From: Capitulum mitella
Lineage: Eukaryota; Arthropoda; Thecostraca; Pollicipedomorpha; Pollicipedidae
Length of the DNA: 64,000 nucleotides
Reading direction: 5' to 3'
NCBI GenBank assembly: GCA_030062745.1
Contig: CP099847.1
Coordinates: 1,348,304-1,412,303 of the forward strand
Shown here: positions 1 to 64,000 of the stretch, one piece after another
Layout of the letters: every line of letters begins with the position of its first letter
How positions within the stretch are numbered: position 1 is the stretch's first letter
Made by a program: the position numbers and the translations under genes
Notes under the pieces: model-generated
Databases searched by the model: none
Told to the model about the DNA's origin: nothing
What the model saw: the letters and a program-made list of their open reading frames with translations, nothing else

Positions 1-372
1 TTGCACCTCTAACATGCGCAAAGATTCATCAGCACCACCTGGCATAGTTGGAGTATTATGTAGTAGTTAGATATTGCAAACGAAAATCTTGCAAGATCCG
101 GCTGTTGCAATGTTTTCAGTACATCTTGTCCAAATGCTGCTTTTTTGTTACGTTATACTGCACTCTAATTTGTATCAAATGAAGTACAGTAATATCGGGG
201 GACAACCCAGTAGAACCCAGAAAAACGACCAACTGGTTATTTGGGTGCCTAATTTGAACGAAGTGGTGATCCAAGTGCAGAAGTCATCGACACCTGGGTG
301 GCGCTCTTGCGTGAGATTGAAAACAAATTCCACAAAACATGCAACGTTTTCTGTTCTATGACGTACCTAGCC
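1..372. other. Left-edge intergenic DNA with a dispersed repeat copy
   Basis: No gene was recognised. About 100-240 is similar in opposite orientation to about 7235-7385: both contain CACTCTAATTTGT, then a spaced match through a 'CCCAGTAGAACC'-like segment. This makes it a dispersed repeat of unknown class. The short open frame here has no recognisable domain and is probably chance. Confidence 0.4.
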
Positions 373-806
373 GTATCAGGAGTGCTTCATGACATTCCCT
401 CGAGAGTGTTCCGGGACCTTCTGAGACGTTGACCCCAAATTTTCAAAGCGCGCGTAGAAAAATATGTAAGGAATTACGGAAGACGCATGGTTTTGGCATG
501 CGCCCGAAAACACTCCACCCTTTAAAAGCGATTTTTCGAGCATGCAACAGTCCAACAACCTCGCCGCGGAATTTCACTTCCGTTTCCCGGATTTTTTTCC
601 AAAATTGAAGCATTGTGCCAGGTTCCCTGTTGGTCGCCTATACAGGGCTTTCCCACCAAACACGCAACAAACTCTGCTTCCGCGTGCGAGGCTCGCAGAC
701 ACCTTTGTTCCGTCCGGGCCAGATCGCGACCATCGGACGGCGCTTCGCCGCCGCGATGTATTCTTGCGTAAACCGGTCCCTCACACGAGCGGGCGGCCCG
801 CGCGCG
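373..806. other. Upstream flank of gene 1
   Basis: AT/GC-mixed sequence that becomes GC-rich toward gene 1. I see no gene, repeat or RNA in it. GC content rises sharply after about 640, as it does on entering the other genes of this window. Confidence 0.4.
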
Positions 807-866
807 AAAAAATGCCGGCGGAAAACGGAGTATAAAACGGGCTTCGCCGTATCTGGAGGGTCATTT
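807..866 (+). promoter_or_regulatory. Core promoter of gene 1
   Basis: TATAAAA lies at 831-837. TCATTT at 861-866 fits the arthropod initiator TCAKTY, with its A 32 bases after the first T of the TATA box, which is normal spacing. A box reading AAAAAT begins at 808, exactly 23 bases before the TATA box, and is followed by GCCGGCGGAAAACGGAG. It is preceded by GCGCG, so the junction resembles an E2F-type site (TTTTTCGCGC on the other strand). The predicted leader is only about 30 bases, with ATG at 893. The same layout is found at genes 3, 4 and 5. Confidence 0.75.
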
Positions 867-892
867 CAGCCGGACCGTTCCGCGGCGCCGAC

Positions 893-2630
893 ATGAGGCC
901 CCTGCTGGTGATCGCCGGTGTGCTGGCCTTCAGCCGCGCTGCACCCGCACCGTGCACGTACGTCGGCCAGCCGGGCTGCCAGGCCGTCCAGCCGGCCGCG
1001 CAGACGGCGCAGACAGCCCAGACGGCCCAAACAGCCCAGACGGCCCAGGCCCAGCAGCCCGTCTACTCGCATTACCCGACGTGGCTCGTGCCAGGCGCCG
1101 GCGCCCAGTTCGCCACCTACCCGGGACTGGTCAGCGGCTACCAGCAGTTCTCACCGAGCGCGGCCGCAGCCGCGTACGGCCTGCAGCCCAGCGTCGCCGC
1201 TCAGCTGGGCTTCAACGCGCAGCCGGCCCTGCCCACGCAGCTCGGCGCCGTCCACCAGGTGGGCGCCGGTGCTCAACTTGGCACCGCTGCCCAGCCGGCG
1301 GCCGGGGCCTACTGGGCCGCGGCCGGCGGAGCGAACCCTGCTGCCGCGGCGCCGGCGGTGCCGGCAGCGCCGGCAGCGGGGCTCCCGACTCAGGGGCTCC
1401 CGGCGCAGGCGCCGGCCGCACCCGCTGCCGGCCAGAGCCAGCTGGGTCTGACGCCAGAGGCCTCGTTCAAGGCGGCCTACGACGCCGAGGTCGCCTTCGA
1501 GCCGACGGCCGCCGCTTCCGTGCGGTCTCCAGTGGTGCAGCCGGCGCCCAACACCATTCCGCAGTCGCAGTCCAAGCCGCAGTCGACGACGCCGACGGAC
1601 GCCGCTCTGAGCAGTAGCATCCTGGACACGATCTCCCAGTTGCTGTCGGCCCTCAACAGGCCGGGTTCGTCGGGCCAGTCGCCGGGCGCGGCGCCGCCGG
1701 CCGCCCAGCAGTCCGGTCAGACGGCCTCTCTGGGTGCGGCCGGCGCGCTCACGCTAGACGCCATCACCCAGCTGCTGGCCTCAGTGCAGCCGGACCTGGC
1801 CAGCCAGCTCGCCTCCGCGCTCTCCGGTGTGAACCAGGCCTCCTCCCAGCCTACCGCCTCAGCCTGCAGCTCAGCCTGCGTACCAGCAGACCGCTCAGCC
1901 TACGTACCAGCCTGCTGCTCAGCCTGCCCCTCAGCCTTCCGCCCGACCTACTTACCACCCTGCTCCTCAGCCTGTTCCTCAACCTGCGTACCAGCCTGCC
2001 GCTCAGCCCGCCCCTCAGCCCGCTCCTCAGCCCGCTCCCCAGTCTGCCGCTCAGCCTGCCGGCCAGCCTGCAGCACAGTCTGGCGCCAAGTCGGCCGAGC
2101 CGTCGGCTTTCCCGGCCGATCTGTTTGCGAAGTGGCTGGAGGCGTCGCAGCCGGACCTGTACTCCAAGTGGGCGCCGAGTGCCTCCGCCGCCGTTCAGGC
2201 CGCTCAGCCTGCTCCGGCAAAGGCCGCCCCAGCCCCTGCCCCAGCTGCAGCCCCGGTCGCTGCTCCTGTTCCAGCCCCGGCCTCGGCTCCGGCCCCAGCC
2301 GCTGCGGCGACACCGACCTCCGTGCCGGCCGGCTCAGCGTACAGCGATTGGTTCCCGGCGCTGACCGCCGCGCAGAGTTCCACTGTGACCGCCGCCCCCG
2401 TCGCCGCCCCCGCCGCTGCCGCCCCCGCCGCTGCCTCCTCCGCCGCTGCTGCCGCCCCCGCCGCCGCTGCCGCCCCAGCCGCCACTGCTGGCCAGCAGCT
2501 GTCTTCTCTCGGCTACGGCGTGTGGCCGGCGTCCGCTGTCGACCTGACCTCGCTGGCGGCGCTGCAGCCGGGCGCCGCCGCGACCTACGCCGACCCGTAC
2601 GCCGCCCTCCAGTACCACGGCTACTGGTAG
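893..2630 (+). CDS. Secreted Ala/Pro/Gln-rich cuticle-like protein (gene 1), one frame break
   Basis: Predicted extracellular structural protein of about 578 residues. Residues 1-16 look like a signal peptide. They are followed by Cys21-x3-Gly25-x3-Cys29, shared with genes 3, 4 and 5, then TAQ repeats (about 36-52), Ala/Pro-rich sequence and an LTPEASFKAAYDAEVAF helix near residue 185 that resembles the cuticle-protein DTPEVAAAK motif. Three segments of the type LDxIxQLLxAxQPDL recur in the middle, then a Gln-Pro-Ala block. The C-terminus is YHGYW. The start is fixed by the TATA-driven leader and the GCCGACATGAGG context. The frame changes near 1857: dropping one C there keeps the Gln-Pro-Ala periodicity unbroken and carries the frame to TAG at 2628. 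Without that, translation runs on in an unlikely Cys/Ser/Arg-rich frame to 2719. The function is inferred; no catalytic domain is visible. Confidence 0.7.
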
Positions 2631-3700
2631 ACGGACCGTCGGCGGCGCGCGGCGTCTCGGCGCCGCGAGCCGACCGCGACGGCCGGCGCCGGCCGCACAA
2701 CGAACGCGCCCAGTGGTGACGTGGTGTGCGAGTGACCGCGCTGGGGCCCAGGTGTTGCCGCTCAGGTGTCCGTAGACCTGCTCCGCGCCGTCGAGTCCGG
2801 CCGAGACCGCGGCCCGATGCGCTAGTGCTGACGCGTCTTGTGTCGGGGGAGGGTGCACTTATCGTGTGTGTATTAATCGGCTCGCCGCCGCCGCATGCTG
2901 CTAGTTCTCGTGAGTTCGGAGGCTGTGTGGATCACAGCGCACGTTACCGCCGTCGCTGCCGCGAGTCGAGCTCGTATAACTGTCCCGATCGAGTCCCGAT
3001 CGGTGGCGCTACGCCGCCCCGATCGGACTCCTGCATAGGTAACCCCCTGGGCCGTGGCATGGCAGTGGCGTCATCCGCGTCTCATTGACTTGATACGCCA
3101 GCAATGACGCCAGCAGAACAGCCATCTGCGATATCCGTCGATATCCTGTAGCCAGAGATTGTGACGTCTTCCTTCTTGTGTTCTTTGGTTCGTCTTACAT
3201 GGTCACGTATTTATATTTGTAGTGTATTTATACATGTGTACAAATACAAACCCCTGCAGGCATTGGTTTTCTTAGTCTTCTTCAGTCAGGACATTAGTAA
3301 AACGTGAGGTTACTAAACACATTAGCAGGCCGTATGCTGTTGCAACGTCTTTCCGCTTCCGAAAATCTTGCCTGGCGAATGAGAGAACTTTTCTCAGTCC
3401 TTTTGCATTTCCAAAGTTGACCGTAATCGCCAGTCAAAAATTATTTAAAATTCGTTAGCGGTAAGCTGCTCATGGCGTTCATGAAGCTGATGAGGCCACT
3501 ACGCACTGGCTGCTACTGAAGTGGAATATGGGGCGCATTCCGTCACTTTTTGCAGTCCATTTTCGACAGGAAATGGTAGCCAAAGTGATTAAAGTCGGGA
3601 GCGATTAAAAGGAGGTTTGAAATATGTGTACATTGCGTAAAAATGGACGCGGGGAGCAGGAATCTGGACGACGATTGTCGCTGGTTGAAATAAAGTCCCC
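2631..3700 (+). other. 3' flank of gene 1
   Basis: GC-rich to about 3070, then AT-rich. It probably holds the 3' UTR of gene 1. AATAAA occurs at 3689-3694, the first canonical polyadenylation signal I noticed downstream, about 1.06 kb after the stop, so its use is uncertain. Near 2985-3032 CCGATCGG recurs in inverted orientation and could form a small hairpin in the transcript. Confidence 0.35.
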
Positions 3701-5469
3701 CAGCTATTCCTTGTAAATTACCACAGCACTACCAAACGTCTCCTGCTTCTCATTTCGCATCCCATATTCCGATCCTGAATGGTTTAGGACTTGGAAGGAG
3801 CCCATTTTGTGAAGAACATCATGAAAATTATCCAGTAGGTTTAATTGACGCGTCTTATCTCTGTTATTGAGAGCAAGATTCATGAGCAGATTCATGCAAA
3901 AACGAGTTTTGATGAACCACGAACAAGAGGGAATTTGTGAATAATATCATTCAACGGTGCTTTAGACCATTAAGCCTATACCAGGGTCTGAAAATTGGTA
4001 TTTAGCAGAAAGAAGGATTTTGCGAGGAGTGCACGTTTTAGTTTCTGGAAATGTTTTGAATGATACCATGGTCTCATTTGAGCACTGCATGCGTGGTTTG
4101 AAACGAAGCTATGTAGTTTTGGTATAATCTCAAAAAAATTGATTATGAACCTGTTCATTTTAAACCATGTGTATCCCAGATTGATGTAGCATGTTGTAAA
4201 AATCGTCTAATACATTCATCATTTTTCTGGACCGTCTTGTAAGCATGTATGCAATAGTCTAGGACCCGCAGATGATAAATGGGCTTTGGGACGATTGTTT
4301 GTTTATATATCCGCTCCATTCCATTCAGTGTACCGGATCGCTGAAGTGTGAAGTGTGATTTTGGAGATTCGGACAAATTTTCGGTCACCTCCTACGGAGA
4401 AAATGAAATAGGGTATCGCTTCTGCGTTATTCTAGATTTGCACCGGCCGTTGGTTACACCTTTCTGCTCGCGTTTACATGATCAGGCGTCCACGCTGCGC
4501 ACGTTTGACATGTCGCATGACTTGTTCGCGGTTCTGAAGGTTGCGCACGTCCAGGATTGCCTCCATCCAGTTTCCGTCACATTGTATACAGACGGTGTGC
4601 GTTCTGCGCCGTGTCCTGCTGGCACGATCTCCGTGACGCTGCCCATTGCTGGCCGCAGTTCTGGCGCGATGTGCCGCGTCCTCTGTCCTGTTCACAGCAC
4701 CATGACCTCCCCAGGCGACGACGCCACGGAAAAACGGGGCACGCTAGAGATTCGCCTTTAATGTGTAGTTCAAAGTGTGGGTCTTAAATAGCCCATAGGC
4801 AACAACAAGCTGGGATAGGTCGCAGTGCGGGTTTGCGACTGGGTCATATCTGAGAGGACTGTTTTCACGGATCTGGAAGGAAAATCGGCTGTGCGGTGCC
4901 TCTGTATTCAGTAACATTAGTGCACATGCGTAAACGCAAAATAAACCCATTCATTAAAGCCTTACTGGCCAAGTACCACTCTTTTGAGTGGTTACTCGAA
5001 GTTAGTCAGGTTTTAGTTAATTGGCGATGACTGTGATGGGCGATATTTTTAAGGATAATGAAGACATGGTTAATTGTGGCAGCTCATTGGTGTGTGAGCT
5101 ATGTTTCAAGATCAGATGAATTTATTCGCAAATCAACAGAAACCTTTCCTTTTTGGCATGTTCTGCTGCTACCATGTAGCTTACGAAAATGAGGAGATAC
5201 ATCCTAATAACTTAATAACCAGTCAGACGCCTTGATGTGGGTGCATGACGAACGAGGCCAGCTTCGTTGCTGCTTGCACCTGTACGTTTCCTGCACGCAT
5301 TTCACATTAGCCCGCAAAAGGGTATTTTTCGATCTACTTCAGTATTTTGCATGGAAAGAATTGCAAGTGGAAACGTCAGGCGTGTCCATGATATTGTTCG
5401 CTGCCATGACAGGGCGGTTCAGTAACACCCGGGGTAAAATGGGTCTACGAGCGGAAACATTAGCTTTAT
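3701..5469. other. Intergenic, no recognised feature
   Basis: AT-rich sequence. Several short open frames occur on both strands (for example 4348-4761), but none has a recognisable domain, promoter or supporting splice signal. I see nothing else here. Confidence 0.35.
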
Positions 5470-5575
5470 TAGCTTCCAGAAAGCGTTATGGTCGGGCCGG
5501 GTCGGACTGGACCACCTAGTTTTGACGTATTTTTCTGCCAGTTGAAGTAATACTCATCTGGGTTTCGGCCTCATT
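5470..5575 (-). repeat. Dispersed repeat family A, reverse copy
   Basis: On the minus strand this reads GAGGCCGAAAC..., a CTGGCAGAAAAA-like segment, then CCCGGCCCGACCATAACG...TTTCTGGAAGCT. The same order of blocks occurs at 13788-13884, 17699-17783 and twice at 45852-46035. It is a short interspersed repeat of about 100 bases. Its class is unknown; no clear tRNA head or A/B boxes were seen. Confidence 0.55.
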
Positions 5576-5665
5576 CTTAGTAATTTAAGAAATTATGGTT
5601 CTTGTTTCACCACTGTTCATTTTGAATCCCTGGTTTTGGTTTCCGCCCTCGGAGTGACCACCATT

Positions 5666-6400
5666 CAGGGGTGGATCCAGGGATTTCGATCGGGCGGGGG
5701 GGGGCATTTTCTCTGAGGGGCGCCATGGGCGGCCTTCAACAGGGGTACCTTTAGTTTCGAGGGGACGCATTTAGTAGCCTAGCCAAGGGAGTTGGCATAG
5801 TGGCTGCTTGCCCCCCCCCCATCGTGGGAGATTTCCAAATTTAATTTTCACCACAATTTGTTTGTTTAAAAGACTAAAATATCTTGAAATTGAAAGTTAT
5901 GCACTTCTGTTTTCCAAATCTCTAACCCTGTGGCATTCGATAGGATCAGTTTCCTGATGTTTGCAATAAATGGGCAAGAGTAGTATTGGACCTTTTGTTT
6001 AATCTGGACCCTCTGCCCTTGCGAAAATCATGGCCACGCTTCTGGGTGCTTTTGACACTAAAAACACCTTTTTTCACGCATGGGCGTCTTCAATTGGACG
6101 GAGCCGCCTTTGGCGACAAGATGTGCCTTCAGTTGGGATAGGCGCCTCTGATTCCTGAGACGCCTTCTGTGGGTGGGGACGTCTTCAGTAGGAAGTGGCA
6201 GGGGCGCCTTCATTTGCGTGGGGCGTTTTCGGTGTTGCAAGGGCATGTTCATTGAAATAGGCGCCTTCAGTCAAATGAGTCAGTGGGGGGCGCTTTCGGT
6301 GAAGCAGGGGCGACTTTCTCACCCAAGTGGGACTTGTTTGAATCGATCGGAGAGGGGGTGCACGCCCTTGTGCCCCTCCCCCCCCCCGTATTGGCGCCTG
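5666..6400. mobile_element. hAT-like non-autonomous element with repetitive GC-rich interior
   Basis: The left end begins CAGGGGTGGATCCAGG. The right end, read on the other strand, begins CAGGCGCCAATACGGGG. Flanking octamers are CCACCATT (5658-5665) and CCAACGTT (6401-6408), matching at 6 of 8 positions, as expected for a decayed 8-bp hAT target duplication. The interior from about 6050 to 6330 contains a degenerate GGCGCCTTCAGT-type minisatellite and several G or C homopolymers. No transposase is visible. The boundaries are less certain than for the element at 24782-27501, which has a similar design. Confidence 0.45.
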
Positions 6401-7234
6401 CCAACGTTTACAAGAAAAAAGTTTTGCGGTATGGTAAGACTATCAGCATCCACTTTTCATTGAATGTAGGTCAGTGGGAATGTTGGTACGGCCACCGTAC
6501 TATGCACATTATCAATTGTAGGCATTGTTCACATAGCTTGTTGGATCCTGTGCGTAAGAACCATGCGATAAATCAACTTTCGCTAGGTTGGGTATTTGTT
6601 GTCATTGCTTTTTATCAAAAGTTATTTCAGAATCGTACATCATATTGTTTGCTCTTCAGATAATTTTACTTCGCAGTACGCAATACTAGTTGGTGATTCT
6701 AGTCATTTTTTACACCATTGTTATTTTAAAACATAAAATGGTCCACTGAAACGCGCTAAATTAGGCAGAAACTTTCGCCCACCATGCATTACTGCTGGTT
6801 CCTGTGCTGATGCGCACAATCTTAGGCAAGATATCATACATGTATCTCGGAAGCACTTATTTTGGTCTTACGCGCGGATTGATTGAAGGATATGATTCGT
6901 AAAACACGCCTAGATTAATCTCTGCGCAGCTTGGATTCAACAACTTACCACACGCACAGCCATAGACATTATTTCGTTTGCTTCTATCAGCATTGCTTGT
7001 CGTTATGGAACTTCCTTATTTGTAGTTCTTGCCGTTTCAGCGTGTTGAAACCAAGATTAGTACTACGACTTGTGAAAGTGATGCTGGTCAACTTTATTCT
7101 GGAACAAGCTGGCAATAATGTGATGTTTAACCATTGCTCTGCGAAGGCGTGTTTCATCTCAATCCCTCCTCCCGAACAGAAATTGATATTAACCCTGTTC
7201 ACAAAGCATAACGTTAGGTACCTAGGTAAGCAGT
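6401..7234. other. Intergenic, no recognised feature
   Basis: AT-rich sequence with short unsupported open frames only. I recognise no gene, repeat or RNA here. Confidence 0.35.
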
Positions 7235-7385
7235 TACTCCTTTTTCTAGGTCTTAGTGGATTTCCCCAGATATGACTATGTATAATGTGAAACAAATTAG
7301 AGTGTATTATAAGGCACCGGAAATCGCAAAAATTTAAAAAGATGCATTGAAAAGATTGATCAGCCGAATGTTGCAAACTTTTCGC
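7235..7385 (-). repeat. Dispersed repeat, inverted copy of 100-240
   Basis: The minus strand matches about 100-240, including CACTCTAATTTGT and the neighbouring blocks. A weaker similarity may exist near 29262-29370. The class is unknown. Confidence 0.4.
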
Positions 7386-8453
7386 GTGGGACATTCTATT
7401 ATGCCATGTTCTAACTATACCAGGTGGCGGGAATGACGCGTTGCTTAAGTTGGAGGTGCGAATTTTTATCAGTATAGAATTCCTAGGGGAGGGGGGAGCA
7501 AAGCTTAGTGGGAACTGAAATCATTGGAAAACTGTCTGCTGGGAAGACGATGTTCGATGGGTTTCATTAAGAAAACTCCCATTAATCACCGGTGGCGAAA
7601 CACCTCGCTCGCGGCGTCCGCACTATAAAACAAGAAAAAATGCAGGATAAGGGGGACCGGGCTCCCCCCTGCACCGATGGACCCGTCAGTAGTCGGACCG
7701 ATCTGGCAATCTGATCTAACCATTTGCCTTGCGCAACTGACCAGATCAAGGTTTCATCGTCTTCCTCCATTTCGCTGTTCGGCTTTCCTAGGATCGCGAC
7801 TGTTAGTTAACTGTATGACCGAATGCGAATTGTGCGTTGTGGACAGGGCTATTGCTCTGCAAGTGCTTGTATTAACGTTTACGTCGACTTTGACGTCTCT
7901 GTGTATACATAAACAGAATGAGTGATTCATTTATAGTTTTCATCGCTATCGTGATTAATGGAAAGGAATGAAAACAGTTGAACATTTAACAAAGCTGGGA
8001 AAATTTGCGTGGTTTTACCTTTTCCGTCAGTCACTCTGGGTTTGAACATTCAACCAGTATGCGACGGTGACGAGTCCGATTGGGGCACTCGAGGAAAGTT
8101 AAGTTTGAGTGGCATCCAAAACGTTAAATCCATTGTTATTGATACGATCTCTGTTCGTGGAGCTCTTCATCGCGGAGCAGCAGGTGCGGTGCTATCCTTG
8201 TTGCATATACGTGCTTATCATCTTTTGCAAGACCTGCCTGCCGATCGCGCTGAAGCCAGCCGAAGGACCGCTTATCAACTGTCGACATTGGTCTGAGCAT
8301 TACCCCCGTTTGATCTCGCCAAAAATTTTCTTATCTCTCTCGTGCACGTTCCTGTGCCGAAATACGAATTGGCCTTCTTTAAAACAATACCGAGTAAATC
8401 GATCCGATCGCAGGGTGGTCGCAGCGCGGGCGCACACGCGGTTGTTCCGCGCC
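7386..8453. other. Intergenic upstream of gene 2
   Basis: No supported gene. TATAAAA at about 7624 sits after a GC-rich stretch but lacks the AAAAAT box and is not followed by a signal-peptide frame, so I did not call a promoter there. Short open frames at 8009-8513 show no domain. Confidence 0.35.
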
Positions 8454-8489
8454 TATAAGAGCGGGGAGCTCGCTGTGGTGCGGTCAGAA
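8454..8489 (+). promoter_or_regulatory. Core promoter of gene 2
   Basis: TATAAGA at 8454-8460 and TCAGAA at 8484-8489, a partial initiator whose A is 32 bases from the first T of the TATA box. ATG follows at 8510 in the context GGCAGCATGAGG. Unlike genes 1, 3, 4 and 5, there is no AAAAAT box about 23 bases upstream of the TATA box. Confidence 0.6.
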
Positions 8490-8509
8490 CGATCCTCCGC
8501 TCCGGCAGC

Positions 8510-10698
8510 ATGAGGTGGCTGCCGGCGCTGGTCGTTCTGCTGGCGGCGGCCGGTGGCCTGTCGTTGAGATTCCGGCCGTACGAGGTGGCCGGCAGGCATT
8601 CGCCGGGGCCGCGGCGGCCCGCCTTCGGGCACACGTTCCCCCGGCCGGCGCGTGGCTTCTCCGTGCGCTGGACGAAGACCAAGAAGCTCTTGCAGCTCCC
8701 GCGACGGCTGGTGTTGCCGAAGAAAGCGGCGCCGGCGTCTTTTCATCACGCTGCCGCGCGGCGCAGGGTCCGATTCCCGTCCGTCGTCCCGCGGGAAGCT
8801 CGGCGTCGGCCCTATGTCCGTGGGAAGCCCCGGCAGCCCTCTGCTACTCGCCCTTCCTATTCCCGTCCCTCCCCTCGTCCTTACACTAGTTCTAAGCCTC
8901 ATTACGCTTCACACCCAACCGCCCAGAACACTGGATATAACGTGCCCGTGCTCCGTACTTATGGAGCGCCCTCTGCGCATTCTGTGCAGTCCTATAGCTA
9001 TCCTTACAGTCCCCCTCCCACGAACGTACCTCCTGACGAGCTTTCAACCACCACGGTTCAGCCATTCGATACTTCAACCCATGTTGTGGAGGCCATGACC
9101 ACTACTGAAGAGCCTACAGATGAGCCTGATTCGTCCGAAGAAAGCGAGGATGGAGAGGAGGAGGAGGAGGAGGAGGAGGAGGAGGAGGAGGAGGATGAGG
9201 AGGGAGGAGGAGGAGGAGGAGGAGGAGGGGAAGGAGGACGAGGAGAAGGACGAGGACGAAGAGGAGGATGAGGAGGGGAAGGGAGATGATGAGGAGGTCG
9301 AGGACGAAGAGGAGGACGAAGAGGGAAAAGAGGACGAGGATAAGGATGAAGACAAAGAGGAGGACGAGGAGGGGAAGGACGAGGAGGAGGACGAAGAGGA
9401 GGACGAGGAAGGGAAGGAGGACGAGGAGAAGAATGAGAACGAAGAGGAGGATGAGGAGGGGAAGGGGGACGATGAGGAGGACGAGGAGGAGGACGAAAAG
9501 GAAGACGAGGAGGGGAAGGAGGACGAGGAGGAGGATGAGGACGAAGAGGAGGATGAGAAGGTGAAGGGGGACGAGGAGGGAGACAGAAACCGCCGTCAGT
9601 GCAGAAGTCTTGACGGCAGTAGCTGCTGTCAGCCTGGGCGAAGCGACAGCGGCTCGCGACGACGAAGGAGACACTGATCAGTCGTCCACTGAAGCAGTGG
9701 CCGCCTCCGCGGACGCCACTGCATCTGCTGATGGATTTCGTTACGATGCGGGCTCGGTAACGGCCGGCACTTCAACAGCTGCGGCGGGACTACCTCCTCC
9801 GGAAGCGGCAGACCCCGTCTCTGACCTCGGTCGAGCGGCAGCCGAAGCGACGGCGGCCGTGGTCGGCGACGAGCCGGCCGCCGCTGAGTCACTTCAGTCG
9901 GCGTCGGACTCGGGACTGGCGGACGCGTCCGCCGCGTCCGTCGCTGGGCCGCCTCCCGCCGAGGCGGCAGACGCCGACGCCTCCCTCGCCAAGACGCCGA
10001 CCAATGCAGTGGACGCCGACGCCGTCCTCGCCGAGGCGGCGGCCGAGGCGGCGGACGTCAGCGCCTCCCTCGCCAAGGCGCCGACCAATGCGGCGAACGC
10101 CGACGCCGTCCTCGCCGAGGCGGCAGACGCCGACGCCGTCCTCGCCGAGGCGGCAGACGCCGACGCCGTCCTCGCCGAGGCGGCAGACGCCGACGCCTCC
10201 CTCGACAAGGCGCCGACCAATGCAGTGGACGCCGACGCCGTCCTCGCCGAGGCGGCGGCCGAGGCGGCGGCCGAGGCGGCGGACGTCAGCGCCTCCCTCG
10301 CCGAGGCGGTGGCTGAGGCGGCGAACGCCGACGCCACCCTCGCCAAGGCGCCGACCAATGCGGCAGACGCTGGCGCCAGTCTTGCCGAGGCGGCGGACGC
10401 CGACGCCACCCTCACCGCGGCGTCGGACGCCGATGGCACCCTCGCCGAGTCGTCAGACGCCAGCGGCACCTTCGCCGAGGCGGCGCCGCGGCCCGCCGCG
10501 CGGGACGGCGACAGGGGGGAGTCGGCGGCGGCGGACGGCGACGTCTCGAGGAACCTGACGGCGGCGCTGATCCGGGCCACGGAGGTGCTCAACGAGGCCA
10601 CGTCCGACCTCAACGCCCTCAATGACCAGCCGCCGGCGGCGACAGCGAGCCGAGTGGACGGCGCGCCGGCGAGGCCGGCGGACGGTCGCCGTTTGTAG
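8510..10698 (+). CDS. Secreted basic-acidic protein with Glu/Asp block and Ala/Asp repeats (gene 2), two frame breaks
   Basis: Predicted secreted protein of about 728 residues if two frame breaks are bridged. Residues 1-18 look like a signal peptide. Then come an Arg/Lys-rich region (to about 110), a Pro/Ser/Tyr/Thr-rich region, an SSEESEDGEEEE entry into a Glu/Asp block (about 208-356), a long array of AEAADADAVL/APTNAVDADAVL repeats and a tail with NLTAAL and a short amphipathic helix. No cysteine was seen in the N-terminal or repeat regions. The design recalls acidic extracellular proteins that bind calcium or mineral, but I recognise no specific family. Frame 8510-9202 continues at 9204-9578 and then 9580-10698, each time skipping one G in an identical GAGGAGGGAG (9197-9206 and 9573-9582). 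Unbridged, the first frame stops at 9271 after a Gly-rich run. Confidence 0.6.
9151..9260 (+). repeat. GGA/GAG microsatellite within gene 2
   Basis: An almost pure (GGA)n tract, followed to about 9580 by imperfect GAG/GAC/GAT repeats. It encodes the acidic block of gene 2. Such tracts change length easily and are prone to sequencing indels, which bears on the two frame breaks in this gene. Confidence 0.85.
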
Positions 10699-11298
10699 GT
10701 GGTGGTGCGCGGTTGACGGCAAGGGCAGGACCACTGTCGGCTCGTGGTGCCTCGTGCTGGGTTCTGTCGTTATCGCTGTCCCTGTGTGGACTTGATGTGT
10801 CAGTCGTGGGTGGTTTATTGTCATGAGGTGAAGAGGAGGAAGGGAGATGATGTCAAAGTTTGCAGTTAGGTTTTTGCTAAAAAAAAATCCATTTGGGGTT
10901 TGTTTGCTTTGCGTTTGGAAATGTTCGCTTGACATCAGTTATATTTGTGTACAACTGTGCATGCATGCAAGCCCTGTGAGACTTGTAAACGTCCGCTCAT
11001 GGAATATAAATATGAATTTATCAATCTCTTTCCCGCAAGTGTAAAACGAATCCGTTTTCCCGACATGCTAATACCGTTGAAGAAGCTAAGCGCTAGTGAC
11101 ATTAGCTACAAACAGCGGGGCAAAATCGTGTGACAATCTGTTTAGATCAGTTACAGACACTGGACGTTCCAGTAAGTACGTGAAAAATGACACTGGTTTC
11201 GCGGCTGTACCAATGCCCCTACTTTCCCTGTGACTAACTGGTAGTTTCATGTCTTGAAGAATGACTTTTAAATACCCCTGTTTTTTAGACATTGTGGA
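10699..11298 (+). other. 3' flank of gene 2
   Basis: Probable 3' UTR followed by AT-rich intergenic DNA. No further gene was recognised, and I saw no clear canonical polyadenylation signal close to the stop. Confidence 0.3.
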
Positions 11299-12110
11299 TA
11301 TTCAATTAATATACAACCTTTAACACACCAGCAAACATTGTATTGCTGAACGCAATGTTTCCTGGTATATATATATATTCCATTTACAAATAAAAAGTAT
11401 ATTGGACTCAACGTTTCGGTCATGGGCCATCACCCTGAGTCAAGACGGTGTCGGGAGTCGTCTAGATTAAATGCACATGTAAAAAGGCGCACCACAAACA
11501 GAAAAGCTACCTCAGCACTGCACCCGCTCAGCTAACGCATTATCACACAGCAAGGCACTGCAGACAATAAAAGGGCTCAACTTTATTCATGCATGAAACA
11601 ATGGAGGGTCCCCTAAAGCGATAGCCTTTCAGTGACACGATATATAAATATAAAATATATATATATATGGATATAAATATAAAGTATAAGATATATAAAA
11701 ACATATATATTTCTGTTTTGCGAATTACGCAACTAAAGAATAAGCCAACTGTGATAGGACCCCCTCCCCCCACAAAAAGGAGAAAAACACCAAGAACAAT
11801 AAACCATGAAGTCCCAAAAGGGAAAGATGAACCAGATATATATTTGTGGTTCTCCGAACTAACGAATAACCCAGTTCCAAGCGATACGAGCAAAGCCGCT
11901 CATGTTATGTGCGAACATGTGTCTTTGTGTTTAGCTGTGGCCGGAGATTTCTGATGTGTGGAGATGCCAGGACTGTCATCCAGCAGAAACTAACATGTCA
12001 TCCCCTGGCCGAAACGTTGAGTCCAATGTACTGTTGATTTGTCACTGATTTATGTAACAATACAATGTCTCCTGTTATATTGCAGGTTGTTAATAAATTT
12101 AATGTATACA
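11299..12110. repeat. Inverted-repeat-flanked element, Penelope-like ends suspected
   Basis: TATTGGACTCAACGTTTCGG at 11399-11418 is matched in inverse by CCGAAACGTTGAGTCCAATG at 12009-12028. Weaker inverted similarity (ACATTGTATTG and neighbours) extends both arms outward to about 120 bases. The phrase CCGAAACGTTGAGTC is familiar from the ends of Penelope-like elements, and a related ACTCAACGTTTCGGC occurs at about 33217. The interior is AT-rich with (TA)n and has no intact reverse transcriptase. The class assignment is an inference. Confidence 0.45.
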
Positions 12111-13099
12111 GTAGCTAATTGGTGGCATTCGTCTTGGAGGACTCGCCATTAAATGAACTCAGCAGACACATATTTTGTTCCGGTCGTGCGTTTTAGTGTT
12201 GAAATTGCGGACATCAGGAACGTCGTAAATACCGGTGATGCGGGACATTTTTCCGTAACATCCAGCTCTGTTGCTGGGCGTCGGTGGAACCAAGTGGGGT
12301 TTGACCCTTTCTTGTGACTTTGTGCTCGAAGATTTCCAGAGCCGAATCAATCCAAGCACGCTCCTTGTCGTTTTATTTTTGCATAGTGTGGCAATTGAAC
12401 TTGGTCGTGAATAGGATGCCTGTTTTCTGGCTGTGAATCCTATGGAATTTTGGTAATAAATGAATAAGATGGAATGTAATGGTACAAAATTTAATGGCCT
12501 ATCTTACATGGAAGTATTTGGATAAAGGGACAAAGGAAAAAGTACGAGATGGTAATACGTGACGTCGGCTGTATTTCTTGTTTTTAATCCTATGTAACGT
12601 TTTTTTGCACGCACAGACTATGCCCAATCTATGTGATTGCCGTTACACTTTTACTTCTTTTTGCGTGCCTGACCTCGGAAGTATTCTTGTTATCTCGTTA
12701 TCTTGTTATGCTTGTAGTTCTTGTCATGGAAATGGTTGATTGTAAGAAAACTTGACGCATTTGAGCCACCTCTTTAGAAGTCTCAAATGCGTACTTTAAT
12801 TACCTCCTCGTCTTGACTTCCTTACGTCTCCGCTTTATCTTTTAAGCTGGCGCATTTACAAATTGGCACTGATGCGTACATCATACTGATATCCTTTCCC
12901 GTCGCAAGGAGTTTTCATCCCTTTTCATCATATTGTTGGTCCTTCGAAAGTATGCGATGTGACCATAACAGTACAAATATTTGCCACGTTTAATTTGAAA
13001 ATTTGCACTTTTTTGTTTCCAGTAGGACATGAGGTTACAGATAACGGTTTTAACGTGGTAGTATGGGGTACGAGTGGTAATTTGGCGACTTTCTCCCAC
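12111..13099. other. Intergenic with an 11-bp perfect hairpin
   Basis: ACGCATTTGAG at 12755-12765 pairs perfectly with CTCAAATGCGT at 12782-12792 across a 16-base loop. Nothing else was recognised in this AT-rich stretch. Confidence 0.4.
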
Positions 13100-13760
13100 C
13101 TTAAACCGTCAGTAGCCAAAATGGCGGCGGTGAGCTTCTCCGTCCCTGAAATGCCGTCAGCCGTATCATACCAGACCGCTGGAAACTCGTCATACTCCAC
13201 AGTGTCGGTAGTCTCAGATTACCATCTTGCAGTCAGGGAACTAGTCGTTGCTGCCGCTGTGAGCTTCGACTTGGAGCTGTCCGCCGCCACGTGCCTGGAC
13301 GAGTTTCGCCCTCGCCCCTACCCCCACCATAGACGGACCGGCCACCAGACGCCGCCGCGTACGTGCAGTGCGTGGCGCTGCCGTGGGCACAGCGGCGCTG
13401 CTCCTGCCTCGCCCCGCCCTCCGATGTCGTGCCTCGGCCGACGGCGGCACCGTCTCGGGCGGTCGCCCTCGAGCTTGCAGCGTCTGACCGTCGCGTGCAG
13501 GGGCGGGTCGGCGGCGGACGGGTGGGCCGGCCCCCGGCGCGGCGTCCTGCCCACTGTTGTCAGCGCTATCTGCGGCGGGCTCGGCGCCATGATGGTGCAG
13601 CGAGGCCAGCCTGGGCGACGTGTTTGGAGGCGTCCCAACTGCGACTGCTGTTGCAAGAAAAGGCCTGCTGGACACGCGATGGTATGTCGTAAGTCTGGGC
13701 CATTTAGCGTGGAGGCGGATGTAGAGGGTCAAGGAGGAGGACGTCGTCGGTATTGGTCGG
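13100..13760. other. GC/CpG-rich island, coding status unclear
   Basis: GC content jumps here as it does inside the recognised genes. AAAATGGCGGC at 13118-13128 resembles a YY1/Pleiohomeotic site (GCCATnTT on the other strand). Long open frames exist on both strands (12959-13825 +, 13241-13732 -), but their translations are Arg/Pro-rich without domain or signal peptide, and several frames are open at once, as GC bias alone would produce. It may be a promoter or 5' exon of an unrecognised gene, or a decayed paralogue. Confidence 0.35.
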
Positions 13761-13787
13761 TGACATGGATTATACGTGTTTATTACG

Positions 13788-13884
13788 AGAGAGGCCGAAG
13801 GTCGAGCGAGCTCAGTTTAAACTAGCAGAGACATATGAAATTAAGCGATCCAGCGCAGCCCGGCCGTGCCGTTTTCTGAAGGCG
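13788..13884 (+). repeat. Dispersed repeat family A, forward copy
   Basis: Begins GAGGCCGAAGGTCGAGCGAG, then AACTAGCAGAGA, AATTAAGCGATCC and CCCGGCCGTGCCGTTTTCTG. The block order matches 17699-17783 and, inverted, 5470-5575. A further CCGTAACTCTTTCGGAAGC fragment lies near 14002-14020. Confidence 0.5.
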
Positions 13885-14089
13885 GATAACAATGCAACTG
13901 CTAGTCACAATACCATGAAATTTTTACCAGAACATAGCACATTTCTTTGGATTTTATGTAGTTCTTTTTCCATTGTGTGAGCTTCCAACGTCTTGGTTCC
14001 CCGTAACTCTTTCGGAAGCAGTGTTTTCATCAGGCATTTTTCCATTTGTGGTTTTGAGCCTTCCATTATGGGAGCGAACAAAATCCAGG

Positions 14090-14250
14090 GCACGCGTGAC
14101 GTTAAAACTTGAAATGTTTCGGGCGCCAAATGTTCTGGAATGAACTGATAAATGTCCTTTTTTATAACGAAATGCAGAAAGGGAAAGTGCAAGCAGCAGT
14201 GAAGTAGGTTCTGCTAGTCATGCGCCCCACAAAGCGTCTTGCTGGTTTAT
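14090..14250 (+). repeat. Dispersed repeat family B
   Basis: Shares with 46540-46710, in the same orientation, a GCGAAATGCA-like block, then GCAGCA...AAGTAG and GTCATGCGCCC...AAGCGTCTTGCTGG. A partial third copy (GTCATGCGCCATACAAAGC) lies near 34155-34175. Unclassified, moderately diverged. Confidence 0.4.
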
Positions 14251-14408
14251 ATTTTTATACACAAAATCGAGCCGGTACAGGGTCATTGATCGGAGCAACT
14301 GTCGTTCTATGTACAGTGAGACTTTAACGCTTCGAGCAGGTCAAACGCTCGTTCAGAGCAGTGTCGTCGTCGTCGTCATTGGCGTCGTTGTTTGTCGTCA
14401 TTGTCGTG

Positions 14409-14426
14409 TTAGTAATAATAATAAAA

Positions 14427-14477
<51 letters not shown>

Positions 14478-14482
14478 TGATG

Positions 14483-14518
<36 letters not shown>

Positions 14519-14532
14519 GCAATGATAATAGT
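14409..14532 (+). repeat. (AAT)n microsatellite
   Basis: Long imperfect AAT tract with an internal GATGATGAT interruption, preceded at 14366-14407 by GTC/GTT repeats. The homopolymeric Ile and Tyr frames across it are artefacts. Confidence 0.9.
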
Positions 14533-15040
14533 AGCAAATCATCATCGTGACACTTCCATGCGTAATCAGTCACCGCAGCTGTAAGATGAAATAAGCCGTA
14601 TCATAAATCTAGATTATCTCTGTATATATCTGGTCTATCGATCTATGTATCTGTCTATGGCTATTTATATCGAGCGTTTCATAAATCTCAGCCAGGCGCC
14701 GCCTAAGATGCGTAGACGGCTTGCGAAAGGCACTTATTGGCAGTTTCTGATGAACGCTGGCAGGGTGTTATGGTGTCCTAGGAGCTCTAAAACTAAATTG
14801 ACGTTGGCCGGTTTTCGTGGTGCACCGAATCACGTAAAGCTGTAAGCTGTTCCTTGTGTCTCGGTCTCGAAGTGCACAGTGACGCACGAACTTGCCTGCA
14901 AGTACATGCTATTCGCCAAGTGGTTTGAATGATATGAATGGCAAAATGGTAGCGTACAGTGCCATATAAAAATTTCGTGGGAACTGGCAAGCGTTTCATT
15001 ATTGCGATTAAACGCATCTGGTATTTTGCTGTGTATCATT
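14533..15040. other. Intergenic, no recognised feature
   Basis: AT-rich sequence with no supported gene, RNA or element up to the hAT-like MITE target duplication at 15041. Confidence 0.35.
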
Positions 15041-15316
15041 GTTGATGGCAGTAGCGCAGCCAAGGTTTTCATCAGGGGGAAGGTCAGGGCTAAAATAGAT
15101 ATGCTTACTCTTACCATTGTATTTTAAACGTGGTGACCTGACCGTATCACATAGCATGCCCGGGGATTTTGAAAATAAAAGCACCTTTTTTAGTTATAAT
15201 GGGATTTGTCTTTTGAGTTATTGTTTCGTTATAGTAGCCAATTTTTGGAGGCCCATAAATGGGCGGGGGCAATTGACACCTCTGAGCCCTCCTCTGGCTA
15301 CGTTTCTGGTTGATGG
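15041..15316. mobile_element. hAT-like MITE (copy 1) with perfect 8-bp target duplication
   Basis: The element is 15049-15308 (260 bp). GTTGATGG at 15041-15048 is repeated exactly at 15309-15316. The left end reads CAGTAGCGCAGCCAAGG. The right end on the opposite strand reads CAGAAACGTAGCCAGAG. Interior blocks (CTAAAATAGATATG, TTACTCTTACCATT) are shared with the copy at 51141-51358. An 8-bp duplication and CAG termini fit the hAT superfamily. There is no coding capacity, so it would depend on a transposase supplied elsewhere. Confidence 0.88.
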
Positions 15317-16607
15317 GCACTGTGACGCTGAGTGTGTAAAATCGACAATCTCCAGAGCAAGTGGGCTTAAAGTTCCTGTGTCACGAGCTTACAGACATTT
15401 AAGGATGCATCCTGTACGCTGCGGTGTCCTCTGCGTTTATATTCGGTGCTGACTTTCGTTTCAAAATGCAGGCGCACTACTTGCAGGTTTCTGATGTCAG
15501 CGACCTTTGCACTTTTATCATGTCCTTTCGGTACGAGGAAAAGGCTTGCCATTTTTCAGACTGTATATGGAAATAGAACAATGCGTCAGGAAAATAGGGT
15601 TATTTGAAGGACTGCGCTTAAAAATTACTGGCATCGGCAGAATACAAGGTAAATGCGTGCATAGAGGAATGGGGAAGGAAAGCGCACCAGTTCGTCCTTG
15701 TCTCTTCATCATGTTTCTCAGATGACGCCTGATAACGGCTGTAGGCGAGACGTTCCCTACAGTGTTGATGGGATGGGAATTTACCTGCTGCATTTTTTTT
15801 GTGTCGCTAAGCTTCTTCTGATATGAAAGAGGACAAAGCGTACGCATTTCTGGAAGTCCTGTGATATCGCATGTTTCTGGGTACGCGCTTTGTTAGCCGT
15901 CTGTAGTGTAATCTGACTGGCGGAAAGATATCGTTTTGTTTTATGACCATGGTTTATTCATGCTCAGTCCATTTTTAGTACTATTTTTTTTTTGGCAAGG
16001 GATGGGTGTGGAATGCGTCACTGACAAACGTTTTACTGACGCATGGGCGATATTGCAACCATGTTAACCTGTTGACGCATCGAAAGCATATGCTTTGTCT
16101 TTGTTCTTGACATAATGCTCGATAATACCACGGTACACCCCAGGTGACGTTTTGAAGGCTATGCAATCCCGTGAAATGTGCCGTTCTTTGCGTATGGGAA
16201 TTTTGTGTTCCGTATATCTGCCGAATCCTCGTTTGAAAAGCTTCCTTTTGCCAGACCTGAAATCTGCTTGTCTGTGTGATCCGGAAATCCGGTATGGACG
16301 ACTGAGAAACCCTCATTGCTATGCTTCTTGTCGACCGTTTACCTTCATCTTACGCTTTGGCATCCGGTGAGTTTGGCCCGGCACTCGCTGGCGTATTTAG
16401 AACTACGGCATTCGTCGGGGAGGGCTATTTTTTGCCCCGCTCCCGAATTTCGTCACTTATGGCCCGATCGGAGCGTTTCAAATGGCAAACGATAGCCTTC
16501 AGCGAAAGGTTTCAGCAAATTTATGATGTTTGATGCATCAGAACACGGATGACGTCACAGCCCAGGTCAGATTGTAAAGACACGAATTCTTCCACTCCTG
16601 AAGCCCC

Positions 16608-16608
<1 letters not shown>
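15317..16608. other. Intergenic, no recognised feature
   Basis: Mixed AT-rich sequence. Open frames here are short and unsupported, and I see no RNA or element. Confidence 0.35.
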
Positions 16609-16671
<63 letters not shown>

Positions 16672-16677
16672 GTATGT
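16609..16677. repeat. (TA)n microsatellite
   Basis: Nearly uninterrupted TA dinucleotides with a few TG substitutions at the right end. Confidence 0.95.
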
Positions 16678-17698
16678 GTAATTATTAGGATCGTTCTATA
16701 TGTATACAGCTCTAATAATTCTATAATAATGATAGTCTCATAAGTCATCTACTCCATCTAAAGCTACTGGAAAAGGTCAGAGGAAGGACAAGGGCTCAGG
16801 ATCACAGGTCAAGGTCATTTTTAAGGTCAAGACGAGCTTTTCTCGTAAAAATGGCTTCAGATGCCATGAAACTGTTCTGTGCAACAGGGAGGGGGTAAAA
16901 CAGAATTGGTTAAGAAAATCAGCACCTCCAGCTACCCCGTAAACCATGTAAATAGAGTCACATAAAGGAACTCCATGGCCTTGAAAAAGGTTCAGTAACC
17001 TTGAGCTGAACGAGAAATTACGTGCAAATGACGATGTGTGTGTAATTTCAGCTGTCCCACCCACACGTTATTCATTGCTTCATCTTGATATTACGATTTC
17101 TCGCGAATCTTCCAGTCCACCTGGGACTAGAACGGGTCGGTTTACGCGGCGCTCAACTTTGATCTACTCCTTCTCCGTCACCTTGTATGACTCCGAGATG
17201 AAAAATCTGACAGAACATGCGCTAGGATTTTATTGGAAGGCACGCCCAATTTGGATTGATCTTGAACAGCTTGAAGTTATTCACGAAAGACTTAGCGGGG
17301 GAGGGGCAAAAATAGCCCCTTTCCCAGCGAATCACGGGTTAAAGCGGTGCTCGCACTTTCTGATCCATGGGTCGTGACCGTGCTAGTCGCTATCCTCAGG
17401 TTGAGCATCACCATTGCATTTACCTCAGTTGAATGTGGGACCAACCGTGCTGCATCGAAGCATTACAAATATCACCATCACTGGACAAAGCGAATGCACG
17501 TTACACGTTAGTCTGCTTGAAGTTCTGATTTTGGATATTGCCTACATACCCGCATGCTTCCCCTTTGGACTGGTAGAAGCTGGAGGGCATGTTTTTCAGT
17601 GTTTTGTATTCCTTGCTGACGGGGAGAAGCCATTCCTCGGATGGATATGCAACAGGTGAGCGTATATTAAAGAGACTCCAAAGCCACTGTTGAGGACT
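16678..17698. other. Intergenic with AGGTCA half-sites
   Basis: CAGGTCAAGGTCA at 16806-16818 and AAGGTCAAG at about 16823-16831 contain three AGGTCA half-sites. TCAAGGTCA fits the FTZ-F1 monomer consensus, a regulator of arthropod cuticle genes at moulting. The nearest recognised gene is 3 kb away, so relevance is uncertain. CACGGGTTAA near 17332 resembles a piggyBac-like right end, but no partner was found. No gene was recognised. Confidence 0.25.
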
Positions 17699-17783
17699 TA
17701 CGAGCGAGGCTGAAGGTCGAGTGACTCCTACAGATGACAGGAAAACTCAAATTGAGCGTCCGGCCCGGTCATAATATGTTGTA
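17699..17783 (+). repeat. Dispersed repeat family A, forward copy
   Basis: GAGCGAGGCTGAAGGTCGAG, then ACAGGAAAACTCAAATTGAG and CGTCCGGCCCGGTCATAA, in the family A order. Confidence 0.5.
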
Positions 17784-19963
17784 GGAGGTAATGACTTCGG
17801 GACGCATTGTACATCGAATAATGAAGTTTTCACTCGAAGATAGCCCAATTTCTCATTGTATGTATTATGCGCATGTGCATGGCTGTAAGTTACAAACTGT
17901 TTCATCCACATATTTATTTTTCATGAGAGGGGTATCTGTAGAGTGCACTGTTGGGTAGCTGTCTAATGCATTGTTGTATCCCTTGTGTCGTCTCGTATTG
18001 CCACTGGTTGCTCTTATCTGCTAGTATCTCGTACAGTTGTTGGCGGAGGAAGCGACAAGAAAAGAAGTGTAAGAAAGAACCGAAGTGCTATGTACATACA
18101 ATGAAAATGCATTCGTTTTAATTGTTCACGCAATAGCGTGCAATGCGAAAAGAGCTGCGTTTGTGGAAGAAAATAGACTTGTCATTCCTTGGTTTTGTGT
18201 GTCATTTTGTGGTATGGGGCAGTTTTCGTGTCTGGCGCTTCTCCACTTATTTCCTTTTTTGCAAAGAAAACATCAGAAAAGTGAAATTTTTGTGGGCATA
18301 GTGGAAAGGCTACAAAAAGACATAACTGATGCTTTGCAGAAAACGTAGAATGAAATGCTGGGAAGAAAGCCGTGCCATCATTTCCGTCGTACACCAAAAT
18401 TCAGAATTACTTGTTACGTGCATTGTGATAGAACTAATCACAAACAACACCATGCACGCTCCGGCGTATTGTCGCAGCTCAAGGTTTAAGAGATCGTTGT
18501 GATATTTACCGCATCGCTTATAGTGTCCAATGGCAGTGATAACAAGCTGGCCACTGCACAAGTCGGCACAGTGAGATAGGTATTAAACGGTAAGTAAATC
18601 ACTGAAAAGAGTTTTGGTATTTTGGTATATTGGTATTCAAGTTTTCTTTTTGGTTTTCACTTCTGGCATAAGATATTCCGCAGTGTCGGCGCGTTACGAC
18701 ATGAACTAGGTAATAAATGAACACTAAAAAACGTCTCTGTGTTGCTCTTTAGGTTTTCCTCATGACTCATTTTTGGCGCGAGATGTGCAGACAGACCCGC
18801 AGTCCTCTTTGACAAGCGGAATCGTAGACGGTATGGTACACCATTTCATGTATTTGTGTATATTTACGCTCGGCAGTTGTCGGCGTCAGGTATGTTGGCA
18901 CATCTGACATGTTGATCACATTTGTCGCTGCGCATTTGCGCATACTTCATCACATTCTTGGAACGACATGGACTAAAAAATGAATTAAAAGGTGGTGCAC
19001 AAGATCCCACCTCGTTTAAATCGCCAAATGCCCTGAAAAACATCCGAAAATTATGAAAGTGGTTCGCTGAACGTCAGCTACGATGTAGATTTCGTTTTTG
19101 ACAGGCATAGCCAAGGAGCTTTTAAGGCTATCATGTATGTGTTTTTCGTAAGCACATGGTTGCGTATTAGAAGGCAGTCACGGTCATGCAGCGAGGTTTT
19201 CTGTTTTCATGGCCTTTTCGTGCAGCGATGTCGACATGGGTTCTTTGAGAGTGCAACAGGAAAGTGTTGACGCTTCATACAGAAGACAGATTTTGTTTCG
19301 GAAGAAACACTTGATATGGAACACAAATTATCTAGGTAGCAGGCAGAGCGCTGCGTAGATTGAGGCCGCAACATGAATCCGTATCGTGGCGTAAAATGAC
19401 GACATATCATTTTCGCCTGGCGCTTCCTCGCAGTACTTTCTTTCCCCGTGCTATTTTATGTGGAAACGCTTAGTTTTAAATGTAAATCGTTCGAAGTTTG
19501 CCTGTCACAGGCGTTCGTTGCCGGATGTACCATGCTGAACAGGGTTACCGAGGGCGTGATGGCAGTACGTGTTATCGGAGATTCTTCTTGTGGCCTGCCG
19601 TCTTCAGAGAAGGTGCGAACGGTATTTGCCCCGGTGCCCTGAATGGCATCACTTCGTTTTGCAGGGATTCCGTTACCGATAGCAGCCCATGGCATCTTTG
19701 TTGCTCGGACGAAATGGAAATGAGAGGGAACGCCAGCGTCTGCTATGCCCAACAGTTATTGTACACTGAATACGTATGTGTTTACGACTAAAGGAGCATG
19801 TCACGTGACGTAAACTTTTGCTTCCTGCTGTGGGATTCGTTTGGCTGATGAGGTTTGCTTTCGCGATGCCGCTCCTTGAATCCTTGTTTTCCCCGCTGGA
19901 GGCTGTGATTCCGCCGTGGTGCCGTCAGCGCCAGCGACAGCCCAGTCATAGCGCCTCGCCGAC
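17784..19963. other. Intergenic, no recognised feature
   Basis: AT-rich. It includes the 3' flank of gene 3 (minus strand) at its right end. No canonical minus-strand polyadenylation signal was seen close to the stop. The short open frames are unsupported. Confidence 0.35.
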
Positions 19964-21482
19964 CTACAGGTGGTTTCCGTGCACGATGTACGGGCCGTAG
20001 GCCAGTGGCTGTCCGAAGTACTCGAGCCCGTAGCGGGGCTGGGGGGCGGTCCGGAAGGCGGCAGTGGGCAGCGCCACGCCGCGGTCGAAGTTGGTCGCCA
20101 CCACCTGGTTGCCGTCCAGGGTGGCCAGAAGCTGGAGTTTGGGGGCCGAGGCCAGTCCGGCGCCGCTCAGACGGCCGCTGTAGCCCAGACCGGCGGCCGC
20201 CTCCAGGCTGGGGCCGTAGCTGAGGTACGACGTAGGCCTCACGCTGGGGACGTACCTGTTGGAGACGGGGCGGGAGACGCGTACGGGACCGGCAGCAGGG
20301 AAGCTGGCGTCGAAGCCCACCCGGTGGACACCGCCGATCGAGTTCCGCCCAGCGACGTAGCCCGCGTCCACTGTGTAACCGAGAGAAGCCGGACGGCCGC
20401 CGGCGTGGCCCGCGCGAGCGGTGGCGCCTCTGGCGGCGGGACGGCGCGTCCCGGCGGCGGGGCCCGGGGAGGCGTCGTGGCGCCGGCTGCTCGCGGTGTG
20501 GGCGCGGTCGACCGGTGCCCCGCTCCCGCCGGTGGCAGGTCCCGGGCTGGGCGCCGGCGCGTAGGCGATGCACTGGCCCAGGGAGAGGTCCGTGTACGCC
20601 GGTGACGGGGTCTGCGGCGCCGGAGCGGGGTCGGCGGCGGGGGAGGATGTCGGGCCGCCGTCTGTTGTGGGGCTGCCCGCCGCGTGTCCGGTGGTGCCGG
20701 CTGAAGTTTCGCCCGTGCCACCGGCGGGGGGCAGGTCGAGCGTGTTGGTGGCCAGGGCGGGATCTGCGGAGGCGCCGTGTCCTGCAGCAGGATCCACGGC
20801 GGCACCGGATCCTGCAGCAGGATCCACGGGGGCACCGGGTCCAGGGGCAGGATCCACGGACGCACCGGGCCCCGTCGTGGGCCCCACGGAGACGTTTGGG
20901 CCTAGAGGTGTGTTCATTCCAGCGTTAACACCCGCAGCTTGATTTGCACCTGCATGAGCACTAGGAATCTCATTCGCGGCTGCTGTGGCTGCAGGATGCT
21001 GGTTCGCTGTTGTCACGGCGCCCGGTTGCGGCTGGTTCATTGTTTCTGCGGCCCCCAGAGGCTGGTTCGCTGCTGCTGCACCTCCTGGAGGCTGCTCCGC
21101 CGCTGTGTTGGCGCCCGGTGCGGGCCGGCTGCCGCCGGCGGCGCCGGAGGCTGACCCGGCGGCGGCGCTCCCGGTGCGCCGGGCGCTCGCCGCGCGCCGG
21201 GCGGCTATGGCGCGCCTGGCGGCCACGTTGGCGGCCACGGCGGCGTTGTACGAGGCCAGGAAGTGGGCCTTGGCGGCGGACACCTCCGGCGTGTCCTGCA
21301 CGGGCCCGGGCGTGGCGTGGGCCGGCGGCGGCGACGGCCAGCGCCCGCACCTGGGCGTCCTGAGGGTCGGCGGGGCCGCCGTCCGGCTGCGGCCCGCAGA
21401 GGCTGCCGCCGTACCGCCGGCACTGCAGGGTGGCGGCCGCGGCCGCCGACAGCAGCGCGGCCAACACCAGCGGACGCCTCAT
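19964..21482 (-). CDS. Secreted Ala/Pro/Gly-rich cuticle-like protein (gene 3), micro-intron or one frame break
   Basis: Predicted extracellular matrix protein. Residues 1-18 form a signal peptide, followed by Cys21-x3-Gly25-x3-Cys29. The DTPEVSAAKAHFLASYNAAVA helix that follows is the closest match here to the arthropod cuticle motif DTPEVAAAKAxHxAAxxAA. Next come Ala/Pro/Asn-rich repeats, four PG-x-x-VDPA-type units, and a Gly/Tyr/Ser-rich C-terminal domain ending in HGNHL (TAG at 19964-19966). The signal-peptide frame (from 21482) and the main frame differ by +1. Two explanations fit. One is a 55-base intron 21296-21350 (CAG|GTGCGG ... GTGCAG|GACACG), giving 487 residues. The other is one surplus base near 21321-21324; dropping it gives an AVAAAAHATPGPVQDTPEV-type join and 505 residues. 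The second reads more naturally, since the 55-base stretch lacks a pyrimidine tract. Confidence 0.7.
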
Positions 21483-21535
21483 GCTGGCGCCGCGCGCGCA
21501 CGCGGTCCGATCGCGTCCTCGAGCACGCACACTGG

Positions 21536-21566
21536 TTATATAGCGCACTTTCGCCGGCGATTTTTG
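21536..21566 (-). promoter_or_regulatory. Core promoter of gene 3
   Basis: On the minus strand TATATAA occupies 21542-21536. AAAAAT occupies 21565-21560, so its first base is 23 bases upstream of the TATA box, with CGCCGGCGAAAGTGCGC between. The initiator is weak. ATG at 21482 has the context GCCAGCATGAGG. Confidence 0.72.
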
Positions 21567-23110
21567 GGGGCGAATGGGGCGCGAATGAGTGTGTCAGGAC
21601 CGGTCCGGTGCAGAATCGGGCATATGTCGAAGGCGCACAATCGAGCGACGCGATCTCGCTGCAGGAAAGATGATCGTCCCCGACCGGACGCACGCCGTTG
21701 GCGTGGCCCGTTACCGTGCGTGCCCTTGCATTCTCTTCTGACCGAAGGAGAATGTGGTGCGCCTCGGCGCTGCAACGGGGTGGGGCAACGGTCCATATGT
21801 GGGCAGCCTTGGATGTCGTCGCCTGCCTCGAAATATGGAAATGCTAGCGGTCCTGAATGGACAGGTGACGGGAAGAATCTAGGCCTCGTATCGCAAAGCA
21901 ATGAGCTTTGAACAATGAGCTTTGAAATTTTTTAGCTTTCATCCGACTAAATATTTTTCTTTACTTTTGGCGATCGTGGAATGCGCGGTCTTATTTGTGT
22001 GGTTTGTAGCCGGGGATTTTAAGTCTTTTGCGAATGGGTGTGGTCAACACTTTCCTTGGTTTGTTTGTGATAGATATTTGATAATGGATTTCCCCCGGTT
22101 CCTAAATGGACCATTTTTTAATATCGTCACTGTTTCTCAGCGACGGATGTAAGAAAGCTTATTTCTCATATCTGGAAAAGAGTGGGAGGAGAACTAAGAC
22201 CCTCTTGTCTGCTTGTATGAGTTGATGTGTTTCGCGTGACTGGGATATAAATCTGTGTACTCCTATGAAATCTGAACTCCTTTTGGTCCAGTAAAAGAAA
22301 AGTAATTTCTTGCTCAGGTTGGCCGATGGAGATAACTAACTACTTCGATGTTACCCTTTTCCTTCTCATGTCTTGAAAAATAACCTGATGCCATTCTGTT
22401 TCAGGTAAGCTTCTCCCTTCCATGGGCGTGGGGATAGTATGGAAGGCTTATTTGGACGGCGAGGGCCTGATGCCTACGTGAGTACTAAGGTCATCGCACA
22501 TTCGTTCACGGTTATACATTCATTGGTACCGCGTGGTTGCTATGCGGCTCAAGCTAACTTGTGTGGTAAATATTTTGTCGTTGCCAACTTGTTCCCAAAC
22601 CATTTCCGAAGGAAGAAAACATTTTTTGGAGGCATTTTGTAGGTTAAACACTTCGACGTGAAAATGATGAACTGGGGCTTACTCAGGCATTCCAAGGATA
22701 ATGTGCGTAATTTGTGATGACCAAACCTACTGTTTTTACTTCCTCACCACTCATGAACGCGGGGTGTCGCAACGACAAAGCTGATGCTCGGGGACGCCGT
22801 TCCCGATTGATCAAGCTTCGTCATGTAAAAGAGTGTTACTCAGAACTCTGTAGTGTCCTACTGACCGGGTTCAGCACATATCTCCGGTGACCGTTCGTTC
22901 ACCGAGCCTGCGTCATTAAATACAGACAGAATTGCGGAGGGATTTTCCGAAGTACGATGACGGCTACCCCTCGAAACGAAGGATTTAGCTCGCCAAGCCC
23001 GAAGATGCTTTGAAAGGCGCCTGCTGTGCAGGTAACGGTTGCCCGTTCACAAGGAATGCAACTTTTACGTGCGATGTCGTAAGCTGAATGAGTCTTAAGC
23101 CCTGATTATA

Positions 23111-23365
23111 CTATGTATAGAGCTTTGCAGACGGCCCTCCAGACGTCCGCACAGTCTTCTTACAAATGTGGCGCACTTCTGATGGTAATGATAAGTAAAC
23201 GAGGTCATTCTTGGTGTCGGAGGCCAAGAACAGCTTGAACATTGGCTTCTGCACCCGGTTCCATACTGTTGAGTGGATGCGCGAAACCGCAGTGAAGTCC
23301 GGGATGCAGTTATTGAGAGAAGAAAATCGTTTGAGTTGCAAACGAACAAAATCTGCTGTTGCCAT
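23111..23365 (-). CDS. Small hypothetical open frame, 84 codons
   Basis: MATADFVRLQLKRFSSLNN... has a balanced amino-acid composition, unlike most chance frames nearby. The ATG lies in CCATGG, and TTCCTTTTCAG, a good splice-acceptor-like string, lies about 28 bases before it on the minus strand. No domain was recognised and the frame ends before any clear donor. It could be an exon, a transposon relic or chance. Confidence 0.15.
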   Translation of the reverse strand: MATADFVRLQLKRFSSLNNCIPDFTAVSRIHSTVWNRVQKPMFKLFLASDTKNDLVYLSLPSEVRHICKKTVRTSGGPSAKLYT

Positions 23366-23565
23366 GGTTACGCCAAGGACTACATATAGCTGAAAAGGAA
23401 ACTCTCATCCCCATTGTTATCAACGACCGCGTCGACCACCTAGCAGGACGAGTATGCTGCGACTCGTATTCGTACGCGTACAGTGGGATTCATCCACGCG
23501 ATAGTTATTGCGAATCCAGTCAGTGATACATACAGTTAATGAGCTAATAAAATACATATTTTGGG

Positions 23566-23627
23566 CATTGATTGATGATTGATTGATATGATTGATCTGA
23601 GTGATTGATGATTGATGATGATTCCTC
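23566..23627 (+). repeat. GATTGAT microsatellite
   Basis: Imperfect tandem GATTGAT/GATGATT repeats. Confidence 0.8.
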
Positions 23628-24587
23628 ACATGTTCAGGGCATTATGAAACATTAGGTGGTCCGAGGTGCACGAAGTTGCTTCAGTACAATGGGGAGCGGG
23701 TTTTTCCCATTGCCCTTTGTAAGGGCTTTGCAAAATGGCGCGGCACGCCATATTTTGAGGAATTTTCGCATTGCCGCAAATCAGTTGAAATTCTGCTATA
23801 TTTTTAAGTTCCCGATGGAGTCACGTTTTCGCGGGTGGGCACACTTTCAACGCATTGCTCTGATTGGCTGTTCAGCGCAGATGTTAGGTTTGTCTGCCAG
23901 GAGGTCGCTGTTGTGACTCGCGCCATCAGCACTAGACCAAGGGTCACCATCAGAGCAGAAGGGTGATGCGAACTCACTTCTTAGCTGTAGACCGTGCGGA
24001 ACGTAGCCGCACATTATCACCGCATTGGCATCAGTAGAGGCTACACTAGGGTCGGAAATCGATAAATGTTTTTATTCTTATCTGAAAACGATATGGTTTT
24101 ATGGCATTAATGGATTATCGGTAAATTGATCGATAAAGTGGAGTTTATTGTAGATTTAACATCATATTGTAAAGGGTGAGGATGGCGGGGCAGAGCGGGG
24201 GTACGTGGAGAACTTGTGAACTCACGAAATAATTACATCCTTTGAGTCAGTTGGATTCAGACAACACGTCAGACGCATTCTAATGTGATTCTAAGGAGAA
24301 GGGATGTGAGGTTCCGAGTTTTATTTAAGTGAGCTTTCAAGAAACTCAGGCGCGATTTTATCCAGACTTCATCACCGACGCTCCGTCAGTGTTCTCAGAA
24401 ATCATGACGCTATCCATAGACAGTCTGAACTACAAGAAAACTTCCTCACGACTCCCGCAGCTGTTTTGGCATTGATTTTGACAGTGACAGTACTGATCGT
24501 ACCCAGGTTTCACTGTTGTTTTTTCGTTAACATGAGTGTTCGTGTATGATCTGTTCATCTAACTAGTGTGCTATCAGTGGTCAAGGG

Positions 24588-24813
24588 TTACCGCCTGCCG
24601 TTCCTTGGGTTTTCTGTCAGCTCTTTGGATCCAACAAATTCTTCTCCATTTTAGCTGCATATTTCAGCCAGGGGCGTGTTCAGGATTCCGCCCCTAGGGG
24701 TTACCGCCTGCCCCTCCTTAGGTTTTCTCTCAGCTCCTTGGATCCAACAAATCCTTCTCCATTTTAACAGCATATTTCAGCCAGGAGCGTAGCCAGAATT
24801 CCGCCCTTAGGGG
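24588..24813 (+). repeat. Tandem duplication, 113-bp unit
   Basis: TTACCGCCTG at 24588 recurs at 24701. The whole unit repeats, including TTGGATCCAACAAAT, CATATTTCAGC and the first bases of the hAT-like element. So the duplication copied host flank plus about 32 bases of the element's left end. Confidence 0.85.
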
Positions 24814-27509
24814 ACCAAAGCGGATCATTTGTTTGTTTGATCAAGGGGGCCCTCACCAGGGGCGGATCCAGGATTTCGCCAAGGCGGGGGGGATGGAGGC
24901 GAATGGTCAGCGCGCGGGGGTCCCATTTTCTGCCCTTCAGTTATGAAAAATGACGTAATTTTGCTTTTTTACAATATAAAATAACCGAAACATTCAAACG
25001 CGCCACATTATTTGAGAAAATTCTGCGTTTTGTTCCCGAACAAAGTGGCTGAAATATGACAAAAACGGCGAGATTTGAGGCGGTTCCGTCCCTCCTTCCA
25101 TTTGAAATGTCGTGTCTGTATGTATCTGGTCCAGGAGCCCGTCTCCCCCCCCCCATCCCGTAGCTTCTGGGGATTTTTTGTCCGCTTGGTTTAGGCTCCC
25201 TCTTGCAGTCAGAGGGGCACTTTTGGTGGTCTCCGGCCGTCTCCCGTGCCAGGGCCCTGTAGTGGTCTCAGGTTCCTTTTACAGTTTCACGTGTCCCGCG
25301 GGACGTCTCAGGCGCTCCTTTCACTGTTTCAGAGGCACCTCAGAGAGTCTCAGGGACCCGACTGGCAGTTTCAGGAACGCCTAAGCCATCTCGGGTTCCC
25401 TCCTGTCGTCCCTGGGACGTTTTTGCCATATAAAGGGGCCCTTCAGGCACTAAAGAAGGCTCCCCTTTAAGTCTCTCTCTGCTGTGACAGAGGCGCCTCT
25501 GGCAATCTTCTAGGTCCTTTGGTCGTTTCAGGAGCGGTGACGATGTCTCAAGATCTAGTAGTTTCAGGGGCCCCTCTGGTCGTCTCAGGGGTCCCTATTG
25601 CTAGAGCCTTCTAGCTAATAGTCTCAAAGGTCCTTCTCGTGCAGTCTCAGTGGAACTCCCTGTGGTCCTGGGCACCCCGTTCATCGTCTCTGGGGAACAT
25701 TTTTGCCATGTCAGGGGCCCTGTGGCAGTTACAAAAGACCTTTTGGCAATGCCAGGGCCCCTGTGCAGTGTCCTAGGCCCTCTGAACGTCTCCGGTGGTC
25801 CCCATGGCTGTATCAGGGGTCTTCCTCTGTTAACATTAGGTATATCTGGCAGTCTTTTAGGGCACGTCTAGTCGTAACAAGGGGATTTTGTTGGCGCTTC
25901 AGGGGTCTCACTGGCAGTCTCAAGGGCACCTTGCCCGTGCCAGGTGCCCGCTTATTGCACTCGGGGAACCCTCTGACCGTCCAGCGCCCCCCATGAAACC
26001 CAAATACCGTCTCAGAGGCCCTGTTATCGTCTTTGCCTCGCAGGGGCCCCTGTGGCCTTTCTGGCGGTCTCAGGGATCATCTGTGGTGTACGGGCCCATT
26101 TTGCCGTCTCAGAAACCACCTGACCTTCCCGGGGGCCCCTGACAGCATCAAGAACCCCTCAAGGTTTCAAAAAGGCCAGTGTAGCCCATTTGTGGCTCCT
26201 CTCGAGTATGAGGTCACCGACGAATCCCCGTTCAGGGGGCCCCTCTGACTGGCCGGGGTCACCTTATGTCGTGCTAGGCACCCTCTTAAGCTCTTTCTGT
26301 CTTGAATGCCTCTCTGGCAGTTTTAGCGGTCTCATGGGCCCTTGCCGTGTTGGGGCCCCATGCGGTCCCAAGGGCCCTTGAACGGTTTTGGTTGCCCTTC
26401 TTTCCCTCTTAGGGGCCATCTTACCGTGTCAGGGTCCCATTAACCCTCCCGGAGGCCCTCTGATTACATCAAGGACCTTGAGCTTTTCACTTGCTGGGTT
26501 CCTCTTGGGACTCAGTCCTCATCTTGGCCGTCACAGGGGCCCTATGAGCCATCTGGCGGTCTCAGGGGCACTCTGGCGTGTTGGGACTCTGTTGTGGTCT
26601 CAGGAGCCCTTGGGAGCTTCAGAGGCGCTCTATGCGTTTCAGAGGTCAATCTAACCCTACAGGAGGCCTCCCTGACTGCATCAAGAACCCGTCAGGTTCT
26701 TATAGAGACCCCGTGAAGCTCATACGGGGCCCCTTCGGGGCTTCTTTTAAGTCTGACAGGGACCGTTCTTCAGGCCTCAGGGAGGGGGCAACCGCCCCAA
26801 TTGCTCCCCCTTTTGGATCCGCGCCTGGCCCTCATAATCAGTGCGGCCCCATGTGTGAAAAATCACTCTCGGTTTGTAAAGAGGGCCCCGCTGAAGTGTA
26901 AAGGGGGCCCACGTTCGCCTGTAAAGACGTTCCTGCCGACCTGGCGGGTGCCTCTTACAGGTCAGCAGGGACATCTTTACAGGAAAGCAGGGGCCCCTGA
27001 ATGATCGTTTAGGGGCCCCTGTTGGCCAGGGGGGTCACTGCCTGTCTGTAGAGGGCACCCTATCCGTCTGTAAAGGCCCGCCTGTCGACCTCTGGAGGCA
27101 GGGCAGGGGCCTTCTTCCAGACCGAAAGGAGGTCCCTTCAGAGGCTGACAGGGACCCTTTATGGGCCAAGAGGGGGACCCTCCCCAGACAAGCAGACAAG
27201 CTAGCAGGGGCCCCTAAACACCCATTCAAGTCAGGGGTCTGTCTTCATGGCACACAAAGCCTTCTGGTATGTTCGGAGTACGTTTTGTTTAGGTTCGTAA
27301 GCCTTTTTTAATGCTTAAATCATTCTTATTTTGCTTTAATTGTCTGTTTCGGACAATGTAAGGCTCCCTGCGGGCGCCTCACGCTATCCAAAGAACTGGA
27401 ACCTTCGGCCCCAGGGGGGCCCCGCTTGGCCGCCAGGGTGGCCCCGCTTAGCCTGCAGGGGGCCATGGCCCCTTTGGCCTCCTTCCTTGGCTACGCCATT
27501 GATTTCAGC
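24774..27509. mobile_element. hAT-like non-autonomous element, 2.72 kb, perfect 8-bp target duplication
   Basis: The element is 24782-27501. ATTTCAGC at 24774-24781 is repeated exactly at 27502-27509. The left end reads CAGGAGCGTAGCCAGAATTC. The right end on the opposite strand reads CAATGGCGTAGCCAAGGAAG. The GCGTAGCCA core is the same as in the MITEs at 15049 and 51141. There is no transposase. From about 25130 to 27230 the interior is a degenerate GC-rich minisatellite of roughly 25-30 bases built around CTCAGGGGCCC, CCCTCTGGCAGTCTC and similar phrases. It inserted into the left arm of the palindrome; the corresponding right arm has no insertion. Confidence 0.88.
25130..27230. repeat. GGGGCCC-type degenerate minisatellite
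   Basis: Dozens of variants of GTCTCAGGGGCCCTCTGGCAGT. From about 26860 the flavour shifts to TGTAAAGRGGGCCC and CAGCAGGGRC units. The many GGGGCCC and CAGGGGCCCC boxes are self-complementary. Several frames stay open across it only because the repeat lacks stops. Confidence 0.8.
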
Positions 27510-27796
27510 ACCAACTTGGGCAGCTGCATGATCTCAGGCGTAACGAAATCATAGTCTGCTGCGGCAAACAGAATAAAGGAGCTGTTTGTAAAATCGTTGA
27601 TACCAAAGCCGTCTAAGGCCACGAGTTTTGCCAGCATTTCCCCAACTTCTCTTTCCTTGAGAATGTTGCTGTCTTTGGTAGACTGCTACTTGTGTTCGCT
27701 TTCTTGGAGCTTGGTCCGTCTGCGTCTGTATCCCCGACCAAAACGTGAAGGATAATTATCAGGTGCGGAAGCTCTACTACAGGACTCCGTTATTAT

Positions 27797-28415
27797 TTGC
27801 AGAGCGAACATGAGGTTTATATCGGTGACACAGACACAGACGGGCCGAATTCCAAGAAAACAAAAACAAGTAGCAGCCTGCCAAATATAGAAACCTTTGT
27901 AAGAAAAGAAACGTTGGAGGAAATGCTAACAAAACTCGTGGCTTTAGGCGGCTTTGTTATCGACGCTGTTACAGTCCCTTTATTCGGTCCGCCGTAGCAG
28001 ACTGAGGCTTCGTTATGCCTGAGAATGATGAAACCGTGACCCAGCTTGTGCTAGTATGCTGCTCAAGTGTAGGAAGACGTTATCAAGGAGTTGCAAGAGA
28101 AGCTGAGGACCGGCAAACCGGTCTCCTCGTCCAATGATGAGTACACGAGTCAGAGAAACAGACGATGTAAAAACATTCATGTTTACGAACAAAACCTGGG
28201 CATGGTAAGTATCGTGGGTAGCATGGATGCCCAAACAGCCGTGGGAGTCGTGGAGAATTCTGTTGAAGTTCAGATTGTTCATGGATGGCGACGTAGTCCT
28301 TGTGACTACTGACGTGGCATCGGTGGTAACGAAGTTCGGAAAAACCTTTTTTGTGTTTCTTGAAAGCTCACTTGAAATGAACCATGGAACCTCACGCCCT
28401 TTCTCATTAAAATGA
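27797..28415 (+). pseudogene. hAT transposase fragment (N-terminal half), frame-broken
   Basis: Translations in more than one frame give DGPNSKKTKTSSSLPNIETF, EEMLTKLVALGGF, then DVIKELQEKLRTGKPVSSS, NDEYTSQRNRRCKNIHVYEQ and NLGMVSIVGSMDAQTAVGVV, and finally MDGDVVLVTTDVASVVTKFG. The DEYTS-x-RNRR-Y/C-xNI, NLG-hydrophobic-GSM and TTDGASV order is typical of hAT-superfamily transposases. In-frame stops follow PLFGPP and occur again nearby, so it is inactive. The inverted left arm (27510-27745, minus strand) carries the beginning of the same protein (TSSSLPKTATFSRKEKLG). The 3' half of the gene is missing from both arms. Confidence 0.65.
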
Positions 28416-29061
28416 CATTAGAATGAGTTTGACGTGTCGTCTGAATCCGGCTGATGGAAAGGTGGTTATTTTGTGGGTTTATAAGTTCTCCAAGTCTCCA
28501 CGCTCTCTACATCCTCCACGTACCCCTCCCTACCCCCCCCCCACTTACTGTCCACGTACCCTCTCCATGCAACGCTCTCCACGTACCTCGACCATCCCCA
28601 CCATTTAGGCTGTAATAAGCCCCACTCTGTCGATAAATTTATCGTTGATCGATTAACCGGGAAAAGCTCTATCGTTTACGCATAAAAATGAAAACCTTTA
28701 TCGATTTCCAACTCTAGTGCTGCTCTTGTTGGCGCAATTGCGATGAGAGTGCGCGGCACCGTACCGCGTAGTCTACGGCTGAAAAGTGAATTGTCATCGC
28801 CCTCGTGCTCCGCTGGCGACTCCCGGTCTAGTGCTGATGGCGCGAGTAATAGCGGCGACTTCCTGGCAGCAAAACTTAACGTTTGAGCACAACAACCAAT
28901 TAGAGCATGTGCGTGCGCGCGCGAAAAGATCCGACGCGAAAAAAAGCAGAATTCCATTCATTGCGGAAGGCAAAATATGTCGTGCCGCACCATCTTGGAA
29001 AGCCCTTACAAAGGGCTATAGGAAAATCCCAATTCCTGTTGCATTGGAGCAACTTCGTGCA

Positions 29062-29739
29062 TTTCAAATCACCCTGATGAAACATGCGTGGAAAGGTAAT
29101 CGGACGCAAGGCGAGCAAAGGAGCATGGGGTGCGCCGCGGGATTGATGCATAGAACTTTAGAGGTTTTATATACAGCTGGGATTTCGCATGCATTCCAAA
29201 CACCCAGACGTGCATCCCAACAGCTTCCGTTGCACTCCCTGCATTGATTATAAGCTGGCAAAGTGCTCCGTGAAAAATGGGGAACATGTAGTCATGAGGC
29301 AAAATATTATAAGAGCAAAACAAATTAGAAATTTAAAAGATGTTTCTGCAAACAAAAGCATTCTTGCCTGCAGACAGCATGATCATACTTGATTTTAAAA
29401 ATATGACAAAGCAGATTCAATCTGGGTCCGTTCTAATTTACAGAAAGAAATTACAAATTAAAAAGACTAAATGATTTACATTATAAACATTTCAAGGAAA
29501 ATCAGGAGATTATTAAAACCATTCAATGATCATTTATATACATAAAAAAATATATTTTGGGTTTTTCATCTTGTTCCGTATGTTTGAATGAAACGTTACC
29601 AAAGAAGTCACAAGTTAGAACATGGTTATGAGGTTTCACTCTTCTTTGATCATTTTCAAACACTGACACTAATAAAAATTTTTCACCTCAAAAATCGTGT
29701 TCTGTTCTCATGCAGTAATATATAACACGTCTTCCACTA
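29062..29739. other. Intergenic, no recognised feature
   Basis: AT-rich. Possibly a weak copy of the 100-240 repeat at 29262-29370. No gene was recognised. Confidence 0.3.
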
Positions 29740-31018
29740 GAAGTTGGTCATACACATCGGCTGTAGTTGTGGGAGTTGTTTTGCTTGTATTTTGATGATT
29801 GGTGTCCGTAATGTATATTGTTTATAATGTCGTCAGTCGGCGGTGACCATGGCGGTGTGCGAGGATGGTGGTGTTGTTTACGGGAATGTTGCGGGTGATC
29901 TGGGTGTGGTATTGTTCTTGATGGTGTTTTTTTTTGGGGGGGGGGTCCTTCCTGTAAGTGCATTGTGAGTCACCTGCTGAGTGATGTGGTTGTGTGACCA
30001 TTGTAGTGTACCTAGCGGTCTGCACAGTCCCTGGATTTGCGTTGAAACCAGTAAACAACATTAGTCTGTTTCGGTGCTGATTTGTTCCGTGTTGTGTTGT
30101 TTTTCCATGATCAGTTAAGATGTTTAGGGGTTTTTGTAGTATATCTCGACCTTGAGCTTTTGATCTGGGTTTGTTACTCCACAGTTTTACCAACAATGTT
30201 GCGAATTGCCTGTTCGTCTTTCATCCACGATGCTGACAAAGTTTCGGCAGAACACCTGTACATCATTGCTAGTATTCCGCTTGTTTTTGTTCGCTAGATG
30301 ATTGCGTAACATACTCGTATCTCTATAACCGTTATCGATTAGCATTTGGCGTTCACATTCCTGTTCGCGTTGGAGCAGATGTCATGTCGAACAGTTCCTC
30401 AAGGCCCATCTGATGTACGCCCGTGTTACTACCACTTTGTACGAGTCGGTACAATCACCTTCTTCATTCATGCGCCTACGCAGGTTAGTGGGTTTTCTAT
30501 ATACATCGATTACAAAATCACCGCTGCTGACCTCTATGATGATGTCCAGGAAAGGCAGTGTTTGGCTCACGCTCATGTCCACAGTGAAGTGCAGACCCCA
30601 TTGCTCAATCAACTTCGCGCGCAGTACGTCTAACTGCTTTTAATCTACACACAAACAACACAAAAAACAATGGTCAGCATGTACAAATGTCATTAACATA
30701 TCTGTATTACATGTACGGCCTGGCATCGACACCCTTAAGTACCTTACCTTCATCAGCACACATGTATACTTGAGCAAAAAGCTTTTCCAACGGGGAACCC
30801 ACAGCGACGTTATCCACCGGAACGCGTACTTCATTAATGCATACTTCATTAGAGGCCAATGCGTATTCGGCTTTGACAAGTTTCTTTTGTTCGTTTTTCA
30901 ATACTTCTGATAGTCGTTTTGTGATGTATGGCAAATTCGCAACTAAATTATTAGGTGAACTCAGATATCTCGTATTTGACGTTTTGGAGATACTTTCTCC
31001 ATCCCCAAAAATGAACAA
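29740..31018 (-). pseudogene. Penelope-like element, RT and GIY-YIG remnants
   Basis: Minus-strand translations, crossing frames, give in order: TRYLSSPNNLVANLPYITKR; a VAVGSPL...FAQVYM block (RT motif, usually GSPLxPxxAxxYM); ARPYM-stop-YRYVNDIC where RYVDDIF is expected; LPFLDIIIEVSSGDFVIDVY then RKPTN; and SYKVVVTRAYIRWAL. Downstream lie KTTQHGTNQHRNR and, near 29830-29900, NNTTILAHRHGHRRLTTL, which resemble the C-terminal GIY-YIG endonuclease region of Penelope-like elements. The catalytic second Asp has become Asn-Asp order VND, and stops and frameshifts are present, so it is dead. The order of domains and the FLD-x-VYRKPTN signature separate it from LINE or LTR reverse transcriptases. 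Confidence 0.7.
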
Positions 31019-31200
31019 CTATTTGTTCCCCGTAAGGAGAAGTTTGCTGGATTTTTTCCTACTTTTCTTAAGATGTTGACCTACTGTCATCCAGTGACAT
31101 GGTAAAAATGGAGATATTTTGTACCACATGACTTGCTAATGAACCTCGGGTAGGTCAACGTCCCATTTCAGAGGAATCCGTCCAACTGTTGCTCACGGGG

Positions 31201-31376
31201 ACCTAGCAGTCATTTATTTCCGAGGTTAGAGAACGTATCTCTGAAACGTCAGATACAAGATATTTGAGCTGACTTGGTAATTTAATTGTACGTTTACCGA
31301 AACATCACAAAACGGCTATCAGAACCATTGGAAAAATCGAACGAAAGACTTGTTAAAGCCGAATGTGCATTACAAG

Positions 31377-31378
<2 letters not shown>
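31201..31378 (+). pseudogene. Second Penelope-like fragment, inverted relative to the first
   Basis: The plus strand reads VSETSDTRYLS, a stop, then a diverged copy of the segment that the minus strand encodes at 30840-31010 (SISKTSNTRYLSSP...). The DNA similarity is inverted: CGGCTTTGACAAGT near 30869 against ACTTGTTAAAGCCG near 31349. So two relics lie head to head with about 190 bases between them. Confidence 0.6.
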
Positions 31379-31380
<2 letters not shown>

Positions 31381-31429
<49 letters not shown>

Positions 31430-31476
31430 CACCCTCCCCCTATATATATATATATATATATAGGGGGGAGGGTGTT
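31381..31476. repeat. (TA)n microsatellite ending in a palindrome
   Basis: TA repeats at 31381-31428. Then AACACCCTCCCCC (31428-31440), TA repeats (31441-31462) and GGGGGGAGGGTGTT (31463-31476). The last three form an almost perfect 49-base palindrome with one extra G. Confidence 0.9.
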
Positions 31477-32353
31477 TGTATATATGGAGATGGCATAAAA
31501 ATAGAGATAAACCCAATAACTCTTATTTTTTAGGGCCCCAGGTCGCAAAACAGTGTTCCAAATCCGGTGAGAAATCCGCATTTGGGGGTAGATTTTGTTT
31601 GTATCCCTGAATGCATTCCCAACCGAAAACATAAATTTCCACCCCTGGCGCATGTTTAATCATTGAGCCGGATAGCGTCCTTAAATCAAATCACAGAAGA
31701 AATACGATGCTGTAGTAGCAAGAATGACACATGCAAGTATTTCTTACAGCGACACCACATTTCCCCGTACGTGGTAGTACTCGCTGTCTCTGCGGAGAAT
31801 CTCAGACATTATTGCGGTAACAGCAGCGTAATTCATACAGATTGTAGCTCATTGAAACTACTTATTCGTACAAGTAAGCGAACTATGACGTCGTTCTGTT
31901 AGCAGGAGAGCGTTTGAGGAAAATGGGGGAGCGAAATAACATTTCCTCTGCTTTCGATGAAGTGTATAGTGACGCTAAGATCAGTTCGGATGTCCTTTCG
32001 TGTTAGATGCCGATCTGCTGAACTGGTTTCCTACCGTAAAGCATCTTTGTTTTTGCGAAATGGTTTCATGGATTTTGAATAACAAATTGGTTGGCGCATG
32101 CACTGGCCAAACGAAAAGACTGGCTGATGATCGTGTATGATCCAACGTTGATGTAGTTTATTTGTTTTGCAAGGGATGATCGATACGGATTCTACAAATG
32201 GTGCACTAAAATGAGTCTGGCTGTTGGTGCACGGAAACATTTGCATCGTGGGTTTAATGAGTATACAGCTGTTACATGTAAAGCTTCTTTTTCTATTTTA
32301 TACATCCGCTCGCCTATGATTTTTTACAACCTGAAACCCGTGTCACGCCAATG
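31477..32353. other. Intergenic, no recognised feature
   Basis: AT-rich; nothing recognised. Confidence 0.35.
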
Positions 32354-33573
32354 TTAACCCGCCCCCGACTGGGGAGCAGTTGACCGCCCCCCCCCCTGTG
32401 GTTTTTGTGGGATTGCGAGAGAACGAACAAACACAGAGCCACGAAACTTTGTGTACCTTTTGCCTGATCATTTTTACACCTTGTGTCAAAGTTTTGACCT
32501 CAGGTCAGGTCAGGTGCCTGACCTAGGTCAGGTCAAACAGACCTATGTCCAAAAAAGTTTAGCGCCCTCTAACTTTTTCGTAAAACAAGATATCTCAATA
32601 ATACTTTCAGGGATTAGTGATCGTGATAGATTCAACAAATCTGCTATCTCAGATTTTTCGGAATTTTCCGGGTCATTGATCTAAGGTCAAGCCCATTTTT
32701 ATGACATATCGCCGTCTTTTCGGAAATTAACGGGATATTTCGTAACATTTTTAGTGTGGAGTGAAGCAGACATCTAGTTACCGTCATTGGGCAAAGTATC
32801 AATGACTTCCAGCCATTGACCTGAGGTCAGGTCACGAATAACTGTAGTGAGCCAAGATGTACCGCCTCCAAAATCAGCGATGAATTACTCAGAATGGGCA
32901 CAAAATGGCAGAACTGGCTTGCACAGACGCAAGTAGTACCAGGAACCCCAAAAAGTGTGAAAAATTGCATATTTTGGAAATAAACGGGCTCTCGCGAATA
33001 AAGCTCCGCCAGTTGTGTAGGTTGGTAACTATTGAATTTTTCCAAAATTGAAGCATGAAAAACCATCACAAGAACCACTGAGATCAATAAAATTTACATG
33101 GATAGGCTTTTTTCGCAAAAATAAAGGAACACTAAAATTAGCTTCCGTTAATTTCTTACTGCATGCGGCTGCGGCGCACACGGACAGCCGGCCCGAAAAC
33201 TGCCGTGTCTTTAACTCAACGTTTCGGCGTATATATTGAACAAATCCGAGAAATTAGATGTGCATTTGCAGACCTTTACTTGTGCGCTGGTGCCTTTACC
33301 TATGCGTTATTAGTCACAGCCCTTGAGATTCAGGCCATTTCTTGGTCTCATGCAGTAGGCTATGAGAAAACATATATAGGACGTAAATTGCTTACATATT
33401 ATCTAAATCTAAGAAATCAGACCAGTTTCGAGCTCTACTCGTCACAGGCTTTCGAATGGTGTGCTTATTTTTATCGTGCGACCAACCGTTCGTGAGTTAG
33501 AGGGGGGCGGCCAGCCGCCCCCTCCCCCCAGTCGGGCATGATCGTAACCGGCCGACGGTCGTGCCCGGGTTAA
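32354..33573. mobile_element. piggyBac-like non-autonomous element flanked by TTAA
   Basis: TTAA at 32354-32357 and 33570-33573 flank a 1,212-bp element. The left end reads TTAACCCGCCCCCGACTGGGG. The right end on the opposite strand begins TTAACCCGGGCACG and reaches GCCCGACTGGGG about 36 bases in, so the left end seems to have lost an internal segment. TTAA duplication with CCC termini fits the piggyBac superfamily. No transposase was seen. The interior contains two near-identical clusters of AGGTCA half-sites (32495-32535 and 32817-32834). Confidence 0.6.
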
Positions 33574-35109
33574 AATACTACGTTTTTGCACTGAATTAAC
33601 CTCAGCCGAACGTAAGAATCTTCGCCTATGCCCCGGACGAGGTGGGGTCGGTTGCTACCCCATCCCTCGTCGGTCTAGCGGCATAAGCGGTCTGGCCTGA
33701 CTGGGCTTTGACGCTTGTTTGTAACTGCGACCACTTGGCACTGGATCTTGCAGTTTTCATCGGAAGATGGCTCAGATACGTGGTTTAGAAATGCTGTTTT
33801 CAGTCTACAATCCATAAACATGTAAGATATTTGTGTATTGAACTTTTCCGAGAATTCTATTTGTCCTCCTCGACGATTGTTACGTGGTGTTTTAGATCCT
33901 CTCAGTCACGATAGGTGGCAGAATCATGGAGTGCACGTGACATTTAAACGTGTAGTTCCTTGGTTAGAATAATAATAGACCGATGTATATATTTTTATAT
34001 GGATATACATATATATATGTGCATACATATATATATATGCGCATAATTTGAACATATCCTTTTGCACTAGGCAGTGCAATACAAGAAAGTAAGTATAGTA
34101 AGCAATATGTCAGATGAATTTCCGACTTTGAGGAAAGCTCATAGGCCTTGTTCGTCATGCGCCATACAAAGCATCGTAGTGGATTGATGGCATTTCATTG
34201 GTTTTGGGTCGCTTTGGTCGTTTATAACGAAGATTGTTAATGGAAATTAGTCGGTGAATACTTCTCCGTTGCTAAAGTACATAAGTGAATGCATCCGACC
34301 ATTTAATTTTGTTTTTGGAAACGAAACCAGCATTTCATTTGTCTTCTAGATCACAGGATTTGCTTTTTCGATGAGGAAGTTTTTCTACATTTCCTTGAAA
34401 ATGCGGGATGATTTGAAAAGTTACGAATGATGCAAAACAAACATGACGGATATGGAATGAAAAGGGTGATTTGGGCCAGGAGCTCCTGTTCAGAATATGA
34501 GCCCTGTTGGAGGAATAACATGCCGAAAGACGATTTCACGTGAGCCTCACCTGAACGCTAAGACTATCTGTGAGGTGGAAGCATTTCCAGACAGTGTTGC
34601 AGCCGACATTTCGTGAACGGAATGCTATTCCATTCAGTTTTATTGCATTGGGGAGACATTTTGGTGAAAGGGCGACTGCGTCACGCGACTGTTGGCACAC
34701 AAGATTGTATGTCCCAGTTGCATTCCCCGCTAAATTCTCCGGAGAGTTCCTGTTGAGATGCACTGTGGACACGCAGACCACCGTGTGTCCCGCGTGCATG
34801 CGTATTGTCGCAAATGTTGAGCATTTCCAGCAACGGACCCTGGCTCATTGCTGATCTGTAATGGACATTCGTCAGTTTTGTACGCATTGGCTATGGTGCA
34901 TAGGCATGTGGCTTAAACCAGCGGCGAACGTTTACTCTTAATCGAAACCAATTTTTTCTAACAGTGGAACCTTCGACAAAGTCAAGATTTAACTTGTTTT
35001 GTATCAAATCGTTTCGAAGCTCGTTAGACCAGTTCACAAGTTCATCAAATACGCAGGGCAGACTTGTGCTGAACATGTTTTGGGTGATCCGGACCAGGGT
35101 CGGAATCGC
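33574..35109. other. Intergenic with TA tract and partial repeat B
   Basis: A short (TA)n-rich tract lies at 33985-34040 and a partial family B repeat near 34155-34175. No gene was recognised. Confidence 0.35.
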
Positions 35110-35185
35110 AGCGACTTGATCCTGATCAGCGTTTGAATTACGGCTATTTTTATTTGGTCCGAATTAAATGTGATTTACGTTTCTC
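35110..35185 (+). repeat. Dispersed repeat family C, copy 1
   Basis: GATCAGCGTTTGAATTACGG, then CCGAATTAAATGTGATTTACG. The same blocks recur at 36255-36345. Both are rich in GATC and GATT. Confidence 0.5.
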
Positions 35186-36254
35186 GTTGATAAGGATCAG
35201 CCATTGATTCAAAATATAAATTATATATTAGTGTAATCGCATTCATTACGAAAATTATGTATAGGTATATGTATATATATATATACTTGCCTTTACGATT
35301 CATTGCTATGTGGTATGGAAATTAAGCACATAAAAAGCTTGAAAAAGGACGAAATTTGTGTTACACTATGCATATGGAACATGGCTTCATTCATCAATAT
35401 ACATGAATGTAAATGTCCTGTATATAATGTTGCATGCGGTTAGGTAGACTCTTCTTCCTGGGTACGTTACTGAGATAATAGGCAGGAACGTAGCATTGTA
35501 TTAGTATGCACCTAAAATTTGAACATTACCACGGCAGTCATAGCTTTGTCTGTCATAGCATGGGTGTCTGTTCATGACAGCTTTGGCTACTGGCTACTGC
35601 ATGTAATGTTGATTGCTGCTTCATATTTATCCACCACTATTTTCCCAATGACGACGCACTAGTGACAAAAATTACCTGCACTTTGTGCCAGACACGAGTC
35701 GATATAGACCTAGGAACCTAGGGTCTGTTTGACCGAAAATAGATGGAACCATTGTCATGATGGCTATTGATTAACACAGGGCTAGTCACGTGTTGATTTA
35801 ACGAATCGCACAGGAGCCCGGAGAGCAGCTGTCGCTATCGACTTACCCAAACATTGGCACCTACTAGTCGTCTTCTGTCTACCTAAGCAGAACATGGTGG
35901 CGGTTGATTGACATCAATAGACCTACCAAGTGGATTTCGTTCTTTATTATATGAAAAACAAACACATTCTTCATGTGAAGACCTTTAGTCTTACCTTTCT
36001 TTAATGTCGTACGCTTGGTACCAGGTGTGTTTCCAACAGCTGGGCTGTGGGGGGTTGGAACTTTGTGGTGTTGTGAAAGAGAGGTGGTTACCTGGCTCAC
36101 TTCACGCCCTCTTTGATGTAACTTGCTTTGGTGGATCACGATCTGGAGTTATTCTTCATAAGCATATTGTCATGATATTTTACATACATACGTATATAAT
36201 TTACATGTATAATTTGATCACATTGATCAGATTGGAGGTGTAGTTGATGCGGAT
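35186..36254. other. Intergenic, no recognised feature
   Basis: AT-rich, with a short TA tract near 35270. No supported gene. Confidence 0.35.
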
Positions 36255-36345
36255 CAAGATCGGGCTCACAATGCTTGGTTCCAGATCAGCATTTGAATCA
36301 TGGCCGTTTTTCAGAGTTTTGCCCGAATGAAATGTGATTCACGGC
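36255..36345 (+). repeat. Dispersed repeat family C, copy 2
   Basis: GATCAGCATTTGAATCATGG, then CCGAATGAAATGTGATTCACG, matching copy 1. Downstream, 36400-36430 contains a near-palindromic GATTCGGATCGAATCC. Confidence 0.5.
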
Positions 36346-38100
36346 TACATTTTCAAGATTGATCCAGATCAAATGCGACTTACCCAGAAACATGTGATTC
36401 TTGATTCGGATCGAATCCGGACCAGAATCAAGCACAAGTCTGGTACAGGGCATGTACTTTTCAGGCACCGATAGGTTATTTAATGTGTGACCAGTCGTGG
36501 ACACATGCAATGGACAACTGATGTCTGATGGGTCCCGTTTGGCTTGAAAACACGGAACGGCTCACTTTTTTTGGCACGTAAAAGCATCTTTGCCAAAGTG
36601 AAGTACATGTCGGTCATGTTGTAATGAATTCGGGAGTTTTCTCACGTATCGTCAAACATTAAAGCACACGTTTAAAGGGGCAAAAGTGTGGGAGCAATAC
36701 GGATGGACGTGACGTTCAAACAGGGTTGTTATATATCAAATAAAAGCTTCTATTAAAAAACTGTCCTGATAATTCCTGGATTTGGTGATTTAAAGTCACA
36801 CGGGAAAACGGTGTGGGTAAACGTTCTGTGTCGTTTTCCGCACTGCTAAGTTCAATGCTTAAACTTTATCAAACATGCGATAGAATACCGGTCTGCATTT
36901 TGCAGTTTTTTCTTCCCGGACGCGAAGCATCTGTTGTTTTTCCTCCTCGTTGTCGTCCACGCTTGCTGGTTGCCACTGTGCGCTTTTGTGAAGGCGTATC
37001 CGGAATTTTCGACCTATCCATTTCCTTGTTTTGTTTTTATCAAAACTGTGTAAACCTAAAGAAATAAATGAATACACATTTTAGCGTTGCGCATCTGAAG
37101 TTGAAAGGTGTGATACGATATGCGATATGCATTCGGTCGTGTGCGAATTTGAGGATGGAAATGTCTGTTTTTATATCCTAGATATCGACTGTCATTTCCT
37201 AGTCCAAATATGTAAATATGCTGGTACCTTGCGTTATGCTTGCGAAATGAACTCATTTTATGGAAAGTTATTCAGTTGTTTATGTACGATTATTATTGCC
37301 ATGTTTGAAGGCCTCCATGAAGTGAATTCATGTCGTGCGTTCGCATCACTGGTGCTGTTGAATTTCGCTATTTCATAAATTCATCATGCACCTACTCGGT
37401 CGATTCTGATTCAGTCACCAAAATTACCAGTGGGTCTCATTCGCGAAACGAGATGTTTCCGCTGTAACGTTTTTTAATTAATGCATCTCGGTTTGCATGT
37501 TTGGAATCCATTGAACGCATAGACGTATTTCGCAACGAAAAAAAGAATATTGCATTCATTAAAAAATAAATAGAAGGGCTTCTAAATTCTTCGTGGTCGT
37601 CGGTGAACTTCTGACTTCTGTGACAAGATCGACAGTTATCAGCAGTGGTAAATATGGTGCAATTCAGCCTTTGTAGTCTTGTCCGGGAATTCGTAATAAT
37701 AGAGAAACAAACACTTTCAGATCATTTACATTTTTTCACGAATGGCCCATACCTTTTTGTACTGTTTGATAGTAAGGCTTTCTGCCGGAGTATTCCGATA
37801 TCGTAAGGCATATGAATTTTTTAATAAACTGTTTTCGACATGTCCAGAAAAGTCATTTGCAAGTCAGGAACTTTTGTAATTTGTTCGAGCCCCAGTGCAA
37901 TAACTGATAATGCTTCCGGTAACTTTAAAAGTTTCAGGCGTGGGAATTCTGACCGTAGAGTGTGGAAAGATTTTATTTGTGAGCGTCTTCCGTTTCTTTT
38001 TTTCACCTTCATTGCCAGCATATTCCTCTGCGCTGGTATTGTCGGCTGAAACAGCATGCCGCTAATCTTACACAACACCTCGCTGTATTTACATTATATC
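36346..38100. other. Intergenic, no recognised feature
   Basis: AT-rich; short unsupported frames only. Confidence 0.35.
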
Positions 38101-38591
38101 ATCATGGATAGCGATAACAATAAAGCACAGGCACGCAGGCAGTCACGCGTTCAGGCTGGGCGTCGCCGCGACCGCGGTGGCGTGACGGCGGGCCGACCGT
38201 GACTGGGAGTAGGCCCGGCGCCGGCCGATCACGGCGCGCGGCTAGCCAGCCAGACATTCACGCGGGATGGCGATGATGGGTGGGAGGCGCCGCTTCGCCG
38301 GGCGTCGCGCCGGAAGCCGGCTTCCGAGCGCACGCGGCCAGCGGTTCCGACGCCGCGACGCGCCGAGCCGGACGGCCAGAACGAGTCGGTCTCGAGGCGG
38401 TCGGTCCGAAGTCCGGGTTTGGGCTGACGCGCGTCGACCGAACCGACGGCGGCGGGGCCGGCACTGACGCGACGGGAGCGGGGCGTCGATGTCGGCGGCC
38501 GGCGGGTCATGGTACTCGTGGATCGTGGGTCCGCGGCGCGACGGCGCCGGCGGCGGCTCACAGCGGATGAGGGCGTGCGCGGCGGCGCAGT
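38101..38591 (-). other. GC-rich 3' flank of gene 4
   Basis: GC-rich and CpG-rich, directly downstream of the gene 4 stop on the minus strand, so probably its 3' UTR. Arg-rich frames on both strands reflect base composition. AATAAA on the plus strand near 38119 is in the wrong orientation for gene 4. Confidence 0.4.
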
Positions 38592-40040
38592 CTACCAGCG
38601 GTAGCCGGGGTGACTGTAGAAGCCGAGTCCCAGGTTGCTGTAGCCCAGAGACGGGTAGTAGCCGCCCAGGAAGGCTGGGGCCAAGCCGGCCGTGTTCAGG
38701 CCGCCGTTGGCCGCCAGCGCTGCCGCCGCATCCGCCACCGACGTCACCGCCGCGGGAGCCGGAGCCGCGGCCGAAGCCGGAGCCGAAGCCGCAGCCGGAG
38801 CCGCGGCTGGGGCCGGGGCCGCGGCCGGGGCCGGGGCCGCGGCGGCCGCTACAGGCGCCGGCACGGCGGCCAGGGCGGCCACTGCGGCGGCCGGCTGCGG
38901 TGCGCTGTGCGAACTGTAGCTGGAGGCGGCCGCGGTCGGCTCCGGCTCGGGTGTCGGCTCCGGCTCGGGCGTGTAGCCGGCGGTCTTGGCGGCGGCCGCG
39001 GCCGCGGCGGCCACCGCCTGGTCGAAGGCGGCCTGGAAGCGCGCCTTGGCGGCTACCACGTCCGGCGTGTCCGTCGGCGCCTGCAGCGTGTGCGCCGCCG
39101 TCGACGACGGCGGCTGGTAGGCGGCGGGCGCTGGGCTTGGAGATGGAGCGTAGGCCGGCGCCGGCGCTGGGGCTGGGGCTGGAGCTGGAGCATAAGCCGC
39201 TGGTGCTGGGGCCGGAGCATAAGCCGGTGGTGGAGCCGATGCGTAAGCCGTCACTTGACCTGGTGCTGATGCATAGCCTGGAGCTGGGGCATAAGCCGGT
39301 GCTGGAGCAGGAGCCGGAGCGTAAGCTGGTGCTGGGGCTGGAGCCGGGGCATAAGTAGGTGCCGGAGCTGGAGCTGGTGCTGGGGCATAACCGGGTGCGG
39401 GGGCTACAGCCGGAGCATAAGCTGGTGCTGGGGCAGGCGCTGGAGCATAAGCTGGTGCTGGGGCAGGCGCTGGAGCATAAGCTTGCGCTGGGGCCTGAGC
39501 TGGAGCATAAGCTGGTGCTGGGGCCGGTGCTGGAGCATAAGCTTGCGCTGGGGCCGGAGCTGGAGCATAAGCTGGTGCTTGGGCCGGTGCTGGAGCATAA
39601 GCTTGCGCTGGGGCCGGTGCTGGAGCATAAGCTGGTGCTGGGGCTTGCGCTGGAGCATAAGCTTGCGCTGGGGCCGGAGCTTGGGCATAAGCTGGTGCTG
39701 GAGCGGGGGCTGGAGCATAAGCTGGCACCGGGGTTGGTGCTGGTGCTGGCGCCGATGCTGCCGCAGGAGCTGGAGCGGCTGCCGCAGCTGCAGGAACCGC
39801 GGCCGCGGCTGGAGCCGTCGCCGCTGCGGCCGGCGCTGCGGCGGCAGCCAGAAGGGCGGTTGTGGTCGGGTCAGAGGCTGCCACCAGCGGCCACTGGGTC
39901 ACGTACTGGTACGGGTTGTAGGTGCCGTAGACGCCCGACCCGAGAAGGGTGGCGCAGTACTGGTAGCCGTACAGCTGGCACTGCCATGGCAGACCGCACG
40001 CCACGGAGAGCACACTGACAAACACCGGCAGGAGCCTCAT
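38592..40040 (-). CDS. Secreted Ala/Pro-rich cuticle-like protein with AYAPAPAP repeats (gene 4)
   Basis: The only gene here with a single intact frame, 482 residues. Residues 1-16 are a signal peptide (MRLLPVFVSVLSVACG). Cys21-x3-Gly25-x3-Cys29 follows with a Tyr-rich N-terminus, then Ala runs and about 200 residues of AYAPAPAPAP/AYAPAQAPA repeats. The TPDVVAAKARFQAAFDQAVA helix resembles the cuticle motif DTPEVAAAK. TPEPEP repeats and further Ala/Pro sequence precede a Gly/Tyr/Leu-rich C-terminus ending GYRW (stop 38592-38594). The ATG at 40038-40040 is chosen over the upstream in-frame ATG because a TATA box lies 53-60 bases before it and a signal peptide starts there. The likely role is as an extracellular structural (cuticle or shell matrix) component; no enzymatic domain is visible. 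Confidence 0.8.
   Translation of the reverse strand: MRLLPVFVSVLSVACGLPWQCQLYGYQYCATLLGSGVYGTYNPYQYVTQWPLVAASDPTTTALLAAAAAPAAAATAPAAAAVPAAAAAAPAPAAASAPAPAPTPVPAYAPAPAPAPAYAQAPAPAQAYAPAQAPAPAYAPAPAPAQAYAPAPAQAPAYAPAPAPAQAYAPAPAPAPAYAPAQAPAQAYAPAPAPAPAYAPAPAPAPAYAPAVAPAPGYAPAPAPAPAPTYAPAPAPAPAYAPAPAPAPAYAPAPGYASAPGQVTAYASAPPPAYAPAPAPAAYAPAPAPAPAPAPAYAPSPSPAPAAYQPPSSTAAHTLQAPTDTPDVVAAKARFQAAFDQAVAAAAAAAAKTAGYTPEPEPTPEPEPTAAASSYSSHSAPQPAAAVAALAAVPAPVAAAAAPAPAAAPAPAAAPAAASAPASAAAPAPAAVTSVADAAAALAANGGLNTAGLAPAFLGGYYPSLGYSNLGLGFYSHPGYRW
39240..39730 (-). repeat. Coding minisatellite of gene 4
   Basis: About 30-60-base units of GCATAAGCTGGTGCTGGGGC on the plus strand, encoding AYAPAPAPAP/AYAPAQAPA on the minus strand. 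Unit-to-unit identity is highest at 39410-39700, which suggests recent expansion. Confidence 0.85.
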
Positions 40041-40065
40041 GTCGGCCGCACGCAGGCGCGGGCAC

Positions 40066-40122
40066 TGTGTGGCCTCGAGCACGACATGCCCGTTTTATAC
40101 CCCACTTTCCTGTGCGATTTTT
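40066..40122 (-). promoter_or_regulatory. Core promoter of gene 4
   Basis: On the minus strand TATAAAA occupies 40099-40093. AAAAAT occupies 40122-40117, exactly 23 bases upstream, with CGCACAGGAAAGTGGGG between. A CACAGTG initiator-like string places the start near 40066. The leader is about 26 bases to the ATG in the context GGCCGACATGAGG, nearly the same as gene 1. Confidence 0.78.
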
Positions 40123-43113
40123 TCTCGCGATAGGATGCCGACTTCGTGCGATGGGACCGGTTCATACAGGCTCACCAGACGATGGCTGGAGCTGCAGGGC
40201 TCGGTCGAAGAAATCAAATGACGGGCACCCGGGCTTCATCACTGCCGCTGAATTTCCAGTCGCCGAGGCAGAGTTTTCTCTCCCAGACCCAGGAAAGTCG
40301 GGGTTTGCCTGGCTGGAAATGGCGTGAGGCTCGTCCAGAATACTTCGTGACGAAGCCCTGTGTTTATATATCACTCATCAAAGGTCGTCCATATTTGGTT
40401 TGGTACGATTTGGTATGCATGTTTTCAAAAGACCTGTAAATAGTCAAGATTTCCCCGGTACTGCCGTCACTGATAAGCATAAATTATTTTCTGGCGCCAT
40501 TTTGCAGACCCTGTAGTTTTTCATGTCCTTACCTTGTCCTGTCTGTCTTATGCCATTTATTTTCTTTATACAACCTGCCTGCTGTCCTCAGTCAAGGCCC
40601 ATGTGGGTTGAGGAATTTGTGTCGATTGCGTTTTGGTCATAGAATACGAATCCTGTCGAATACGTTTTGGTCATAGACCATGTTTTGGTCGTCACACATA
40701 CAGAGCATTGCTGTCATTTGCCATGTGGGGGGCTCCCTTGGCCATCCCTTACATTTCATTGTCCTTAAAACCCTTCTGTGTGCATTGCATTCAGTCTTGC
40801 TAAGCAGTCAGTAAATTTAAGTCTTGTCAGGGGCAGTCCGAAAGCATAAGTTTACCACATAAAACCCAACCACTTCCTTAGTCTTTCGGCATTGACAGGA
40901 ACTGCCAGTGAAATTTCATCTATTCCCGGACTTTGCCGTGGTGATGTGTGGTCGTTTACCTGATATGAAGTTGCGGAACTGATTCGTGTGTTGACGGTGT
41001 GTTATTGGCACAAGGCATATGTCGCGTCAGTGATTGATTTCATCCAGTTATTGATGATCTATGTATGTTTACTCGATACACCTCATTCACAATTTTAGTG
41101 CAGTAATTTTGACGGGTCCAAGATTGTGGGAGAGCATGAACATGCTCTGAAAGAGGATGGACACTCCTGAACCCGAAATTCCCAGAGAAATCGGAGAAGT
41201 TATCTTTTGCTTAATTCGCTACTGTCTACCGAAAATTTTGCAATTATTTGTCCAGTGGCTGTAAAAAATTTTAAAACCCAGCAAGCTCTGTGTACGGGCC
41301 GGGCCACTTAATTCTATTTTTTCCGCTCGTTGAACGAACACGCAGTCGGCTTTCAGCGTCGCTCGTAACCAGGAAGACGCCTGTGGGTGTATACTGAGCG
41401 AGTTATACGTCGTGGCTGCTTTCATCAGCACTCTCCATTATGCGTTTTGCAATACAACGGACTGTTTATCTGTATATGCCAGTATTTTGCATTGGACAAA
41501 TGGGGCGTTCAAATAAAACTCGAACTACCAAATGGTTCTGCGTGCCAAAAATACCATGGACATAAAATATTTCTCATATAGCCATCGAAAAAACCCCGAG
41601 ACATCTGTCGTATATTCCCATTCACGTTTTTATTTTATACATTAGAACTGCATATTCTTGTATGTGCGAAACACACCATAACTGTACGGAGAGCCCACCC
41701 AAGTCATATGGAAACATTGCGACACCGGGGTATTGCTTGAGGGCATTTTCGTCCCCGGGCCATTTTAAAAAGCTTTACTTTGGAGCTAATCTGCTTTTAT
41801 TTGAATGGAGTATTATGGGTGAAATTGCACAGAGAATACTTCCCAAAGATATTTCTTCCTTCCACTTTTTCGCTTTTTTTCATTTTTTCACTTATATTTA
41901 CAGCCGATGACAAGATGCCTCTGAAGAGGTGGAGCCGATGGTGTTTTCTGCTTTGAGGCAACCGAGAATTATGTGCGAACGTTGGGGTCCTCAGTGGCCG
42001 GACATGTGGCGGAACAATATGAAAATGGAACGGTGTCCACAAAATTATTGCTGGTTACGATTGGGATTGCGGGACAGATAAACAGGCCGTTTTTTTCCCA
42101 GCCAATCCAAGACCCAACAATCAACGTAATTCGGTCTCCTCGTAGAACAACCAACGCAGTTCGATCAACTTCCGAAAATTATTAAAAAATATCATGGGAT
42201 TTTAAATTGATTTTTTGAAACATTGTCATGTGCATGATGTTACGGCGTCTTTATGTGTCAGGCCAGACCCTTTCCGGTTGCTTGGCTGTGGTCGAAATGT
42301 TACGATGTCTTAAAAAGATGTCGTCTTTCTAAAATGGTCAGGTCTGCTGGTCTCCTTTCTTTCTCGAATTGCATTTGCGCTTACAGCATTTTCGTTTGCA
42401 TCGGAGAATAGGCTTGTCAGCTCGTTGCCGTGAGTTCATGCGCCCTGTTCCACGGATCAAATGAAATGGAACTTACTGTGTAGACCATTTTCATCATTAC
42501 AATCCTCATAAATTCATTACAATCCTCATTCATCATTACAATCCTCATTTCATCCATCATCTGTGTGTTCCGCACAAATTTCGGCGTTAATGGTTAGACG
42601 TGAATCCCCGAAACGTGCATGCCTGTTTTATTTGTCAAACCAATACTGTAAGTTCCGTTAATCTTGCAAATAAAATTGATTAGACACATCAGAAGGAATG
42701 CACATGTGGATTACAATTCTCCATTGCATGTGCGACACGGCAGGATAGAACTTAGCAAAACTGAAGACGTAGTTGAACTGTCGACTGCACAACCGAACGA
42801 TGCCTAAATGTCAGGCAGTCATTTCACAAACAGCAGCATGACATTCACTTATAAGAAGCTTATTGAAACTTCTTTCACGCTCGCAAGCTCATGTTATCTG
42901 CACTTGCGGAGCACGCCTTGGAATTTGGCATTAATGGAATGTGCCGTAAATAAATCTATGCGCACAGGCCCCATGAACGTTTGATGTAGAATATAATCCC
43001 CGGTACATAACTTGTTTGGTAGGTCTGTCCATGCGATTCTCTGGCGTCAAACAGACGGGAGCATTGCGTTGAGTCAAACAGTCTGTCCCTTTTTCCAAAT
43101 CCCATGAAAACGT
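40123..43113. other. Intergenic with two short tandem repeats
   Basis: CGTTTTGGTCATAGA occurs at 40629-40643 and 40663-40677, with a partial copy at about 40681. CATTACAATCCTCAT occurs three times at 42494-42548. No gene was recognised; the open frames are short and unsupported. Confidence 0.4.
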
Positions 43114-43160
43114 GCCATGGAGGCAGCCAGGCACTGCAAAGTGCTGACTGCCTCCATGGC
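43114..43160. repeat. 47-base inverted repeat (hairpin)
   Basis: GCCATGGAGGCAG (43114-43126) pairs perfectly with CTGCCTCCATGGC (43148-43160). Inside, AGGCACT and AGTGCT pair around a GCAA loop. It could be a transposon-derived hairpin or a structured RNA; it is short for a microRNA precursor. Confidence 0.7.
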
Positions 43161-45851
43161 TTGATTATATGACCGATGATATGACTCCCATGGCTTGATG
43201 CAGTGGGCTTGCAACAAAATATTTTCAGGTCGGTCTCCACACAATTAAACAAACATTATAATCCATGATCTCACTGCATTTGTGAAACAGTCATGACAGT
43301 AGCTGCACTAGATGTATTCATTTTCAAATACACATAAGGAGCAAAATGACATAAAAACTGATTGCATCGCGTTTATGGTTTCTGCGGAAAGGTGAACTCA
43401 GTTGTAGGATGTGGCCCCTTTCATCATTGTATTACCCCAGGAATACACCTCTCCCTGGTTTGATGGGAACGTTTTTCCGACACTACGTGTTTTGATTTAC
43501 TCTGCTTATTCATGTTTGCATGTAAAGGTTATGTAAAGGAATGCTTTGGACATTTGCCCATCTTACAGCTGAAAGCCTTAAAATCTTGATTTAGTAGCAG
43601 TGCATGAAAACTAAGAATTACATTAAGCGATAAGTGATGCTGTATAAGTAAGCATTATACTGCCCATGGTTGGGTGTTGTTTTCCATATAACATTCAGCT
43701 ATAATCGGTGTTGCTGTGTAGTGTTAATGTCCTCGGATTGTTGCCATGTTTGCAATATAAACCGGCTTCAACCCAAGCTTTTTTTACATGTGGATTTCAG
43801 CCTATGTGCGTAGAGTTCTCAGCTGGCAACCCCCAAAAGTATTTCTCAGCTCGGGAACCCTAAAAGTTTTTTTTTATCGTTTTCAAGATTTTATCCTCAT
43901 ACTATCAGTCTTGACAACATTGAGAAAACAATGGCATACTTAGTCGGATAGCTTGAACTGATCCTTATAAAACAAACAGAAATGATCTGAATAGTGGGGT
44001 GTCAGCCCTGTTCAACACCAAAAATAATTTGCTGGAAGCATCGTCGTGATGAAGCTTATGATGCACACAACTGGAATTCCTGCAGGAGTTGGAGTAGCGT
44101 GTAGACGCCGACACTTTTGAGGCATTTTAGCATTAGGATTACGACATAGGTTGATAAGAATGGCGTCAAATCCTGTTGGGACCCTCAGTGATTTTTGGAG
44201 ATTTGGGGTTTATGCACCAGTAACAGTATATATCAACTATGGTTTGGGTGCAGGCAATTAGAACACTGGAAAAATATGGGCGGTTTAGAACAAAATATCT
44301 GTGGAAAATGTGCCCTGCTTTGTTTTTCAGTTCGGATCATATGACTGAATAGACCACTAACAACTGTTTGTGTCCAATTTTCAGGAAGTTCCCATTCGTT
44401 GTTAATCGAACGTTCACCGAGAATGAGGAACCCGTACGCGACCGAGATTCACACATAAATGTTGAAATTCGTGGCACAGTCCGACAGTGACGCTCGATTA
44501 GGCGCTGGAAATGAGAAAATACATGGAACACATCCACAGAAATTTATTAAAACAATATCATTTCATGCACACACATCCTTCTGAAACCTGAAGACCGTCT
44601 ACGGTGAGGAAGTTTCGCCAATTGATTTTTTCTTCTGTCTCGTCCATTCGCCATATATGTACAGCTGTTGCAAACTGCCGAACAAACCAGGAAACTGCCA
44701 ACAAATGTTATATGTCATACGCTTGTCCCACTAATTTCTACCAGATTCAAGTCGATATGTTGTAACACTCGAATCGCGTTCATACCAACCCTAAAGTTGT
44801 GTTAAGGTCGGAGTGTGGCCATAATTATGTAGTGCTAACTGTCGGCCGAAAATTGGGCTAGAAAACTGCTGCAGGTTTCCCGTATTTTATCAGAACACTG
44901 TAAGATCATATCAAACCAATGGGCTTTATATTAAGACTGATTAGAGGCGTCCAACATGAAGCCTGACTTTTCGCGATTTGATTTTACGAGTATTTAGTCT
45001 TGCCATTTTGGCAATGACTCATATAACGTGGATTTCCCAAGCAGACGATGCGCTATGGAACCAAATCACGTAGTTTCAGATCGATCTTACCACCATCCAA
45101 TCCCGTTTGACGAAAGCCCAGACACTAAGCTCGAATATAAGCACAGATCGTCCACCATCCAGGCTGATATGGTCCTGTCACTTCAGCCTAAAAACGATGG
45201 TGGCCTCGTGTTTATTAACGCTGTGACGCCTACGAACAAGTTTGGCGGTGTCGGCCCAATGTTGGAAAGAGACAGACAATACGTTGTTACGAAGAATCTA
45301 AGACTTAACTTGAATATCATTTCTGTTTTTTGTCTTGCAGTTTGATTTTTTTTTTTTTTACTTGAATGGGGCGCATTCTGGAGTCTTGATGTTCCGCAAG
45401 GGCGTGTTTTTTTCCCGGATGTCCGCAGTTCGATTTTGTTTGAATCGTCATGTGGTGTGCTCTTTTGTTGGTATTACCCAGATTGTGCAGACCTCTCGGG
45501 AAAATGCAAGGCGAATGCTGCGCAAGTACGATTAGCTCCTGCGACAAATCACTTGCAGGTTTTTCTCAAATCTGCCCTTGTCTTTATGGGTCCAAAGAAA
45601 CATGGCCATGTTTACAGCCATATTGCGATATGAGATGAGGATACTGGAAAGCAGCTAATATGAGGGGATTAAAAAGCAAAGGAAAAGCACAGGGAAAATT
45701 AGCCCGTGAGCAAAAATATTGATTCCGGAATAATTATTCCATATATGGAGTAAAGAGCTTGCAATCCAGAGCATTTGAAACACAATTGCATAAAATGTAA
45801 GCAGTGCGCTATATTGTGTTAAAAAATTAGTGGCCCGGTGTCCAGTGGTTG
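43161..45851. other. Intergenic, no recognised feature
   Basis: AT-rich. Open frames such as 45028-45345 (+) have ordinary composition but no recognised domain or promoter. Confidence 0.35.
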
Positions 45852-46035
45852 GGAAATTATAAGCTTCCGGAAACCGTTATGGCGGGGCGGGGCGGGGCTG
45901 GGTCGCTCAATTGGATTTTTTTCCTGCTAGTTCCAGTGAGGCCGAAAGTCAAGTGAGTCGTACTTCAGCGAACAGAAAAAATCATGTTGAGCGGTCCCGC
46001 ACGGCCTGGGTCACCCGTAACCCTTTCGGGAAGCC
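45852..46035. repeat. Dispersed repeat family A, head-to-head pair
   Basis: A reverse copy (about 45852-45945, AAGCTTCCGGAAACCGTTAT ... TTCCTGCTAGTTCC) abuts a forward copy (45938-46035, GAGGCCGAAAGTCAAGTGAG ... CCCTTTCGGGAAGCC). The two share the GAGGCCGAA boundary. Confidence 0.5.
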
Positions 46036-46539
46036 AATGGTTTCGCAGTCACTTGGCACCGAATCATGATATGTTCATTGGAGGGTAGTGTGGTTCTTTA
46101 AATTTTACGTGCTTGTCATTTGCAGTGCGATAGGTTGCAAACTCTTTCTTCCGCACAACTATTTCGACAATAATGCTTTCGCTCGCGACCAGTAGCTTTC
46201 AAACGCTTTTTTCCACATAAGTATTTCGGGAGTAATGTTTGCGCTTCCACATTCTGATTTTTTTTTTTGTACTTTGCACTTATCTTCAGATTCCTGTGAA
46301 AACTTTACACCTGAATATTAGTCGAAGCTATAAATATCTGTACATCGGAGATCCAAGTCCTCTATAGCATTGGCATCCACTATCATTCTCGACCGGGAAA
46401 TGGAAAATATAACACATGTCCCGTGATATGTTTAAAAGACGTCTTGTAGCCAGGTGCATTAAAAATGACTAGAATGAACAGACCTGTTTACCTGTTTCCC
46501 TTCGTAGTTTTGGACGGCTCATTAATGACAGCAAACATT
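46036..46539. other. Intergenic, no recognised feature
   Basis: AT-rich; nothing recognised. Confidence 0.35.
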
Positions 46540-46710
46540 ATCATGAACTCGCATGACATTTAAACCTGGAATTCTTGCGATGGAAATTCTGAAATGTGTC
46601 AGTAAATGTTCTTTTGTATTGCGAAATGCATAAAAGAAAAATAATGATGCACGCAGCAACAAAGTAGACTCGCCCGTCATGCGTCCAGCAAGGCGTCTTA
46701 CTGGTAATAA
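46540..46710 (+). repeat. Dispersed repeat family B, second copy
   Basis: GCGAAATGCATAAAAGAAA, GCAGCAACAAAGTAGAC and GTCATGCGTCCAGCAAGGCG occur in the same order as at 14090-14250. Confidence 0.4.
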
Positions 46711-48083
46711 CGATTCATGTCGTAATGCGCAAGTGGCTCCAAGAGACTGCAAAAAGGATACCACATCTCAGTGCCTGATGTGAATCGGGGATACGCCACG
46801 CTCCTGAAATACGAATAAAGAGCACACTTAGCTCGCCCCCAACAAACACTGAGTAGCGATTGTGGTATGCAAGTAATGTAGTGAAGTGAAACATTAATGT
46901 CATCGTATTCAGTGCAGGTTACATCCTGAGGGCCAGTTTTCTTGCCCCGGTCAGCGACCTCGAGTCACCGTTTGCTTGATGGCTCATGGCTGTTTGGCAG
47001 TATATAAACCAATAAAGGACTATTTGCCGGTGAAATTATTGGTGTAGATTACGCGGCTTGTCACTTAACAGGTAACTTAAGTGGCAAAAAAATAAACTTG
47101 GAGTGCCTCGCAAGACTCTGGCGTCGGCTGCTCTTTTTTTGTCTTGGGACTTAATGATGAATGCGAATAGGAATGCCTCAGTTTTACGAGCTGTCATTTA
47201 CCGCAGTGACGTGATCTGGCGTTACCGGATCTGATGGGCCATGGCATAGCCAAAAAACAAGAGCCCTTATGGCATGGGATCGTTGGTATGTCAAAGAACA
47301 GTGTGTGATTTGAAATTTTTGTCTAGCTTTTGCCCAGGTTGCGAGAGGGTGCTCTGCCGGTGCTGTTCTCTGCCTCATTGCAAGCCATACAAAATCGATC
47401 TGTCTGGGAGTCGCCATAATGTGTCGTGCTCCGTGCGAAATTTTTGTTCAAACAGAGTGATGAAACGAGCGAGCGACTGAACGCGTTTCTTCAGGCGGCG
47501 GCAGTGTGGTTTTCTGAATGCACCCTTGCTTGCTTGCGTTTCAGGGATTTCCCACAAAGGTCTGCTAGAAGCGAGGCAAATTTGGTGCTAACTTTTGCGT
47601 TAGTGAATTCGTTATTGCGTAGCTTATATTACAGTGGGATGTGACATGTAAAGCCGAGGATACGGAAAATGTCAAACGAAACAAACGCATTCTGCGACAT
47701 CCTCTCTATGTTGCAGATATCAGGTTCGTGCTTAACATTAGTGATGTTGGTGTCAGGCCAGAAGCCGGCGACGAAGCACGTACACGACCCATTTGCTGGA
47801 ATCACAATTTTCAGGGACCGTAACACTAGGGGTTTGTCTAACATAGTGCGATCAGTGTGTGTAATGCATCTAACAGAATTTGCCCGACACTTTGAACATT
47901 TGAGTGGGTTCATTATGCACGGTATTTCGAGCACATGATTTTGCTTCGCATTTACCATATTTCAGCTCATTACATGGGATGACAACGGCATTGTCAGACA
48001 CTGCTTTATATAGAGCGCCTCTCACGATGTCTGCTTCTTGTCATGCATGCTTCGACTACTTTTATTTTGTCTCCAGTACCGGT
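46711..48083. other. Intergenic, no recognised feature
   Basis: AT-rich. TATATAA near 47000 has no AAAAAT partner and no downstream signal-peptide frame, so no gene was called. Confidence 0.35.
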
Positions 48084-48167
48084 GGTTCGGGGAACGATGG
48101 GCGCCGAATGACCCTGCAGTCGGTGCGCCCCTAAGCCCCAATAACTAACTAACGGTTCGGGGAACGA
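48084..48167 (+). mobile_element. 56-bp retroposon insertion with 14-bp target duplications
   Basis: GGTTCGGGGAACGA at 48084-48097 is repeated exactly at 48154-48167. The 56 bases between end in CCCCTAAGCCCCAATAACTA and ACTAAC, a short AACT-type simple-repeat tail. Long target duplications plus a simple-repeat 3' tail are the marks of LINE-mediated insertion. This is a strongly 5'-truncated SINE or LINE end. Confidence 0.82.
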
Positions 48168-48389
48168 CTGCCCAGGGAAGTTTGTTGTTTGTTTGAAGCG
48201 TTTTTACAGGCATTCCGGAAAGTGAAGGGAATGTTGCCTTGTGTGTCTTGTTTCTGTAAAAGTTCGTTATTTCGTCAGCGTTTTGAAAAACCTCGCCGCA
48301 TTAATCTTACATTTCCAGAAGAGTTCACTTTAATGGTTTGGTTTTCCATTAATGTGAAGAAGCAGTGGTGGTTTGCACAGCGGTGAAAC

Positions 48390-48510
48390 AGCCAAAAAGT
48401 CCGACTGACAGTTGCTTTGTGCAGGCGAATTAGGAGGTAGAGGAAAAAAATTAAGCGCACCGTTGTGCTCAGCGATTCATGCTCCATAATATGGTTTACT
48501 TTTTAGCTTC
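48390..48510 (+). repeat. Dispersed repeat family D, copy 1
   Basis: ACAGTTGCTTTGTGCAGGCG, then GCACCGTTGTGCTCAGCG and CCATAATATGGTTTACTTTT. The same blocks occur in the same order at 53830-53945. Confidence 0.5.
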
Positions 48511-51132
48511 CGTTTTCCCCGTCCCATCGGAATATTTCAAATCGCCCGACTAATGGTGTCGGATAGTTTGTGTGTGCCAGCTGGCCTACACGACTCGGTG
48601 CACAGTCTCAACAACTAATCAGGCACCTGCGAGGAAGTATAAATTAGTGAACGTGACGCTTAAATTACAAAATATAATTTCCGGAGATCGGCCCAGGAGC
48701 CCGAGGCCTGCTGACAGGCGACTGACTGATGCCTGACGAGACACACGACTCGAGGCTGGATCCCCAAGGACAAGAAGCTGTTCATCCTGGCGCACAGACA
48801 CACCTAAGGCCCGCGGGGTCTGTTGAAAAAAAAACGATGACCGTTACCGTTAGTAAATGTAGCGTAAAGCAAGACGGAAATCTAAAGCTATTTGAAAATG
48901 CATCATGCAGGGTAAAATGTGGCCATGGAACCAGGTGAAAAGTATAGTAATTGAGAAAGCTGTTGTGAGATGTGAGTTGAAGAGTACTACCAGGCTGTAA
49001 CCCCACTTTATCTCTGGAGTAGTTTAAACAGATATGCGATAAAAAGAAAAGAAGCATACGAAAGTTACCACAGAAGTGAAATTGAAGAATATCCGAAATA
49101 AACCACAAAGAATCTTTCCGCTGAAACATCTGGACCCCCATTTGCTTTCGCGCGGCAGTTGGCCTATTCCTTCATTTGTGTAGGTTCTGAATACACGCCA
49201 GGTTCATAGACTCAACATGTAGACTCATGAAGGTCATTCACTCTTGTTCCAGAACACCATAGTTGGCCTGTTTAGTAACAACTGCTTTATTATAGATTCA
49301 CGAAAAGGACAGCCTCGTCACGTTCGTCTTGCACGTGCATCCCCACTGACACCGTGCTCGCATCGATATTCCATGTTATTGAATCATTGAGTCACTCCTA
49401 TATGTTGGTGCATTTTGCGTTGGTGAAGTTACAAGTAGCAGAAACTCGCCCCTTTGTCATTTTTTCCTTCAAATGGAATATGCGCTCGGCTGGGCTTGAT
49501 CCCAGCGCTCAGTATTGGTTTGTGCATGTCGCACATCAGCCTCCTAAGACAAGATCAGTTACGCGACAACAGCGTGTCACGTGCGGCGAAAGAAGCAGCT
49601 GTAAACGCTCCCGCCCGCGATGGCGAAACGGAACCGAGCTAGGCTATCGGTCTGACGTATTAGCCGACGTCAGCTGAATTCCACTTTAGGGATAGCAGTG
49701 AAAAACCGGAGGGTTTTATTGCTGTATCGTTTTGTTAGTCACGCTTGATTATGCAACACGTGCCTGGGCAAAACGTCATCTGTAGGTTTCGTTCGCGACG
49801 TGCTCGATTTCGTGAATTCCATTTTACAGGCTGGTGAATTTAACGAATATCATCAGGAATAGTTAACGTGTAGATCAGCAAAGCGGAACGGCCTTGGACT
49901 TCTGCATTTAACTTTTTTATGTGCATGATCTCGTAAGCGTAATGAAAACATAGGTTACAAAACAATGTTTTTGCCTTCAAGAGTTTAATTTTTATCATCC
50001 ATGTCAATGCAAGCCATCCCTTCCAGATCATCGATACATGTCGGAATATCCGTAGTTGTGTGCATGTAAGGCTGTTAGCGAGTTTTTTTTTATTTAGGAA
50101 TCGTAGTAAGCTATGTAGATTTATGTATCTTACCGAAGTCGGCCAACTGCAGAACATGGTTTGTAATTAATACCATTTTTCTGAAGTATATAGAAATGGC
50201 AGAACAGATACTGAAATAATTATCGGTGACGTTTCCAGACCATCCAGGTCTAGTTATGAAAGGTTGTGGGCTGACATGACTGGAACATGGCTGCCGTCCA
50301 AAAAAATATTAACTTTGCCGCTAGCATTGTCTCTAGGAAACGAAAATTTGATGGCCTTTCTGGCGTGCATGAAAGCCTGAGCTGGCAGAACTCTTATGGC
50401 ATGTTTATCCATCAAATCCTCATACCTCTGCAGGAAATGCGCACGACACGTGCGCCCGAGTCTCTAGTCGCCAGGTTTTACAAGAATTAAGAGCATCCCG
50501 ATCACCTCCGGAGCTAGAGGCAGGACCATATCGGCCTGCCTTCTGTCCGCGGCACCGCGGTCGGAAAAGGCAGTTCGCCTACCGTGCGGCCGACCAGTGC
50601 AATGTGCTTCCGCCCGGATTTGCCGCCATGTTTGTGTCGCAGTCCAGGCGTGTCCTGAAGCCATGCTTGTCGTCGACATGAACTTGAAGCACGACCGTTA
50701 TCACTGGCCGTGGCTGCCTTTTTAGTCGTGTAATATTTTTTTGCTGATTCAGCGTGTACCGAAGCTCTGCATGAAGCGTGTGTGTGCGTTAGTGAGTTTT
50801 ACCCGTTGCGCATGTTCCCGTTGTTTGACTGCGGGCCTAAGAATAGCCCTGTTGGCTTCGACCATGCATTGGGGATGGACTCGGAACACGACGTAAAAGG
50901 GATGAATAAATGATAAGTTTGATTGGGATGAAACATTCCTTTTAAACATTTCGAGACAAGTCCTGTCCTTGCAGGTCACGGTTTGTTTTGACAACTTACG
51001 GAAATATGACACCCTTCTCAAGGACATGTATAGAGAAGGATATGGTCGCGTTACACCTTCATATGGAGGACTTCTGGTTATCTTCCTAAACGTTGTTTTA
51101 CTACCCTTTGAGTGGGTCACTTTTGCGTGTAT
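48511..51132. other. Intergenic, no recognised feature
   Basis: AT-rich with a small GC-richer patch at 50500-50660. Short unsupported frames only. Confidence 0.35.
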
Positions 51133-51271
51133 GTCGTTCACAGAAGCGTAGACAGAATTTTGCCAGGGAGAGGGGATAAGTCTAAAATGAAAAGGATTGG
51201 TATTACTCTTACCATTTTATTGCAAACATGGGAAAATTAACCCTACCAAATAACACACCTGCAAATTCCGG

Positions 51272-51315
<44 letters not shown>

Positions 51316-51366
51316 CGGGGTCCATTGACTCCTCTGATCCCATCTGGCTACGCTGCTGGTCATTGA
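51133..51366. mobile_element. hAT-like MITE (copy 2)
   Basis: The element is 51141-51358 (218 bp). The left end reads CAGAAGCGTAGACAGA. The right end on the opposite strand reads CAGCAGCGTAGCCAGA (14 of 16 identical). Flanking octamers GTCGTTCA and GTCATTGA match at 6 of 8. Interior blocks TCTAAAATGA and TTACTCTTACCATTTTA match the copy at 15049-15308. A (TA)n tract at 51274-51312 has expanded inside it. Confidence 0.82.
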
Positions 51367-52992
51367 CCACCGTACTTGAGTTGACACCAGTTTTATGGTC
51401 ATCTCACGTTAATGCCTTATTCCTTTAAGTTTCATTTTACGTGAGTGCGTAAAACAAAATATGAGGAGAGCATTTTTTCTCTTCGAAAGGCTCTGCTCTC
51501 AGAAAATGTTCCGACAGTGGACATCAGTTATTCCTGAAAGCGTATACTGTCGCACAGTGATCTTTTCTTTGCTCTGGAAACCACAAAACTTGTGTGAACA
51601 TAAAAGCGCACACATTTTTCTGTTGTTAATGAAGCGAGAAATTCATTGGTGTGAAGTTTGTACGTTTTCTTGTTGAAAGTTCATCAGTTTTCAGGCATTT
51701 AATACTACAGCCATGATGCGGTCTTAGCAAATATTATGCGGTCAAAACAGAACAATTCTTGTTTGTTTTGTTGTGCCTAAATAACCCCTTTTTATTCAGA
51801 AATGATAGAAAATAAGTGAAAGCGATGAAAAAGCTGACTTGGTTGCAGTGCATGCTATAGAAATATAGAAAATCGCGAACTGAAGTAGCACTCAAAGGTT
51901 TGAAGTAGTTTCTGACACCTAAAGATGGTCCCAGGCCATCTTCAGGTGTTGGGAGAAGGATGAGAAAAAGGAAAGTAAGTGCGAGCAATAACGGCTTCGG
52001 AGAAGACTGTTGCGTTTTCAAAGTGTTTTGGTCGTTCTCCACTAGGGGGCGGTTAGGTCGCCGTTCATTCAGAGCCATTTAGTGGTCCTGTTGGGCACTG
52101 TTATTGCTGTAGGGACCAGGAAGATGTCTGTGAGTTGAGTCCTGACGTTCGATCTCTGATGTAGATAAATTCCGTCATTTGCCGGTTTGGGCGGTCTTCA
52201 CATGTTTTAATTACAGAGATCCATGAATGTTCCGGAGGTGGCATAACTGTTAGAGTAGCACTTCCTGATATGGGTTACTAGTGGTGTCGTAGTGGTATCC
52301 TGGACTTGGTACCGGGCGTACCGCAGGTGTTCGCTGTATCTCAGTCGCATAACAGTCGTATGCTGCGTGTGGTGAAGATGGCCTAGGACCGAAAATTCGT
52401 TAGTGCCACTTCCCTTCGTGGTCTTATTTATTTCAGGAATCCACATTACACTTAAGTCTGTCTTCGTATTTTTCTTTGTCTGTCGTCTATGAGAAGCTAC
52501 GATATCTTTAGTCAGAAGAATACAACCAAGCACAATGCTGCTTTGCATGCTAAAGGTCTTCCACGCTTTGCATAGCAATTTTCACACTACTGTGCCTAAA
52601 CTGTAGGAACAATCATTATTGTCTTTTGCATGAACAATAACTGGTCATTCCACGTCGTATGGATCCCAATAAAAGAGGGCAAAACATGTTTTGTGTGAGC
52701 TGATACGTGGCACACGGCGCCCGAAAACGCCAGCGGGCGCTGCGTTTACGGACGGCCGCACTTTGTCGCCGACCGCGCGACCAGCACCCCGGCCGAACTT
52801 CATGCGTAGGTGTCGAACGGCGGCAATGTGAACCACAATAACTCAGATTCCATTGCAAGCATCGTTCTCGAATTTTCACACTGGTCATTTTAGATGGCAG
52901 TAATGATGGCAGTAATGTGTCGTATTTGATTTAATACCATCAGTGGATGAAAAATCGGAGGGCTGTTGTGGAAACTCAGCACCATTTCAAGG
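51367..52992. other. Intergenic, weak retroelement-like frame
   Basis: The minus-strand frame at 51734-52078 contains PTPEDGLGPSLGVRNYF, a phrase that can occur near Penelope-like element ends, but no RT motif adjoins it. A GC-rich patch at 52690-52830 shows no gene. Confidence 0.2.
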
Positions 52993-53032
52993 GTGTCTTG
53001 GGTGGTCACCCTTGTGGGATCACCCAAGACAC
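52993..53032. repeat. Inverted repeat, 12-bp perfect stem
   Basis: GTGTCTTGGGTG (52993-53004) pairs with CACCCAAGACAC (53021-53032) around a 16-base loop. Confidence 0.7.
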
Positions 53033-53758
53033 TGAACAGACGAACTGCATCGATGCACTTTGCTCTGCATACTCGTAGATCCTGTTTTGTCTGTTTTCGC
53101 TTGGCGACGTATGAACAGATCCAGGGTGCTGTTTGCTCTCATGGCCACTGAGGCGAATGCCGTTGACCAAAAGGGCCTCTTCTGAACGGTGGACTTAAAG
53201 AAACAAAACGTTGGTTTTGCGAAGTTCCGCCAATACTGTATATGCAGGGCCAGTTTTATGTTTCAGTTTTGGCTTTTCAGTTTTGCAGCGTGAGTTTTGC
53301 TTACAGTGACTTATCAGGCGACCGAAAATTACGCCTAATTCTTCTGTCTGATTGGATCACATCATGCAGGTTTTCCGCCCCATTTTGGTGCGCGTTTGGC
53401 GTTGGCGTTGTCGTATTAAGAAACGTAGACTAGTGCTGTGAGGTAAGATATGTATCGTCCCTAGAAATGCCCTGTTCGGGGTAGAGGAGTTTTGGCCTTG
53501 ACGATACGGCAGACAGCCCGGGCACGTAACTGGGGGTCTTCAAGGGCTCGCCGTCTTTGTTGCACATTCTTTATGAAATGCCAGAAAGTTCCCCAGTTTT
53601 ACGAATAATGCGTGGTTTAGGAAGCTCCGTGCTCCATTTCTTCGAATCGCTCCCGTAACCCTCTCCGAAATCCCGAATCCGTGACTGCGGCGCGAAGATC
53701 TTCCGCGCCCTGGCGTGAGCATACCAGTCATGGTTTTTATGACGGTTTTCTCGGCCGT
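53033..53758. other. Intergenic, no recognised feature
   Basis: Nothing recognised. Confidence 0.35.
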
Positions 53759-53806
53759 TATAAGTTATAAGTTATATATTATATATAAGTTATAAGTTAA
53801 GATAAG
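53759..53806. repeat. TATAAGT short tandem repeat
   Basis: Imperfect TTATAAG units with a central TATATATTATATA. Confidence 0.7.
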
Positions 53807-53829
53807 TTCTCTGGTGAACTTATCCGAAA

Positions 53830-53945
53830 AGGCGGACGGACATTTGCTTAGTACAGGCGAATGACGAGGCTGGGGAATAAGACAAATGCACCTGTGTCCA
53901 TAGCGTCGTGTTCCGTAATATGATTTACTTTTCGTCGTTCGCGTG
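53830..53945 (+). repeat. Dispersed repeat family D, copy 2
   Basis: ACATTTGCTTAGTACAGGCG, GCACCTGTGTCCATAGCG and CCGTAATATGATTTACTTTT match copy 1 at 48390-48510. Confidence 0.5.
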
Positions 53946-54874
53946 CTAGACCTACCCGCTTGGACTCATTCAGACAGTTTTAGGAACAGTGACGCTGTCG
54001 ACAGATCCGACGTTTCATTGCGTCGTGCAGTACACAGCTGTGTTCAGCGCCTCATATTCCGATGTGTCCTTTGCTTTTTGTCTTTCATGTTCTGGGTCCG
54101 TCCGATTGAACTGTTTCATGACAGTACTGCCCAGTGTGATCCAGTGTACGTCAGACGTCAATCTCGCAACATGAACAACCAATGCTAACAAAGTTTGAGG
54201 CCACCTGTGGATAGCGAACAAACAAAGCCATAGGCAAAGCTTGTACACAGACTGCTTTGCCGAAAACTGTTGCAGTCACCGAAACATGGATAAAACGGGC
54301 CAAATGGCACAGCGAACCCTATCTTACGAGCTCACCGTCGTGGAAATGCCCATATGTCTTATCGGGACCGATGCAAATGACCAAAGCATTTCATTATTGT
54401 CACCCCGCCGAGCGCACCACGGCATTTTCATCAGTCAGGCCATTTACGAAGACAAAGCCTGTCGTCACTCCGTGATTATGATCCGAGCTTGCTTCACCAC
54501 GGCCACGTATGGCACGGTGGACAGAAATCGTGAACATGATATGGTGCCACTGCACTGGAGGGTTTCGTCGAACAGCGCCATTTCGCTAGATTTTCGACGT
54601 CGTTTGTTGACTTCGGAGCAGACTTTTCAGCTCCTCAGCCTCGATAATCGCGGGTTACATGTTTCCGAAACAGCTGCCAACTGCTGCGAGAACCATGTGA
54701 CTGTCATTTCCTCAAGCATTCCTCCGACTGACCGGGTACTTAGGCTCGATGCACTTTCGCTGGCTGTCAGTCATGGCCGAGCCGCCTTTCCTGTTGCGAG
54801 TCGGCGCCGGTCCGCGCCGATGCCTGGCATGATGTTCGCCTGTTCGAACCGGTCCGCTCCGCCACGCCGCTGCT
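53946..54874. other. Upstream flank of gene 5
   Basis: GC rises toward gene 5. A 211-codon frame at 54241-54876 (+) has mixed composition but no recognised domain, no promoter and a stop just before the gene 5 TATA box. I regard it as chance or a decayed remnant. Confidence 0.25.
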
Positions 54875-54931
54875 AAAAATTGGTCGTCAACCGTGGTATA
54901 TAACAGGCCGCGTGGCCGCGCCGTACACACT
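54875..54931 (+). promoter_or_regulatory. Core promoter of gene 5
   Basis: TATATAA at 54897-54903 and AAAAAT at 54875-54880, 22 bases upstream (23 at genes 1, 3 and 4), with TGGTCGTCAACCGTGG between. The start site is probably in ACACACTGG near 54929. ATG at 54958 has the context CGGCACCATGAAG. Confidence 0.7.
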
Positions 54932-54957
54932 GGTCCGCCTTCCCCTCGGCCGGCACC

Positions 54958-56466
54958 ATGAAGGCTCTGCTCGTGCTGGGCGGCCTTCTGTCGCTGGCCG
55001 GCGCCGCGCCGGCGCCGTGCCCGCCCGGCGGCCAGGGCTGCGTCAGCCCGTCGGCCAGCCCGCCCACGGTCGACCCGCTGCGCCAGCTGCCGGCCGCGCT
55101 GCGGGTACTCGGCCTGGGCGGTCCGCGGTCCGGCGCGCCGCCGAGCGCGCCGGCGGCCGGCTCGCCGTCGGCCGAGCTGCTGCGGCAGCAGCTGCCGGCC
55201 GCGCTGAAGGCGCTCGGCGGCGTCGGCCTGCGGCCCGGCGCGCTGCCGATCGTGCCGTCGACGGGCGCCGGCCAGCGGCGACTGCAGGCCGGTCTGCGGG
55301 CGGCCGGCGCCGCGCTCCGCGCGCGCGTCCACCCGGCACCCGGCCGCCGGCCCGTGCCCAAGAACGTGCAGGACGCGGTGGCGGCGCGCGCCGCCAAGGC
55401 CGAATTCCAGACCGCCTACGACGCCTTCGCCGCGGCCTCCACCATCTACATACCGACGCCGCGCGACCCGGTGCGAGGCCGCTCCATCAGCTCTGTCGCC
55501 GCCGCCCCGGCTCCGGCTCCCGGCGCCGCCAACGGCCCGGCTCCTGGCGGCCCTGCTCCTGCTGCCCCTGCTCCTGGTGCCCCTGCCTCGGGTGCCCTTT
55601 CTCCTGGCGCCCTTGCTCGCAGCAGCCCTCCCTCGTGGTGCCCCTGCTCCTGGTGCCCCTGCGCCGGGATCTCCCTCTTCTGGATACCCCGTCTCTGTTT
55701 CTAGTTCTCCTGCTCCTGGTTCCTCTACTCCTGGCACCACTTCTCCCGGATACCCTGGTTTGGGCGTCCCCGTGCCTGGTTCTCTTTCTGGAATCCCTTC
55801 TTCTAACTCCCTTTCTTCTGCCGCCCCTGCCCCTGGTTTCCGCTCTGCGGGCGCTCGTGGCAATGGATTGTCTGGCCCTGGTGCGCCTGCTGGTGGCGCC
55901 CATGCTCTTGGCTCGCCTACTCCCGACGCCGCTGCCCTGGGCCTTCCCTCTCCGGCCGCGTCCCCTGCCTCCTCTGCCTCTGGCACTTATGGTGCTGGCG
56001 CACGATCCCTGGCTGCTCTTGCCGCCGCCGCTCAGGGCGGTGGTGGTTCCCCCGACCCGAATCCTGCCTCCGCCTCGCCGGCCCCTGGCTCGGGGGCCTC
56101 CGCTGCGTCCGCGACCGGCTCGGCTGGTCCTGCTGCGGCCGGCGGCTCGGCGGCGCTGCCTGCCGCCGGGCCCGGGGGCGCTGGCGTTCCCGCTGGCCGG
56201 CGCCGGTCCCCGGCGCGGCCTCATTCCGCCGCCCGCCGTTGCGCCGCCGGGTGCCGCCGCTGCCGCCCAGCTCCCGCACGCTGCGCATCCCCGGCAGGGG
56301 GCTGCGCAAACTGGACTTCTTCTCGCCGCCGCCGCCGCCGCCGCGAGGGAGCCGGCGCTTCCACCGCCCGCCCAGCCTACCGGGCGGTCCCGGCGGGCCG
56401 CCTCTGAGCCCGTCAGCGGGCCCGGCCCCGGCTCTGCGTGCTCGGAGCGTGCCCCCCGCGCTCTGA
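54958..56466 (+). CDS. Secreted Ala/Pro/Gly-rich cuticle-like protein (gene 5), two frame breaks
   Basis: Predicted secreted structural protein of about 500 residues. It has a signal peptide (MKALLVLGGLLSLAGA), then Cys21-x3-Gly25-x2-Cys28. Two LRQ(Q)LPAALKxLG repeats and an Arg-rich stretch precede a helix around VQDAVAARAAKAEFQTAYDA, the counterpart of the DTPEVAAAK helix in genes 3 and 4. The rest is a long Ala-Pro-Gly-Ser region. The first frame (from 54958) loses sense near 55630; dropping one C of CCC at 55630-55632 joins RSSPP to RGAPAPGAPAPGSPSSGYP in the second frame. That frame in turn becomes Arg/Cys-rich after about 56190. Returning to the first frame gives a natural-looking tail (LRKLDFFSPPPPPPRG... 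SVPPAL) with very high GC3 and a stop at 56464-56466. An alternative tail in the third frame would stop at 56576. The C-terminus is therefore uncertain. Confidence 0.6.
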
Positions 56467-59329
56467 AAAACTGGCGTCCTGCGCAAGGTGTGCTGAGTGC
56501 GGGGCGGAGGCGTCTCTGTCATTCGAATACTCATTCGAAAGTTTCCATCCGTTTTTATGCGTGTGCCTCTTTTTGACGGTGCGTAGGCTGCCAAGTTGTG
56601 TGGCTGCATTCCCTCGTTCTCCGGTGTGATTTATTGTTAACATGAGGTAGATGGCGAAAGACTCGTCATTGTATTCGGTATGATATAACTACATAATTGA
56701 TACTGCCAATACATCGTGAAAACTTGCCAGGTGTTTAGTTCGTGGAACTGGCCAGATGTTTCTTCGAATAGTTTTACCTATGAATGCATGAAGACGTTTT
56801 GTAGACGAGACCATTCGTTTTGGATGGTCTTTCGTTCGGCATTTCCGAGATTTCCTTCCACTTTGGTCTGATGGCTAGAATTTTCTTGTTGTTGGTTAAG
56901 GTCATGCTAGAATCTGTACTGATTATGGCTTTTTTGCTACCTTATTGGAAGATATCCGAAATACGGGAAGGAGGTGTTTTATCCGTTATTTACGGGAAGA
57001 ACGTAATTTGCCATAGCCTGCGTGTTGTCGTTTCTTTTATGTTTTCGTTTTTTTTTTGCTATATTTCAGGACGATACCTGCTACGATTGCGTTTTTGGCA
57101 TCCGTTTTCAATATGTCCAACCGATTGCGGATATTCAGAGGCACCGTACCTACTTATAAAGAAGATGACCAGGTTTCGTATCATTTTCTCCCGCGGTTCA
57201 AATAGCACCAGGCAACCCAGTTTCCTTAAAGTAACCATTTTTCTAGCTGGTATTTCGCTCAGTATGTAAAAGACACGGACGCCGGATGTGCTTGGAAGTT
57301 TGTTATTGCGTGGCTAATGACCCATAACCTTTAACAACACAACGAGCACGTGCCAGTGGCCAGCAGACACGTTAAAAAATTCCGCCAGGGGCCCTCTGTC
57401 CCTTCTGTGGACAGAGGGCTCACCGGTGTTGGTGGGTGACGGCTGCAGTGAGCCGCTGGCTATGGCGGAGAGCCATTGTACCGGCTCCGACCCGGTCGGC
57501 GCGGGAAGGGCGTGGACGAACCAGGGGCATTGGTCACCCTCGGCATCTCGCGCCGGTAGAACGGCCGCCGGTGCTGCCATCTAGGATTTCTGAACCCTGC
57601 CGGAATTTTGTATTCCGACTAACAAGGTGTTCAGCTCGTCTGTTTAGACGCATGAGAGAACTGTAAATTCGTCATGTTCTGCACTGATTTTCTGTAAATT
57701 TTATCCTTCCCTCCTCCCGTCTTTTCCTCCCGTTGTATCAGTTGATTCATTTTCTTTAGTGAAATTTTATTTGTACAGACTCATCAGCTCTGTGACTGGG
57801 ATTGTGCTTAGATGAATACCATACAACAGGTAATAATTGCATCACTTATAAATAGTACGTGTTTCAGTTTGGTCCTTTACTGGAATGCTCAGAAATATCT
57901 GCGTGATGGAATGGCATGTGACGAGGAAAAGCTGTTGAATCCTTTCGGATTTTGTGTACCGTTTGCACCGTTTTCTCTGTTCATACACAGATAATTCCAT
58001 TTACGCAAGTAAGCTTCAATCACGCTCTGGCGCGTTTCGCCAACGCGAACGTATGCAAAAAATCAGTTTTCCGGGAAGACGGCATAAGGTTTAGATATCG
58101 TCCAAACTGGACGAATCAGAGTTAAATTAGTCGAGGCTTGTATGTCTGGATGTAAATGTGCGAATTCAAGTGAATGGTTTTCGGCGACTCGTTTGCTTTT
58201 GTAAAATGATAGCACTCGTCAAATGAAGACCAGCTATGTTCCAGTTAGCCATGATTAATGTTTGCCTTTCACTGAAACAGCGCGTACGACGTGGCGCAAG
58301 AATATAAACCGTTGATAGGCGTATGTGTACAAGCCTCGGAAGCTAGGATAAGATTTGTTCCTGTGTGGTTTTGTGAGTGCCACGCTGTCTTCCTTGCACA
58401 TTAGGAAACCTATCCCTACCGCTTGAAAATGCTCGCGCTAAGATTTCGAAATATGGCTTATTTTTGGACTGGACGTCGCTTCTCTCCCAGATGAAGTCTC
58501 GTGCCTTTATTCGCTGGTATCTAAAACTGGGCTCTGGATAGGTTTCCAGCTAGCCACTTTGCAAGATTTGTTGTGTTAACATTTCCTGAATGGTTTAATT
58601 GGGTGAAGGAAACCGTTTTCTGATCTGGGGAACCTCAAACGTTTTTTTATGTGTGTGAACGTCGCGTAATGTGTGCGACGGTGCATGCCTACGCTGGAAT
58701 TGCGAACATCGACACCTGTCATCGGCATCGATGGGCTTTTATCCCAGTAAAGAAATATTTTCCCTGCGATAAAGACAAAGCAACAAGAATTCTCGTAAGC
58801 GATTTGTTGTTGGCCTGCCTGCACGGTAGGCCCGACTGGCGTTGCTGAGATCCTTTACAAATGGACTTATTATGTGTTTCGTCGTGGTGATCCAGAAAAG
58901 TGACGTCCGTCAACTTGTGGCGGGATGTTAAGCAGTGCGTGCGCAGAATTGGACTGGGCTGACCGGCTTTGAACAATGCATCAGAGCTTGGAGGCCGATT
59001 ATTGTGCGATCACGCAAAGTGGAATCGTAGTGCGAATATCGTGTAAAATTCCGCTTCTTTTTCTTGTGCGTGTTTCCCGGAGCTTTGGTGACATCCATAC
59101 TGAAGAAAAAGACTCCGAAAAATGATGCCAGTTCAAGGCAATGAATCACATGCGCATGCCTGATTTGCCTCTGGCATTCCTGCGTGACTGATTCAAGGGA
59201 TGGCTTGACGGCTCAGTTACAGGCATTGCTCTCTCCCGGTCCCTGAAGTGGAACGTGGTCCGTCTGCGCTGGCTGGGAGACTCCCTAGTCTTAAATTGCC
59301 TCCGCTGACGGCGGCAGGTCTTGGACTCC
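56467..59329. other. Downstream of gene 5, intergenic with a hairpin at 57391-57419
   Basis: GCCCTCTGTCC (57391-57401) and GGACAGAGGGC (57409-57419) form a perfect 11-bp stem with a 7-base loop inside a small GC-rich patch (57380-57600). Elsewhere AT-rich with no supported gene; open frames such as 56820-57269 (+) are hydrophobic but lack context. Confidence 0.35.
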
Positions 59330-59870
59330 GTCACTGTTTTACACTTGATGATGTCGCCAGTGCTGTTCGCGCGGGGCGACGGCAGCGCCGGGCATTCTGC
59401 TGATTCAGCCCACGTTTTCGCGTGGCGTGTCAGTGTCAGCGGAGCCTGGTACTGTTTTTTTTCCGCCCGCAGTGTACATTTCCCATACCGAATTCGGCGA
59501 CAAAAACGCGGCCGCGGTCCAAAAATCGGCTGGCTGGGCCCATCGAGGGCACTGCGGCGGGGCAGGCCGGTCCGGCTGGCGTGCCGGACGGCGGCCCCTG
59601 CCGGCCGGCCCGGCCCGCCGCGCCGGCCGCGACAAAAATCGCCGCCGAACAAAGCCCGGCTCCGGCGGCCGACGACACGCGACGCCTTTCCGCGGAGCTG
59701 CCTCCGCCCGCGGCTGTCCGCGGCCAGTCAGCTGTCCGCGACGGGGTGTCCGGGCAGTGCCGTCCGTGCTGGAGCACGTGTCCAGAACACGTACCTCCGG
59801 AGGGGTCCTAGCCGGGAGCACGTTTCTGGGCTAGGCATGGGGATGCTTGGTCAGGACTGCTTGCGTTGTT
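59330..59870. other. GC/CpG-rich island, coding status unclear
   Basis: GC content is comparable to the genes. CACGTG occurs near 59776-59781 and again near 60041-60046. Several overlapping frames are open on both strands, which base composition explains. No signal peptide, TATA box with AAAAAT partner or cuticle helix was found. It may be a CpG-island promoter or a decayed exon. Confidence 0.3.
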
Positions 59871-61279
59871 GACACATGTAAATCCTGGGACATCCCGGAT
59901 TCATTCCCGAGACATCCATGGGAATGTCCCGGGCCGGGCTGTTCGTGCCGTTAGCGCGTGTCCCGGACTTCGACGAGGATATCCGGACAGAGGTTCGCCG
60001 CGGAAAGATGGAGCAGGTCAAGCGCGGTGCGCGATAGGAGCACGTGAGTGGCACACAGCCGGCACGGTACGGACAGTTCCGGAAGAGGGCTATCCACGAC
60101 GTCACCACGTATCTACAGCGGGGTCGGGAAGGCCGGGGCCTGTCGTTGGAGGGAGCATCTCCCTGGAGCAGGAACATCCACGGAAACAGCCTTGTTTTGG
60201 AGCTGGCTACCACTATTGGGAATGCGAACCCGAAACGGGCTTTGTACAAAACGAAAACGGCATTAGGGCGAGAATAAGTAAGGGGTAAGGGATGGGATAA
60301 AATGCATGTAATTGTAAATTTTCCAACCTGTCGGTGCTAAAGGTATTACTGAAACTCTGAAATGGGTTAAAAGGTTAAAAAGATTACAAAAACAACCTTT
60401 AAATAAAAACGCAGACGCCATCTGTTCTAAGCTGATTTGGAACCTTTACAGCTTGAAAACAGCTTCAGGCTGGAAGCTGGAAGCTTGAGGACCATATGTC
60501 ATTGCCGAGGAGCTGGAACAATATGTCCAAGATTCTTCTGTTAATCCGAAGCACAGAAAGCAAAGACTGAAGCAGGAGCTTCAATTTGCCTGGCAGAGCA
60601 GACCAGGCTTGCCTGGAGCGTGCCATGTCTCAACGGTTCAGGTGACGCTGGCCAGCAGGAAACGGAGGGCAAAGTCCTGGGAACACCGGCAAACAGGCTG
60701 GTGATGTACAACAAGCGGCTCCAAAAAAAATTCAAAGACGGTTGTGTCTGTGTAGAAAAGCGCAACTGCGTTCGGTGTTTGTGTCGTGCCTTGGTTTTTC
60801 GTTATGGGGTCGACATTGACACAGAAAGCGTGACAAGAACTGGACAGCATTACACATGGAAAGGGTGTGAACAATGCAGCAAAATCATAACAAATCCGGG
60901 GCGTCGGAAAAAACTTTTCATGACTTCGGAAATAATTGACAGTAGGCGTCAAAAAATGTTCATTTGCACAATTTCCTGGAGAAGCCAAACCAATTTTTAC
61001 AGAGCAGTCACCAGGAAAATTTTTACATGATGGTGTCAACATTCCCTGCTTTAGTTAGCGTTCGGTTCAAGCTGCCGTTGCCTTGTGTGGAAGAGTAGCG
61101 TCAAAAGGACGGCCGAACAGGTTTTTCGAAAAAAGTGCAGGGGTTAATTTAACAATACAGCAATATGTTTAGAGCGCACATAGGCTTAGAATGGTCCCAG
61201 TCACTTTTCCGTAACTGGGTACCGTGCTGCACACACACACGCACACAGCAAAACAAACATTTGTCTGCTCTGGTGACTG
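59871..61279. other. Intergenic, no recognised feature
   Basis: Mixed composition. Frames at 59866-60288 and 60620-61030 (+) have no recognised domain. Confidence 0.3.
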
Positions 61280-61560
61280 GGACGCCCACATTGGCGGCAG
61301 AGCGGGTGCCGGACAGTGAACCGTTCGCGGCCACAGGACGGAAAGGTCGGCTTGTCCAGAAAAGGGAGCCCGGCCCGATGCAAGGCCAACCGGCAAGGCA
61401 AACAATGGCCAGACGCGTCTGCCGCCCGACCGTCGCCCAGGAATGTCCAGGACCGCGCCCCGCGCTCCAGCCGGGGTTTTCCGGCCGTGTGGGGCATCTT
61501 TGGCCGGCCGGCGCGGAACGGTGCCGGGCGCGGAAAGGAAAACAGAGTGCGTCCGACAAC
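61280..61560. other. Small GC-rich island
   Basis: Abrupt GC rise with open frames on both strands (for example 61165-61641 +, 61169-61774 -) and no recognisable protein feature. Confidence 0.3.
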
Positions 61561-63699
61561 ACGCCGCTGCTTTCTTTCCGAAGTCTCGGTGGGCGTCCTT
61601 GCAGCCTCTGTGTGACATCCCTGTCATGGCCCGCAAATTGATGTCAACGCCGATAAAATGTTGCACTGTTCTGAATGGAATTGCCCCGCTCGTTTGCAAT
61701 AAGAAAAACGCGGTTTTTACCGCCTGTTGTCGCCAGTCAGGGCTACGTGATTCAGCGTTGTTCCAGCGAGACACTTTTTAAAGAGTTTGTAAGGATCATG
61801 TGCTTGCAGTTCGGCTCGGGCATATGACTGACGGTTTTATGTTGAACTGTTTGATCATGGAGTGGTCACCACGGGTCGCCGGTGCGCACAGTCATCAGAG
61901 CCGCGAATGTTTCCCCCAGCAAGGTCGGCATTGCGTGACGATTTAGGTCGCGAGGGCTCAGTTTCCTGTTTTGAAATTTGCTGGTGGAGAATGGCGCCCG
62001 GATGGGCATATGTCGTCACGCATACTTACCAGTTTCCCCCAGCTTTTCTGTTTTCCATAGCTTACGTATTTCGCCACTAAGGAACTGATTCTGACTTTCA
62101 CCCAGAAACGCTTTATTAGTTTTATATGTTTTTTAGTCATTTTGACATTTGCGTTTCAGCGCTGTGGCAGTATAAGGGCAGGAACATTGTTATTTTCCAT
62201 TCTGATGCTGTTCGGTGTTTCCGTTCTTCATTCCGATCCGGTGACTATGGCAGAAGTTTCATGGCATTGTGTGGCGACAGCCAGTTGGATGCTGCGGTCG
62301 TTCTGGTCATCAACCAGGTCCTCAGCGGCCGGCTTGACTTCGTTTGTGGCTGCGCTGGCTGTTCTGACGTATCCTTTCTGGACACAGAGGAGTCATGGCA
62401 GGCTAGGGAGATCCCAGTGTACCGATCTCCGGGATTTGCCAGGTTTTCAGTAACAGTTGGCATCAAATGCTCACTGTTCGGAAATCTGGTCAAGAGATCC
62501 TACGAATGTTGCCAAATGTTTTTAGGATCGCGATATGTGTTTGAAAACAACCTGCTAAATACGTATGCTGTCATCACAGTATAGTTATTAGAAGACTACT
62601 TGTGGGAGGATCAGTTCAGGTTAATGGTGGAGTTTCCGATGCTATGTGAATTTTCGTCAGTATCTGCCATTTGGCCACCTTCGCCAACACAGGGGATTGG
62701 GTTGGCATGGCTCCTCGGCCATTTCGAAACGTGGCATGATGCAGCGACAAAACAAAAACGAGTTTGTGACGTGATTCTTTGGCTACACGATTATACACAG
62801 TTTGAACTTTTTAAGTCACTCAGCGACCTTAAAGGGGACCTCAGATGAGGTCATGTCATTGGATTTTGGTTTACATTGGATCCTTTGGAATGGAACAGAT
62901 AGAGCGCTTTGAGAGACCCAAAGAGGCTTTTGACCATGGATAAAGACACAATTTTGTTACTGTTCTGTTACTGGTAAGCTTTTTCGAGGACTCAGTGGTC
63001 GTCATTAAAGAGCAAAAGGTAAGTAACCTCAGCTGATGATTTTGACTCAAAATGACCGTGACCAGTGTAAGGATCCAAGTGCGGGGGTCGCTGATTCCAT
63101 GTGTGACTCGCTTGGAGAAGACCAAGTAAGACTGGACGTCGTAAAAGACTCGAAACGTTTGCTCCACGGTGGAAGACAGTCGCCGTATCAAAATTTCTTC
63201 ATGACAGGCCTTCCAGAAAGCGGTCAAACGTCAGTGACCTGTCGAGGTAACCTATAGTTTGCAGGGAATCGGCAAAAAAGTTAGAAAATCAACTATAAAA
63301 TTTCAGTGCGGTCGGAGGAATCGTTAGCGACAAACTCGCGAAAACCCCTAGGAGGATTTGTGTCCCCCCCCCCACTCATGAACCAGCGCGGGTTAAGATC
63401 ATCACAGCATTTGGTGGCGCTTTGCATGCATTCACAAAAGTTTGATTGATCCTGCCTTTCCAGTCCCCAGTAGGTATGAGCTCGGAAATCAGACTGGGTA
63501 TTTTTATTCAGTTCATGAGATTTAATCTGCTTCTTTCTTCATACTACTCCGAGAACACTTAGCAAATATATATGCTTCATTGATTATAAGGGCTTGTTGT
63601 AATCAATGTAGGGGCGCACCGACTTCTTGGTCTAGGCGACCAGACAAAGTTACTTACGTCTGGTTATATGCACGGCATGGAGCACTCGAGTAATGGTTG
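61561..63699. other. Intergenic, no recognised feature
   Basis: AT-rich. CGCGGGTTAA near 63390-63399 resembles a piggyBac-like right end, but no partner was found. ACTCGAAACGTTTGCTCCAC near 63148 is reminiscent of retroelement tails. No gene was recognised. Confidence 0.25.
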
Positions 63700-64000
63700 C
63701 GTTTTCTAATGTTTCCCGTCGTGTAGTATTGTTACATTGTGCCGAGCTACACTGCAGCTCTGAGCGCGATTATCGCGAGGCCGCGCAGTCGCCCTCGGCC
63801 TCTGGGACCAGTCGTGTGTGCCACCGTGTGTCGTGAGGTCTCAGTGCACCGACAAGGAAAGAGTGCTCTGTTCAGTCTGTCGTCTGTGGGCAGCAGAGCC
63901 CCATCCGCTGCCCTCGGTGGGCGGTGTCGGTGACCCCGCCCAGCTGCAGACCACGTCCAGTTGCGGTGCCCCGCCCCCTGGGGCCGGGACCGCCCCTCGA
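63700..64000. other. GC-rich sequence at right edge
   Basis: GC content rises to gene-like levels from about 63750 to the end. It may be the flank of a sixth gene beyond the window. A 64-codon frame at 63739-63933 has no signal peptide or domain. Confidence 0.3.

What the first reader, a model, noticed from the sequence alone, without database searches (positions are those of the whole stretch)
807..54931. Shared AAAAAT-N17-TATA promoter layout in four of five genes
Genes 1, 3, 4 and 5 each carry AAAAAT with its first base 23, 23, 23 and 22 bases upstream of TATAAAA/TATATAA. At genes 1, 3 and 4 the spacer shares a (C)GCC/CAC...GGAAAG/GAAAG-type core. Gene 2 has the TATA box but not the upstream box. 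The rest of the intergenic DNA is diverged, so the fixed spacing suggests one regulatory factor and co-expression. I know of no named element with this exact form. The E2F-like GCGCGAAAAA reading at gene 1 is one possibility.
Basis: partly seen in the sequence, partly recalled or inferred. Interest (0 to 1): 0.78.

Follow-up and report, generated by a model that had tools for sequence, protein, structure and literature searches.

The report
Shared promoter of clustered cuticle-type genes
Neighbouring genes for proteins that look like parts of an arthropod's outer covering share a compact three-part start signal, which suggests, but does not prove, that one regulatory switch turns them on together.

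Summary
AAAAAT lies 23, 23, 23 and 22 nt before TATAWAA at genes 1, 3, 4 and 5. The exact three-box module was found 4 times in the 477-Mb genome, all 4 here (reversed control 0).

AAAAAT-TATA alone is not enriched genome-wide: 1605 copies against 1657 for its reversed control.

The four genes look like one paralogous family: signal-peptide-like start, Cys pair, and a helix block related to the '18-aa motif' of cuticular proteins. Gene 2 lacks these and both boxes. Scanning 280 kb of flanks found one more family gene, 24.6 kb to the left, with the same layout and one mismatch in each upstream box. In 344 kb, five family genes match five modules.

Most likely this is a conserved core promoter of co-regulated cuticle-type genes. 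The ACCGGT box resembles the Grainyhead site (ACCGGTT in 4 of 5). Factor, start sites and expression are inferred. The kind of system is known; my limited paper searches found no description of this module.

The parts
772..779 (+). gene 1 ACCGGT box (AACCGGTCC from 771), 59 nt before TATA
808..813 (+). gene 1 AAAAAT box, 23 nt before TATA
831..837 (+). gene 1 TATAAAA box
861..866 (+). gene 1 initiator-like TCATTT (6 of 6 to TCAKTY; inferred start site)
   Evidence: initiator consensus recalled
893..2719 (+). gene 1 reading frame from ATG; the repetitive part looks coding in another open frame (1833-2630)
1451..1498 (+). gene 1 helix block TPEASFKAAYDAEVAF
21597..21604 (-). gene 3 ACCGGT box (palindrome GGACCGGTCC 21597-21606), 62 nt before TATA
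21560..21565 (-). gene 3 AAAAAT box, 23 nt before TATA
21536..21542 (-). gene 3 TATATAA box
20970..21482 (-). gene 3 reading frame from ATG 21482; the body lies in another open frame (19964-21478)
21230..21277 (-). gene 3 helix block AAKAHFLASYNAAVAA (overlaps the 18-aa motif match from 21301)
40154..40161 (-). gene 4 ACCGGT box (AACCGGTCC 40154-40162), 62 nt before TATA
40117..40122 (-). gene 4 AAAAAT box, 23 nt before TATA
40093..40099 (-). gene 4 TATAAAA box
38592..40040 (-). gene 4 intact coding frame, 482 aa, signal-peptide-like start and AP-rich repeats
39006..39053 (-). gene 4 helix block AAKARFQAAFDQAVAA
54848..54855 (+). gene 5 ACCGGT box (AACCGGTCC from 54847), 49 nt before TATA
54875..54880 (+). 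gene 5 AAAAAT box, 22 nt before TATA
54897..54903 (+). gene 5 TATATAA box
54958..55704 (+). gene 5 reading frame from ATG; the later part looks coding in another open frame (55208-56407)
55390..55437 (+). gene 5 helix block AAKAEFQTAYDAFAAA
8454..8459 (+). gene 2 TATAAG box (not of the family; lacks both upstream boxes at these places), ATG at 8510
32296..32324 (-). decoy: AAAAAT-N16-TATAAAA with no ACCGGTCC

Best explanation
Genes 1, 3, 4 and 5, plus one more gene 24.6 kb left of gene 1, are clustered paralogues that encode secreted, low-complexity, cuticle-type proteins. Each keeps the same compact core promoter: a palindromic ACCGGT box 49-62 nt before TATA, an A-rich box (AAAAAT, in one copy GAAAAT) 22-23 nt before TATA, then TATAWAA and a short leader with the ATG 59-63 nt after the first T of TATA. 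These parts are shown. Inferred: a dimeric factor, most likely Grainyhead (about 0.45), binds the palindrome; a second, unidentified factor binds the A-rich box and the GGAAAGTG-type segment beside it; TBP on TATA fixes the start site about 32 nt downstream; and the genes are switched on together in epidermis when new cuticle is laid down.
For: The exact module is found 4 times in the window and 0 times in 100 shuffles, and 4 times in the whole 477-Mb genome, all here, with a reversed control of 0. AAAAAT position: 0 of 2000 and 0 of 2000 null sets reach 4 of 5. Shared 8-mer ACCGGTCC: 1 of 2000 shuffled sets and 0 of 2000 window sets reach 4 of 5. Boxes are conserved while flanks sit near background: mean pairwise identity 0.83 at AAAAAT, 0.90 at TATA, 0.25 at -120..-66 against 0.28 expected; in up to 1000 nt upstream of -65 no same-strand alignment exceeds the best shuffle, 0 of 10 pairs, gene 2 included. 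Held-out test: the consensus of the four window genes found, as the best off-window place with 2 mismatches, a fifth promoter with an intact ORF of the same family. By these scans, 344 kb hold five family genes and five modules, one to one. The family block from genes 3 and 4 ranks the four genes 1-4 in all six frames of the window (genes 5 and 1: 0 and 3 of 2000 shuffles as good); gene 2 does not match (1075 of 2000). The 18-aa cuticular motif matches genes 3 and 4, 0 of 1000 shuffles each (motif from PMC13073896). ACCGGTT is the GRH site of the Drosophila Ddc promoter, and 42 of 64 cuticle/chitin genes misregulated in fly grh mutants go down, 22 up (PMC3348937 passages). CP2/GRH-type exons lie at three places of this genome.
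Against: No expression, start-site or binding data. The bases 3' of ACCGGT (CC in 4 of 5) are not the GRH consensus TT. Gene 3 has GACCGGTC, two off AACCGGTT, and human GRHL2 loses much binding with one mismatch (PMC13105062 passages). The distance from box 1 to TATA varies (49-62). Among the window genes the initiator is good only at gene 1 (6 of 6; others 3-4 of 6); the extra gene scores 5 of 6 by eye. Neither pair of boxes is enriched genome-wide over its reversed control, so this is a feature of one locus. In 344 kb one further ACCGGT-TATA pair without an A-rich box lies at 48010-48012 (-). Frames of genes 1, 3 and 5 change in the repetitive parts, so some could be pseudogenes. Genes 1 and 5 do not match the 18-aa motif significantly (22 and 79 of 1000 shuffles, and not at the helix block).
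Confidence: 0.75

Rival explanations
1. The boxes are only a relic of gene duplication: paralogues that have not yet lost similarity, with no functional constraint on the boxes.
For: The genes look like paralogues. Identity is also raised in the spacer (0.44) and before the ATG (0.48). Genes 0 and 4 agree at all 30 specified core positions of a pattern that was itself drawn from these two genes.
Against: Flanks between and beyond the boxes are near background, and no same-strand similarity is left upstream of -65. Mature proteins differ strongly by eye. Gene 5 keeps exact boxes while its spacing and spacer have changed.
Confidence: 0.15
2. AAAAAT-N17-TATA is a general promoter element of this genome or a chance of AT-rich DNA.
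For: A decoy lies in the window at 32296, and there are 1605 copies in the genome.
Against: No genome-wide enrichment over the reversed control (1657). All four exact three-box copies found in the genome lie in this one cluster. nulls.
Confidence: 0.03
3. The core was taken over from a dispersed repeat that itself carries AAAAAT-N17-TATAAAA.
For: The repeat has the same box spacing and a GCGCCGAAA-like spacer. Spacer identity to genes 0 and 1 is slightly above shuffles (fraction reaching observed 0.018 and 0.047).
Against: Genes 3, 4 and 5 are not above shuffles (0.22, 0.16, 0.27). Flanks are at background (0.20-0.24 upstream). 0 of the 12 copies read, which I picked by eye from the 100 places listed out of 1605, has ACCGGT at -80..-39.
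Confidence: 0.04
4. The ACCGGT box is bound by a factor other than Grainyhead (another CP2 protein or an unrelated palindrome-binding factor).
For: The 3' CC and gene 3's GGACCGGTCC depart from AACCGGTT. CP2-type exons lie at three places in the genome.
Against: ACCGGTT is present in 4 of 5 family promoters, the core ACCGGT is invariant in 5 of 5, and grh is known to control cuticle genes in flies.
Confidence: 0.5
5. E2F-type site at the A-rich box (GCGCGAAAAA).
For: Present at gene 1.
Against: Absent at the other three window family genes (gene 0 not scanned for it); S-phase control does not fit secreted structural proteins (inference).
Confidence: 0.02

Closest known systems
Drosophila TATA-type effector gene batteries, including Ccp84Aa (PMC7863008, passages read)
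   Same: Short TATA genes in family clusters, often expressed in epidermis, gut and trachea; the authors suggest they may be regulated mainly by promoter-proximal elements.
   Different: The words grainy and Grh do not occur in that main text, and the passages I read describe no three-box module. Here the module is limited to one cluster, and tissue and timing are unknown.
Shared upstream elements of 26 co-expressed Bombyx RR cuticle genes on chromosome 22 (PMC2848646, section 10 and passages read)
   Same: Cuticle genes of one chromosome with common upstream elements taken to explain co-expression.
   Different: Those are 21-41-nt MEME elements within 2 kb, for RR genes, with co-expression measured. 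Here the boxes are TATA-anchored, the protein family is different, and no expression data exist.
Grainyhead site of the Drosophila Ddc promoter, ACCGGTT (PMC3348937, passages read)
   Same: Same palindromic core, at promoters of barrier genes.
   Different: One or two bases off the AACCGGTT optimum at all five genes; binding untested.
18-aa-motif cuticular protein family (PMC13073896 passage; PMC8622913 passages)
   Same: Genes 3 and 4 carry the motif (10 and 11 of 18 identical).
   Different: Genes 0, 1 and 5 keep only a diverged helix block. All five have a Cys pair after the signal-peptide-like start and long low-complexity repeats.

Membership tests
18-aa-motif cuticular proteins | match to PVDTPEVAAAKAAHFAAH | tested here: inconclusive
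   Genes 3 and 4 are significant (0 of 1000 shuffles each); genes 1 and 5 are not (22 and 79 of 1000). A block built from genes 3 and 4 ranks genes 5 and 1 third and fourth in the window; gene 0 ranks fifth in 144 kb with a block from the four window genes.
18-aa-motif cuticular proteins | secreted: N-terminal signal peptide | tested here: inconclusive
   Hydrophobic N-termini of the M[RK]xxxV type in 5 of 5; judged by eye, no signal-peptide program was run.
CPCFC cuticular proteins | C-x5-C repeated two or three times | tested here: not met
   The N-terminal Cys pair has 6 or 7 residues between in 5 of 5.
Grainyhead-regulated promoter | GRH site ACCGGTT / AACCGGTT in the proximal promoter | tested here: inconclusive
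   ACCGGTT in 4 of 5 family promoters, exact AACCGGTT in 0 of 4 window promoters and not at gene 0.
Grainyhead-regulated promoter | a GRH/CP2 protein exists in the genome | tested here: met
   PF04516: 8 matches at three places on C1, C10 and C12, 8 of 8 over the cut-off. Which of them is grainyhead was not determined.
Grainyhead-regulated promoter | binding and grh-dependent expression | not testable with these tools
   Needs gel shift, ChIP or knock-down.
TATA-type core promoter | TATAWAA at a fixed place before the start site | tested here: inconclusive
   TATAWAA 59-63 nt before the ATG in 5 of 5 family genes. Initiator 6 of 6 at gene 1 only among the window genes. Start sites not mapped.

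The most novel reading that the evidence does not exclude
A locus-private three-box promoter code (ACCGGT palindrome, A-rich box, TATA) defines one family of cuticle-type genes: it has been kept nearly letter-perfect across at least five paralogues while proteins and flanks diverged, and it ties each copy to a Grainyhead-class factor, so the cluster acts as a single moult- or shell-growth-timed battery.
Probability: 0.4. Interest if true: 0.5.

Novelty: new member of a known kind. Interest (0 to 1): 0.38.

Why it matters
It would give a small, cleanly bounded set of genes in which a promoter grammar can be tested box by box in a non-model arthropod. It would also link the conserved epidermal regulator Grainyhead to one cuticle-type gene cluster. 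The TATA-AAAAAT pair, taken alone, matters little.

Tried and rejected
AAAAAT-TATA as a genome-wide element: rejected, 1605 against 1657 in the reversed control. ACCGGTCC-TATA as a genome-wide element: 31 places against 91 in the control, 4 of the 31 being the window genes. The tool warns that common words are skipped and counts can be lower bounds. E2F: rejected as a shared element, 1 of 4 window promoters. Repeat origin: not supported. The 32296 match: treated as a decoy. Pfam gave nothing above cut-off for the 10 frames given. A PDB sequence search of gene 4 gave two hits, named AaBgIC (E 0.00064) and P14 (E 0.033), taken as low-complexity matches. 0 tRNA and 0 Rfam matches at gathering score. 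Paper searches: searches returned 0 papers; one search found 2 papers holding 18-aa-like peptides (passages read); some searches gave listings cut at 6-15 rows, from which the papers named here were opened. I saw nothing that describes this module in those listings and passages; PMC8911041 passages added nothing on promoter layout. A genome-wide search for more family members by protein did not complete, so family size outside the 344 kb read is unknown. The organism was not identified: a 477-Mb, 16-contig genome might suit a barnacle, but that is recall, and the passages of PMC8917513 did not settle it.

Weak or unexplained profile hits outside the family: L009:3881-3926 (-), E 0.0016, model positions 17-59, and L031:1542-1572 (+), E 0.12, positions 33-63. 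The next best module places have 3 mismatches, at 32302 (-) and 112575 (+) in window-relative coordinates. One alignment of N-terminal proteins used wrong coordinates for gene 3 and was replaced. One search timed out; its parts were redone.
Full report
CHECK. Genes 1, 3, 4 and 5 carry AAAAAT 23, 23, 23 and 22 nt before TATAWAA. Gene 2 has TATAAG, with its only AAAAAT within 300 nt at -133. When any hexamer at any position was allowed, 0 of 2000 dinucleotide-shuffled promoter sets and 0 of 2000 GC-matched sets reached 4 of 5; the largest values were 3 and 2. Block-wise shuffles of the window, 60 at each of three block sizes, gave at most 1 pattern match, against 5 observed. One of those 5 matches is a decoy at 32296 (-), with no ACCGGTCC.

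WHAT WAS MISSED. The same four promoters hold ACCGGTCC at -59, -62, -62 and -49 from TATA, on the gene's strand in each case. There is no copy elsewhere in the window, against about 1.5 expected in all. The three boxes together match 4 times in the window and 0 times in 100 shuffles. The next best other place has 4 mismatches, or 3 under the wider spacing.

THE GENES. The four genes share a signal-peptide-like start, a Cys pair 6-7 residues apart and a helix block. A block built from genes 3 and 4 ranks all four genes 1-4 in the six-frame window; genes 5 and 1 are matched or beaten by 0 and 3 of 2000 shuffles, gene 2 by 1075 of 2000. Genes 3 and 4 match the published 18-aa cuticular motif at 10 and 11 of 18 positions, 0 of 1000 shuffles each. 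Genes 1 and 5 do not match it significantly, 22 and 79 of 1000, and their best places are not the helix block. The motif was read in a passage of PMC13073896. Filing genes 1 and 5 under that family is therefore inference through the paralogues. Gene 4 is intact; genes 1, 3 and 5 change frame in repetitive parts, which could be assembly error, introns or decay.

HELD-OUT TEST. I fetched 80 kb and then 200 kb of flanks. The consensus from the four window genes found one more place with 2 mismatches in all. It lies at C9:1324576, 24.6 kb left of gene 1, and has the extended core and an intact ORF of the same family. Its upstream boxes are ACCGGTAC and GAAAAT. By these scans the module and the family coincide 5 to 5 in 344 kb. 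Of 7 TATAWA places with ACCGGT upstream in that stretch, 5 are the family genes with AAAAT, and 2 are one overlapping TATA run at 48010-48012 (-) without AAAAT. A profile of the five promoters found no further full match. Two partial hits, L009:3881 (E 0.0016) and L031:1542 (E 0.12), are unexplained, and the five strong hits match by construction.

GENOME. The exact module was found 4 times in 477 Mb, all in this window, with a reversed control of 0. AAAAAT-N15-18-TATAWAA alone occurs 1605 times against 1657 in the control. ACCGGTCC-N36-60-TATAWAA occurs 31 times against 91, 4 of the 31 being these genes. The controls are reversed strings and differ in dinucleotides, so they are rough, and the tool may skip very common words. 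The extended core, a pattern drawn from genes 0 and 4, allowed 3 mismatches and hit only those two genes, control 0.

CONSTRAINT OR RELIC. Mean pairwise identity, anchored on TATA without gaps, is 0.83 at AAAAAT, 0.90 at TATA, 0.44 in the spacer, 0.25-0.37 between -120 and -24, and 0.29-0.33 at +7..+54, with 0.28-0.31 expected from composition. In up to 1000 nt upstream of -65 no same-strand alignment beats the best shuffle, 0 of 10 pairs. This favours selection on the boxes. One opposite-strand match, between the upstream DNA of genes 1 and 2, exceeds shuffles (35 against 26); it lies at window 3-52 on the gene 1 side, far from the boxes, near an inverted pair 142-207 / 7258-7323.

MECHANISM. 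Shown: the boxes, their spacing, their match to the family, and the restriction of the exact module to the cluster. Inferred: a factor on ACCGGT, a second on the A-rich box and the GGAAAGTG side, TBP on TATA, and starts about 32 nt on. Gene 1 has a 6-of-6 initiator; genes 2 to 5 score 3-4 of 6. Grainyhead is my first choice because ACCGGTT is the fly and worm site and fly grh mutants misregulate cuticle genes, 42 of 64 down and 22 up (PMC3348937 passages). ACCGGTT is in 4 of 5 promoters, and CP2-type exons exist in this genome. Against it: the 3' CC, gene 3's variant, and the sharp loss with one mismatch seen for human GRHL2 (PMC13105062 passages).

COMPARISON. TATA-driven family clusters in fly epidermis (PMC7863008 passages) and shared upstream elements of Bombyx cuticle genes (PMC2848646 section 10) are the same kind of thing. 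The listings and passages I saw do not describe this module; that is a limited search of open-licence papers.

VERDICT. Real and more structured than reported, but an ordinary kind: a conserved core promoter in a paralogous cuticle-type gene cluster.

Noticed in passing
G000:C9:1324454-1325718 (L006:6150-7414), outside the window: Extra intact family member with the same promoter layout, 24.6 kb left of gene 1.
   Followed up: yes
L033-L044: A dispersed repeat carries AAAAAT-N17-TATAAAA followed by TGACCTTGACCTGACCTTG-like runs, which resemble nuclear-receptor (FTZ-F1 type) half sites (recalled). 12 copies read, 0 of 12 with ACCGGT at -80..-39.
   Followed up: partly
window 25100-27250: Tract of degenerate repeats of about 20 nt with a GTCTCAGGGGCCCC-like unit.
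   Followed up: no
window 32475-32545: Dense AGGTCA/TGACCT half sites upstream of the decoy.
   Followed up: no
window 893-2719, 19964-21482, 54958-56407: Reading frames of genes 1, 3 and 5 switch frame inside repetitive parts: assembly error, introns or decay.
   Followed up: no
window 8510-10698: Gene 2 is a different secreted-looking protein: Arg/Pro-rich, then a long acidic run, with Ala/Asp repeats in the next open frame.
   Followed up: no
L009:3881-3926 (-) and L031:1542-1572 (+): Partial matches to the promoter profile at E 0.0016 and 0.12.
   Followed up: no
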